From: Heliocidaris erythrogramma
Lineage: Eukaryota > Echinodermata > Echinoidea > Camarodonta > Echinometridae
NCBI GenBank assembly: GCA_025617745.1
Contig: CM046864.1
Location: forward strand, 2,751,624 to 2,815,623
DNA: 64,000 nt
Reading direction: 5' to 3'
The notes below the pieces were generated by a model, which was not told the origin of the DNA, did no database searches, and was given only the letters and a program-made list of their open reading frames with translations. Within the stretch, counting starts at the first letter, position 1. Every line of letters starts with the position of its first letter. The position numbers were made by a program, and so were the translations under genes. This document shows, in pieces, positions 1-64,000 of this stretch.

Positions 1-10
1 GTAGACTTAC

Positions 11-253
11 CATTAACCGTCACCGTTACGGTACAGCTCGCCGAATTACCAGCAGCATCACTTGCTGTGTATGTCACTTCCGTGCTTCCGATGGGGTAAG
101 CATTGCCCTCTGGCTGGCCACTAGGTGTCACACTTGCAATGCCAACATTGTCTGTTGCAGTGGCGTTCTGCAAGGTAACCGTAGCTGTGCTCTGTCCATT
201 ATCAGTATATACGCTCATATTCTGTGGGCAAGTTATTCCTGGATTTTCGTCAT
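11..253 (-). CDS. HYR exon 1 (leftmost)
   Basis: Variant code TQAVQT. Donor and acceptor intact. Confidence 0.85.
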
Positions 254-451
254 CTGTTAGAATGAATAATAACAAAGAGGACGAGCAAACAGCAGAATTA
301 GCCAAATGAAACTTTTTTTTCTTTCCAATGTAAGAGAAGTTCATTTCCTTTCTTTTACACTTCAGAATGACAATTCAAAATTTGGGACACTTCAAAGACA
401 CTGCACGTTACATATTCTATGTTGTTTCGAAATCTTACTTCGTAGACTTAC

Positions 452-694
452 CATTAACCGTCACCGTTACGGTACAGCTCGCCGAATTACCAGCAGCATC
501 ACTTGCTGTGTATGTCACTTCCGTGCTTCCGATGGGGTAAGCATTGCCTTCTGGCTGGCCACTAGGTGTCACACTTGCAATGCCAACATTGTCTGTTGCA
601 GTGGCGTTCTGCAAGGTAACCGTAGCTGTGCTCTGTCCATTATCAGTATATACGCTCATATTCTGTGGGCAAGTTATTCCTGGATTTTCGTCAT
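452..694 (-). CDS. HYR exon 2
   Basis: Variant code TQAVQT, identical protein to exon 1; one silent change at codon 49. Long relic-bearing intron on the 5' (right) side. Confidence 0.85.
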
Positions 695-1078
695 CTGTTA
701 GAATGAACAATAACAAAGAGGACGAGCAAACAGCAGAATTAGCCAAATGAAACTTTTTTTTCTTTCCAATGTAAGAGAAGTTCATTTGCTTTCTTTTACT
801 TAAGAATGACAATTCAAAATTTGGGACACTTCAAAAACATGGGGTAATATGTGATAGGGCAAGTTATTCCTGGATTTTCGTCATCTGTTAGAATGAACAA
901 TAACAAAGAGGACGAGCAAGTAGAAGAATTAGTCACATGGAACTTTTTTCTCTCATGTAAGAGAAGTTAATTTCCTTCCTTTTACACTTCAGAATGACAA
1001 TTCAAAATTTGGGACACGTCAAAGACACTCCACGTTACATATTCTATTTTGTTTCCATATCTTACTTCGTAGACTTAC

Positions 1079-1321
1079 CATTAACCGTTACCGTTACGGT
1101 ACAGCTCGCCGAATTACCAGCAGCATCACTTGCTATGTATGTCACTTCCGTGCTTCCGATGGGGTAAGCATTGCCCTCTGGCTGGCCACTAGGTGTCACA
1201 CTTTCAATGCCAACATTGTCTGTTGCAGTGGCGTTCTGCAAGGTAACCGTAGCTGTGCTCTGTCCATTATCAGTATATACGCTCATATTCTGTGGGCAAG
1301 CTATTCCTGGATTTTCGTCAT
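1079..1321 (-). CDS. HYR exon 3
   Basis: Variant code AQEVQI. Confidence 0.85.
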
Positions 1322-1516
1322 CTGTTAGAATGAATAATAACAAAGAGGACGAGCAAACAGCAGAATTAGCCAAATGAAACTTTTTTTTTCTAATGTAAGA
1401 GAAGTTCATTTCCTTTCTTTTACACTTCAGAATGACAATTCAAAATTTGGGACACTTCAAAGACACTGCACGTTACATATTCTATGTTGTTTCAAAATCT
1501 TACTTCGTAGACTTAC

Positions 1517-1759
1517 CATTAACCGTCACCGTTACGGTACAGCTCGCCGAATTACCAGCAGCATCACTTGCTGTGTATGTCACTTCCGTGCTTCCGATGG
1601 GGTAAGCATTGCCCTCTGGATTGCCACTAGGTGTCACACTTGCAATGCCAACATTGTCTGTTGCAGTGGCGTTCTGCAAGGTAACCGTAGCTGTGCTCTG
1701 TCCATTATCAGTATATACGCTCATATTCTGTGGGCAAGTTATTCCTGGATTTTCGTCAT
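1517..1759 (-). CDS. HYR exon 4
   Basis: Variant code TQAVNT; first Asn47 copy. Relic in the intron to its right. Confidence 0.85.
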
Positions 1760-2143
1760 CTGTTAGAATGAACAATAACAAAGAGGACGAGCAAACAGCA
1801 GAATTAGCCAAATGAAACTTTTTTTCTTTCCAATGTAAGAGAAGTTCATTTGCTTTCTTTTACACTTAAGAATGACGATTCAAAATTGGGACACTTCAAA
1901 AACATGGGGTAATATGTGATAGGGCAAGTTATTCCTGGATTTTCGTCATCTGTTAGAATGAACAATAACAAAGAGGACGAGCAAGTAGAAGAATTAGTCA
2001 CATGGAACTTTTTTCTCTCATGTAAGAGAAGTTAATTTCCTTCCTTTTACACTTCAGAATGACAATTCAAAATTTGGGACACTTCAAAGACACTGCACGT
2101 TACATATTCTATGTTGTTTCAAAATCTTACTTCGTAGACTTAC

Positions 2144-2386
2144 CATTAACCGTCACCGTTACGGTACAGCTCGCCGAATTACCAGCAGCATCACTTGCTG
2201 TGTATGTCACTTCCGTGCTTCCGATGGGGTAAGCATTGCCCTCTGGCTGGCCACTAGGTGTCACACTTGCAATGCCAACATTGTCTGTTGCAGTGGCGTT
2301 CTGCAAGGTAACCGTAGCTGTGCTCTGTCCATTATCAGTATATACGCTCATATTCTGTGGGCAAGCTATTCCTGGATTTTCGTCAT
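2144..2386 (-). CDS. HYR exon 5
   Basis: Variant code AQAVQT. Confidence 0.85.
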
Positions 2387-2583
2387 CTGTTAGAATGAAT
2401 AATAACAAAGAGGACGAGCAAACAGCAGAATTAGCCAAATGAAACTTTTCTTATTTCTAATGTAAGAGAAGTTAATTTCCTTCCTTTTACACTTCAGAAT
2501 GACAATTCAAAATTTGGGACACGTCAAAGACACTGCACGTTACATATTCTATTTTGTTTCCATATCTTACTTCGTAGACTTAC

Positions 2584-2826
2584 CATTAACCGTTACCGTT
2601 ACGGTACAGCTCGCCGAATTACCAGCAGCATCACTTGCTATGTATGTCACTTCCGTGCTTCCGATGGGGTAAGCATTGCCCTCTGGCTGGCCACTAGGTG
2701 TCACACTTTCAATGCCAACATTGTCTGTTGCAGTGGCGTTCTGCAAGGTAACCGTAGCTGTGCTCTGTCCATTATCAGTATATACGCTCATATTCTGTGG
2801 GCAAGCTATTCCTGGATTTTCGTCAT
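2584..2826 (-). CDS. HYR exon 6
   Basis: Variant code AQEVQI. Confidence 0.85.
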
Positions 2827-3020
2827 CTGTTAGAATGAATAATAACAAAGAGGACGAGCAAACAGCAGAATTAGCCAAATGAAACTTTTTTTTTCTCATG
2901 TAAGAGAAGATCATTTCCTTTCTTTTACACTTCAGAATGACAATTCAAATTTGGGACACGTCAAAGACACTGCACGTTACATATTCTATTTTGTTTCCAT
3001 ATCTTACTTCGTAGACTTAC

Positions 3021-3263
3021 CATTAACCGTTACCGTTACGGTACAGCTCGCCGAATTACCAGCAGCATCACTTGCTGTGTATGTCACTTCCGTGCTTCCG
3101 ATGGGGTAAGCATTGCCCTCTGGATTGCCACTAGGTGTCACACTTGCAATGCCAACATTGTCTGTTGCAGTGGCGTTCTGCAAGGTAACCGTAGCTGTGC
3201 TCTGTCCATTATCAGTATATACGCTCATATTCTGTGGGCAAGTTATTCCTGGATTTTCGTCAT
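3021..3263 (-). CDS. HYR exon 7
   Basis: Variant code TQAVNT. Confidence 0.85.
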
Positions 3264-3459
3264 CTGTTAGAATGAATAATAACAAAGAGGACGAGCAAAC
3301 AGCAGAATTAGCCAAATGAAACTTTTCTTATTTCTAATGTAAGAGAAGATCATTTCCTTTCTTTTACACTTCAGAATGACAATTCAAAATTTGGGACACT
3401 TCAAAGACACTGCACGTTACATATTCTATTTTGTTTCCAATCTTACTTCGTAGACTTAC

Positions 3460-3702
3460 CATTAACCGTTACCGTTACGGTACAGCTCGCCGAATTACCA
3501 GCAGCATCACTTGCTATGTATGTCACTTCCGTGCTTCCGATGGGGTAAGCATTGCCCTCTGGCTGGCCACTAGGTGTCACACTTGCAATGCCAACATTGT
3601 CTGTTGCAGTGGCGTTCTGCAAGGTAACCGTAGCTGTGCTCTGTCCATTATCAGTATATACGCTCATATTCTGTGGGCAAGTTATTCCTGGATTTTCGTC
3701 AT
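3460..3702 (-). CDS. HYR exon 8
   Basis: Variant code TQAVQI. Relic in the intron to its right. Confidence 0.85.
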
Positions 3703-4087
3703 CTGTTAGAATGAACAATAACAAAGAGGACGAGCAAACAGCAGAATTAGCCAAATGAAACTTTTTTTTCTTTCCAATGTAAGAGAAGTTCATTTTCTTT
3801 CTTTTACACTTAAGAATGACAATTCAAAATTGGGACACTTCAAAAACATGGGGTAATATGTGATAGGGCAAGTTATTCCTGGATTTTCGTCATCTGTTAG
3901 AATGAACAATAACAAAGAGGACGAGCAAGTAGAAGAATTAGTCACATGGAACTTTTTTCTCTCATGTAAGAGAAGTTAATTTCCTTCCTTTTACACTTCA
4001 GAATGACAATTCAAAATTTGGGACACGTCAAAGACACTCCACGTTACATATTCTATTTTGTTTCCATATCTTACTTCGTAGACTTAC

Positions 4088-4330
4088 CATTAACCGTTAC
4101 CGTTACGGTACAGCTCGCCGAATTACCAGCAGCATCACTTGCTATGTATGTCACTTCCGTGCTTCCGATGGGGTAAGCATTGCCCTCTGGCTGGCCACTA
4201 GGTGTCACACTTGCAATACCAACATTGTCTGTTGCAGTGGCGTTCTGCAAGGTAACCGTAGCTGTGCTCTGTCCATTATCAGTATATACGCTCATATTCT
4301 GTGGGCAAGCTATTCCTGGATTTTCGTCAT
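4088..4330 (-). CDS. HYR exon 9
   Basis: Variant code AQAVQI, with a silent GGT for GGC at Gly38 shared with exons 16, 19 and 21. Confidence 0.85.
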
Positions 4331-4527
4331 CTGTTAGAATGAATAATAACAAAGAGGACGAGCAAACAGCAGAATTAGCCAAATGAAACTTTTCTTATTT
4401 CTAATGTAAGAGAAGATCATTTCCTTTCTTTTACACTTCAGAATGACAATTCAAAATTTGGGACACTTCAAAGACACTGCACGTTACATATTCTATGTTG
4501 TTTCAAAATCTTACTTCGTAGACTTAC

Positions 4528-4770
4528 CATTAACCGTCACCGTTACGGTACAGCTCGCCGAATTACCAGCAGCATCACTTGCTGTGTATGTCACTTCCGT
4601 GCTTCCGATGGGGTAAGCATTGCCCTCTGGCTGGCCACTAGGTGTCACACTTGCAATGCCAACATTGTCTGTTGCAGTGGCGTTCTGCAAGGTAACCGTA
4701 GCTGTGCTCTGTCCATTATCAGTATATACGCTCATATTCTGTGGGCAAGCTATTCCTGGATTTTCGTCAT
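4528..4770 (-). CDS. HYR exon 10
   Basis: Variant code AQAVQT. Confidence 0.85.
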
Positions 4771-4966
4771 CTGTTAGAATGAATAATAACAAAGAGGACG
4801 AGCAAACAGCAGAATTAGCCAAATGAAACTTTTCTTATTTCTTATGTAAGAGAAGATCATTTCCTTTCTTTTACACTTCAGAATGACAATTCAAAATTTG
4901 GGACACTTCAAAGACACTGCACGTTACATATTCTATGTTGTTTCAAAATCTTACTTGTAGACTTAC

Positions 4967-5209
4967 CATTAACCGTCACCGTTACGGTACAGCTCGCCGA
5001 ATTACCAGCAGCATCACTTGCTGTGTATGTCACTTCCGTGCTTCCGATGGGGTAAGCATTGCCCTCTGGATTGCCACTAGGTGTCACACTTGCAATGCCA
5101 ACATTGTCTGTTGCAGTGGCGTTCTGCAAGGTAACCGTAGCTGTGCTCTGTCCATTATCAGTATATACGCTCATATTCTGTGGGCAAGTTATTCCTGGAT
5201 TTTCGTCAT
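4967..5209 (-). CDS. HYR exon 11
   Basis: Variant code TQAVNT. The intron just past the donor lacks two bases, so the read-through frame is longer than in other copies; the donor itself is unchanged. Relic to its right. Confidence 0.85.
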
Positions 5210-5592
5210 CTGTTAGAATGAACAATAACAAAGAGGACGAGCAAACAGCAGAATTAGCCAAATGAAACTTTTTTTCTTTCCAATGTAAGAGAAGTTCATT
5301 TGCTTTCTTTTACACTTAAGAATGACGATTCAAAATTGGGACACTTCAAAACATGGGGTAATATGTGATAGGGCAAGTTATTCCTGGATTTTCGTCATCT
5401 GTTAGAATGAACAATAACAAAGAGGACGAGCAAGTAGAAGAATTAGTCACATGGAACTTTTTTCTCTCATGTAAGAGAAGTTAATTTCCTTCCTTTTACA
5501 CTTCAGAATGACAATTCAAAATTTGGGACACTTCAAAGACACTGCACGTTACATATTCTATGTTGTTTCAAAATCTTACTTCGTAGACTTAC

Positions 5593-5835
5593 CATTAACC
5601 GTCACCGTTACGGTACAGCTCGCCGAATTACCAGCAGCATCACTTGCTGTGTATGTCACTTCCGTGCTTCCGATGGGGTAAGCATTGCCCTCTGGATTGC
5701 CACTAGGTGTCACACTTGCAATGCCAACATTGTCTGTTGCAGTGGCGTTCTGCAAGGTAACCGTAGCTGTGCTCTGTCCATTATCAGTATATACGCTCAT
5801 ATTCTGTGGGCAAGCTATTCCTGGATTTTCGTCAT
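5593..5835 (-). CDS. HYR exon 12
   Basis: Variant code AQAVNT. Confidence 0.85.
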
Positions 5836-6032
5836 CTGTTAGAATGAATAATAACAAAGAGGACGAGCAAACAGCAGAATTAGCCAAATGAAACTTTTCT
5901 TATTTCTAATGTAAGAGAAGTTAATTTCCTTCCTTTTACACTTCAGAATGACAATTCAAAATTTGGGACACGTCAAAGACACTCCACGTTACATATTCTA
6001 TTTTGTTTCCATATCTTACTTCGTAGACTTAC

Positions 6033-6275
6033 CATTAACCGTTACCGTTACGGTACAGCTCGCCGAATTACCAGCAGCATCACTTGCTATGTATGTCACT
6101 TCCGTGCTTCCGATGGGGTAAGCATTGCCCTCTGGCTGGCCACTAGGTGTCACACTTTCAATGCCAACATTGTCTGTTGCAGTGGCGTTCTGCAAGGTAA
6201 CCGTAGCTGTGCTCTGTCCATTATCAGTATATACGCTCATATTCTGTGGGCAAGCTATTCCTGGATTTTCGTCAT
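6033..6275 (-). CDS. HYR exon 13
   Basis: Variant code AQEVQI. Confidence 0.85.
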
Positions 6276-6469
6276 CTGTTAGAATGAATAATAACAAAGA
6301 GGACAAGCAAACAGCAGAATTAGCCACATGAAACTTTTTTTTCTCATGTAAGAGAACTTCATTTCCTTTCTTTTACACTTCAGAATGACAATTCAAAATT
6401 TGGGACACGTCAAAGACACTGCACGTTACATATTCTATTTTGTTTCCATATCTTACTTCGTAGACTTAC

Positions 6470-6712
6470 CATTAACCGTTACCGTTACGGTACAGCTCGC
6501 CGAATTACCAGCAGCATCACTTGCTATGTATGTCACTTCCGTGCTTCCGATGGGGTAAGCATTGCCCTCTGGATTGCCACTAGGTGTCACACTTGCAATG
6601 CCAACATTGTCTGTTGCAGTGGCGTTCTGCAAGGTAACCGTAGCTGTGCTCTGTCCATTATCAGTATATACGCTCATATTCTGTGGGCAAGCTATTCCTG
6701 GATTTTCGTCAT
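6470..6712 (-). CDS. HYR exon 14
   Basis: Variant code AQAVNI, the only Asn47/Ile63 combination seen in the array. Confidence 0.85.
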
Positions 6713-6909
6713 CTGTTAGAATGAATAATAACAAAGAGGACGAGCAAACAGCAGAATTAGCCAAATGAAACTTTTCTTATTTCTAATGTAAGAGAAGATC
6801 ATTTCCTTTCTTTTACACTTCAGAATGACAATTCAAAATTTGGGACACGTCAAAGACACTGCACGTTACATATTCTATTTTGTTTCCATATCTTACTTCG
6901 TAGACTTAC

Positions 6910-7152
6910 CATTAACCGTTACCGTTACGGTACAGCTCGCCGAATTACCAGCAGCATCACTTGCTATGTATGTCACTTCCGTGCTTCCGATGGGGTAAGC
7001 ATTGCCCTCTGGCTGGCCACTAGGTGTAAAACTTGCAATGCCAACATTGTCTGTTGCAGTGGCGTTCTGCAAGGTAACCGTAGCTGTGCTCTGTCCATTA
7101 TCAGTATATACGCTCATATTCTGTGGGCAAGTTATTCCTGGATTTTCGTCAT
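6910..7152 (-). CDS. HYR exon 15
   Basis: Variant code TQAFQI: Val42 is replaced by Phe. Relic to its right. Confidence 0.85.
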
Positions 7153-7537
7153 CTGTTAGAATGAACAATAACAAAGAGGACGAGCAAACAGCAGAATTAG
7201 CCAAATGAAACTTTTTTTTCTTTCCAATGTAAGAGAAGTTCATTTTCTTTCTTTTACACTTAAGAATGACGATTCAAAATTGGGACACTTCAAAAACATG
7301 GGGTAATATGTGATAGGGCAAGTTATTCCTGGATTTTCGTCATCTGTTAGAATGAACAATAACAAAGAGGACGAGCAAGTAGAAGAATTAGTCACATGGA
7401 ACTTTTTTCTCTCATGTAAGAGAAGTTAATTTCCTTCCTTTTACACTTCAGAATGACAATTCAAAATTTGGGACACGTCAAAGACACTCCACGTTACATA
7501 TTCTATTTTGTTTCCATATCTTACTTCGTAGACTTAC

Positions 7538-7780
7538 CATTAACCGTTACCGTTACGGTACAGCTCGCCGAATTACCAGCAGCATCACTTGCTATGTATG
7601 TCACTTCCGTGCTTCCGATGGGGTAAGCATTGCCCTCTGGCTGGCCACTAGGTGTCACACTTGCAATACCAACATTGTCTGTTGCAGTGGCGTTCTGCAA
7701 GGTAACCGTAGCTGTGCTCTGTCCATTATCAGTATATACGCTTATATTCTGTGGGCAAGCTATTCCTGGATTTTCGTCAT
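7538..7780 (-). CDS. HYR exon 16
   Basis: Variant code AQAVQI plus Met13 to Ile. Confidence 0.85.
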
Positions 7781-7977
7781 CTGTTAGAATGAATAATAAC
7801 AAAGAGGACGAGCAAACAGCAGAATTAGCCAAATGAAACTTTTCTTATTTCTAATGTAAGAGAAGATCATTTCCTTTCTTTTACACTTCAGAATGACAAT
7901 TCAAAATTTGGGACACTTCAAAGACACTGCACGTTACATATTCTATGTTGTTTCAAAATCTTATTTCGTAGACTTAC

Positions 7978-8220
7978 CATTAACCGTCACCGTTACGGTA
8001 CAGCTCGCCGAATTACCAGCAGCATCACTTGCTGTGTATGTCACTTCCGTGCTTCCGATGGGGTAAGCATTGCCCTCTGGCTGGCCACTAGGTGTCACAC
8101 TTGCAATGCCAACATTGTCTGTTGCAGTGGCGTTCTGCAAGGTAACCGTAGCTGTGCTCTGTCCATTATCAGTATATACGCTCATATTCTGTGGGCAAGC
8201 TATTCCTGGATTTTCGTCAT
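7978..8220 (-). CDS. HYR exon 17
   Basis: Variant code AQAVQT. Confidence 0.85.
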
Positions 8221-8417
8221 CTGTTAGAATGAATAATAACAAAGAGGACGAGCAAACAGCAGAATTAGCCAAATGAAACTTTTCTTATTTCTTATGTAAG
8301 AGAAGATCATTTCCTTTCTTTTACACTTCAGAATGACAATTCAAAATTTGGGACACTTCAAAGACACTGCACGTTACATATTCTATGTTGTTTCGAAATC
8401 TTACTTTGTAGACTTAC

Positions 8418-8660
8418 CATTAACCGTCACCGTTACGGTACAGCTCGCCGAATTACCAGCAGCATCACTTGCTGTGTATGTCACTTCCGTGCTTCCGATG
8501 GGGTAAGCATTGCCCTCTGGATTGCCACTAGGTGTCACACTTGCAATGCCAACATTGTCTGTTGCAGTGGCGTTCTGCAAGGTAACCGTAGCTGTGCTCT
8601 GTCCATTATCAGTATATACGCTCATATTCTGTGGGCAAGTTATTCCTGGATTTTCGTCAT
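8418..8660 (-). CDS. HYR exon 18
   Basis: Variant code TQAVNT. Relic to its right. Confidence 0.85.
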
Positions 8661-9045
8661 CTGTTAGAATGAATAATAACAAAGAGGACGAGCAAACAGC
8701 AGAATTAGCCAAATGAAACTTTTTTTTCTTTCCAATGTAAGAGAAGTTCATTTGCTTTCTTTTACACTTAAGAATGACGATTCAAAATTGGGACACTTCA
8801 AAAACATGGGGTAATATGTGATAGGGCAAGTTATTCCTGGATTTTCGTCATCTGTTAGAATGAACAATAACAAAGAGGACGAGCAAGTAGAAGAATTAGT
8901 CACATGGAACTTTTTTCTCTCATGTAAGAGAAGTTAATTTCCTTCCTTTTACACTTCAGAATGACAATTCAAAATTTGGGACACGTCAAAGACACTCCAC
9001 GTTACATATTCTATTTTGTTTCCATATCTTACTTCGTAGACTTAC

Positions 9046-9288
9046 CATTAACCGTTACCGTTACGGTACAGCTCGCCGAATTACCAGCAGCATCACTTGC
9101 TATGTATGTCACTTCCGTGCTTCCGATGGGGTAAGCATTGCCCTCTGGCTGGCCACTAGGTGTCACACTTGCAATACCAACATTGTCTGTTGCAGTGGCG
9201 TTCTGCAAGGTAACCGTAGCTGTGCTCTGTCCATTATCAGTATATACGCTCATATTCTGTGGGCAAGCTATTCCTGGATTTTCGTCAT
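9046..9288 (-). CDS. HYR exon 19
   Basis: Variant code AQAVQI. Confidence 0.85.
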
Positions 9289-9485
9289 CTGTTAGAATGA
9301 ATAATAACAAAGAGGACGAGCAAACAGCAGAATTAGCCAAATGAAACTTTTCTTATTTCTAATGTAAGAGAAGATCATTTCCTTTCTTTTACACTTCAGA
9401 ATGACAATTCAAAATTTGGGACACTTCAAAGACACTGCACGTTACATATTCTATGTTGTTTCGAAATCTTACTTCGTAGACTTAC

Positions 9486-9728
9486 CATTAACCGTCACCG
9501 TTACGGTACAGCTCGCCGAATTACCAGCAGCATCACTTGCTATGTATGTCACTTCCGTGCTTCCGATGGGGTAAGCATTGCCCTCTGGCTGGCCACTAGG
9601 TGTCACACTTTCAATGCCAACATTGTCTGTTGCAGTGGCGTTCTGCAAGGTAACCGTAGCTGTGCTCTGTCCATTATCAGTATATACGCTCATATTCTGT
9701 GGGCAAGTTATTCCTGGATTTTCGTCAT
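9486..9728 (-). CDS. HYR exon 20
   Basis: Variant code TQEVQI. Relic to its right. Confidence 0.85.
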
Positions 9729-10113
9729 CTGTTAGAATGAACAATAACAAAGAGGACGAGCAAACAGCAGAATTAGCCAAATGAAACTTTTTTTCTTTCC
9801 AATGTAAGAGAAGTTCATTTTCTTTCTTTTACACTTAAGAATGACGATTCAAAATTTGGGACACTTCAAAAACATGGGGTAATATGTGATAGGGCAAGTT
9901 ATTCCTGGATTTTCGTCATCTGTTAGAATGAACAATAACAAAGAGGACGAGCAAGTAGAAGAATTAGTCACATGGAACTTTTTTCTCTCATGTAAGAGAA
10001 GTTAATTTCCTTCCTTTTACACTTCAGAATGACAATTCAAAATTTGGGACACGTCAAAGACACTCCACGTTACATATTCTATTTTGTTTCCATATCTTAC
10101 TTCGTAGACTTAC

Positions 10114-10356
10114 CATTAACCGTTACCGTTACGGTACAGCTCGCCGAATTACCAGCAGCATCACTTGCTATGTATGTCACTTCCGTGCTTCCGATGGGGT
10201 AAGCATTGCCCTCTGGCTGGCCACTAGGTGTCACACTTGCAATACCAACATTGTCTGTTGCAGTGGCGTTCTGCAAGGTAACCGTAGCTGTGCTCTGTCC
10301 ATTATCAGTATATACGCTCATATTCTGTGGGCAAGCTATTCCTGGATTTTCGTCAT
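10114..10356 (-). CDS. HYR exon 21
   Basis: Variant code AQAVQI. Confidence 0.85.
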
Positions 10357-10553
10357 CTGTTAGAATGAATAATAACAAAGAGGACGAGCAAACAGCAGAA
10401 TTAGCCAAATGAAACTTTTTTTCTTTCCAATGTAAGAGAAGTTAATTTCCTTCCTTTTACACTTCAGAATGACAATTCAAAATTTGGGACACGTCAAAGA
10501 CACTCCACGTTACATATTCTATTTTGTTTCCATATCTTACTTCGTAGACTTAC

Positions 10554-10796
10554 CATTAACCGTTACCGTTACGGTACAGCTCGCCGAATTACCAGCAGCA
10601 TCACTTGCTATGTATGTCACTTCCGTGCTTCCGATGGGGTAAGCATTGCCCTCTGGCTGGCCACTAGGTGTCACACTTGCAATGCCAACATTGTCTGTTG
10701 CAGTGGCGTTCTGCAAGGTAACCGTAGCTGTGCTCTGTCCATTATCAGTATATACGCTCATATTCTGTGGGCAAGCTATTCCTGGATTTTCGTCAT
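10554..10796 (-). CDS. HYR exon 22
   Basis: Variant code AQAVQI. Confidence 0.85.
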
Positions 10797-10993
10797 CTGT
10801 TAGAATGAATAATAACAAAGAGGACGAGCAAACAGCAGAATTAGCCAAATGAAACTTTTCTTATTTCTAATGTAAGAGAAGATCATTTCCTTTCTTTTAC
10901 ACTTCAGAATGACAATTCAAAATTTGGGACACTTCAAAGACACTGCACGTTACATATTCTATGTTGTTTCGAAATCTTACTTCGTAGACTTAC

Positions 10994-11236
10994 CATTAAC
11001 CGTCACCGTTACGGTACAGCTCGCCGAATTACCAGCAGCATCACTTGCTATGTATGTCACTTCCGTGCTTCCGATGGGGTAAGCATTGCCCTCTGGCTGG
11101 CCACTAGGTGTCACACTTTCAATGCCAACATTGTCTGTTGCAGTGGCGTTCTGCAAGGTAACCGTAGCTGTGCTCTGTCCATTATCAGTATATACGCTCA
11201 TATTCTGTGGGCAAGTTATTCCTGGATTTTCGTCAT
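10994..11236 (-). CDS. HYR exon 23
   Basis: Variant code TQEVQI. Relic to its right. Confidence 0.85.
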
Positions 11237-11621
11237 CTGTTAGAATGAACAATAACAAAGAGGACGAGCAAACAGCAGAATTAGCCAAATGAAACTTTTT
11301 TTTCTTTCCAATGTAAGAGAAGTTCATTTTCTTTCTTTTACACTTAAGAATGACGATTCAAAATTTGGGACACTTCAAAAACATGGGGTAATATGTGATA
11401 GGGCAAGTTATTCCTGGATTTTCGTCATCTGTTAGAATGAACAATAACAAAGAGGACGAGCAAGTAGAAGAATTAGTCACATGGAACTTTTTTCTCTCAT
11501 GTAAGAGAAGTTAATTTCCTTCCTTTTACACTTCAGAATGACAATTCAAAATTTGGGACACGTCAAAGACACTCCACGTTACATATTCTATTTGTTTCCA
11601 TATCTTACTTCGTAGACTTAC

Positions 11622-11864
11622 CATTAACCGTTACCGTTACGGTACAGCTCGCCGAATTACCAGCAGCATCACTTGCTATGTATGTCACTTCCGTGCTTCC
11701 GATGGGGTAAGCATTGCCCTCTGGCTGGCCACTAGGTGTCACACTTGCAATGCCAACATTGTCTGTTGCAGTGGCGTTCTGCAAGGTAACCGTAGCTGTG
11801 CTCTGTCCATTATCAGTATATACGCTCATATTCTGTGGGCAAGCTATTCCTGGATTTTCGTCAT
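11622..11864 (-). CDS. HYR exon 24
   Basis: Variant code AQAVQI. Confidence 0.85.
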
Positions 11865-12061
11865 CTGTTAGAATGAATAATAACAAAGAGGACGAGCAAA
11901 CAGCAGAATTAGCCAAATGAAACTTTTTTTCTTTCCAATGTAAGAGAAGATCATTTCCTTCCTTTTACACTTCAGAATGACAATTCAAAATTTGGGACAC
12001 GTCAAAGACACTCCACGTTACATATTCTATTTTGTTTCCATATCTTACTTCGTAGACTTAC

Positions 12062-12304
12062 CATTAACCGTTACCGTTACGGTACAGCTCGCCGAATTAC
12101 CAGCAGCATCACTTGCTATGTATGTCACTTCCGTGCTTCCGATGGGGTAAGCATTGCCCTCTGGCTGGCCACTAGGTGTCACACTTGCAATGCCAACATT
12201 GTCTGTTGCAGTGGCGTTCTGCAAGGTAACCGTAGCTGTGCTCTGTCCATTATCAGTATATACGCTCATATTCTGTGGGCAAGCTATTCCTGGATTTTCG
12301 TCAT
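12062..12304 (-). CDS. HYR exon 25
   Basis: Variant code AQAVQI. Confidence 0.85.
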
Positions 12305-12501
12305 CTGTTAGAATGAATAATAACAAAGAGGACGAGCAAACAGCAGAATTAGCCAAATGAAACTTTTCTTATTTCTTATGTAAGAGAAGATCATTTCCTT
12401 TCTTTTACACTTCAGAATGACAATTCAAAATTTGGGACACTTCAAAGACACTGCACGTTACATATTCTATGTTGTTTCGAAATCTTACTTTGTAGACTTA
12501 C

Positions 12502-12743
12502 CATTAACCGTCACCGTTACGGTACAGCTCGCCGAATTACCAGCAGCATCACTTGCTGTGTATGTCACTTCCGTGCTTCCGATGGGGTAAGCATTGCCTC
12601 TGGCTGGCCACTAGGTGTCACACTTTCAATGCCAACATTGTCTGTTGCAGTGGCGTTCTGCAAGGTAACCGTAGCTGTGCTCTGTCCATTATCAGTATAT
12701 ACGCTCATATTCTGTGGGCAAGTTATTCCTGGATTTTCGTCAT
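12502..12743 (-). pseudogene. HYR exon 26, 1-bp deletion (frameshift)
   Basis: Only 242 bp long: one C is missing from the CCC run at about 12597, at codons 49-50. This shifts the frame for the last third of the domain and loses Cys74. Splice sites are intact, so inclusion would break the protein while skipping this phase 1-1 exon would keep the frame. Residues by alignment: T8, Q21, E40, V42, Q47, T63. A sequencing error in the short C run is an alternative. Relic to its right. Confidence 0.85.
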
Positions 12744-13126
12744 CTGTTAGAATGAACAATAACAAAGAGGACGAGCAAACAGCAGAATTAGCCAAATGAA
12801 ACTTTTCTTATTTCTAATGTAAGAGAAGATCATTTCTTTCTTTTACATTTCAAATGACAATTCAAAATTTGGGACACTTCAAAAACATGGGGTAATATGT
12901 GATAGGGCAAGTTATTCCTGGATTTTCGTCATCTGTTAGAATGAACAATAACAAAGAGGACGAGCAAGTAGAAGAATTAGTCACATGGAACTTTTTTCTC
13001 TCATGTAAGAGAAGTTAATTTCCTTCCTTTTACACTTCAGAATGACAATTCAAAATTTGGGACACGTCAAAGACACTCCACGTTACATATTCTATTTTGT
13101 TTCCATATCTTACTTCGTAGACTTAC

Positions 13127-13369
13127 CATTAACCGTTACCGTTACGGTACAGCTCGCCGAATTACCAGCAGCATCACTTGCTATGTATGTCACTTCCGTG
13201 CTTCCGATGGGGTAAGCATTGCCCTCTGGCTGGCCACTAGGTGTCACACTTTCAATGCCAACATTGTCTGTTGCAGTGGCGTTCTGCAAGGTAACCGTAG
13301 CTGTGCTCTGTCCATTATCAGTATATACGCTCATATTCTGTGGGCAAGCTATTCCTGGATTTTCGTCAT
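13127..13369 (-). CDS. HYR exon 27
   Basis: Variant code AQEVQI. Confidence 0.85.
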
Positions 13370-13566
13370 CTGTTAGAATGAATAATAACAAAGAGGACGA
13401 GCAAACAGCAGAATTAGCCAAATGAAACTTTTCTTATTTCTAATGTAAGAGAAGATCATTTCCTTTCTTTTACACTTCAGAATGACAATTCAAAATTTGG
13501 GACACTTCAAAGACACTGCACGTTACATATTCTATTTTGTTTCCATATCTTACTTCGTAGACTTAC

Positions 13567-13809
13567 CATTAACCGTTACCGTTACGGTACAGCTCGCCGA
13601 ATTACCAGCAGCATCACTTGCTATGTATGTCACTTCCGTGCTTCCGATGGGGTAAGCATTGCCCTCTGGCTGGCCACTAGGTGTCACACTTGCAATGCCA
13701 ACATTGTCTGTTGCAGTGGCGTTCTGCAAGGTAACCGTAGCTGTGCTCTGTCCATTATCAGTATATACGCTCATATTCTGTGGGCAAGCTATTCCTGGAT
13801 TTTCGTCAT
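13567..13809 (-). CDS. HYR exon 28
   Basis: Variant code AQAVQI. Confidence 0.85.
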
Positions 13810-14006
13810 CTGTTAGAATGAATAATAACAAAGAGGACGAGCAAACAGCAGAATTAGCCAAATGAAACTTTTCTTATTTCTTATGTAAGAGAAGATCATT
13901 TCCTTTCTTTTACACTTCAGAATGACAATTCAAAATTTGGGACACTTCAAAGACACTGCACGTTACATATTCTATGTTGTTTCGAAATCTTACTTTGTAG
14001 ACTTAC

Positions 14007-14249
14007 CATTAACCGTCACCGTTACGGTACAGCTCGCCGAATTACCAGCAGCATCACTTGCTATGTATGTCACTTCCGTGCTTCCGATGGGGTAAGCATT
14101 GCCCTCTGGCTGGCCACTAGGTGTCACACTTGCAATGCCAACATTGTCTGTTGCAGTGGCGTTCTGCAAGGTAACCGTAGCTGTGCTCTGTCCATTATCA
14201 GTATATACGCTCATATTCTGTGGGCAAGTTATTCCTGGATTTTCGTCAT
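14007..14249 (-). CDS. HYR exon 29
   Basis: Variant code TQAVQI. Relic to its right. Confidence 0.85.
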
Positions 14250-14633
14250 CTGTTAGAATGAACAATAACAAAGAGGACGAGCAAACAGCAGAATTAGCCA
14301 AATGAAACTTTTTTTATTTCCAATGTAAGAGAAGTTCATTTCCTTTCTTTTACATTTAAAATGACAATTCAAAATTTGGGACACTTCAAAAACATGGGGT
14401 AATATGTGATAGGGCAAGTTATTCCTGGATTTTCGTCATCTGTTAGAATGAACAATAACAAAGAGCACGAGCAAGTAGAAGAATTAGTCACATGGAACTT
14501 TTTTCTCTCATGTAAGAGAAGTTAATTTCCTTCCTTTTACACTTCAGAATGACAATTCAAAATTTGGGACACGTCAAAGACACTCCACGTTACATATTCT
14601 ATTTTGTTTCCATATCTTACTTCGTAGACTTAC

Positions 14634-14876
14634 CATTAACCGTTACCGTTACGGTACAGCTCGCCGAATTACCAGCAGCATCACTTGCTATGTATGTCAC
14701 TTCCGTGCTTCCGATGGGGTAAGCATTGCCCTCTGGCTGGCCACTAGGTGTCACACTTTCAATGCCAACATTGTCTGTTGCAGTGGCGTTCTGCAAGGTA
14801 ACCGTAGCTGTGCTCTGTCCATTATCAGTATATACGCTCATATTCTGTGGGCAAGCTATTCCTGGATTTTCGTCAT
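14634..14876 (-). CDS. HYR exon 30
   Basis: Variant code AQEVQI; start of the two-exon 1,067-bp periodicity. Confidence 0.85.
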
Positions 14877-15073
14877 CTGTTAGAATGAATAATAACAAAG
14901 AGGACGAGCAAACAGCAGAATTAGCCAAATGAAACTTTTCTTATTTCTAATGTAAGAGAAGATCATTTCCTTTCTTTTACACTTCAGAATGACAATTCAA
15001 AATTTGGGACACTTCAAAGACACTGCACGTTACATATTCTATGTTGTTTCGAAATCTTACTTCGTAGACTTAC

Positions 15074-15316
15074 CATTAACCGTCACCGTTACGGTACAGC
15101 TCGCCGAATTACCAGCAGCATCACTTGCTGTGTATGTCACTTCCGTGCTTCCGATGGGGTAAGCATTGCCCTCTGGATTGCCACTAGGTGTCACACTTGC
15201 AATGCCAACATTGTCTGTTGCAGTGGCGTTCTGCAAGGTAACCGTAGCTGTGCTCTGTCCATTATCAGTATATACGCTCATATTCTGTGGGCAAGTTATT
15301 CCTGGATTTTCGTCAT
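15074..15316 (-). CDS. HYR exon 31
   Basis: Variant code TQAVNT. Relic to its right. Confidence 0.85.
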
Positions 15317-15700
15317 CTGTTAGAATGAACAATAACAAAGAGGACGAGCAAACAGCAGAATTAGCCAAATGAAACTTTTTTATTTCTAATGTAAGAGAAG
15401 ATCATTTCCTTTCCTTTACACTTCAAAATGACAATTCAAAATTTGGGACACTTCAAAAACATGGGGTAATATGTGATAGGGCAAGTTATTCCTGGATTTT
15501 CGTCATCTGTTAGAATGAACAATAACAAAGAGGACGAGCAAGTAGAAGAATTAGTCACATGGAACTTTTTTCTCTCATGTAAGAGAAGTTAATTTCCTTC
15601 CTTTTACACTTCAGAATGACAATTCAAAATTTGGGACACGTCAAAGACACTCCACGTTACATATTCTATTTTGTTTCCATATCTTACTTCGTAGACTTAC

Positions 15701-15943
15701 CATTAACCGTTACCGTTACGGTACAGCTCGCCGAATTACCAGCAGCATCACTTGCTATGTATGTCACTTCCGTGCTTCCGATGGGGTAAGCATTGCCCTC
15801 TGGCTGGCCACTAGGTGTCACACTTTCAATGCCAACATTGTCTGTTGCAGTGGCGTTCTGCAAGGTAACCGTAGCTGTGCTCTGTCCATTATCAGTATAT
15901 ACGCTCATATTCTGTGGGCAAGCTATTCCTGGATTTTCGTCAT
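15701..15943 (-). CDS. HYR exon 32
   Basis: Variant code AQEVQI. Confidence 0.85.
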
Positions 15944-16140
15944 CTGTTAGAATGAATAATAACAAAGAGGACGAGCAAACAGCAGAATTAGCCAAATGAA
16001 ACTTTTCTTATTTCTAATGTAAGAGAAGATCATTTCCTTTCTTTTACACTTCAGAATGACAATTCAAAATTTGGGACACTTCAAAGACACTGCACGTTAC
16101 ATATTCTATTTTGTTTCCATATCTTACTTCGTAGACTTAC

Positions 16141-16383
16141 CATTAACCGTTACCGTTACGGTACAGCTCGCCGAATTACCAGCAGCATCACTTGCTGTGT
16201 ATGTCACTTCCGTGCTTCCGATGGGGTAAGCATTGCCCTCTGGCTGGCCACTAGGTGTCACACTTGCAATGCCAACATTGTCTGTTGCAGTGGCGTTCTG
16301 CAAGGTAACCGTAGCTGTGCTCTGTCCATTATCAGTATATACGCTCATATTCTGTGGGCAAGTTATTCCTGGATTTTCGTCAT
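16141..16383 (-). CDS. HYR exon 33
   Basis: Variant code TQAVQT. Relic to its right. Confidence 0.85.
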
Positions 16384-16767
16384 CTGTTAGAATGAACAAT
16401 AACAAAGAGGACGAGCAAACAGCAGAATTAGCCAAATGAAACTTTTCTTATTTCTAATGTAAGAGAAGATCATTTCCTTTCCTTTACATTCAAAATGACA
16501 ATTCAAAATTTGGGACACTTCAAAAACATGGGGTAATATGTGATAGGGCAAGTTATTCCTGGATTTTCGTCATCTGTTAGAATGAACAATAACAAAGAGC
16601 ACGAGCAAGTAGAAGAATTAGTCACATGGAACTTTTTTCTCTCATGTAAGAGAAGTTAATTTCCTTCCTTTTACACTTCAGAATGACAATTCAAAATTTG
16701 GGACACGTCAAAGACACTCCACGTTACATATTCTATTTTGTTTCCATATCTTACTTCGTAGACTTAC

Positions 16768-17010
16768 CATTAACCGTTACCGTTACGGTACAGCTCGCCG
16801 AATTACCAGCAGCATCACTTGCTATGTATGTCACTTCCGTGCTTCCGATGGGGTAAGCATTGCCCTCTGGCTGGCCACTAGGTGTCACACTTTCAATGCC
16901 AACATTGTCTGTTGCAGTGGCGTTCTGCAAGGTAACCGTAGCTGTGCTCTGTCCATTATCAGTATATACGCTCATATTCTGTGGGCAAGCTATTCCTGGA
17001 TTTTCGTCAT
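16768..17010 (-). CDS. HYR exon 34
   Basis: Variant code AQEVQI. Confidence 0.85.
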
Positions 17011-17207
17011 CTGTTAGAATGAATAATAACAAAGAGGACGAGCAAACAGCAGAATTAGCCAAATGAAACTTTTCTTATTTCTAATGTAAGAGAAGATCAT
17101 TTCCTTTCTTTTACACTTCAGAATGACAATTCAAAATTTGGGACACTTCAAAGACACTGCACGTTACATATTCTATGTTGTTTCCAAATCTTACTTCGTA
17201 GACTTAC

Positions 17208-17450
17208 CATTAACCGTCACCGTTACGGTACAGCTCGCCGAATTACCAGCAGCATCACTTGCTGTGTATGTCACTTCCGTGCTTCCGATGGGGTAAGCAT
17301 TGCCCTCTGGCTGGCCACTAGGTGTCACACTTGCAATGCCAACATTGTCTGTTGCAGTGGCGTTCTGCAAGGTAACCGTAGCTGTGCTCTGTCCATTATC
17401 AGTATATACGCTCATATTCTGTGGGCAAGTTATTCCTGGATTTTCGTCAT
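17208..17450 (-). CDS. HYR exon 35
   Basis: Variant code TQAVQT. Relic to its right. Confidence 0.85.
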
Positions 17451-17834
17451 CTGTTAGAATGAACAATAACAAAGAGGACGAGCAAACAGCAGAATTAGCC
17501 AAATGAAACTTTTTTTATTTCTAATGTAAGAGAAGATCATTTCCTTTCTTTTACACTTAAAATGACAATTCAAAATTTGGGACACTTCAAAAACATGGGG
17601 TAATATGTGATAGGGCAAGTTATTCCTGGATTTTCGTCATCTGTTAGAATGAACAATAACAAAGAGGACGAGCAAGTAGAAGAATTAGTCACATGGAACT
17701 TTTTTCTCTCATGTAAGAGAAGTTAATTTCCTTCCTTTTACACTTCAGAATGACAATTCAAAATTTGGGACACGTCAAAGACACTCCACGTTACATATTC
17801 TATTTTGTTTCCATATCTTACTTCGTAGACTTAC

Positions 17835-18077
17835 CATTAACCGTTACCGTTACGGTACAGCTCGCCGAATTACCAGCAGCATCACTTGCTATGTATGTCA
17901 CTTCCGTGCTTCCGATGGGGTAAGCATTGCCCTCTGGCTGGCCACTAGGTGTCACACTTTCAATGCCAACATTGTCTGTTGCAGTGGCGTTCTGCAAGGT
18001 AACCGTAGCTGTGCTCTGTCCATTATCAGTATATACGCTCATATTCTGTGGGCAAGCTATTCCTGGATTTTCGTCAT
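17835..18077 (-). CDS. HYR exon 36
   Basis: Variant code AQEVQI. Confidence 0.85.
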
Positions 18078-18274
18078 CTGTTAGAATGAATAATAACAAA
18101 GAGGACGAGCAAACAGCAGAATTAGCCAAATGAAACTTTTCTTATTTCTAATGTAAGAGAAGATCATTTCCTTTCTTTTACACTTCAGAATGACAATTCA
18201 AAATTTGGGACACTTCAAAGACACTGCACGTTACATATTCTATGTTGTTTCAAAATCTTACTTCGTAGACTTAC

Positions 18275-18517
18275 CATTAACCGTCACCGTTACGGTACAG
18301 CTCGCCGAATTACCAGCAGCATCACTTGCTGTGTATGTCACTTCCGTGCTTCCGATGGGGTAAGCATTGCCCTCTGGCTGGCCACTAGGTGTCACACTTT
18401 CAATGCCAACATTGTCTGTTGCAGTGGCGTTCTGCAAGGTAACCGTAGCTGTGCTCTGTCCATTATCAGTATATACGCTCATATTCTGTGGGCAAGCTAT
18501 TCCTGGATTTTCGTCAT
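18275..18517 (-). CDS. HYR exon 37
   Basis: Variant code AQEVQT; the adjacent exon 38 encodes the same protein. Confidence 0.85.
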
Positions 18518-18714
18518 CTGTTAGAATGAATAATAACAAAGAGGACGAGCAAACAGCAGAATTAGCCAAATGAAACTTTTCTTATTTCTAATGTAAGAGA
18601 AGATCATTTCCTTTCTTTTACACTTCAGAATGACAATTCAAAATTTGGGACACTTCAAAGACACTGCACGTTACATATTCTATGTTGTTTCAAAATCTTA
18701 CTTCGTAGACTTAC

Positions 18715-18957
18715 CATTAACCGTCACCGTTACGGTACAGCTCGCCGAATTACCAGCAGCATCACTTGCTGTGTATGTCACTTCCGTGCTTCCGATGGGG
18801 TAAGCATTGCCCTCTGGCTGGCCACTAGGTGTCACACTTTCAATGCCAACATTGTCTGTTGCAGTGGCGTTCTGCAAGGTAACCGTAGCTGTGCTCTGTC
18901 CATTATCAGTATATACGCTCATATTCTGTGGGCAAGCTATTCCTGGATTTTCGTCAT
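18715..18957 (-). CDS. HYR exon 38
   Basis: Variant code AQEVQT; repeats exon 37 at a 440-bp offset, suggesting a recent single-unit duplication. Confidence 0.85.
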
Positions 18958-19151
18958 CTGTTAGAATGAATAATAACAAAGAGGACGAGCAAACAGCAGA
19001 ATTAGCCAAATGAAACTTTTTTTTCTCATGTAAGAGAATTTCATTTCCTTTCTTTTACACTTCAGAATGACAATTCAAATTTTGGGACACGTCAAAGACA
19101 CTGCACGTTACATATTCTATTTTGTTTCAATATCTTACTTCGTAGACTTAC

Positions 19152-19394
19152 CATTAACCGTTACCGTTACGGTACAGCTCGCCGAATTACCAGCAGCATC
19201 ACTTGCTGTGTATGTCACTTCCGTGCTTCCGATGGGGTAAGCATTGCCCTCTGGATTGCCACTAGGTGTCACACTTTCAATGCCAACATTGTCTGTTGCA
19301 GTGGCGTTCTGCAAGGTAACCGTAGCTGTGCTCTGTCCATTATCAGTATATACGCTCATATTCTGTGGGCAAGTTATTCCTGGATTTTCGTCAT
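19152..19394 (-). CDS. HYR exon 39
   Basis: Variant code TQEVNT. Confidence 0.85.
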
Positions 19395-19591
19395 CTGTTA
19401 GAATGAATAATAACAAAGAGGACGAGCAAACAGCAGAATTAGCCAAATGAAACTTTTTTTCTTTCCAATGTAAGAGAAGTTCATTTGCTTTCTTTTACAC
19501 TTAAGAATGACAATTCAAAATTTGGGACACTTCAAAGACACTGCACGTTACATATTCTATGTTGTTTCAAAATCTTACTTCGTAGACTTAC

Positions 19592-19834
19592 CATTAACCG
19601 TCACCGTTACGGTACAGCTCGCCGAATTACCAGCAGCATCACTTGCTGTGTATGTCACTTCCGTGCTTCCGATGGGGTAAGCATTGCCCTCTGGCTTGCC
19701 ACTAGGTGTCACACTTTCAATGCCAACATTGTCTGTTGCAGTGGCGTTCTGCAAGGTAACCGTAGCTGTGCTCTGTCCATTATCAGTATATACGCTCATA
19801 TTCTGTGGGCAAGCTATTCCTGGATTTTCGTCAT
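19592..19834 (-). CDS. HYR exon 40
   Basis: Variant code AQEVKT; first Lys47 copy. Confidence 0.85.
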
Positions 19835-20031
19835 CTGTTAGAATGAATAATAACAAAGAGGACGAGCAAACAGCAGAATTAGCCACATGAAACTTTTCTT
19901 ATTTCTAATGTAAGAGAAGATCATTTCCTTTCTTTTACACTTCAGAATGACAATTCAAAATTTGGGACACTTCAAAGACACTGCACGTTACATATTCTAT
20001 TTTGTTTCCATATCTTACTTCGTAGACTTAC

Positions 20032-20274
20032 CATTAACCGTTACCGTTACGGTACAGCTCGCCGAATTACCAGCAGCATCACTTGCTGTGTATGTCACTT
20101 CCGTGCTTCCGATGGGGTAAGCATTGCCCTCTGGCTGGCCACTAGGTGTCACACTTGCAATGCCAACATTGTCTGTTGCAGTGGCGTTCTGCAAGGTAAC
20201 CGTAGCTGTGCTCTGTCCATTATCAGTATATACGCTCATATTCTGTGGGCAAGCTATTCCTGGATTTTCGTCAT
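20032..20274 (-). CDS. HYR exon 41
   Basis: Variant code AQAVQT. Confidence 0.85.
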
Positions 20275-20470
20275 CTGTTAGAATGAATAATAACAAAGAG
20301 GACGAGCAAACAGCAGAATTAGCCAAATGAAACTTTTCTTATTTCTAATGTAAGAGAAGATCATTTCCTTCTTTTACACTTCAGAATGACAATTCAAAAT
20401 TTGGGACACTTCAAAGACACTGCACGTTACATATTCTATGTTGTTTCAAAATCTTACTTCGTAGACTTAC

Positions 20471-20713
20471 CATTAACCGTCACCGTTACGGTACAGCTCG
20501 CCGAATTACCAGCAGGATCACTTGCTGTGTATGTCACTTCCGTGCTTCCGATGGGGTAAGCATTGCCCTCTGGCTGGCCACTAGGTGTCACACTTTCAAT
20601 GCCAACATTGTCTGTTGCAGTGGCGTTCTGCAAGGTAACCGTAGCTGTGCTCTGTCCATTATCAGTATATACGCTCATATTCTGTGGGCAAGCTATTCCT
20701 GGATTTTCGTCAT
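20471..20713 (-). CDS. HYR exon 42
   Basis: Variant code AQEVQT plus Ala67 to Pro. Confidence 0.85.
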
Positions 20714-20907
20714 CTGTTAGAATGAATAATAACAAAGAGGACGAGCAAACAGCAGAATTAGCCAAATGAAACTTTTTTTTTCTCATGTAAGAGAATTCAT
20801 TTCCTTTCTTTTACACTTCAGAATGACAATTCAAAATTTGGGACACGTCAAAGACACTGCACGTTACATATTCTATTTTGTTTCAATATCTTACTTCGTA
20901 GACTTAC

Positions 20908-21150
20908 CATTAACCGTTACCGTTACGGTACAGCTCGCCGAATTACCAGCAGCATCACTTGCTGTGTATGTCACTTCCGTGCTTCCGATGGGGTAAGCAT
21001 TGCCCTCTGGATTGCCACTAGGTGTCACACTTTCAATGCCAACATTGTCTGTTGCAGTGGCGTTCTGCAAGGTAACCGTAGCTGTGCTCTGTCCATTATC
21101 AGTATATACGCTCATATTCTGTGGGCAAGTTATTCCTGGATTTTCGTCAT
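20908..21150 (-). CDS. HYR exon 43
   Basis: Variant code TQEVNT. Confidence 0.85.
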
Positions 21151-21348
21151 CTGTTAGAATGAATAATAACAAAGAGGACGAGCAAACAGCAGAATTAGCC
21201 AAATGAAACTTTTTTTTCTTTCCAATGTAAGAGAAGTTCATTGGCTTTCTTTTACACTTAAGAATGACAATTCAAAATTTGGGACACTTCAAAGACACTG
21301 CACGTTACATATTCTATGTTGTTTCAAAATCTTACTTCGTAGACTTAC

Positions 21349-21591
21349 CATTAACCGTCACCGTTACGGTACAGCTCGCCGAATTACCAGCAGCATCACT
21401 TGCTGTGTATGTCACTTCCGTGCTTCCGATGGGGTAAGCATTGCCCTCTGGCTGGCCACTAGGTGTCACACTTTCAACGCCAACATTGTCTGTTGCAGTG
21501 GCGTTCTGCAAGGTAACCGTAGCTGTGCTCTGTCCATTATCAGTATATACGCTCATATTCTGTGGGCAAGCTATTCCTGGATTTTCGTCAT
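21349..21591 (-). CDS. HYR exon 44
   Basis: Variant code AQEVQT plus Ile39 to Val. Confidence 0.85.
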
Positions 21592-21785
21592 CTGTTAGAA
21601 TGAATAATAACAAAGAGGACGAGCAAACAGCAGAATTAGCCACATGAAACATTTTTTTTTTCTTATGTAAGAGAAGTTCATTTCCTTTCTTCTACACTTA
21701 ATGACAATTCAAAATTTGGGACACTTCAAAGACACTGCACGTTACATATTCTATTTTGTTTCCATATCTTACTTCGTAGACTTAC

Positions 21786-22028
21786 CATTAACCGTTACCG
21801 TTACGGTACAGCTCGCCGAATTACCAGCAGCATCACTTGCTATGTATGTCACTTCCGTGCTTCCGATGGGGTAAGCATTGCCCTCTGGCTGGCCACTAGG
21901 TGTCACACTTTCAATGCCAACATTGTCTGTTGCAGTGGCGTTCTGCAAGGTAACCGTAGCTGTGCTCTGTCCATTATCAGTATATACGCTCATATTCTGT
22001 GGGCAAGCTATTCCTGGATTTTCGTCAT
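21786..22028 (-). CDS. HYR exon 45
   Basis: Variant code AQEVQI. Confidence 0.85.
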
Positions 22029-22225
22029 CTGTTAGAATGAATAATAACAAAGAGGACGAGCAAACAGCAGAATTAGCCAAATGAAACTTTTCTTATTTCT
22101 AATGTAAGAGAAGATCATTTCCTTTCTTTTACACTTCAGAATGACAATTCAAAATTTGGGACACTTCAAAGACACTGCACGTTACATATTCTATGTTGTT
22201 TCGAAATCTTACTTCGTAGACTTAC

Positions 22226-22468
22226 CATTAACCGTCACCGTTACGGTACAGCTCGCCGAATTACCAGCAGCATCACTTGCTGTGTATGTCACTTCCGTGC
22301 TTCCGATGGGGTAAGCATTGCCCTCTGGCTGGCCACTAGGTGTCACACTTGCAATGCCAACATTGTCTGTTGCAGTGGCGTTCTGCAAGGTAACCGTAGC
22401 TGTGCTCTGTCCATTATCAGTATATACGCTCATATTCTGTGGGCAAGTTATTCCTGGATTTTCGTCAT
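22226..22468 (-). CDS. HYR exon 46
   Basis: Variant code TQAVQT. Relic to its right. Confidence 0.85.
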
Positions 22469-22853
22469 CTGTTAGAATGAACAATAACAAAGAGGACGAG
22501 CAAACAGCAGAATTAGCCAAATGAAACTTTTCTTATTTCTAATGTAAGAGAAGATCATTTCCTTTCCTTTACATTTCAAAATGACAATTCAAAATTTGGG
22601 ACACTTCAAAAACATGGGGTAATATGTGATAGGGCAAGTTATTCCTGGATTTTCGTCATCTGTTAGAATGAACAATAACAAAGAGCACGAGCAAGTAGAA
22701 GAATTAGTCACATGGAACTTTTTTCTCTCATGTAAGAGAAGTTAATTTCCTTCCTTTTACACTTCAGAATGACGATTCAAAATTTGGGACACGTCAAAGA
22801 CACTCCACGTTACATATTCTATTTTGTTTCCATATCTTACTTCGTAGACTTAC

Positions 22854-23096
22854 CATTAACCGTTACCGTTACGGTACAGCTCGCCGAATTACCAGCAGCA
22901 TCACTTGCTATGTATGTCACTTCCGTGCTTCCGATGGGGTAAGCATTGCCCTCTGGCTGGCCACTAGGTGTCATACTTTCAATGCCAACATTGTCTGTTG
23001 CAGTGGCGTTCTGCAAGGTAACCGTAGCTGTGCTCCGTCCATTATCAGTATATACGCTCATATTCTGTGGGCAAGCTATTCCTGGATTTTCGTCAT
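22854..23096 (-). CDS. HYR exon 47
   Basis: Variant code AREMQI; first of the Arg21/Met42 lineage (also exons 55, 65). Confidence 0.85.
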
Positions 23097-23293
23097 CTGT
23101 TAGAATGAATAATAACAAAGAGGACGAGCAAACAGCAGAATTAGCCAAATGAAACTTTTCTTATTTCTAATGTAAGAGAAGATCATTTCCTTTCTTTTAC
23201 ACTTCAGAATGACAATTCAAAATTTGGGACACTTCAAAGACACTGCACGTTACATATTCTATGTTGTTTCAAAATCTTACTTCGTAGACTTAC

Positions 23294-23536
23294 CATTAAC
23301 CGTCACCGTTACGGTACAGCTCGCCGAATTACCAGCAGCATCACTTGCTGTGTATGTCACTTCCGTGCTTCCGATGGGGTAAGCATTGCCCTCTGGCTGG
23401 CCACTAGGTGTCACACTTTCAATGCCAACATTGTCTGTTGCAGTGGCGTTCTGCAAGGTAACCGTAGCTGTGCTCTGTCCATTATCAGTATATACGCTCA
23501 TATTCTGTGGGCAAGCTATTCCTGGATTTTCGTCAT
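23294..23536 (-). CDS. HYR exon 48
   Basis: Variant code AQEVQT. The intron side of the acceptor carries a small deletion, but the acceptor and pyrimidine tract remain. Confidence 0.82.
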
Positions 23537-23729
23537 CTGTTAGAATGAATAATAACAAAGAGACAAGCAAACAGCAGAATTAGCCACATGAAACTTTTTT
23601 TTCTCATGTAAGAGAATTTCATTTCCTTTCTTTTACACTTCAGAATGACAATTCAAATTTTGGGACACGTCAAAGACACTTCACGTTACATATTCTATTT
23701 TGTTTCAATATCTTACTTCGTAGACTTAC

Positions 23730-23972
23730 CATTAACCTTTACCGTTACGGTACAGCTCGCCGAATTACCAGCAGCATCACTTGCTGTGTATGTCACTTCC
23801 GTGCTTCCGATGGGGTAAGCATTGCCCTCTGGATTGCCACTAGGTGTCACACTTTCAATGCCAACATTGTCTGTTGCAGTGGCGTTCTGCAAGGTAACCG
23901 TAGCTGTGCTCTGTCCATTATCAGTATATACGCTCATATTCTGTGGGCAAGTTATTCCTGGATTTTCGTCAT
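23730..23972 (-). CDS. HYR exon 49
   Basis: Variant code TQEVNT plus Thr79 to Lys. Confidence 0.85.
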
Positions 23973-24170
23973 CTGTTAGAATGAATAATAACAAAGAGGA
24001 CGAGCAAACAGCAGAATTAGCCAAATGAAACTTTTTTTTCTTTCCAATGTAAGAGAAGTTCATTTGCTTTCTTTTACACTTAAGAATGACAATTCAAAAT
24101 TTGGGACACTTCAAAGACACTGCACGTTACATATTCTATGTTGTTTCAAAATCTTACTTCGTAGACTTAC

Positions 24171-24413
24171 CATTAACCGTCACCGTTACGGTACAGCTCG
24201 CCGAATTACCAGCAGCATCACTTGCTGTGTATGTCACTTCCGTGCTTCCGATGGGGTAAGCATTGCCCTCTGGCTTGCCACTAGGTGTCACACTTTCAAT
24301 GCCAACATTGTCTGTTGCAGTGGCGTTCTGCAAGGTAACCGTAGCTGTGCTCTGTCCATTATCAGTATATACGCTCATATTCTGTGGGCAAGCTATTCCT
24401 GGATTTTCGTCAT
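24171..24413 (-). CDS. HYR exon 50
   Basis: Variant code AQEVKT. Confidence 0.85.
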
Positions 24414-24610
24414 CTGTTAGAATGAATAATAACAAAGAGGACGAGCAAACAGCAGAATTAGCCACATGAAACTTTTCTTATTTCTAATGTAAGAGAAGAT
24501 CATTTCCTTTCTTTTACACTTCAGAATGACAATTCAAAATTTGGGACACTTCAAAGACACTGCACGTTACATATTCTATTTTGTTTCCATATCTTACTTC
24601 GTAGACTTAC

Positions 24611-24853
24611 CATTAACCGTTACCGTTACGGTACAGCTCGCCGAATTACCAGCAGCATCACTTGCTATGTATGTCACTTCCGTGCTTCCGATGGGGTAAG
24701 CATTGCCCTCTGGCTGGCCACTAGGTGTCACACTTTCAATGCCAACATTGTCTGTTGCAGTGGCGTTCTGCAAGGTAACCGTAGCTGTGCTCTGTCCATT
24801 ATCAGTATATACGCTCATATTCTGTGGGCAAGCTATTCCTGGATTTTCGTCAT
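24611..24853 (-). CDS. HYR exon 51
   Basis: Variant code AQEVQI. Confidence 0.85.
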
Positions 24854-25050
24854 CTGTTAGAATGAATAATAACAAAGAGGACGAGCAAACAGCAGAATTA
24901 GCCAAATGAAACTTTTCTTATTTCTAATGTAAGAGAAGATCATTTCCTTTCTTTTACACTTCAGAATGACAATTCAAAATTTGGGACACTTCAAAGACAC
25001 TGCACGTTACATATTCTATGTTGTTTCGAAATCTTACTTCGTAGACTTAC

Positions 25051-25293
25051 CATTAACCGTCACCGTTACGGTACAGCTCGCCGAATTACCAGCAGCATCA
25101 CTTGCTGTGTATGTCACTTCCGTGCTTCCGATGGGGTAAGCATTGCCCTCTGGATTGCCACTAGGTGTCACACTTGCAATGCCAACATTGTCTGTTGCAG
25201 TGGCGTTCTGCAAGGTAACCGTAGCTGTGCTCTGTCCATTATCAGTATATACGCTCATATTCTGTGGGCAAGTTATTCCTGGATTTTCGTCAT
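25051..25293 (-). CDS. HYR exon 52
   Basis: Variant code TQAVNT. Relic to its right. Confidence 0.85.
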
Positions 25294-25678
25294 CTGTTAG
25301 AATGAACAATAACAAAGAGGACGAGCAAACAGCAGAATTAGCCAAATGAAACTTTTCTTATTTCTAATGTAAGAGAAGATCATTTCCTTTCCTTTACATT
25401 TCAAAATGACAATTCAAAATTTGGGACACTTCAAAAACATGGGGTAATATGTGATAGGGCAAGTTATTCCTGGATTTTCGTCATCTGTTAGAATGAACAA
25501 TAACAAAGAGCACGAGCAAGTAGAAGAATTAGTCACATGGAACTTTTTTCTCTCATGTAAGAGAAGTTAATTTCCTTCCTTTTACACTTCAGAATGACGA
25601 TTCAAAATTTGGGACACGTCAAAGACACTCCACGTTACATATTCTATTTTGTTTCCATATCTTACTTCGTAGACTTAC

Positions 25679-25921
25679 CATTAACCGTTACCGTTACGGT
25701 ACAGCTCGCCGAATTACCAGCAGCATCACTTGCTATGTATGTCACTTCCGTGCTTCCGATGGGGTAAGCATTGCCCTCTGGCTGGCCACTAGGTGTCACA
25801 CTTTCAATGCCAACATTGTCTGTTGCAGTGGCGTTCTGCAAGGTAACCGTAGCTGTGCTCTGTCCATTATCAGTATATACGCTCATATTCTGTGGGCAAG
25901 CTATTCCTGGATTTTCGTCAT
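25679..25921 (-). CDS. HYR exon 53
   Basis: Variant code AQEVQI. Confidence 0.85.
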
Positions 25922-26118
25922 CTGTTAGAATGAATAATAACAAAGAGGACGAGCAAACAGCAGAATTAGCCAAATGAAACTTTTCTTATTTCTAATGTAA
26001 GAGAAGATCATTTCCTTTCTTTTACACTTCAGAATGACAATTCAAAATTTGGGACACTTCAAAGACACTGCACGTTACATATTCTATGTTGTTTCGAAAT
26101 CTTACTTCGTAGACTTAC

Positions 26119-26361
26119 CATTAACCGTCACCGTTACGGTACAGCTCGCCGAATTACCAGCAGCATCACTTGCTGTGTATGTCACTTCCGTGCTTCCGAC
26201 GGGGTAAGCATTGCCCTCTGGATTGCCACTAGGTGTCACACTTGCAATGCCAACATTGTCTGTTGCAGTGGCGTTCTGCAAGGTAACCGTAGCTGTGCTC
26301 TGTCCATTATCAGTATATACGCTCATATTCTGTGGGCAAGTTATTCCTGGATTTTCGTCAT
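26119..26361 (-). CDS. HYR exon 54
   Basis: Variant code TQAVNT plus Ile55 to Val. Relic to its right. Confidence 0.85.
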
Positions 26362-26746
26362 CTGTTAGAATGAACAATAACAAAGAGGACGAGCAAACTG
26401 CAGAATTAGCCAAATGAAACTTTTCTTATTTCTAATGTAAGAGAAGATCATTTCCTTTCCTTTACATTTCAAAATGACAATTCAAAATTTGGGACACTTC
26501 AAAAACATGGGGTAATATGTGATAGGGCAAGTTATTCCTGGATTTTCGTCATCTGTTAGAATGAACAATAACAAAGAGCACGAGCAAGTAGAAGAATTAG
26601 TCACATGGAACTTTTTTCTCTCATGTAAGAGAAGTTAATTTCCTTCCTTTTACACTTCAGAATGACGATTCAAAATTTGGGACTCGTCAAAGACACTCCA
26701 CGTTACATATTCTATTTTGTTTCCATATCTTACTTCGTAGACTTAC

Positions 26747-26989
26747 CATTAACCGTTACCGTTACGGTACAGCTCGCCGAATTACCAGCAGCATCACTTG
26801 CTATGTATGTCACTTCCGTGCTTCCGATGGGGTAAGCATTGCCCTCTGGCTGGCCACTAGGTGTCATACTTTCAATGCCAACATTGTCTGTTGCAGTGGC
26901 GTTCTGCAAGGTAACCGTAGCTGTGCTCCGTCCATTATCAGTATATACGCTCATATTCTGTGGGCAAGCTATTCCTGGATTTTCGTCAT
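26747..26989 (-). CDS. HYR exon 55
   Basis: Variant code AREMQI; first exon of four-exon block A. Confidence 0.85.
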
Positions 26990-27186
26990 CTGTTAGAATG
27001 AATAATAACAAAGAGGACGAGCAAACAGCAGAATTAGCCAAATGAAACTTTTCTTATTTCTAATGTAAGAGAAGATCATTTCCTTTCTTTTACACTTTAG
27101 AATGACAATTCAAAATTTGGGACACTTCAAAGACACTGCACGTTACATATTCTATGTTGTTTCAAAATCTTACTTCGTAGACTTAC

Positions 27187-27429
27187 CATTAACCGTCACC
27201 GTTACGGTACAGCTCGCCGAATTACCAGCAGCATCACTTGCTGTGTATGTCACTTCCGTGCTTCCGATGGGGTAAGCATTGCCCTCTGGCTGGCCACTAG
27301 GCGTCACACTTTCAATGCCAACATTGTCTGTTGCAGTGGCGTTCTGCAAGGTAACCGTAGCTGTGCTCTGTCCATTATCAGTATATACGCTCATATTCTG
27401 TGGGCAAGCTATTCCTGGATTTTCGTCAT
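27187..27429 (-). CDS. HYR exon 56
   Basis: Variant code AQEVQT; its acceptor-side intron differs from most copies in a way shared only with exons 60 and 66. Confidence 0.85.
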
Positions 27430-27623
27430 CTGTTAGAATGAATAATAACAAAGAGAACAAGCAAACAGCAGAATTAGCCACATTAAACTTTTTTTTCTCA
27501 TGTAAGAGAATTTCATTTCCTTTCTTTTACACTTCAGAACGACAATTCAAATTTTGGGACACGTCAAAGACACTTCACGTTACATATTCTATTTTGTTTC
27601 AATATCTTACTTCGTATACTTAC

Positions 27624-27866
27624 CATTAACCTTTACTGTTACGGTACAGCTCGCCGAATTACCAGCAGCATCACTTGCTGTGTATGTCACTTCCGTGCTT
27701 CCGATGGGGTAAGTATTGCCCTCTGGATTGCCACTAGGTGTCACACTTTCAATGCCAACATTGTCTGTTGCAGTGGCGTTGTGCAAGGTAACCGTTGTTG
27801 TGCTCTGTCCATTATCAGTATATACGCTCATATTCTGTGGGCAAGTTATTCCTGGATTTTCGTCAT
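27624..27866 (-). CDS. HYR exon 57 (divergent type)
   Basis: Variant code TQEVNT with Ala24Thr, Gln29His, Ala52Thr and Thr79Lys. The sequence after the donor also differs. Same type as exons 61 and 67. Confidence 0.85.
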
Positions 27867-28064
27867 CTGTTAGAATGAATAATAACAAAGAGGACGAGCA
27901 AACAGCAGAATTAGCCAAATGAAACTTTTTTTTCTTTCCAATGTAAGAGAAGTTCATTTGCTTTCTTTTACACTTAAGAATGACAATTCAAAATTTGGGA
28001 CACTTCAAAGACACTGCACGTTACATATTCTATGTTGTTTCAAAATCTTACTTCGTAGACTTAC

Positions 28065-28307
28065 CATTAACCGTCACCGTTACGGTACAGCTCGCCGAAT
28101 TACCAGCAGCATCACTTGCTGTGTATGTCACTTCCGTGCTTCCGATGGGGTAAGCATTGCCCTCTGGCTTGCCACTAGGTGTCACACTTTCAATGCCAAC
28201 ATTGTCTGTTGCAGTGGCGTTCTGCAAGGTAACCGTAGCTGTGCTCCGTCCATTATCAGTATATACGCTCATATTCTGTGGGCAAGCTATTCCTGGATTT
28301 TCGTCAT
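28065..28307 (-). CDS. HYR exon 58
   Basis: Variant code AREVKT; last exon of block A. Confidence 0.85.
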
Positions 28308-28504
28308 CTGTTAGAATGAATAATAACAAAGAGGACGAGCAAACAGCAGAATTAGCCACATGAAACTTTTCTTATTTCTAATGTAAGAGAAGATCATTTC
28401 CTTTCTTTTACACTTCAGAATGACAATTCAAAATTTGGGACACTTCAAAGACACTGCACGTTACATATTCTATTTTGTTTCCATATCTTACTTCGTAGAC
28501 TTAC

Positions 28505-28747
28505 CATTAACCGTTACCGTTACGGTACAGCTCGCCGAATTACCAGCAGCATCACTTGCTATGTATGTCACTTCCGTGCTTCCGATGGGGTAAGCATTGC
28601 CCTCTGGCTGGCCACTAGGTGTCATACTTTGAATGCCAACATTGTCTGTTGCAGTGGCGTTCTGCAAGGTAACCGTAGCTGTGCTCCGTCCATTATCAGT
28701 ATATACGCTCATATTCTGTGGGCAAGCTATTCCTGGATTTTCGTCAT
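28505..28747 (-). CDS. HYR exon 59
   Basis: Variant code ARQMQI: residue 40 is Gln, unique in the array. First exon of block B, exactly 1,758 bp from exon 55. Confidence 0.85.
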
Positions 28748-28944
28748 CTGTTAGAATGAATAATAACAAAGAGGACGAGCAAACAGCAGAATTAGCCAAA
28801 TGAAACTTTTCTTATTTCTAATGTAAGAGAAGATCATTTCCTTTCTTTTACACTTTAGAATGACAATTCAAAATTTGGGACACTTCAAAGACACTGCACG
28901 TTACATATTCTATGTTGTTTCAAAATCTTACTTCGTAGACTTAC

Positions 28945-29187
28945 CATTAACCGTCACCGTTACGGTACAGCTCGCCGAATTACCAGCAGCATCACTTGCT
29001 GTGTATGTCACTTCCGTGCTTCCGATGGGGTAAGCATTGCCCTCTGGCTGGCCACTAGGCGTCACACTTTCAATGCCAACATTGTCTGTTGCAGTGGCGT
29101 TCTGCAAGGTAACCGTAGCTGTGCTCTGTCCATTATCAGTATATACGCTCATATTCTGTGGGCAAGCTATTCCTGGATTTTCGTCAT
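28945..29187 (-). CDS. HYR exon 60
   Basis: Variant code AQEVQT. Confidence 0.85.
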
Positions 29188-29381
29188 CTGTTAGAATGAA
29201 TAATAACAAAGAGAACAAGCAAACAGCAGAATTAGCCACATTAAACTTTTTTTTCTCATGTAAGAGAATTTCATTTCCTTTCTTTTACACTTCAGAACGA
29301 CAATTCAAATTTTGGGACACGTCAAAGACACTTCACGTTACATATTCTATTTTGTTTCAATATCTTACTTCGTATACTTAC

Positions 29382-29624
29382 CATTAACCTTTACTGTTAC
29401 GGTACAGCTCGCCGAATTACCAGCAGCATCACTTGCTGTGTATGTCACTTCCGTGCTTCCGATGGGGTAAGTATTGCCCTCTGGATTGCCACTAGGTGTC
29501 ACACGTTCAATGCCAACATTGTCTGTTGCAGTGGCGTTGTGCAAGGTAACCGTTGTTGTGCTCTGTCCATTATCAGTATATACGCTCATATTCTGTGGGC
29601 AAGTTATTCCTGGATTTTCGTCAT
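29382..29624 (-). CDS. HYR exon 61 (divergent type)
   Basis: Variant code TQEVNT with Ala24Thr, Gln29His, Ala52Thr, Thr79Lys and a private Ser41Arg. Confidence 0.85.
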
Positions 29625-29822
29625 CTGTTAGAATGAATAATAACAAAGAGGACGAGCAAACAGCAGAATTAGCCAAATGAAACTTTTTTTTCTTTCCAAT
29701 GTAAGAGAAGTTCATTTGCTTTCTTTTACACTTAAGAATGACAATTCAAAATTTGGGACACTTCAAAGACACTGCACGTTACATATTCTATGTTGTTTCA
29801 AAATCTTACTTCGTAGACTTAC

Positions 29823-30065
29823 CATTAACCGTCACCGTTACGGTACAGCTCGCCGAATTACCAGCAGCATCACTTGCTGTGTATGTCACTTCCGTGCTTC
29901 CGATGGGGTAAGCATTGCCCTCTGGCTTGCCACTAGGTGTCACACTTTCAATGCCAACATTGTCTGTTGCAGTGGCGTTCTGCAAGGTAACCGTAGCTGT
30001 GCTCCGTCCATTATCAGTATATACGCTCATATTCTGTGGGCAAGCTATTCCTGGATTTTCGTCAT
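29823..30065 (-). CDS. HYR exon 62
   Basis: Variant code AREVKT; last exon of block B. Confidence 0.85.
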
Positions 30066-30262
30066 CTGTTAGAATGAATAATAACAAAGAGGACGAGCAA
30101 ACAGCAGAATTAGCCACATGAAACTTTTCTTATTTCTAATGTAAGAGAAGATCATTTCCTTTCTTTTACACTTCAGAATGACAATTCAAAATTTGGGACA
30201 CTTCAAAGACACTGCACGTTACATATTCTATTTTGTTTCCATATCTTACTTCGTAGACTTAC

Positions 30263-30505
30263 CATTAACCGTTACCGTTACGGTACAGCTCGCCGAATTA
30301 CCAGCAGCATCACTTGCTATGTATGTCACTTCCGTGCTTCCGATGGGGTAAGCATTGCCCTCTGGCTGGCCACTAGGTGTCACACTTTCAATGCCAACAT
30401 TGTCTGTTGCAGTGGCGTTCTGCAAGGTAACCGTAGCTGTGCTCTGTCCATTATCAGTATATACGCTCATATTCTGTGGGCAAGCTATTCCTGGATTTTC
30501 GTCAT
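30263..30505 (-). CDS. HYR exon 63
   Basis: Variant code AQEVQI. Confidence 0.85.
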
Positions 30506-30702
30506 CTGTTAGAATGAATAATAACAAAGAGGACGAGCAAACAGCAGAATTAGCCAAATGAAACTTTTCTTATTTCTAATGTAAGAGAAGATCATTTCCT
30601 TTCTTTTACACTTCAGAATGACAATTTAAAATTTGGGACACTTCAAAGACACTGCACGTTACATATTCTATGTTGTTTCGAAATCTTACTTCGTAGACTT
30701 AC

Positions 30703-30945
30703 CATTAACCGTCACCGTTACGGTACAGCTCGCCGAATTACCAGCAGCATCACTTGCTGTGTATGTCACTTCCGTGCTTCCGATGGGGTAAGCATTGCCC
30801 TCTGGCTGGCCACTAGGTGTCACACTTTCAATGCCAACATTGTCTGTTGCAGTGGCGTTCTGCAAGGTAACCGTAGCTGTGCTCTGTCCATTATCAGTAT
30901 ATACGCTCATATTCTGTGGGCAAGTTATTCCTGGATTTTCGTCAT
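30703..30945 (-). CDS. HYR exon 64
   Basis: Variant code TQEVQT. Relic to its right, the 5'-most of the 17. Confidence 0.85.
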
Positions 30946-31330
30946 CTGTTAGAATGAACAATAACAAAGAGGACGAGCAAACTGCAGAATTAGCCAAATG
31001 AAACTTTTCTTATTTCTAATGTAAGAGAAGATCATTTCCTTTCCTTTACATTTCAAAATGACAATTCAAAATTTGGGACACTTCAAAAACATGGGGTAAT
31101 ATGTGATAGGGCAAGTTATTCCTGGATTTTCGTCATCTGTTAGAATGAACAATAACAAAGAGCACGAGCAAGTAGAAGAATTAGTCACATGGAACTTTTT
31201 TCTCTCATGTAAGAGAAGTTAATTTCCTTCCTTTTACACTTCAGAATGACGATTCAAAATTTGGGACTCGTCAAAGACACTCCACGTTACATATTCTATT
31301 TTGTTTCCATATCTTACTTCGTAGACTTAC

Positions 31331-31573
31331 CATTAACCGTTACCGTTACGGTACAGCTCGCCGAATTACCAGCAGCATCACTTGCTATGTATGTCACTTC
31401 CGTGCTTCCGATGGGGTAAGCATTGCCCTCTGGCTGGCCACTAGGTGTCATACTTTCAATGCCAACATTGTCTGTTGCAGTGGCGTTCTGCAAGGTAACC
31501 GTAGCTGTGCTCCGTCCATTATCAGTATATACGCTCATATTCTGTGGGCAAGCTATTCCTGGATTTTCGTCAT
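31331..31573 (-). CDS. HYR exon 65
   Basis: Variant code AREMQI; first exon of block C. Confidence 0.85.
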
Positions 31574-31770
31574 CTGTTAGAATGAATAATAACAAAGAGG
31601 ACGAGCAAACAGCAGAATTAGCCAAATGAAACTTTTCTTATTTCTAATGTAAGAGAAGATCATTTCCTTTCTTTTACACTTTAGAATGACAATTCAAAAT
31701 TTGGGACACTTCAAAGACACTGCACGTTACATATTCTATGTTGTTTCAAAATCTTACTTCGTAGACTTAC

Positions 31771-32013
31771 CATTAACCGTCACCGTTACGGTACAGCTCG
31801 CCGAATTACCAGCAGCATCACTTGCTGTGTATGTCACTTCCGTGCTTCCGATGGGGTAAGCATTGCCCTCTGGCTGGCCACTAGGCGTCACACTTTCAAT
31901 GCCAACATTGTCTGTTGCAGTGGCGTTCTGCAAGGTAACCGTAGCTGTGCTCTGTCCATTATCAGTATATACGCTCATATTCTGTGGGCAAGCTATTCCT
32001 GGATTTTCGTCAT
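31771..32013 (-). CDS. HYR exon 66
   Basis: Variant code AQEVQT. Confidence 0.85.
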
Positions 32014-32207
32014 CTGTTAGAATGAATAATAACAAAGAGAACAAGCAAACAGCAGAATTAGCCACATTAAACTTTTTTTTCTCATGTAAGAGAATTTCAT
32101 TTCCTTTCTTTTACACTTCAGAACGACAATTCAAATTTTGGGACACGTCAAAGACACTTCACGTTACATATTCTATTTTGTTTCAATATCTTACTTCGTA
32201 TACTTAC

Positions 32208-32450
32208 CATTAACCTTTACTGTTACGGTACAGCTCGCCGAATTACCAGCAGCATCACTTGCTGTGTATGTCACTTCCGTGCTTCCGATGGGGTAAGTAT
32301 TGCCCTCTGGATTGCCACTAGGTGTCACACTTTCAATGCCAACATTGTCTGTTGCAGTGGCGTTGTGCAAGGTAACCGTTGTTGTGCTCTGTCCATTATC
32401 AGTATATACGCTCATATTCTGTGGGCAAGTTATTCCTGGATTTTCGTCAT
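32208..32450 (-). CDS. HYR exon 67 (divergent type)
   Basis: Variant code TQEVNT with Ala24Thr, Gln29His, Ala52Thr and Thr79Lys, the same protein as exon 57. Confidence 0.85.
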
Positions 32451-32648
32451 CTGTTAGAATGAATAATAACAAAGAGGACGAGCAAACAGCAGAATTAGCC
32501 AAATGAAACTTTTTTTTCTTTCCAATGTAAGAGAAGTTCATTTGCTTTCTTTTACACTTAAGAATGACAATTCAAAATTTGGGACACTTCAAAGACACTG
32601 CACGTTACATATTCTATGTTGTTTCAAAATCTTACTTCGTAGACTTAC

Positions 32649-32891
32649 CATTAACCGTCACCGTTACGGTACAGCTCGCCGAATTACCAGCAGCATCACT
32701 TGCTGTGTATGTCACTTCCGTGCTTCCGATGGGGTAAGCATTGCCCTCTGGCTTGCCACTAGGTGTCACACTTTCAATGCCAACATTGTCTGTTGCAGTG
32801 GCGTTCTGCAAGGTAACCGTAGCTGTGCTCCGTCCATTACCAGTATATACGCTCATATTCTGTGGGCAAGCTATTCCTGGATTTTCGTCAT
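32649..32891 (-). CDS. HYR exon 68
   Basis: Variant code AREVKT plus a private Asp18Gly; last exon of block C. Confidence 0.85.
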
Positions 32892-33088
32892 CTGTTAGAA
32901 TGAATAATAACAAAGAGGACGAGCAAACAGCAGAATTAGCCACATGAAACTTTTCTTATTTCTAATGTAAGAGAAGATCATTTCCTTTCTTTTACACTTC
33001 AGAATGACAATTCAAAATTTGGGACACTTCAAAGACACTGCACGTTACATATTCTATGTTGTTTCAAAATCTTACTTCGTAGACTTAC

Positions 33089-33331
33089 CATTAACCGTCA
33101 CCGTTACGGTACAGCTCGCCGAATTACCAGCAGCATCACTTGCTGTGTATGTCACTTCCGTTCTTCCGGTGGGGTAAGCATTGCCCTCTGGATTGCCACT
33201 AGGTGTCACACTTGCAATGCCAACATTGTCTGTTGCAGTGGCGTTGTGCAAGGTAACCGTAGCTGTGCTCTGTCCATTATCAGTATATACGCTCATATTC
33301 TGTGGGCAAGTTATTCCTGGATTTTCGTCAT
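33089..33331 (-). CDS. HYR exon 69
   Basis: Variant code TQAVNT with Gln29His, Ile55Thr and Ser57Arg; private changes increase from here toward the array edge. Confidence 0.85.
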
Positions 33332-33523
33332 CTGTTAGAATGAACAATAACAAAGAGGACGAGCAAACAGCAGAATTAGCCAAATGAAACTTTTTTTTCT
33401 TTCCAATGTAAGAGAAGTTCATTTGCTTTCTTTTACACTTAAGAATGACAATTCAAAATTTGGGACACTTCACGTTTACTTACATATTCTATTTTGTTTC
33501 CATATCTTACTTCGTAGACTTAC

Positions 33524-33766
33524 CATTAACCGTTACCGTTACGGTACAGCTCGCCGAATTACCAGCAGCATCGCTTGCTATGTATGTCACTTTCGTGCTT
33601 CCGATGGGGTAAGCATTGCCCTCTGGCTTGCCACTAGGTGTCATACTTTCAATGCCAACATTGTCTGTTGCAGTGGCGTTCTGCAAGGTAACCGTAGCTG
33701 TGCTCCGTCCATTATCAGTATATACGCTCATATTCTGTGGGCAAGCTATTCCTGGATTTTCGTCAT
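33524..33766 (-). CDS. HYR exon 70
   Basis: Variant code AREMKI with Glu59Lys, an otherwise unseen combination. Confidence 0.85.
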
Positions 33767-33963
33767 CTGTTAGAATGAATAATAACAAAGAGGACGAGCA
33801 AACAGCAGAATTAGCCAAATGAAACTTTTCTTATTTCTAATGTAAGAGAAGATCATTTCCTTTCTTTTACACTTTAGAATGACAATTCAAAATTTGGGAC
33901 ACTTCAAAGACACTGCACGTTACATATTCTATGTTGTTTCAAAATCTTACTTCGTAGACTTAC

Positions 33964-34206
33964 CATTAACCGTCACCGTTACGGTACAGCTCGCCGAATT
34001 ACCAGCAGCATCACTTGCTGTGTATGTCACTTCCGTGCTTCCGATGGGGTAAGCATTGCCCTCTGGCTGGCCACTAGGCGTCACACTTTCAATGCCAACA
34101 TTGTCTGTTGCAGTGGCGTTCTGCAAGGTAACCGTAGCTGTGCTCTGTCCATTATCAGTATATACACTCATATTTTGTGGGCAAGTTATTACTGGATTTT
34201 CGTCAT
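33964..34206 (-). CDS. HYR exon 71 (last complete, 5'-most)
   Basis: Variant code TQEVQT with Gly6Val. Acceptor intact but with a diverged intron beyond it. Confidence 0.83.
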
Positions 34207-34399
34207 CTGTTAGAATGAACAATAACAAAGAGGACGAGCAAACAGCAGAATTAGCCAAATGAAACTTTTTATATCTAATGTAAGAGAAGTTCATTTCCTT
34301 TCTTTTACACTTCAGAATGACAATTCAAAATTTGGGACACTTCAAAGACACTGCACGTTACATATTCTGTTGTTTCCATTTCTTACTTCATAGACTTAC

Positions 34400-34476
34400 C
34401 ATTAACCGTTACCGTTACTGTACAGCTCGCCGAATTACCAGCAGCATCACTTGATGTGTATGTCACTTCCGTGCTT
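34400..34476 (-). pseudogene. HYR exon 72, 5' truncated relic at the array boundary
   Basis: Only the last 77 bp survive (residues 57-81, with Ala64Ser) together with the intact GTAAGT donor. Homology stops abruptly at 34476 and unrelated sequence follows, so the exon has lost its acceptor and Cys9. It cannot be spliced as a normal internal exon. Confidence 0.85.
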
Positions 34477-34589
34477 GTAAGTAGCCAGTACTCACTTATG
34501 TGTACAATATTATCAAGGCTGATAGTGTCATCCGATGAAACAGATCCTCACTCATAATTGTATAAGAATTTTAGCCACTGAGCCACAAA
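34477..34589. repeat. Segment shared with 60926-60980 and 62265-62310
   Basis: A stretch starting GTGTCATCCGATGAA at about 34526 recurs near 60926 and, with a few changes, near 62265. It marks the left end of the duplicated EGF/LINE segment. Nothing coding is seen. Confidence 0.7.
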
Positions 34590-34865
34590 AATCATACTAA
34601 CTGACAAGAAGATATATTTAGGAGTTTTCTTTTGTTTTAGTATTAAATCTGATTGAAAGTGTTCATTTATATTCCTCATTTTAGTCCCTAGCCCCACGTC
34701 TCTGGAACAATATCCCATCATTTCTAAGAAACAGTGCTTCACTGGACATTCTCAAAAAACACCTGGTAACCTACCTGTACAATTTTCTTAAAGAGACTGT
34801 TGGACAAGCGCCTTGTTTCCAATGGAACAGGCTCTATATAAATCCAAGTATTATTATTATTATTA
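34590..34865 (+). mobile_element. CR1/L2-like LINE 3' end, copy 1
   Basis: A plus-strand frame reads SLAPRLWNNIPSFLRN followed by LKKHLVTYL, the conserved C-terminal tail of CR1/L2-type reverse transcriptases. It ends in the family's usual form: CTATATAAATCCAAGT followed by an (ATT)n tail. Only about 270 bp remain, as expected for a 5'-truncated LINE. The same fragment recurs at about 61502-61800, where an inserted A shifts the frame. The ATT tail is the target of the insertion starting at 34866. Confidence 0.8.
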
Positions 34866-34888
34866 GGTGGTCTGTTCACAGACCACCT

Positions 34889-35278
34889 CTTAATTTCGTC
34901 AGAATTTTCTTTGTTATTATTATTTATTTATTTTTATCCCCCCCCCCCTTTTGCTTCCACGAAATCTCAAAAACTTTTCTGTCAAATTTCATGACATTTC
35001 CATCAGTAATCATGTCATGTAAGGTCAAGCCAAAAATTCATTTTCAAAGTCATCAGATCATCGTGATGTCATCCAGGCGCCATTTTGTGAAATCACATTA
35101 TCAATCATATCTTCATTACGAGTCATCAAAAATGATCCATATTTGACACACATGAACATCAGGTCAAGGGTCAACATAAAATGTCATCAAAATCCGCGCA
35201 CGCATCATGACGCGCACGTACGCGCGCGTCAAATTTTTAAAATGCTCCAAATCACTTTTTAATCAAATTAGAGTACGG
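34889..35278. other. Non-coding part of the composite insertion
   Basis: Poly-C tract near 34938-34949 and mixed AT-rich sequence with several GCGCGC clusters. No ORF or RNA gene recognised. Confidence 0.5.
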
Positions 35279-35480
35279 TTCAGGACATTTTAAGCATTTC
35301 AAAATTTCCGTCCGTGCGCGTCCGCACGCGCGTTATGCGTGCGCGCAGCGCGTACAGAACGCAAAAACGCAGTTTTTTTTCGCATGGTTTGCCTCTTTCA
35401 CAATTTTCAACTATTTACAGTCAATCTCGACCTTCCATAATGTCACACGCGCGCGTCAAACTTTCAAATTCGTGCGCGCG
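35279..35480 (+). repeat. GC-alternating direct repeat, left copy
   Basis: About 200 bp with dense GCGCGC/CGTGCGCG words, repeated in the same orientation at 38175-38374 with a few differences. The pair brackets the ATC microsatellite. The ORF across it is composition-driven. Confidence 0.8.
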
Positions 35481-36055
35481 TCAATGGCCATTCTAAGTGG
35501 TAAAAACATGCCTATCTATAATCCGCCATAGCTTGTCAGCCTGTGAGTTGTAGATTTGAATTCATGCAGAAATTTTGCCGATCGCATGTTCTGCCGTCAT
35601 CATATTTGCATATGAACTAAAAAAAATGATTTTGAAAAAAATTGACGTCATAATTTTTGTATTCATTTTATAATACATCAGTAATAGGTGGTCGATTTTC
35701 TCCCAAATTCTGATATGTTATAGCTGAGACAATTCTCTACTAGATCAGTCATGACCATTTTTCATGTTGATGACGTCATCAGTGAAATATTCAATTAAAG
35801 ATGCCATGTCAGAATTTTCCCTATTTGCGTGTTATGTCTACGGAAGATGATTTTTTTTCGAATCACGAATCTACATGACATTGTTCTCTGAGCAGTATCT
35901 CTTTTATTTTTGGTCTATTTCCGTCCAGATTTTAATATCTTATAGCCTGATAAATACTCTTTCTATGTGGGTTAGGTTTTTTCAATCTGATGTCGGGATC
36001 ACTGTCAATATTTAACTACAAAATGTGATTTGAGATTCCCGTTTTTCGTTTACAT
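35481..36055. other. Unassigned AT-rich sequence in the composite insertion
   Basis: No coding, RNA or transposon feature recognised; several short TGATGTCATC-type words only. Confidence 0.5.
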
Positions 36056-38174
36056 GATTATGATCACCATCATCATCATCATGATTATCTTCACCATCAA
36101 TATTCATCATGATTATCATCATCACATCATCATCATTATATTATCATGATTATCATCAGATCCATCATCATCATCATCATGATTATCATCACCACCATCA
36201 TCATCATCATCATGATCATCATCACCATCATCATCATGATTATCATCATCACATCATCATCATTATATTATCATGATTATCATCATCATTGTCACCATCA
36301 TCATCATCTTCATGATTATCATCATCACCATCATCATTATGATTATCATCACCATCAATCATCATCATCATGATTATCATCATCACATCATCATCATTAT
36401 ATTATCATGATTATCATCATCATTGTCAGCTTCATCTTCATGATTATCATCATCACCATCATCATCATGATTATCATCATCATCATTATCACCATCATCA
36501 TATCGTCATCACCATTATCATCATCACCATCCATCATCATTATCACCATCATCATGATTATCATCATCACATCATCATCATTATCTCATCATGTTTATCA
36601 TCACCACCACATCATCCTCATGATTATCATCACCACCATCATCATCTTCATGATTATCATAACCATCAATCATCATCATTATCACCATCATCATGATTAT
36701 CATCAACATCAATCACCATTATCATCATCACCATCAATCATCATCATTATCACCGTCATCATCATGATTATCATCATCACATCATCATTATATTATCATG
36801 ATCATCATCACCACCATCATCATCATGATTATCATCACCATCAATCATCATCATTATCATCATCATCATCATTATCACCACCATCAATCATCATTATCAC
36901 CGTCATCATCATGATTATCATCATCACATCATCATCATTATATCATCATGTTTATTATCAACACCATCATCATCATCATCATGATTATCATCACCAACAA
37001 TCATCATCATTATCACCATCATCATCATGATTATCATCAACACATCATCATCATTATATTATCATGATTATCATCACCACCATCATCATCCTCATGATTA
37101 TCATCTCCACCATCATCATCATCTTCATGATTATCATCACCACCATTATCATCACCATCAATCATCGTCATTATCACCATCATCATCATGATTATCATCA
37201 TCACATCATCATCATTATATTATCATGATTATCATCACCACCATCATCATCATCATGATTATTATCACCATCAATCATCATCATTATCACCATCATCATC
37301 ATGATTATCATCATCACATCATCATCATTATATTATCATGATTATCATCACCACCATCATAATCATGATTATCATCATCAATCATCATCATTATCACCAT
37401 CATCATCATGATTATCATCATTACATCATCATTATAGTATCATGATTATCATCACCACCATCATCGTCATGATTATTATCACCATCAATCATCATCATTA
37501 TCACCATCATCATCATCATTGTCATCATCACATCATCATCATTATAATTATTATGATTATTATCACCACCAATCACCATCAATCATCATCATTATCACCA
37601 TCATCATCATGATTATCATCATCACATCATCATCATTATATTATCATGATTATCATCACCACCATCATAATCATTATGATTATCACCATCAATCATCATC
37701 ATTATCACCATCATCATCATGATTATCATCATTACATCATCATTATAGTATCATGATTATCATCACCACCATCATCGTCATGATTATTATCACCATCATC
37801 ATGATTATTATCACCATCAATCATCATTATTACCATCATCATCATGATTATCATCATCACATGATCATCATTATATTATCATGATTATCATTATCACCAT
37901 CATTATCATGATTATCATCAACATCATTGTCATTATCACTGTCATGATATTCATGACAGTGATAATGACAATGACAATGATGATATTCATGATGGTGATG
38001 ATGATGATTATCATCAATATCATTATCATCATCACTGTCATGATGATATTCATGATGATGATGATGATTATCATCAACATTATGATCATCATCGCCATTA
38101 ATATATCATGACCATCATCATTATATCATCATCATCACCACCATCATCGTCATGATTATTATCACCATCAATCA
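36056..38174. repeat. 2.1-kb imperfect (ATC)n microsatellite
   Basis: Runs of CATCAT/ATTATC interrupted in a patterned way (for example CATCATCATTATATTATCATGATTATC recurring about every 150-200 bp), so it is both a trinucleotide and a higher-order repeat. Long His- or Ile-rich frames on both strands are by-products. It continues after the nested element at 43255-43545. Confidence 0.92.
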
Positions 38175-38374
38175 TTCAGGACATTTTAAGCATTTCAAAA
38201 TTTTCCGTCCGTGCGCGTCCGCACGCGCGTTATGCGCGCGCGCAGCGCGTACAGAACGCAAAAACGCAGTTTTTTTCGCATGGTTTGCCTTCTTCACAAT
38301 TTTCAACTATTTACAGTCATTCTCGACCTTCCATAATGCCACACTCGCGCGTCAAACTTTCAAATTCGTGCGCG
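38175..38374 (+). repeat. GC-alternating direct repeat, right copy
   Basis: Second copy of the 35279-35480 repeat, on the other side of the ATC tract. Confidence 0.8.
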
Positions 38375-38440
38375 TGATTATCATCATCACTGTCATGATT
38401 ATATGTGTCCCAACGGGTCGGAATCAGGCGGAAGTCGCAA

Positions 38441-40630
38441 TCGGTCCTTGTCTAGAAACAAGGGTTTTAATGAAAATGTCATTTTGTACCATTTTTTTTT
38501 TTTACATATTCCGAAGCTTTGATTATTCCTCTACCACGTCCCGAAATTTAAAGCCAAAATACCATGTCTAAGTACCTCAAAATAATGTTTTAAATCACCT
38601 CTTCCAAATCGCATCGACGGGAGTTTCATCTTCGCAAAAACGACAGATCCTCAGCAGAGAGCTTTGCGCACGTCTCTTTTGTTACTAGGGCCCTGAGTGA
38701 CGTGACATAATGGCAGTTCGCCGGCTTTCATCCTGTGATTGGTCGGCGCTCTAATTGCCTAATGCATATTTATTTTTCTTAAAAGCTCGTGTTGCTGCCA
38801 AACGTGATCTCGGCTCGCCATCTTTGAGCGCTGTGATTGGTTACTCATGATTATTGTTATGCATATGCATATACCTGCTGGGCGGCCATGGCTTCGGGGG
38901 CGAGTGCTGGTATACGCATAAAAAGCGCACAGAGAATGTGTGATGACGTCAATTCACTTTCGAACGATATTTTTTTTAATATTTTTTTCTTTCTTTACGT
39001 CTTTATTTAAAATTTTCTTTCTTCCTTTATTTCTTTCTTTTCTGCAAGGGCGAACATTTTAGTCGGGAAATAACATTACTGAGATGGAGGCGGCTTCAGT
39101 CCAGCTTTTTAAAAACTTTTGGTGTTACACATACGCCGAGCCGCCTCCGGAGGCAGCCTCAGTCCACTTTCGGGTTCTTTAATTTTCTCTCTGGAGAATG
39201 TAAAAAAATAAAAATAAACCTGCGAGGCAATACGTCACAATAACCCCCACCCCCGGCCCCCCCCCCCTCCCCCGCCCAATCCTAATCGTGGCGGTGATCT
39301 ATTAACGCGTTTCAAGTTTTCAAATACAGTTTAAAGGATCATTATGGTCTATAGACAGGCCAGTAACTAGGGGAGGGGGCTGAATCCCCTGTTTTCAAGC
39401 AAAAAAAAGGGGGGATAATTCAGAGCTACCCCACTACCCCAGTTGATGATCAACTTGAACACTGTAGGAAAATTAGAAGACAAATTCTAAAGGGACACCA
39501 AATACCATGCACAGAATAAATAGTGATTGTTTAGTTTGGAATAATCATACCAACTGACTATTAAAGGAACATGGAGGTCACATGTAGGGGAGAAAGTAAG
39601 GAGATGAGAAAGTAATAGAATTGTCACTCCATTGAGTTTGTTCCTGCAACTTCATACTATCGCACTGAAATCAGATGGCATTTTGAGCAAATCTTGTAGG
39701 CTTGTGTTATTTGTTCACAAAATCACACTTCTCACACGGAAAATAGTGCGAAGGTCCACTTTTTAAAATTCTTACCCCTGCCCCCCCCCCCCCCCTTAAA
39801 AAAAGTCTTATAGTTATGGGCCTGATAGAGACTGTATGTTGGCATAGTAACCAGCTCCGTCGCACTGGGTACACCCTCGATCAAAGAGACTTAACATTCG
39901 CAAGCATGCCATCTAAATTCATTGTAACCACGTTTCTTTGTTTATGTATGAATAAGCTGGGATTTTTTTGACAATGCAGAACAATACACTGTCCGAGACG
40001 ATCGTTCAACGTGTAAGTTTTTTGTTACTAGGCCACCGGCGCACTGTTTGAACCTCCGCCCTATTGACCCATGAAGAGGAAGGCGCTGGCTTTCTAACAG
40101 ATCCCCATACAAAGGCGCCCATTGTTCTATGTATTGATCCGTGGGTGACTGTATGCTGGCATCAACACCTATTTGCACCACTGAATAGTTAAATCCTCAA
40201 TAACATAAAACTAGAATTTTACATCCACATGCAACACATAGCCACAATTATTTATTTTTTAAAATCATTTATGTGTGAAAAGTGCATGAACAATTGCAGG
40301 GCTAGGGAAATAAATTTATCGCATGAATATTCAACGTTAACAATTTTATCCCGTCTGAGCATTTTAATGTTGAAACGACCGAACATACACAAGTACACAC
40401 AATAATAAAATAAATAAAAAAATAAATAGAACTCTAAAAAATAGATAAAATAATTCCATTATATTTTACATGACGAACACCTTTTATTCAATCTGAAAAT
40501 ACTCGGACGAGAATTAGTTTTTACCTTTTTATGTAGAAAAATAATTTGAAATCTGTTGTTTTAACGGATTATGCTGCACATAATTCACATTCCCTTTATT
40601 TTTTTCTTAACTAGACTTTCAGCAAGTGTA
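38441..40630. other. Interior of the TIR element, left part
   Basis: No convincing coding sequence. Two GATTGGT (inverted CCAAT) motifs near 38738 and 38828, poly-C tracts near 39258-39270 and 39781-39795. Confidence 0.45.
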
Positions 40631-40944
40631 CAGGGCCGGCGGAACGTTTTTCAGGTTGGTGGGGGGGGGGGGGGGGAATTGGCGACAATACTGGTTAAAA
40701 AGTTTAGAAAAAATACCTTTTTAATCGGCATTGTCGATATTTCAGGCTTATTCTTTTTTTAACTTGCATAAAAAAAGTAACCACGGCAACCACAATAGCA
40801 ACCATTTATAATACATTCCGTTAGCAAAACTTACGCCCCCTGCAAATATTGGGGCGGCCATTTTTTGTTTTTACGCAGTTTCCTATGTCCGATCCAAAAA
40901 TATTGGGGGGGGGGGTCCTGGCCCCACCGGTTCCGCCGGCCCTG
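40631..40944. mobile_element. 314-bp MITE with CAGGGCCGGCGGAAC termini
   Basis: Left end CAGGGCCGGCGGAACG and right end GGTTCCGCCGGCCCTG are inverted copies; GTGTA flanks both sides (40626-40630, 40945-40949), consistent with a target duplication. A G(16) tract lies at 40661-40676. No coding capacity; superfamily (hAT or PIF-like) undecided. Confidence 0.75.
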
Positions 40945-41901
40945 GTGTACATTATAACTTCAAGGTCATGAGGTTGCGTTTCGGTTTTGATTGATAGAGG
41001 TAAACATTTGTAAATCTGTAATCATTTCAGGGCATAGACAACATTCCAATATGTTAACAATTATTAAGATTAATTTGGGGTTAGTTGTCATTGTCACTGA
41101 TTGCTCGCTCCATTTTGTCTTGTGATTTCAAGCTTATGATGTCTCTGCGGAGATGTACTAGTGAAGTTAGTCATGTCTATGTTTCTGGATATCACTTTAC
41201 AAATAAAATTGGGCTGGTGAGGATCAAGCCGATGAATAAGCCTGGATCATCAAGGATAAGCAGGAAATACGAAATAAATAAACATCACAGCGTGCATGAT
41301 CTCACAAACAATTAGAACGGCGCTTATGGGTTGAAAATAAAATTAACTTAAGTCGGGGGGGGGGGGTGGGGGTCGTCGGAATTCTTGGGGAGCTAGATAA
41401 TTTTGGTTGACACCAAAACTTTTGAAAAGCCCTGGGGAAACTTATTGTAGCTGATATTTTTAGGGCTCAGTCAGTCTGGTGTACAGTCGAAAGACTTATG
41501 CATGAGGCAGTGTTGGTTACAACAAAGTGAGGTAGTGACTTTACCATGCAAGTATACAGAGCATTGCATAAGGTCAATTGATCATAAAACTCATAACGCT
41601 TGTTGCTTGGTAAATCGGCCTATGGTGTAAAATTCCCCATGAAAACTGATGATTATCTGAAACGCGGGCAAGGGAGAATTTGATTATTAAAAATCGGAAA
41701 TCAGGGGCGCCGGATTTTTCAGAGAACAAAACTGTTTGCTATTCTGTATCTTTTGGGGGAATTGAACGATAGAGATAACGACAGAAAGGTCGGACTAAGA
41801 GAGAGGGGGAGAGAGAGAGAGAGCGCGAAAGGGATGTTGTCTTTATAATACTACTAATAATAACAATAATGATGATAGTAATAATAATATTAATGATAAT
41901 T
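40945..41901. other. Interior of the TIR element, unassigned
   Basis: G-rich tract near 41356-41373 and a GA microsatellite near 41797-41825. No gene recognised. Confidence 0.45.
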
Positions 41902-42225
41902 AAAAAATCTTTTTAGGTCCAAATTTAAACGGGCATTTCTAAGTGCACTTTTTTCTGTGTAGAAATTAAGACTGGCTACCAAAATCAAAAAGTCCTGCTA
42001 ATATAAAAATCGTTCTTACTTAACCCCAAGTAATTCAAAATGATGATAATGACAACAACAACAATATAGTAATGATAATACTAAAAAAATCTTTTAGGCC
42101 CTAATTTAAACGGGCATTTCCAAGCGCACTGTTTTCTGTGTAGAAATTATGACTGGCTACCAAAATAAAAAGGCCTGCTAATCGTTCTAACTTAACCTCA
42201 AGTATTAATTCAAAATAACCTTACA
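41902..42225 (+). repeat. Two tandem copies of a ~180-bp sequence
   Basis: 41902-42050 and 42083-42225 share AAATTTAAACGGGCATTT, TTTTCTGTGTAGAAATTA and GACTGGCTACCAAAAT in the same order, about 85-90% alike by eye. Confidence 0.75.
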
Positions 42226-43212
42226 AAGTGACGATGCAATTGGTAATACCTAGCATGTGATACCTAGCAGTAAAATTATTGAATCTTGCTAGTGGTTTGA
42301 TGGAAGGAAAGTTATTGTGATAAAAAATAACTTAGAATTTCGAGACTGTCTTGGTATTCAGTGCTCTCTTTTTTCTCCTTTTTCATAATCTATTTAAATT
42401 GTCAAAGATTCCAAATAAAATTGCCCCAAGAAATTAATAAATAAATGAATGAATTGATAAATTGATTAATGATATAAATGAATCATTGCATGGGGTCTTG
42501 TCCTTGTTAGCATAATTTATATCTGGCAAGAGATATTTTGCTTTTTGAAAATATGAGGCAAGGAGAAAAAAAGGTGATCTAAAACCCGGGATTGGGCGAT
42601 TGTGTTTGTAGAGGTCTCAATGGAGCGGGGCTGGGCCACGTGAAAAGAATTTCAATAATAAAATGCTTCAGGTTCAGTGTTATCTTCGTAAAAGCTAAAA
42701 AAGCGGAGAAAGGGCCATCAATACCGCCGTTCAATACCCCTTTACCTCCCCGTGATCCGCCTATAGCACAAAAGCATAGCTTTCAGTATTCTGATAAGCA
42801 TGCCTTCACAAACGGAGACCGAATTCTAAGCGAAATTCGCGTCATGCGGGTGACAATTCACGGCCACGCTGGCTGGTGTATGCTCATTGTTACCTAACGT
42901 ATTTTACATACAATTTGCATAATGACGGGTTTTTGCACGCGGCACGCGACCTTGGCATGTGGTCGAGTTCAAGGGAGACGTTGCTAGGGAAGTGCTCAGC
43001 GGACCATAACGAGCTACGGGCAGCTTGTTTTCGTTTCGCACCGAAACTTTGAGCACCGTTTTCTCCGTTTTTTAAATTCCTTGGCGGAGCGTTTTCATGT
43101 TTTAAATCACTTTTTACAATGACTTCTGTTTTAGTAATATATCCATGTTATACATCATTTTAAAGGTTATTAACCAGAGAATCTCGAACATATGAAAACT
43201 GACATTTGCAAT
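42226..43212. other. Interior of the TIR element, right part
   Basis: No recognisable gene. A 101-codon plus-strand frame at 42592-42897 has no family resemblance and is not claimed. Confidence 0.45.
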
Positions 43213-43254
43213 TTTGCGACTTCCGCCTGAAACCGTCGCGTTTGGTCACATATT

Positions 43255-43545
43255 ATGATCAAAGGGGACTCATCATGATTATCATCAACATCATTACCAT
43301 CATCACTGTAATGATGATATTCATGATGATGATTATGATGATTATCATCAACATCATTATCATCATCACTGTCATGATGATATAATGATGATGATGGTGA
43401 TGATATATCATTACCGTCATGATCATCATTGCTATTATTATCATATCAGCACCATCATTATATCATCTTCATCATGATAGTCATCACCATTATCATCACC
43501 ATCTTACCATCATTGTTGTCGACCCTATCACGATTACTATCTTGC
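43255..43545. repeat. ATC microsatellite, right part
   Basis: Continuation of the 36056-38174 repeat on the other side of the nested element. Confidence 0.85.
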
Positions 43546-43655
43546 CCAGTCATCATATCTTACAAAACAATTTACTAGTTCAAGACAGACCACCTAATTC
43601 GTCTTGAGTGACGAATTAAATTTCTAGTTATTATTATTATTATTATTAATTTACC

Positions 43656-43754
43656 GTCACTGCAAGTCGCTCCGCTGTATCCAGAAGTGCAATTACAGCT
43701 TACATTCATAACGTTACAGGTACCGCCATTTACACATGTGATGCTTCCACAGAT
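43656..43754 (-). pseudogene. EGF-like exon relic 1
   Basis: Minus-strand translation gives an EGF-like domain: CGSITC, VNGGTC, NVMNVSC, NC, then SGYSGATC, i.e. six cysteines with the usual Gly spacing. It ends in G|GTAAAT, a phase-1 donor matching the HYR exons' acceptor phase. The acceptor AG is mutated to AT (relic 2 retains CAACAG), so it is probably not spliced. It lies 5' of the HYR array on the same strand, just beyond the composite insertion. Confidence 0.72.
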
Positions 43755-44115
43755 TTATGTTGAACGTTGAGTAGAACAAACAAAAAGATTTTTAAAACTC
43801 TTGAAAAAAACTAGATTGATAGAAAGATGAGAATACGAAGTTATTCTTAAAGTTATTGAAAAGTATATTGCTAAGGTTATACTAAACCGAACATTAATTT
43901 GATAAATTGGCATATAATTATGTCTGTGTATTCTTGTATGTTTGTGTGTGTGTAGGAAGAAGGAGTGTGGATGTGAGGCTTGAAGTAGGTTTAAGGATTA
44001 TGATTGTTAAAATCAATTATTGATAGTTGACGGAGTACATGCAATAACTGCTTGATAGGCACTTTCATCAAATTCAAGACCTGAACCTGAAATTATTTAT
44101 TCAATAACTATAAAG
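43755..44115. repeat. Segmental duplicate of 61880-62250
   Basis: Co-linear with 61880-62250 over about 360 bp, with a few small indels; intron sequence of the old EGF gene by position. No coding. Confidence 0.8.
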
Positions 44116-44847
44116 AAAAAGAACACAGAACATTGACGAGGTATCGTTGATAATTGCTTAATTTCAGGACGCATTAGTTTATTTCAGTTGAGTCGTCGGT
44201 TTTAATGCTCTGCCTGGTTCCTCGCTTCGTATCGAGCCTACCATAGGATCTACGTGTACACTTTCGCTGAAGGTACCGAGTGACCTCTATGTAGACTACA
44301 CGAACAGTGTAATTACTGTCATTGTTTCTTTCATTGCAACTGAAAAAGCATTAACTAGTGACCCAAGTGATGGTCAAGCGGAAAACAGTCCGTGGCCGCA
44401 GTAGGCCGGCGAAAGCGGGGACCGATTCTGACTCTGCTCGGAAAGCTGCGAGCAGAGTAATAACGAAAACCAGATCTAACGTTATGGAGACGGCAGCAGC
44501 AGAGGTGGTAAGGCGGCGGCCGGGATCGACGGGGGAGAGACCCACCAGCAGCAAGGCCAACAGATGCTCTTGGGGCCGGGACAGCTAGAAATAAGTCCTA
44601 CACCACAGCCACAACCGAGCCAGCAGCAGTTGCCCTCCACACAGTCAGGTGAAGTAGTTAGTGCAACTAGATGTAGATCTAACATTTGTATAGGTATTAA
44701 TGGGCTGTTCCTGACACATTTTGCAGGGTAGACCTCTATCTCAAAATCTTTTCTTTGTTTACCATGGTTTGGTTTGTCATCCTACAGAGTAGTGGCAAGA
44801 AAATACCAGTCTGGAAAGCAAAACGCACCAATTGTGGAAAATACATA
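44116..44847 (+). other. Unassigned; weak candidate exon at about 44388-44648
   Basis: A frame from ATG 44370 is rich in Arg/Lys/Ser, and a second frame (about 44480-44648) is Gln/Pro-rich (QQQGQQM, PTPQPQPSQQQ) ending at CAG|GTGAAG, a usable donor. This could be the 5' exon of a host gene or a retroelement ORF1 scrap. No family recognised; base composition is more GC-rich than the surroundings. Confidence 0.2.
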
Positions 44848-45506
44848 TGTGACCCGAGGCCTCAAAACCTACAATAAGTCGCCAAAATTGTATTTTTTGT
44901 TTTATACATTTTCTGAAAGTAGAGATTCTCAGGTTTCCAATTGTATATCACTTGTCTAGTTTACTCAATGATAACGCCTTTAAATGTCACATTTAGAATC
45001 AGTATGTAACCAGCAATCAATAACTCCTATTCAGAGAAAATGGCCATTTAAGTTTGGAACAAAAGAGTGCTAAACCTTTGCTCTGTGTGCGCACAAGTAA
45101 AACTGGGTATTCAAATGGCCATAGCAACCGGTATGAAGGGATTATCAGATTAGGCTGAATTTTGGCAGGCTGCTCCAGGAGGACCTATTCATTACTCACT
45201 CCAAAAATCAATTTAATACCTTTAGAGGTAAGTAGTAATTTGGCATTGAATGAAAGTATTACAAAAGCTCTCCAAACATTCATTAGTTCGACGTGTGAAA
45301 AAAAGGAGTCATTTTAAAATGCCCCAAAATTATATTTCTAAGTCGAATTACGACTCACAAACTTGAGACATGATAGAATGATAATGAAACTACCCATTTC
45401 TATCAAAAACAGAAAATCGACTGATCCAAGCAAATTTACTATTTTGGGCTGTTTGCTACGTTGTGGTCCGTGCGACTTATTGTAGGTTTTGAGGCGGCGG
45501 GTCACA
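44848..45506. mobile_element. 659-bp TIR MITE
   Basis: Inverted ends of about 36 bp: TGTGACCCGAGGCCTCAAAA at the left, TGTGACCCGCCGCCTCAAAA as the reverse complement of the right, both continuing with CCTACAATAAGTCGC. TA flanks both sides (44846-44847, 45507-45508). No ORF. Ends resemble those of the 4.85-kb element. Confidence 0.82.
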
Positions 45507-47001
45507 TATTTAAATGACCCTGAGGTAGAAAAGGGTAGGATGTATCATTCAGATATATATATCATTCAGATAGGTAAAATTTGAACCACTATTTTGTTAA
45601 GCTACCTACCTATATGAAATGTACCACAGACATTGTACTGTGGATCAATAGACCTGAAATGTATGTATATTCATAAATACCTGCACATGTAGTGCTGCAA
45701 TGATATTCCACGGTATTTATATTAGATTTCAGATCAAAACCTTGTTTGTTTCACAGGTAGGCTATATCAACAAAGAAATAAAAGGATTGGTCACTCCCCC
45801 CCCCCCCCCCCCCCCCCACCCGCCCATAGAAATAAACATAATTTACATTTTTAAAATTTATTTTTATTTATTTTCCACACTCCTTACAGACCTTACAGAT
45901 TCTGCACTATCAATCATTTTGACCGTAAGGGTTCTGATGCCCAAAATAGAGTGGAAATAGAAGGAAACCTATGGAAATGAGTCTATAATGCATACTAGCA
46001 AACATTAGTATATAGTGAAACTCAATAAAAAGGAAAATTTGTGTCAATAGTTCAATAATGTCTCCATTGTTAATTTTCTATTCTTTTAACATAATCAGAA
46101 TCTTTTAGAAGTAATTTTTTATGTATAAAAATAAAAGTACGAAAAGTGGATTGAAATTCCTTCTAAATTATGAAATTGGATATATATTATTATGGCAAAT
46201 GTCAAGCAATATTCAGGAATACAATGGCAAAATGGGAACAATTTTTACAAACTAAATATCTTTCAAAGCCCTAACAATTCATTTATTCACAATACATTTG
46301 AATAAGACTGACCTACCGCAGAATAGTTATGATTCATGGTTCCCGCCATTTATAATCATTTCCAAGTCGCATAAAAGTGAAAAAATTGTGTAAAGGGAGA
46401 ATTGGAACAATCAAAATAATAAAACATTGATTTAAATTTAGTGAAAATCCAAAAATATAAAAAGTACTGCATACAGACTCGAGTCCATGTATATGGGACT
46501 ACACAAACATGGAGAAAAAAATAGTGTAAATATTTTAACTATTTCTTGTCACATTCGGGAGTATTTCAAGAGCAATCCTTTTCAGGCGACATTCTTATGT
46601 TCATTTGACTGGGAATTAATTGAATGAGAAATCTCACCTCTTCCATCAACCATCAGCTCATGACCATTACCAGAAGTCAAACTTCTCTTTAATTGGTTCC
46701 TTTAAATGTGTTTTGCCAGGAACGGCTACATAGCAATGTGTGGGGAGAGTGATGCTATTAATGGGGGCAGGGGATAACCAAATAACTGGGACATGCTTGT
46801 TAGAATCAAATTAAATCTTAGTTTTGTTTGTACCTCTCAATATGAGACCAGTTTGTTTCAACTCATACATGCCAACCGTACAGTTTTATCTGAACCGTTC
46901 AGTTGTTGAAGTTTTTAGTCCCATAAAAAAATGTACGTTCAGATTTTTTGGAAATAGTATTAGGGTCTAATACCAATAAATTGAGTCCGGTAGAGTAAGT
47001 A
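45507..47001. other. Unassigned AT-rich intergenic or intronic sequence
   Basis: Contains a C(22) run at about 45796-45817. No gene, RNA or transposon terminus recognised. Confidence 0.5.
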
Positions 47002-47365
47002 ATCAATTCAATTCAATTCAATTCACTTTATTCACATCCATAAAAGCAACAAGGTATATACAACACATAAAACATTGCAACAATTGTATAAGTAAACAGA
47101 ACAGTTAAACAACACAAAAGATCAAAATGTAGTGGATGTAGGAGATCGGCAAAGGCCAAAGACCTGTCGAGGCCGATCCCCCTTGTCTACATTTTAAAAA
47201 CAAAACAATAATATGATAAGACAAAGTAAGGCAGAACAAATCAAAACAGATAAAGTAACATGACATTACATAGCGAGAAACAAGTAAACAATTAAAAAAA
47301 GAGAAGCAAAATAAAATACGGACTAAGTAAAACAAAACAAAACAAACAAACAAATCTGCATTTAA

Positions 47366-48328
47366 TTAATTAGATGTTGATGGAGAGTTGATAAGATATG
47401 ATTTATATTTATGTTTAAAGGATGATAATGATGGACAATCTTTAAATTCTTTTGGCAATTCATTCCAGATGGCAGGCCCTTTGTATGTAATAACTGTTCT
47501 AGAAAAACTATACCTATAATTTGGTATATAAAACGCATTTGAATTTCTTGTTGAATACTTATTTATACTACTATTTAGAATAAAAATATGATCAAAAATT
47601 TTCGGCAATATATGTTTTGAATAGCAAAACATAAAATTGGCAAGAAAATAACGGTGTAGATCAAATACATTTACAATTTTAAGCTTTTTGAATAATGGGT
47701 CTGTATGAGCAAGATAGGGTGATTTAGTAATGATTCTTATTGCACGTTTTTGTAGTAAAAATATTTTTTGTAGTAAAAAGGTTGCACTGCTTCCCCATAT
47801 TATATTACAATAGGTTAAGTATGGCAAGATCATGGTATTATACAAATTGGTAAGTATATCTAATGGCAGTGTGAATTTTAGTCTATTAATTATACCAATG
47901 ACACATGACATTCTGTATGATATTTCATTGATATGATCTTTCCATGTAAGTTTATTGTCAATCTTTATTCCAAGGAATTTCACTGAAGTTACTTTATTAA
48001 TTTCATTGTTATTTATATACAGATTAATCATTTCTTCATCAATGGACTTATTTCTTGTTTTGAAAATCATATAATTTGTTTTGCTAAGATTAATCAATAA
48101 CTTATTGACAATGAACCAAGAATTGACTTTGACTAATTCAGAATTGATTAAATGTCCTACGTTGGATGGATCATTACTGGCAAGAAAGAGGCTTGTATCG
48201 TCAGCAAATAAAATGAAAGACAAGATATCACTCGCGTTCGGCAGGTCATTTACATATAAAAGAAATAATAAAGGTCCCAATACCGACCCTTGCGGAACAC
48301 TAAGTGAAATGTCTGCATAAGAAGAATT
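47366..48328 (-). pseudogene. LINE ORF2, 3' part: RT palm and C-terminus
   Basis: Begins in frame with LSVPQGSVLGPLLFLLYVND; the catalytic box is FADDT (F-A-D-D in place of Y-A-D-D), followed by thumb motifs KTNYMIF and VKFLGIKIDNKLTW, and the tail GPAIWNELPKEFK. No stop inside. There is no start here; it is the continuation of the same ORF beyond the retrocopy. Confidence 0.88.
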
Positions 48329-48344
48329 AAAATTACCAATATTT

Positions 48345-50459
48345 TGCAGATTGAAAAAATTTTAGTGTGTTTGGTGATGGTTGCCACAAAAAATAAAAAA
48401 TTTGTTGTGCATCTCTGTTGAGTTGAGTTTGATTTATTTATTTATGGAAATATTAAAAAGCCTGCATTCAGCCGAGTGGCTGCTTTTCAGCAAGGCTGTG
48501 ATTTACAAAGTATGAAATACAAATTTAAAATCATCTAACATATTAACGAAATAGTATTTTACAAAAGAAACAACAAAATAATTGGGAAAAAACCCCAATA
48601 AAAACTAAAATATAAAAGAATAAAAAGAAAAAGAGAAAGATGTGTGTCTGAACCTGCATATAACCAGGTTTCAAACAGGGTTAGATTCATTGTTCAACTG
48701 TTCTCTAAGTGACTACTTGAGCAAATATCTTGTCCCATTTAGTATTATTGAGGAGTGTATACTCTATATTTGTCAGTCGGTGTACAGGATTAGACCTTCC
48801 TTTCAAGTATTTTAAGGGAGAGGGGGAAAAAAGCATATCCCTTTACTAGAGATATTATCCTAATTGATGTATGATAATCTAGTAGTTTTTCCTAATCCTT
48901 TGGACATTTACCAACATCATTTTAATATTTATGTCATGTACCCTTTTTATCATGCAGAATCTCATCCTATGAACATTATATTCATACCATATGGAACAGT
49001 ATTGGAAATATCAGCACAAACGTAGCATTGTATTAAAATGTAGTTCATTGTTAAGCTATTTTGTATCACTGCTGAGAGTGAGACAGCAGAGTTTTGTTAG
49101 CAGGGGATGAGAATCTTTCTTGATGTTGTTTCATTTGCTGTGATACAGAAAACAATCAAAAGAAGGTTATGACATAGAGTGAGAAAAGAGTTTGTGTTGA
49201 TCATTATTTTGTGCCAAATTTTAAAAAAATTATCTTTTTGTGCTGAATCAATGTTAGTAGTTTGTGTTATTTATCAGGATATGATCCACCAAAGAACATT
49301 TTTATTCCGACTATCATCAATTAACCAATTTTGTCATATTTGGACAATCTACATATTTAGTAAAAAGCTAGCTCAAAGCTTTGTAAGATTTGAAAAGAAG
49401 AATCTACAATAATTCATCTCATCAGGAAGTAGTGAATTTGTTTTTGTTTTTTTTCCTCAAAAGGCATGTTTTATTGTAAGATGAGCTCATTGAAAATGAA
49501 GGTCTCAGCCCGTAATAATTGCTTCATTATTAATGAAAGTAAATCATTATTTGATCTTTCAGATATCAGCCACTTTTCAAGAAAAAAATATCCTCTGGAC
49601 TAAGGCCCATACTTTTCTCGTTGAAAAGGAAATGTCCAATGAAATACATGCACATGTGTTCATGATATTTGTGATTCAGTCAGCTTATTGTTCATCATTA
49701 ATTTGGGAATTATGTTGATATGAAATTGCCGGATTTAAATATCAGGTGTTTACTTTTGCGGTGCTTAAACTGGGAGACAAAAAATTATTTCTTAATTTTT
49801 TTTTGCTTTAATTTAAACTAAAATGTGTGTTGTAGCCTTTTGAATAATCAGGAGCCTCCAATTTGTGAAAATGAGTATGTCAGCACATAATAATTACTGC
49901 AAACAAAACTTAGGAGTGGACTACTTTGATATACATCATTTCACAATGCACTTTCTTTTTTGACGATATGGGAAAGGTTCGTTTTAACATTTTATATTGT
50001 ATTTTGTCCATGTTTATAGGAAGTATTTGTTGGTATTAAAACGTGACCCACAACATATTGTAATGTGTGCTAGTTGTGAAATACATGTAGTAAAATGCTG
50101 ATGGCAAGTCAATTGGTTCCCCAGATATATCGTTTTGGTTAACCCCAGTCTACAGCATGAAAAGTAATATTTGAGTCGGCTCCTTATTTTATCTTGTACC
50201 TGATAAAGGGATTACAGTACAGTTTATAGTAAATAAATATTACGTACATGTATAAACCTACATGAACCTCTGTTTTAAAGAATGTGCACATGTGGTTGAA
50301 AAAATGTGTGGATATTTTAATATGGGTCCTTGGAAGATATTGATGTTCGATGGCAGGCCTGATGTGAGAAAAGAAAAAAAGACTGCCAGATTTGAACATT
50401 TGATTCTCTGAAGGCAATAAATATTATCACAACTGAAAAAAAAAAAAAAAAAAAAAAAA
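48345..50459 (+). mobile_element. 2.1-kb polyadenylated retrocopy (processed pseudogene-like) inserted in LINE ORF2
   Basis: Flanked by a 16-bp duplication AAAATTACCAATATTT (48329-48344 and 50460-50475), with a poly-A tract from 50436 and AATAAA at 50416-50421, 14 bp before the tail. The insertion point fits TT|AAAA, the classic APE-LINE nick. No long ORF is present, so it is most likely the 3' UTR of a host mRNA reverse-transcribed in trans. Around 48429-48560 it resembles an antisense LINE 3' UTR. The parent gene is not identifiable here; a 5'-truncated unknown LINE is the alternative. Confidence 0.82.
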
Positions 50460-50475
50460 AAAATTACCAATATTT

Positions 50476-52614
50476 ACAAACTGCTTTCGGTTATTTAAAT
50501 AATTTTTCATCAAATCTAAAGCCACGCCTCTTACACCATAAAAATATAACTTTTGAATTAAAATAGTATGGTCTATACAATCAAATGCTTTAGACAGGTC
50601 TAAAAAAATTCCAGTTAAAAATTGTTTACTTCAAAAGATTTGGCAATTTTTTCAGTAAAATCAATGAGGGCATGGTAAGTACTATATCCCTGTCTAAAAC
50701 CATATTGCCTACTGTATAAAAAATATCATTCTGATCAATAAAAGACATTAGTCGATTGTATATTATTTTTTCAAAAATTTTACTAAATATTGATAAGACA
50801 GATATTGGACTGTAGTTCGTTAAAAGTAGTCTATTACCATTCTTAAAAACAATTACCACCTTTGCAATTTTTAGTGAGTCTGGAAAAACACCCTTTTCAA
50901 TGGCAAGATTTATAATATTGCACAGTGGTTTAACTATTGTATGACCTGATCGTTTTAGAATCTTTGGATGGATGCCATCGTATCCTGGACTTTTATTAGG
51001 ATCTAATTTATCTATAATGGACATGATATCATAAGTGTTGACTGGGCTTAAAAGTACAGATGATGAAAAATTTCCTTTTAACCATTGTGCGCTATTCTGA
51101 TTCAAGTTATATTCAGGTTCAGGGCAAGAGTTTTTGATCTTATCTTGAACAATTTGGCCAACATTTACAAAAAAATTGTTAAAAGCATTTACTATTCCTT
51201 GTTTATCTGATGTACTCTCGCCATTAATTACTATTTCATTTATATCGTTCTTCTTTGCTTCTTTTTTATTCAATACATCATTAACTACTTTCCATGTTGC
51301 TTTCATATCGTATTTTGCGGTGGCAAACTTAGTACTGTAGTAAACACGCTTTTCACTTCTGATCTTATTATTAACAATATTTCTACAGCATTTATATATT
51401 TCATGACGATTGGGTGTAGGATTTTTTACATATTCCCTGAAAAGATTGTTTTTACGCTTTATCAATAATTTAATTTCTTTTGTTATCCATGGCTTACGTT
51501 TTATTCGATAATTCATCTTCATTTGAATAGTAACAACAGGAAAGCACTTCTCATATAACTGCTTATAAAGTAATATAAAATTATCATACATCTCATGAAC
51601 ATCCTTTATACAATTCAGAAATTCCCAATTAATTTGTTCCAAATGAGTACAGAATACATCAATGTTAGTTTCACTCATATCAACCTTAGTGCTACTATAA
51701 GTGTCATTTGTTGGACCATTATCAAATTCCATAACCATGAAAGGCGTTAAGTGATCACTGATATCAGTGGTAACTATTCCAGATTTCACAACATTTTCAG
51801 CATTATTACAAAATATAGTGTCAAGAGTTGTAGTGGAAACACTTGTAACTCGAGTTGGTTTATATATTTGTGGAACATAAGAATAAGAAATAAATGTGTT
51901 TAAAAAGTCAAACAAATGTGGGGTGTCTTGGTTAAATATGTCTACATTAAAGTCGCCCATAATTATGCACTCCTTCTTCTCCTTTGAAATTGTATCCAGA
52001 GATTGCACAATTTTTTCAAAAAAATCTGTAAAATTTTGATTTGGTGGGCGGTAAATAACTGCAACGATACATCTCTTAAGTTTAGTATGTATTTCAATAA
52101 ACAGGCTTTCTAAACAATCACAAAATACATCTAGATCAGTTCTTCTCTTAAAGTGTAAATTCTCATGGATATACAATCCAACTCCACCACCTCTCTTTAT
52201 TTTGCGACAGTTTCCAACAAACTCGAAATTGGGTATACCAAAATATACATTTTCGTTTTCCCTTAACCATGTTTCAGTTACTCCTACTATAGTCATGGAG
52301 TCCTGTATGATATCTGTTACATTTGTGAATTCATCAAAATTACATCTCAGACTACGACAATTGAAATGATATACTTTTAAAAATGAATGATCATATTGTT
52401 TCAAAATATCATTTTTAAAATCACTGGGAGTATAATATTCATTTCCAACATGTATATTGGGACTATAATCGCCACTAGGACTATAGTTATCATCTTCATC
52501 ATCTATGAAATCATTTTGACAAATACGAGTACACAAAATGCAATTTTCACAAGTAAAATTTGAGTTCAAATTTCTGTGCCTGCAACACAAAAAACATTTA
52601 CATTCACGTGACAT
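50476..52614 (-). pseudogene. LINE ORF2, 5' part: Cys-rich N-terminus, APE endonuclease, RT start
   Basis: Numbering from 52626: Cys-rich CFLCC and CENCILC at 11-32; APE motifs FNCRS at 88-92, TETWL at 117-121, RGGGVGLYI at 145-153, GDFNVD at 224-229 and SDH at 290-292, all catalytic positions present. RT begins at about residue 545 (SPGYDGIHP, LTNYSPISVLS, FSKIFEKI). The frame shifts near 50715 (next frame reads RQYGFRQGYST) and again at a T run near 50615 (then FLDLSKAFDC, with the first catalytic Asp). The ATG at codon 5 is preferred over the TTG before it. Continues at 48328 after the insertion. Confidence 0.85.
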
Positions 52615-52775
52615 GCAAAATAACAAACAAATGTATATAGGTAATAAATAAAAAAGATAAATGCATTAAAAGGAGAAAAAGAAAAGAAAATGGGAAACAA
52701 AATATTCCTTAAATGGGTAGTGAGGGATGCAACGTACATCAAGGAATTACAGTTATTGTCTGACATTGTTCACAT

Positions 52776-53548
52776 TCATAGTTTCTTGAGATCACTGATT
52801 GACCATATTCTTTTTTTAACAGTAGATCCGTTGGCTGTCTTCACCAGGATGATTACCTTGCCATCAGTAGACCAAGCAGCTGCTAGTTTGTCATTTGTTT
52901 TCACTTCGTCTTTTGCTTTACTCAACAGGTTGCGGTTCGCAGATGTCAGATCTTCTTCAATTCCGATGTGAGTTCCCTTTAGTTTCTTCCGGCTTTTCAG
53001 AACGAGGTCTCTTGTACGATATGTAGTGAACTTCACTATGATGGGCCTTGGAGATCGTTCTTTACCAGAAGGGGTGTCAGCAGTAATCTTTCTTGGAGCT
53101 CCAATACGATGAGACCTATCAATCTCGTGTCGTTCAAGCTTTATTTTCAGTTTCTCTTTAGCTAGATCCAACATCACTTGATCGGTGTCTTCCTGTGGTT
53201 TCTCTGTGATACCATAGAGACGTACACAGTTTCGTCGAGAGTACTGTTCTGCTTAATTGATATCCCTTTTCAGCTTAGATATGTCCTCAGAATCACGCTC
53301 ATGTTGCTTTTGTAATGCAGTAATGATAGCTGTCTTTTCTTCAACTTTATTTTCCATCTCTAGAACTTTACTTTCAGCTTCTGCCTGTCATTTCTGACAG
53401 CTTCAACCATTGAAGCTTTGAATAAGTCTTTGAATGGCTGGCTATTGAAGAAGTCCCGAACTTCTTCACTTATTTGTTCATAGTACTCAGATTCGAGAAC
53501 CTGAGCAGACGCTGCTGCACCAGCTCTCCTTCTACCTTTTTCTGGCAT
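52776..53548 (-). pseudogene. LINE ORF1 protein (nucleic-acid-binding, coiled coil), with stop and frameshift
   Basis: Start MPEKGRRRAG, an acidic N-terminal part, then a heptad-like stretch (LEMENKVEEK, LKRDIN), the ORF1 motif AEQYSRRNCVRLYGI, then RSHRIG, RPIIVKF and LTSANRNLLSKA, typical of LINE ORF1p RRM/CTD regions that bind the element RNA. Two lesions: a frameshift near 53388 and a TAA at about 53263-53265 between the coiled coil and the RRM-like part. The ATG at 53546-53548 was chosen over a TTG three codons upstream. Confidence 0.8.
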
Positions 53549-53560
53549 GATGAGCAAAGA

Positions 53561-54345
53561 AATATATTACACTGGAAGAGTACATGTATTAATACACTTT
53601 GATTTCTTTTTCCGTATAGGAGCAGCGGTACGGAGCAGAAGCACAGGATTAGGCACGTTACACAAAAGAGTTAATTCGGTGGGGTGCATTTACACAATGG
53701 ATGGGGTACAGATTATCTCCATAGACCGGTACCTCGATTCCAAGGAGACATAGTAAATTTAAGCAACTGAATGGAGGGAAAAGCTGAATGTTTCTCGACA
53801 GAAGTTTGTATACGTGGGACCAGAGTTCATAGTTGACATCAAGACGTTAAACTGTATCACAAAAGTTACAAGGCATACCTGAAAATCCTGTCAATTCCTT
53901 GTTGCAACATCCTTCTTATATCTCCCTACATGTTCCTACGTATCCACTGGAGGCAGTCAATTTAGAATATTCTTTCATTCAACAACAAGAAATCAGCGAC
54001 ATGAAGGAGAAGCAAGACGTACATCTGATAATTTCTTTCAGACCAAAAAAGGTAATCGTACATGATTTGTGATTTGGTTCCATTTCGGGTAAAACTCTGT
54101 CAAAATAAAAGCAACTATGAGCGGAACAGTGTCAACCAGGGGCCTTGATGCAGGCCGCTAGACCCCTTACTCCAGAGAGCTCCACCCCCACCGGCGGTGG
54201 CGGTGGAGCTCCCTGTACTACTTGTAGTGACGAACAACCATTTTTGCGGATACTGTAGATGCGGATTAATTAAATTGAATATTTGAGTGAAATTGTCATT
54301 GTTGGTCACAATCGGGTTCTCTAAGACAGATCAATATGGCATATT
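53561..54345. other. Unassigned; GC-rich palindrome at 54177-54211
   Basis: The 35-bp sequence starts GAGCTCCACC and ends GGTGGAGCTC, with one mismatch across the arms, making a stable hairpin or cruciform candidate. Otherwise nothing recognised. The 5' end of the LINE may lie just right of 53560. Confidence 0.5.
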
Positions 54346-54470
54346 GTTCAAAGTTCAAGTTCATTTATTCTCATTCAATCACTGGAAATACATACATAAT
54401 ACATTCAAGAACAACATGTATCCATCACATATCTGACCAGAAAGGAATTGGCTAAAAAGCTTACCATATC
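54346..54470 (-). mobile_element. LINE 3' UTR tail fragment
   Basis: The stretch AGTTCAAGTTCATTTATTCT and what follows parallels the 3' UTR start of the LINE at 47010-47070 (repeat tail, then TTTATTC and a run of short ACA-rich words). Only the tail is recognisable. Confidence 0.4.
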
Positions 54471-54559
54471 ACACAGAAGAAAAGAAGAAAGAAAAAAAAA
54501 GTAAATAAAATAGAGATGCACCCTGTGCTATACACCACTATCATAACAAGTTCCCATTT

Positions 54560-55179
54560 ACATGTTAAAGTACCCCGAAGAGGAAAACTATATGATGCTT
54601 GTGATAGTATGTGTCTTTCACGCCATGCAGATTCACGAAGCCGAAAGGTGTGGAGAGAGCCAAGGTCATTGGTCTCCAACAGCTTGGGGCTCGCCCAGAC
54701 ATCCAGGTTCGTTGGTTCGGGCGGGGCGGCCTTACAATCCATGAAATACCTACATGTAGAACAACCCAAGATATGCGCAATACGCCACGCTGCCCCACAC
54801 TTGGTAGAGTTGCTCGCAGGGTCCAACGACATCGGGAAGTACGCTGTCAAACACATATGTAGGCTGTCGATCAGGTGCTACTGGGCTAGGCAGCTGCTCC
54901 CAGAAAGCCAAATCTGTTTTTCTGAAATCGTCCATAAGCTCTTCTATTATGGACGCGCAGATGGTCCGCACTCCCAGTCGGCCTTGAACAACTGCCGCAA
55001 GACAGTAAAAGTATACAAGGGGAAAGATCAGGAGGATGTTCCGGGTGTCATTCTTGAGACACAACATCCACACGCAGGACCACGAACTGTTCTGTCGGGA
55101 CGGGGTACACCTCTCGGAGCGCAGAAGTGATCTGCTGATCTCCGACATCAGAATGCTCCAGGACTTGCTGCCCCATTGA
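54560..55179 (+). pseudogene. Degenerate SGNH/GDSL-esterase-like ORF of a retroelement
   Basis: Across shifting frames the plus strand shows the SGNH hydrolase blocks in order: ACDSM (block I, GDS decayed to CDS), PDIQVRWFGRGGLTI (block II), LVELLAGSNDIG (block III, GxND), and FCRDGVHLSER (block V, DGVHL), then a stop at 55177-55179. Such esterase domains occur in ORF1 proteins of some CR1/L2 LINEs and in certain YR/DIRS-type elements. At least two frameshifts separate the blocks, so it is dead. A host pseudogene is the alternative. Confidence 0.6.
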
Positions 55180-55234
55180 AGGAGGACGAAAAGGCCCTCA
55201 TAACAAGTTTGGCAAAAAAAAATTGGACTGTTTT

Positions 55235-55785
55235 TGGATGGGTTTTTAATTGTTTTCCCATCAGTTCAGGTCAATCGTAGGGGGAGGGGTTCTATAATAT
55301 ATAAATATAGAATACATAGGTAAAGAAAAACGGGAGATGGGAATCAATGTCACTGGAAACGCCTGTCCCGGGACGCCGGCTGGATGTCTTCCTCCCGGCA
55401 GGTAACGTGACCAGGTTCCCTCCTACAATTCATGTTCAGGTCTTGAAGCTTCTCTCCCTCCTACATGTACATGTGTATATTCTGACACATTTGAGAAGTT
55501 TGTATTGAATATATGATTTGAATAGATAATAACTGTTTGAGGGGAATCCGCGCCCCAGGAAACTCCTGTCCTGGGATCCCGGCTGGATGTCTTCCCCCGG
55601 CAAGTCATGTGACCCGGTTTCCCCCCTTTCGTCATTTGATGTCAATGGAATACTTATTGCATTATTACAATTCTTGTGCTAATGAAAATATGATGGAAAT
55701 TGGTTTTAATACCTGGGAATTGTCCCCAATGGAATAAAGTTGAGAAAATTTCATGTGTGAACTGCATTTATTCTCGCAATACAAT
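55235..55785 (+). repeat. Direct repeat R, left copy
   Basis: About 550 bp matching 59045-59152 plus 60482-60900 in the same orientation. It includes an internal imperfect duplication of CCGGCTGGATGTCTTCC about 200 bp apart (near 55376 and 55577). At 55366-55374 it holds TCCCGGGAC uninterrupted, the empty site of the element in the other copy. It could be an LTR pair, but no internal coding supports this. Confidence 0.8.
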
Positions 55786-55825
55786 TATTCGAATCAGCGA
55801 ATAATTACATTTGCGAGAGAATACA
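55769..55825. repeat. 57-bp imperfect palindrome
   Basis: TATTCTCGCAA at one end and TTGCGAGAGAATA at the other, with an inner pair ATTATTCG/CGAATAAT around AATCAG. Potential hairpin; the other R copy lacks its inner half. Confidence 0.7.
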
Positions 55826-56324
55826 GGGTAATACACGGTTTGGGCGATGTGCACTGCATTGGCTTGCTATATTCTTTTTCTACGGCGTTTGCAGACGACT
55901 AAATATCAAAGCGCGCGCTTTTGGGCAAACGCGGGATACCGTACCGCCGCATGCCTGGCATTGGTGGACAACTGCGCATTAAGCGCCATATAACGGCGTC
56001 CTTGGAGACAGCCAATCAACTTGTGCGCAGGCTCGGGTTAGCACCACCCCTACGCGTAGAGTAGCCAATCAAAGGCGCTAATCAACAGAAGGAACGCGCA
56101 CATGGTTCTCCGAATCTGAATCATGCTTTCAGTCTCAACTCAACCTCTGGGGACAATGGATGTTAGTTTGCCCTCCCTCCCTCCCTGTATAAAATAGAGT
56201 AACTGGTAGGGCAGGGGATAAGTACATGACCAAAACAAGGTTAAGGTGGAGGAAAAAGTATTACATGTAAATCTCAGGGAAATAGTCAGCCATATGGCAA
56301 ATACCACAGTATGTGTTATAAGGT
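55826..56324. other. Unassigned, GC-richer stretch
   Basis: Several inverted CCAAT words (AGCCAATCA at about 56009 and 56063) and GCGCGC words near 55910. No ORF of note. Confidence 0.4.
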
Positions 56325-56435
56325 CGGGCTTGGAAACCTAAAAATTTGTTGGACAATGTATGTGTATTTCTTGGTGAGGATATTGTATTTTCTCATTCAT
56401 TCATTGGTTGGTGGGTTAGGCTTGGAAACCTAAAT
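56325..56435 (+). repeat. Outlying units of the GGTTGG minisatellite
   Basis: Contains GGGCTTGGAAACCTAAA and GGTGAGGATATTGTATTT in the order seen at 57560-58960. Confidence 0.7.
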
Positions 56436-57559
56436 AATAATGTTAAAAAATTAATAAATAAAAAATGATTGGATAATGGGACATCCAACCCTCACTGTTT
56501 GATGCTTTTAACTGATATTTTGTAATTCAGTTGAATATGATGCTTATACTGATGTATAATGTGATCGATGGTATTTGGTCCACAAAGAGAGAAATCATAA
56601 TTTTTTGAAGCCCCGCCCACAATTGGTGGGTGGGGCTACAAGTTCAGCGTGTCAGACGGGACATGAATTTACCAAGCCATTCCCGCTGATACTTATTACA
56701 AAACTATGCTCATAGGAAATGTGTGTATTCATATTATTACTCGTCCGTGCCTTGAAACCTTATACGTATAAAATTTAATCTGGCTTTTGGGGGGAAATGC
56801 CAAAAATGTGAGCGTGACAGTCGGGGCACATTGAGATTGTACACGAAATACAATATTTAAAGATGGCAAAATTTCCAGCATTTAATAGCCTATTCTTCTG
56901 TTCTAAAGGGGCTAACTGGTTATCCTTGATATGATGAAATATAAAGGTCAGAGGATTTTAATTTTCATCCATCAGAAAATGTTCGTGTAGTCCCACGCAT
57001 ATAGTTTTTTGCTGTAAATGAAAAACGCGACGAAGGGACATCAGTTTATGATTGATCATTATCTTCACAATATTGTATTCCACCAAGTTATCAGAAGAAA
57101 TGAACTTCCCCCCTACTAAAGAGCAAGAGTGCAAAATTTTATTCCAAATCATGCATCCAGTTTATTGTAAAAGTTATTTAAAAAATAGTTTTAAAAACGT
57201 GACAGATGGGACAAATATCTATCTGACCTTTGACCTGCTTTAAATCTAAAAATTTATCATATTTTGAACTTCTTTGTAAACAGATCCAAAATTCACCTTA
57301 GCCCTAACCAGATTTGATTAACCTATCATCATAACAGCAGAAATTTCAGAAAATTGCTCAATATGTGATTACCATATTTTACTGTAAAAATGTTTACCTT
57401 CATTAATGGGTCAGAAAATAGTAATTTGGGTCAAAAGATCATGATAATCAAAAGTTTCAATATTGTTCCATTGAGTTTGAATCAAGTTTATTCAAGTGAC
57501 ATATTAAAGTAAATGTTCAAATTACACTTTGCACTTTCACCCTAAGTTGACATTTTCAT
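56436..57559. other. Unassigned AT-rich sequence
   Basis: Holds a hairpin AGCCCCGCCCAC/GTGGGTGGGGCT (56609-56637) and a LINE-tail-like stretch near 57480. No gene seen. Confidence 0.45.
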
Positions 57560-57655
57560 GTGATTGTTGTATGCATATACATGTATCTTGGTGAGGATAT
57601 TGTATTTCTTCATTCATTCTGTAGTTGGTTGGCTGGGCTTGGAAACCTAAACAAT

Positions 57656-57686
<31 letters not shown>

Positions 57687-58990
57687 TTCACTCATTCATT
57701 GGTCGGTTGTTTGGTTGGGCTTGCATATATCTTGGTGAGGACATTGTATTTCTTCATTCATTCAGTGGTTGGTTGGTTGGGCTTGAAAACTTAAAAAGGT
57801 GGTTATACAATGTAAGCATATATGTTGGTGAGGATATTGTCATTGGTTGGTTGGTTTGGCTTGGAGACCTAGAAAGGTTAAACAGTGGTTGGTTGGTTGG
57901 GCTTGGAAACCTAAAAAGGTGGTTATACAATGTAAGCATATATGTTGGTGAGGATATTGTCACTGGTTGGTTGGTTTGGTTTGGAAACCTAGACAGGTTA
58001 AACAGTGGTTGGTTGTTTGGGCTTTGGAAACCTAAAAAGGTGTTTATACAATGTATGCATATATGTTGGTGAGGATATTGTCACTGGTTGGTTGGTTGGG
58101 CTTGGAAACCTAGACAGGTTAAACAGTGGTTGGTTGGTTGGGCTTGGAAACCTAAAAAGGTGGTTATACAATGTATACATATATGTTTGTGAGGATATTG
58201 TCACTGGTTGGTTGGTTGGGCTTGGAAACCTAAAAAGGCGGTTATACAATGTATGCATATATGTTTGTGAGGATATTGTCACTGGTTGGTTGGTTTGGTT
58301 TGGAAACCTAGACAGGTTAAACAGTGGTTGGTTGGTTGGGCTTGGAAACCTAAAAAGGTGGTTATACAATGTATGCATATATGTTTGTGAGGATATTGTC
58401 ACTGGTTGGTTGGTTTGGTTAGAAACCAAGGCAGGTTAAACAGTGGTTGATTGGTTGGGCTTGGAAACCTAAAAAGGTGGTTATACAATGTATGCATATA
58501 TGTTGGTGCGGATATTGTATTTTTCACTAATTAATTGGTTGGTTGCCTGGGCTGGAAACCCAGAAAGGTTAAACAATGTACGTACATGTGTTGATGAGGA
58601 TATTCTATTTATCATTCTTCCATCGGTTGGTTGGTTGGTCGGGCTTGGAAAACTTTAAAACAAAAAAGTGAAATAATAATTATATGCATATATGTTGGTG
58701 AGGATATTGTATTTCCGATACATTCACTGGTTGTTTGATTGGGCTTGAAAACCTAAAAATTGGTCTGGGCAATGTGTGCATTCATGATTACAGGTATATT
58801 TTTCATTCTTTCATTGGTTGGTTGGTTGTCTCGGATACGGTCGGACCATGAATGCATTGATGTTGGGGAGGATATTGCATGTTTCAGTTATTCATTGGTT
58901 GGTTGGTTGGGCTTGAAAGCAAAAACTAACAAAAGAAAAAAGAAAGATGGCTGTGCAACGTACATGTGTCTATTTTCTTAAGTCAGGAGA
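57560..58990 (+). repeat. Minisatellite of GGTTGGTTGGGCTTGG units
   Basis: Two alternating units of about 76 and 42 bp, both starting GGTTGGTTGG and containing GGAAACCTA; one ends in ATATGTTGGTGAGGATATTG, the other in AGGTTAAACAGT. An (AT)n tract at 57658-57686 interrupts it. Paired unit length of about 117 bp is divisible by three, so both strands show long repetitive open frames; these look incidental. Confidence 0.88.
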
Positions 58991-59044
58991 GTTGGCTGGT
59001 TAAGCTGAAAAATTAAGAAGATTTAGGGCTCTTGACGGTACAAG

Positions 59045-60900
59045 GTTTGGATGGGTTTTAATTGTCTTCCCATCAATTCAGGTCAATCGTAGGGGGAGGG
59101 GTTCTATATACGGGTAAAGAAAAACGAGAGATGGGAATCAGTGTCCCGGGACGCGTCTTTTTTTATTGTAACCAAGCCTAGGCAGATTTCGCATTTTTTC
59201 ATGAATATTCATGACGCAGGGTCGGGAAACGGTTCTGATTGGTCTTCATGAAAGCACGGTCGCCGGTACGGGCTGCACGCACGTATGCATATTATGATCG
59301 TATGTGTTCAACGTGTAGGCGCCTAGCCTACGTTTTTGCACTGAATCTATTATCGATCTAAGTTAGATCTTAATATAAGAGTTAGAATTGCCTCCACGTA
59401 TCCCTCAAAATGCTGGCCTAATAATAGACGTGTGGTAGACCCAACTTCAAAATGGAATCGGAATGTGATGGTGTGATATCATCAAATTTGCAGATATGTC
59501 TAGCCAAGACTCTAACTACTCTAGATCTACTCTAACTAGACCAATTTTGTTACAATTTTCAATTTCAGTTAAGTTTAGATTAAGTGAATGTTATTTTAAG
59601 GTCAATGAGCATGATGAGTTAGACCTAGATCTAATCAGTACTAGTAAATGATTGATGATGGGGGTAGATCTACATCTAGATGATTTTAGATCTACCTACA
59701 ATAACTAGTTACGCACTTTGTTTTCATCAGCTAAAAGGTCACCAAAATAATTTGTTTTCTTGGTACTAACGTTAGTACAACAATAACTATTGGAACGTTA
59801 GTAGTAGTCTGCTTCTTTCAGTCCTGAAGACTCTTGCAGTTCTTCTAACTCAGGGCAATGTGCGTTACAGGAGCAGGGTGCAAGTGCTAATAATATAGTG
59901 TGCATGCAAGGAAATTTAATTTCTAACGTGAACAGTAAGACTCTAACGTTGTTAGACCTAGCCTAGAGTCTGTGTCTTGATTCTGCATATTGTTGTAAAG
60001 TTCATTTGTGGAGAACATTACGATGGGCAATTGTCAATATACGCATAGCCTAGGCCTAGACCTATTTTCAGAGTAATGCCAGTGGCAGTGTCAATTTTGG
60101 TCGGAAAAGGAGGGTGTCCTCAAAAGAGCTAATTACTAAATTAGATCTACGCACATGCAATAAATTAATGCAAAACTTGATTTTGAAATTGACTGCTCAA
60201 TCCAATTTTTTACGTGTCACATTGCATAGGTGGGGTGAATATGTTGAGAATTAAACAATACATACATGAACGTAGGCTAGGCGCCTACACGTTGAACACA
60301 CACGATCGAAATATAGCGCTGCACGTAATATGCGTACGTATACGTGCAGGCCAGGGACTTTTTTCCCCCACCGACCGTGCTTTCATGAAGACCAATCGGA
60401 ACCGTTTCCCGACCCTGCGTCATGAATATTCATGAAAAAATGCGAAATCTGCCTAGGCTTGGTTACAAAAAAAAAAGACGCTCCCGGGACGCCGGCTGGA
60501 TGTCTTCCTCCCGGCAGGTAACGTGACCAGGTTCCCTCCTACAATTCATGTTCAGGTTTTGAAGCTTCTCTCCCTCCTACATGTACATGTGTATATTCTG
60601 ACACATTTGAGAAGTTTGTATTGAATATATGATTTGAATAGATAATAACTGTTTGAGGGGAATCCGCGCCCCAGGAAACTCCTGTCCTGGGATCCCGGCT
60701 GGATGTCTTCCCCCCGGCAAGTCATGTGACCCGGATTCCCCCGTTTCGTCATTTGATGTCAATTGAATACTTATTGCACTATTACACATCTTGTACTAAT
60801 GAAAATATGATGGAAGTTGGTTTTAATACCTGGGAATTGTTCCCAGTGGAATAAAGTTGAGAAAATGGCAATTTCATGTGTGAACTGTATTTATTCTCGC
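59045..60900 (+). repeat. Direct repeat R, right copy, split by a transposon
   Basis: 59045-59152 and 60482-60900 join to match 55235-55785, with the Mutator-like element between them. Confidence 0.8.
59153..60481. mobile_element. 1.33-kb Mutator-like (MULE) non-autonomous element
   Basis: Long terminal inverted repeats, about 180 bp at 59153-59332 and about 210 bp at 60271-60481, starting GCGTCTTTTTTT and ending AAAAAGACGC, including CATGAATATTCATGA near each end. A 9-bp duplication TCCCGGGAC flanks it (59144-59152 and 60482-60490). Long TIRs with a 9-bp duplication are the Mutator pattern. The interior has no transposase. Confidence 0.85.
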
Positions 60901-61317
60901 AAACGTACAATATATATAGTATAGTGTCATCCGATGAAACAGATCCTCACTCATAATTGTATAAGAATTTAAGCCACTGAGAAGTTTAATGGAACTTCGA
61001 ACATTTTCGTTTTCAGGGGGTTGTATGTAGTATTTACGAGTTAAACATTATTTTAGTTGTGAAATTAAATTAGGACATAAACATTTAAGACACAAAAACG
61101 AATGTAGATATTTGGTTGAGAAGAAATATTACCATTATGAATTGCGGATAAAAAGAAGATAAAATAAAAATTACACACCTGAAAAATAATCTCTAAAACC
61201 ACAATTTTACAATATCTTTACCATTTATTTTTGTCATACACAAGCAACTTGAAAATTGAATATTTTAGGTCAATCTTCCTATTATTATCTGCAATGGTTT
61301 GTGTGGTTGCGGTTCGG

Positions 61318-61364
61318 TTACAGGTACCGTCATTTAAGCATATGACGCTTCCACAGATTTCCGA
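61318..61364 (-). pseudogene. EGF-like exon relic 3
   Basis: Minus-strand ICGSVICLNDGTCN matches the first half of relic 1; the second half and both splice sites are missing or degraded. Confidence 0.55.
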
Positions 61365-61501
61365 TGAAAGGTGAGTTAAATAAAAAAAACACAAAAACGC
61401 TATTTGAAAATTTTCGAATATATAGGCCTAATGACGCTGAGGATCAACGTAGAAATTCATTCTTAAAATTTTAGGATAAGATAATACTAAGGTAATACCA
61501 A

Positions 61502-61800
61502 AATCATACTAACTGACAAGAAGATTATATTTAGGAGTTTTCTTTTGTTTTAGTAATAAATCTGATTCAAAGTGTTCATTGATATTCCTCATTTCAGTCC
61601 CTAGCCCCACGTCTGTGGAACAATATCCCATCATTTCTAAGAAACAGCGCTTCAGTAGACATCCTCAAAAAAACACATGGAACCTACCTGTACAATTCTG
61701 TTAAAGAGACTGATAGACAAGCGCCTTGTATCCAATGGAAAAGGCTCTATATAAATCCAAGTATTATTATTAGTAGTATTAGTATTATTATTATTATTAT
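61502..61800 (+). mobile_element. CR1/L2-like LINE 3' end, copy 2
   Basis: Same fragment as 34590-34865, including the ATT tail; an inserted A near 61672 breaks the frame. Confidence 0.8.
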
Positions 61801-61807
61801 TATTATA

Positions 61808-61880
61808 ACCGTCATTACAGCTTACATTCATAACGTTACAGGTACCGCCATTTACACATGTGATGCTTCCACAGATTTCT
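61808..61880 (-). pseudogene. EGF-like exon relic 2
   Basis: Retains a good acceptor (CAACAG) and the first four cysteine positions, but 32 bp covering the last loop are deleted relative to relic 1, removing two cysteines and shifting the frame. Confidence 0.68.
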
Positions 61881-62250
61881 GTTGAACGTTGAGTAGAACA
61901 AACAAAAAGATTTTTAAAACTCTTGAAAAAAAAAATAGTTTGAGAGAAAGATGAGAATACGAAGTTATTCTTAAAGTTATTCAAAAGTAATTTGCTAAGG
62001 TTATACTAAACAGAACATTTATTTGATAAATTGGCATATAATTATGTCTGTGTATTCTTGTGTGTTTGTAGAAAGAAGGAGTGTGGATGTGCGGCTTGAA
62101 GTAGGTTTAAGGATTATATGATTGTTAAAATCAATTATTGATAGTTGAAAGAGTACATGCAATAACTGCCTGATAGGCACTTTCATCAAATTCAAGACTT
62201 GAACTTCAATTTGAACCTGAAAAAATTATTTATTCAATAACAATAAGACT

Positions 62251-63289
62251 CGTAGACTCATAGTGTTATCCGATGAATCAGATCCTCACTCATAATTGTA
62301 TAAGATTTTTTTTTCTAAATCAAGATTTTGGATGACATTTTCAAAAATGAATGTGTGCACTGTAAAAATATTTATCTTAGTTAAGACATTGCTCATTAGA
62401 TAGTTCATCTGATAATGTTTGCTCAGTTCCAAAATATGACATGAAAACTTTAAAAAAATTATGTGTAATTTAGTATTGTGACAAGATACGAAATGGTATA
62501 TATTTCTACATAATATAGCGATGAAGGGATGTTCTTTCGTACAATGGGGAGCTGTATATTTTGTCCACTTCTTTGTTCGCCATGTTCATAGTTTCTACTG
62601 CCTCTCCGTCACCATCTGGGGAAGAATACATAGAAGATGCCCCCCCCCCCCCTTAAAAGTGCGGACTCGAACATCATAATCAACAGTCTAGACTTTTTAG
62701 CGTTTATTGTTCTTTTATCAATAATTTAGAACATGAACACACCCACTCAAACAGAATACGACTCGTAGTCCAAGCAGCCAAGTCTTACCTGGTGATCCAA
62801 AAAATCCTTCCCCAAATGATACAGGAGAGACTAGCAACTACCAATGAATGATGGGTGGAGGTGGCACAAACCAAGACCGTACGGCATGTGGCGTTGGCAA
62901 TTCCAATATTTCATTCTACTGGTTTTACCGATTCGTCTGCCATGATCAGCGCACTTACCATCATATTAATCATAGTGAATATATTACGGTGAAATGCTCA
63001 ATCCATGCAAGCACATGGGTTTGATTTTTACAACAGTATAATTAATAACGTTTTTACAGAAGAGAAACCAGGAATTATAATTATACAAGAAACGTGGTAT
63101 GATCATTATAATATACATTTCCTTAAAGTAGAACTTTTACGATTTTAAATATTGGCTTAATACTTATTATTGCATAGATGGCATAAATTAAACAAGGTTA
63201 TCAAAATTCAACGCTTGGAAACATTTGAAGTAATGATTATTATCAATTATAAAACGCCCCGATATAGTATACTGCTCTGATTAAAATCC
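62251..63289. other. Unassigned; short third copy of the GTGTCATCCGATGAA repeat at its left
   Basis: 62265-62310 repeats 34526 and 60926. A C(12) run lies at about 62641-62652. No gene seen. Confidence 0.5.
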
Positions 63290-63690
63290 ACTTGTTGTTG
63301 AAAGAACTCTTAATACCGAATTGAAAAATGTTGCAAGATGGATGAGTAAAAACAAACTGAAATTAAATTGTAGTAAAACAGTTGGTATGTTATTTGGTAA
63401 TCGGCACATGTTAGCAAGACATAATAATCTTGACTTACGTATTTGTGAAACTAATATTCAAATGGTAGAAAGTTTTAAGTATCTTGGGGTTTTTATAGAT
63501 AAGGAACTCAAATGGAATGTCCATATTGATCATATGTGTTCAAAAATCGGTAAAATGATAGGCTTCCTTGGCAGAATTAGACATTTTGTTAATGAATCTA
63601 GTTTAAAAATAATATATTCTTCGGTTATCATTCCTCATTTTGATTATGCTGATATAATTTGGCAATCTGCATCACAAAAATATTTGATAT
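63290..63690 (+). mobile_element. LINE reverse transcriptase fragment (thumb region)
   Basis: Plus-strand frame LNTELKNVARWMSKNKLKLN, then KTVGMLFG, FKYLGVFIDKELKWNVHI and HFDYADIIW: conserved post-catalytic region of CR1/L2-type RTs. No upstream YxDD box and the match stops near 63690. A different family from the LINE at 47002-53560. Confidence 0.8.
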
Positions 63691-63714
63691 TTCAATATGC
63701 ACGAAAAGAGACAT

Positions 63715-64000
63715 GATAACGAAGCTTTTCGACCTGCACTCATCAGGTTATCACGCAGGTATATAACAAATTACTTGAAATCAACTATATTATACTCGGT
63801 GAACCCGGACGCAACCTAGACGCCGTTAGAGATTCGTTTACGTTTGCTAAACTCGTCCGCGATCTGCCCCTTGATAATAGTAATTGTGTTATGTGTTCAT
63901 TCGACATCTCTAGCCTATTTACCAACGTGCCACTGAAAGAAGCTATTGACATCTGTGCTTCTTATCTCTATCATGGCGACTTAGACTCACCACCTGTTCC
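63715..64000 (+). mobile_element. Penelope-like element reverse transcriptase, partial, cut by the window edge
   Basis: Frame ending at 64000 reads DSFTFAKLVRDL, then CSFDISSLFTNVPLKEAIDIC, the characteristic Penelope-like RT block with its first catalytic Asp. Just upstream, RPALIRLSRRYITNYL in a different frame resembles the preceding RT segment, implying a frameshift near 63800. GIY-YIG and C-terminal parts would lie beyond 64000. Confidence 0.72.

Follow-up and report, generated by a model that had tools for sequence, protein, structure and literature searches.

An array of near-identical HYR exons on contig C12 of Heliocidaris erythrogramma probably forms the stalk region of a gene for an extracellular protein, and appears to have grown by exchange or conversion under purifying selection. 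The array spans 72,418 bp (72.4 kb; C12:2,713,735-2,786,152) and contains 146 HYR matches. A sequence-only reading of the window (the whole stretch of 64,000 nucleotides, or 64 kb, that was analysed) had proposed at least 71 near-identical HYR exons in an array running past the window; the array is real and larger than first described. Within the window an nhmmer search with a one-exon query returned 72 matches, comprising 71 full-length exons (70 of 243 nt and one of 242 nt) and a truncated exon at the edge. The coding direction of the array is the minus strand, so that the right side of the window is its 5' side. The array and its individual exons referred to below are, in window coordinates:

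11..34206, minus strand: 71 full-length HYR exons in tandem, phase 1-1, with a unit of about 440 bp, continuing left to C12:2,713,735
11..253, minus strand: representative intact HYR exon, with an all-beta predicted model
12502..12743, minus strand: HYR exon of 242 nt in which a 1-nt deletion (GAGGGC to GAGGC) gives a frameshift and an in-exon stop
-26280..-26039: second array exon with the identical 1-nt deletion and a frameshift, left of the window
34400..34476 (recognisable part), minus strand: truncated HYR exon at the array's 5' edge, with the donor kept and the 5' part replaced by repeat-rich DNA

The acceptor ATTCTAACAG and the donor GTAAGT flank all 71 full-length exons of the window, each in phase 1-1 as had been claimed, and 70 of them read open. 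Across the whole array GTAAGT ends 144 of the 146 matches and the remaining two run on to GTAGGT; 142 of the 146 are open phase 1-1 exons, including the last one, whose donor is GTAGGT. The identification of the repeat as HYR holds over residues 1-80 (PF02494, E 3.8e-20, 72.4 bits against a curated cut-off of 21.7). An estimate of more than 5,700 added residues stands nominally (71 x 81 = 5,751), whereas 5,670 follow if only the 70 open exons are counted. No RNA families or tRNAs were found in the 64-kb window.

The copies have been homogenised. Mean pairwise identity is 98.4% among exons 2-138 of the series, and identity to the consensus, computed on open exons alone, is 97.9% in the first ten, 98.8-99.3% in the centre and 97.2% near the 3' end. 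The introns are near-identical too: mean pi is 0.037 over 98 short introns and 0.018 over 141 exons. Long introns of 383-389 nt make up 38 of the 145, and 36 of these 38 carry an exon remnant derived by deletion, for example:

695..1078, minus strand: long intron of 384 nt with an exon remnant consisting of the acceptor and the first 28 nt of the exon

Within the 274 kb examined the exact 23-nt junction of this deletion is confined to 37 introns, which indicates that exchange or conversion has spread variants through the array. Taken with the rise in divergence at both edges and the recurring higher-order distances (440, 1068, 1508 and 2498 bp), the common junction bears out the earlier proposal of homogenisation by these processes. 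As the exons are symmetrical cassettes of phase 1-1, recombination between misaligned copies would add or remove whole domains without shifting the frame. Repeated unequal exchange and conversion have probably multiplied one HYR exon to about 145 copies, 142 of them open, and kept the copies alike.

Exons and splice sites are nonetheless constrained. The indels of 143 exons are all of one type, whereas those of 98 introns are of 15 (Poisson P 5e-11, or 5e-8 when poly-T indels are left out); adding the deleted penultimate exon gives two types in 145 exons (P 5e-10; without poly-T 4e-7). The exons hold 58 distinct substitutions where the intron rate predicts 94 (P 4e-5): 41 are replacements (70.7 expected, P 9e-5), 17 are silent (20.2 expected, P 0.28) and none makes a stop (3.4 expected, P 0.03). 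At donor positions +1 to +6 pi is 0 in the 98 short introns, compared with 0.042 in the intron interior. Against the reading of a selected stalk gene, the ratio of replacement to silent changes, scaled to the intron expectation, drops no further than about 0.69, and replacement variants occur at high frequency (330 replacement and 109 silent when weighted). The marked scarcity of indels and replacements in exons, set against the introns, shows that the array has been coding, and purifying selection has probably acted on exons and splice sites while it grew. Concerted evolution within a coding gene is here carried to an extreme, with exons and introns homogenised together and selection still visible.

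Three of the 146 matches, apart from the edge exon, have closed frames. Two are the frameshifted exons listed above and the third, the penultimate exon of the array, has an internal deletion and a stop. The suggestion of a single continuous frame in one protein is therefore not supported in this haplotype, and the three broken exons, if included, would end the protein early. On the 5' side the truncated edge exon adjoins LINE-like DNA, and the HYR profile with EGF/Cys patterns recovered only broken EGF-A remnants from 34.5 kb of the window to +164 kb:

43655..43756, minus strand: whole EGF-A exon with a phase-1 donor, acceptor AT in place of AG, with Pfam EGF below the curated cut-offs
61814..61878, minus strand: second EGF-A remnant with acceptor AG, a truncated exon that runs into a TAA-repeat and a LINE-like 3' end
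61317..61363, minus strand: third EGF-A remnant, truncated (nhmmer E 3.2e-6)

Three upstream ORFs were put to Pfam (50632-52665, 43578-43754 and 61655-62005), the first being retroelement-like (Exo_endo_phos), and the second remnant gave no Pfam match. EGF-A may have been part of the array gene. In the 130 kb upstream, searched with the HYR profile and EGF/Cys patterns, neither a signal-peptide exon nor a start exon was recognised. The three broken EGF-A exons, the edge exon and the closed frames, together with this lack of a recognised start, would fit a real DNA array whose gene has died or is dying in this haplotype; repeat insertions would have removed the 5' part, and decay would be too recent to have erased the look of constraint from the exons. 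We regard this as possible but doubtful, as only three frames are closed, indels are so much rarer in exons than in introns and the donors are almost invariant; without selection, exchange should have spread broken copies just as it spread the deletion to 37 introns. A somewhat less probable account is that the array is transcribed with only subsets of exons included, skipping giving rise to size isoforms and removing the frameshifted exons. The uniform phase and identical splice sites of the window cassettes are compatible with this, and skipping would make the three broken exons harmless, but the splice sites are strong throughout, a point in favour of inclusion.

On the reading of the array as a stalk under purifying selection, the gene is presumably transcribed and all exons included, and the spliced product would string Ig/cadherin-like domains together in front of EGF modules and a region containing NIDO. 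If all exons are spliced, the predicted chain has about 11,400 residues, a mass of 1.14 MDa before glycosylation and a pI of about 4. Each domain would carry two N-glycosylation sequons (each present in 140 of 141 units) and practically no Lys or Arg (absent from 121 of 141), the longest K/R-free stretch of the predicted protein being 3,888 residues. The product is best read as an acidic, N-glycosylated and almost K/R-free extracellular stalk of about 1.1 MDa, as predicted from sequence, with a possible hyalin- or mucin-like role in matrix or cell coat. An Ig-like beta-sandwich would be the expected fold of an HYR domain (PF02494). An AF2 model of the exon at 11..253, made from a 50-row alignment of four exons of the window with 46 HYR stretches from bacteria, was nearly all-beta with a mean pLDDT of 94.7, whereas the single sequence gave a poor model (pLDDT 51.5). 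With the alignment-based model Foldseek found no PDB match at E <= 0.001; the nearest entries, with a best E of 3.6e-3 and TMq of about 0.5-0.7, were SraP modules and PKD, Big, S-layer and cadherin domains. Searching PDB with the single HYR sequence gave nothing up to E 1, and a profile search gave weak matches only (best E 0.038), with no hyalin entry in either.

The array is followed downstream, without a change of strand, by HYR-B, three EGFs and NIDO (PF06119, 28.4 bits against a cut-off of 25, profile positions 100-185, L041 1601-2101), and the exon order proposed for the C12 gene is (EGF-A) - [HYR-A]n - HYR-B - EGF-C - EGF-D - cbEGF - NIDO. The distance of 47 kb from HYR-B to EGF-C and the narrow margin of the NIDO match count against this reading. 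Among eight EGF-C loci, each on one strand, HYR-B lies upstream in five, cbEGF downstream in seven and NIDO downstream in six, and the order is reversed in none. The claim that the exons lie within one gene is thus supported on the 3' side, where the order recurs in related loci, but not on the 5' side, where no working end was found. Also against it, there are eight NIDO rows of at least 83% identity, the array locus included, and three of them (C12 5.827, 1.390 and 1.427 Mb) are without an adjoining EGF-C or cbEGF row; in three more distant NIDO/cbEGF pairs (C12 3.92-3.95, 6.04-6.07 and 6.13-6.15 Mb) cbEGF is 3' of NIDO. Several related loci have amplified a different exon (HYR-B x63, EGF-A x20, cbEGF at least 118). 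As these loci built the stalk from different exons, evolution may be preserving its length rather than the kind of domain in it. Tentatively, they may form a family with a fixed C-terminal EGF-NIDO in which each paralogue independently arrayed a different single phase-1 exon (HYR-A, HYR-B, EGF-A or cbEGF) to 20-146 copies, selection keeping a very long, sugar-coated, protease-poor stalk and being indifferent to the domain used.

Among known systems, hyalin and other HYR-domain proteins (PF02494) share tandem HYR domains, an echinoderm setting and an acidic, extracellular type. Hyalin, which is present in the hyaline layer of the embryo, is about 330 kDa and so much smaller than the predicted array product. 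It is highly improbable that the gene is the hyalin of this species, even with tandem HYR domains, sequons and acidity in an echinoderm: here about 145 near-identical single-exon copies are followed, probably in the same gene, by EGF and NIDO, which are not known as parts of hyalin, many other HYR arrays occur elsewhere in the genome, and close copies of this HYR type were found, among the matches listed, at the array locus only. MUC4-type proteins (NIDO-AMOP-VWD) likewise have a long repeated stalk ahead of a NIDO region, but the repeats here are folded HYR domains rather than mucin repeats, and the gene is not classed as a member as no AMOP or VWD over cut-off was found at the array locus, read from C12:2,641,624 rightward. 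Genome-wide there are 25 AMOP and 146 VWD rows, none on C12. A C20 locus of the same genome has an HYR array followed by AMOP and VWD on the same strand. The array is best read as evolving like the LPA KIV-2 exon array, with which it shares near-identical in-frame coding units (142 open phase 1-1 exons, core identity 98.4%). Copy number of the LPA array varies between alleles whereas the present array was read in one haplotype, and unlike kringle IV type 2 its unit of about 440 bp holds just one exon, of 243 nt, and is repeated about 145 times. That mis-assembly expanded a shorter array is the least credible account, for all the high identity and regular higher-order periods, since no exact repeat in the assembly sequence exceeds 2,011 bp (none reaches 2.5 kb) and copies diverge towards both edges, with non-array flanks on both sides and arrays of other exons elsewhere in the same genome.

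HYR repeats are also known from HycP of Clostridium cellulolyticum, with 23 in a 250-kDa protein (PMC3723904). HycP is bacterial and carries a CBM3. A comparable array was not described in titles and the starts of abstracts in the open-licence PMC literature, and as coverage was limited to such text this is weak evidence of absence. With K/R-free stretches as long as those predicted here, trypsin-based proteomics would hardly see the protein, and short-read assemblies are expected to collapse the array; proteins of this kind may be routinely missed. The related loci, in several of which another exon was amplified, offer natural replicates for testing whether array length is itself selected, as it may be here.

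The minus strand of the window carries 71 full-length HYR exons (HYR-A, the exon amplified at this locus) together with one truncated edge exon. All 71 are bounded by the acceptor ATTCTAACAG and the donor GTAAGT and split a codon between its first and second positions at both ends, and 70 are 243 nt long, the exon ending at 12743 being 242 nt. Their high ends, in 5' to 3' order, are as follows.

HYR exons 1-15, minus strand: 34206, 33766, 33331, 32891, 32450, 32013, 31573, 30945, 30505, 30065, 29624, 29187, 28747, 28307, 27866
HYR exons 16-30, minus strand: 27429, 26989, 26361, 25921, 25293, 24853, 24413, 23972, 23536, 23096, 22468, 22028, 21591, 21150, 20713
HYR exons 31-45, minus strand: 20274, 19834, 19394, 18957, 18517, 18077, 17450, 17010, 16383, 15943, 15316, 14876, 14249, 13809, 13369
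HYR exons 46-60, minus strand: 12743, 12304, 11864, 11236, 10796, 10356, 9728, 9288, 8660, 8220, 7780, 7152, 6712, 6275, 5835
HYR exons 61-71, minus strand: 5209, 4770, 4330, 3702, 3263, 2826, 2386, 1759, 1321, 694, 253

When 100 kb was added on each side of the window, the full array was seen to run from 34529 to -37888 (negative positions lie left of the window), a length of 72,418 bp with 146 matches. The sequence-only reading of at least 71 tandem HYR exons continuing past the window is borne out, and its count was an understatement. Intact 243-nt exons account for 141 of the 146 and comprise 54 distinct DNA and 42 distinct protein sequences. The other five matches are:

Edge of the array: truncated exon
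12502-12743 and -26280..-26039: two exons with the same 1-nt deletion
-37241: exon with an internal deletion and a stop
-37650: last exon of the array, open over 243 nt and ending at GTAGGT

As this last exon is open, 142 of the 146 are open. Both exons with the 1-nt deletion lost the base from GAGGGC; they are separated by 38 kb and have differing exon backgrounds, and the shared change may reflect conversion, recurrent mutation or error. Among the best 150 matches to the HYR-A repeat in the 1.06-Gb assembly (26 contigs), 144 fall in the array, while the other six, 63% identical, are at C13:38.467-38.481 Mb. The window itself corresponds to C12:2,751,624-2,815,623. The COX1 match of the assembly is on contig C24 and contains 11 TGA codons; its AAA codons coincide with sites where Asn is conserved, as the echinoderm code (table 9) would give, and the source is thus probably an echinoderm and perhaps a sea urchin.

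Unequal exchange in tandem arrays is expected to leave divergence at both edges. Core exons show 98.4% mean pairwise identity, and the identity of open exons to their own consensus, in blocks of ten from 5' to 3', is 97.9, 97.9 and 98.8%, then 98.8-99.3% in the centre, then 98.6 and 97.2%. Distances of 440, 1068, 2498 and 1508 bp are common between repeats. Introns of 383-389 nt make up 38 of the 145, and in 36 of these 38 a deletion has left behind a second acceptor with the opening 28 nt of an exon. Within the 274 kb read, the exact 23-nt deletion junction is confined to 37 introns, and therefore one deletion event has spread. This spread, the core identity and the edge divergence together give good backing to the exchange or conversion proposed earlier. 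False duplication in the assembly is disfavoured, since the longest exact repeat in the array is only 2,011 bp, which is short relative to long reads.

Diversity, compared over 141 of the 146 exons and 98 of the 145 introns (those of 185-200 nt), averages 0.018 in exons against 0.037 in introns. Under the intron spectrum 94 distinct exon substitutions are expected and 58 were observed, with 41 replacement (70.7 expected), 17 silent (20.2 expected) and no stop-making changes (3.4 expected). Fifteen distinct indel types occur in introns, whereas the 143 exons scored show one (Poisson P 5e-11, or 5e-8 once the poly-T run is excluded), or two in 145 exons if the deleted penultimate exon is included (5e-10; 4e-7 without poly-T), these P values being rough because array copies are not independent. 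Donor positions +1 to +6 show zero variation in short introns. The replacement/silent ratio relative to the intron expectation is approximately 0.69 and several replacement variants are frequent (330 replacement versus 109 silent when weighted), which counts against strong protein-level constraint.

Downstream of the array the following exons and domains were located.

-39597..-39355, minus strand: HYR-B, a second HYR exon, downstream of the array (PF02494, 41.9 bits)
Near -86.5 kb, minus strand: EGF-C, downstream of HYR-B
Near -99.3 kb, minus strand: EGF-D, downstream of EGF-C
Near -100.4 kb, minus strand: cbEGF, downstream of EGF-D
-108399..-107899, minus strand: NIDO, downstream of cbEGF

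Judged by eye, the boundaries of HYR-B, EGF-C, EGF-D and cbEGF appear to be phase 1 at both ends. The stretch between HYR-B and EGF-C was scanned by HYR profile, EGF pattern and Cys content only. Upstream of the array are three EGF-A remnants, one with AT for the acceptor AG and two truncated. The earlier interpretation of one gene encoding one protein finds partial support: the 3' gene context is well backed, but support does not extend to a single open giant protein in this haplotype, which has three broken exons, to its expression or to variation in its copy number. The window also contains LINE-like ORFs (47369-52665, minus strand, with an Exo_endo_phos match within 50632-52665), similar copies of a repeat at 34585-34865 and 61497-61778 (92%), a diverged 2.1-kb ATC microsatellite with strong GC skew (36063-38175) and a tandem repeat with periods of 119, 120 and 198 bp and 93-95% matches (57763-58518).

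Genome searches with HYR-B, EGF-A, cbEGF, EGF-C and NIDO peptides, most of them listing the best 150 matches, showed that exon order recurs on one strand across related loci. Eight EGF-C loci were considered: seven matches on C12, the contig of the window (84-100% identity), and C7:44,567,376 (47%), which was chosen by position. Among the matches listed, HYR-B lies upstream at five of the eight (C12 2.665, 1.051, 1.927 and 1.968 Mb; C7), cbEGF downstream at seven (none near 1.927), NIDO downstream at six (none near 1.927 and 1.968) and a contrary order at none; absences are weak evidence because most lists show the best 150 matches. NIDO at C12 5.827, 1.390 and 1.427 Mb (83-85%), with no adjoining EGF-C or cbEGF among the matches listed, fits less well, as do three more distant pairs (C12 3.92-3.95, 6.04-6.07 and 6.13-6.15 Mb) in which cbEGF is 3' of NIDO. 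EGF-A lies upstream on the same strand at this locus and at the 1.05, 1.93, 4.21 and 5.47 Mb loci. Its membership of the gene is loose, given distances of about 120-260 kb at the latter four and matches (C3; C12 3.13, 4.02, 5.51, 6.10 and 8.72 Mb) that fit no such locus.

Exon amplified at each locus (positions in Mb)
This locus: HYR-A, 146 matches
C7:44.488-44.557: HYR-B, at least 63 among the best 150 HYR-B matches
C12:2.020-2.046: HYR-B, at least 24 among the same 150
C12:5.302-5.348: EGF-A, 20 of 41 EGF-A matches, 122 kb upstream of EGF-C
C12:4.729-4.785 (C12:4,729,362-4,784,648): cbEGF, at least 118 among the best 150, mostly 412-420 bp apart
C20:34.683-34.721: HYR, at least 27 among the best 150 HYR matches

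A distant NIDO, at 4.708-4.710 Mb, lies downstream of the C12 cbEGF array; on C20, AMOP (34.620) and VWD (34.612) come after the array and share its strand. Order and strand suggest that the array and its neighbours at each related locus form a single gene. Another near-identical coding tandem array lies at C9:6,011,929-6,063,224, where 21 VWD matches all have the same score and are spaced almost throughout at 2,573-2,576 bp, with one gap of 1,709. At least 49 HYR matches, 63-67% identical to HYR-B and many about 412-420 bp apart, lie at C7:34,165,666-34,368,710.

According to PMC9382459, which cites Wessel 1998, hyalin is a large glycoprotein built of hyaline repeats, and it makes up an extraembryonic matrix to which cells adhere; HycP is described with 23 HYR repeats (PMC3723904) and a coral skeletome lists HYR, NIDO and AMOP among the domains of one proteome (PMC7853314). 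The coding exon VNTR of LPA KIV-2, as outlined in PMC11462820, was the chosen comparison for the HYR-A array; no comparable array was found described in those parts of the literature covered by the search. The 141 intact units, joined in order with broken exons omitted, give a predicted product of 11,421 residues and 1,144.5 kDa, with a pI of 4.05 and a charge of about -1168 at pH 7. Lys and Arg are absent from 121 of the units, the longest run free of both being 3,888 residues, while two N-glycosylation sequons are present in 139 and two Cys in all 141. The model of one HYR unit (80 residues) is nearly all beta (pLDDT 94.7); with a best E of 3.6e-3, no solved fold matched it at E <= 0.001, and those closest to it were SraP modules, PKD, Big, S-layer and cadherin domains. 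We infer that successive HYR-A domains would form a long rod.
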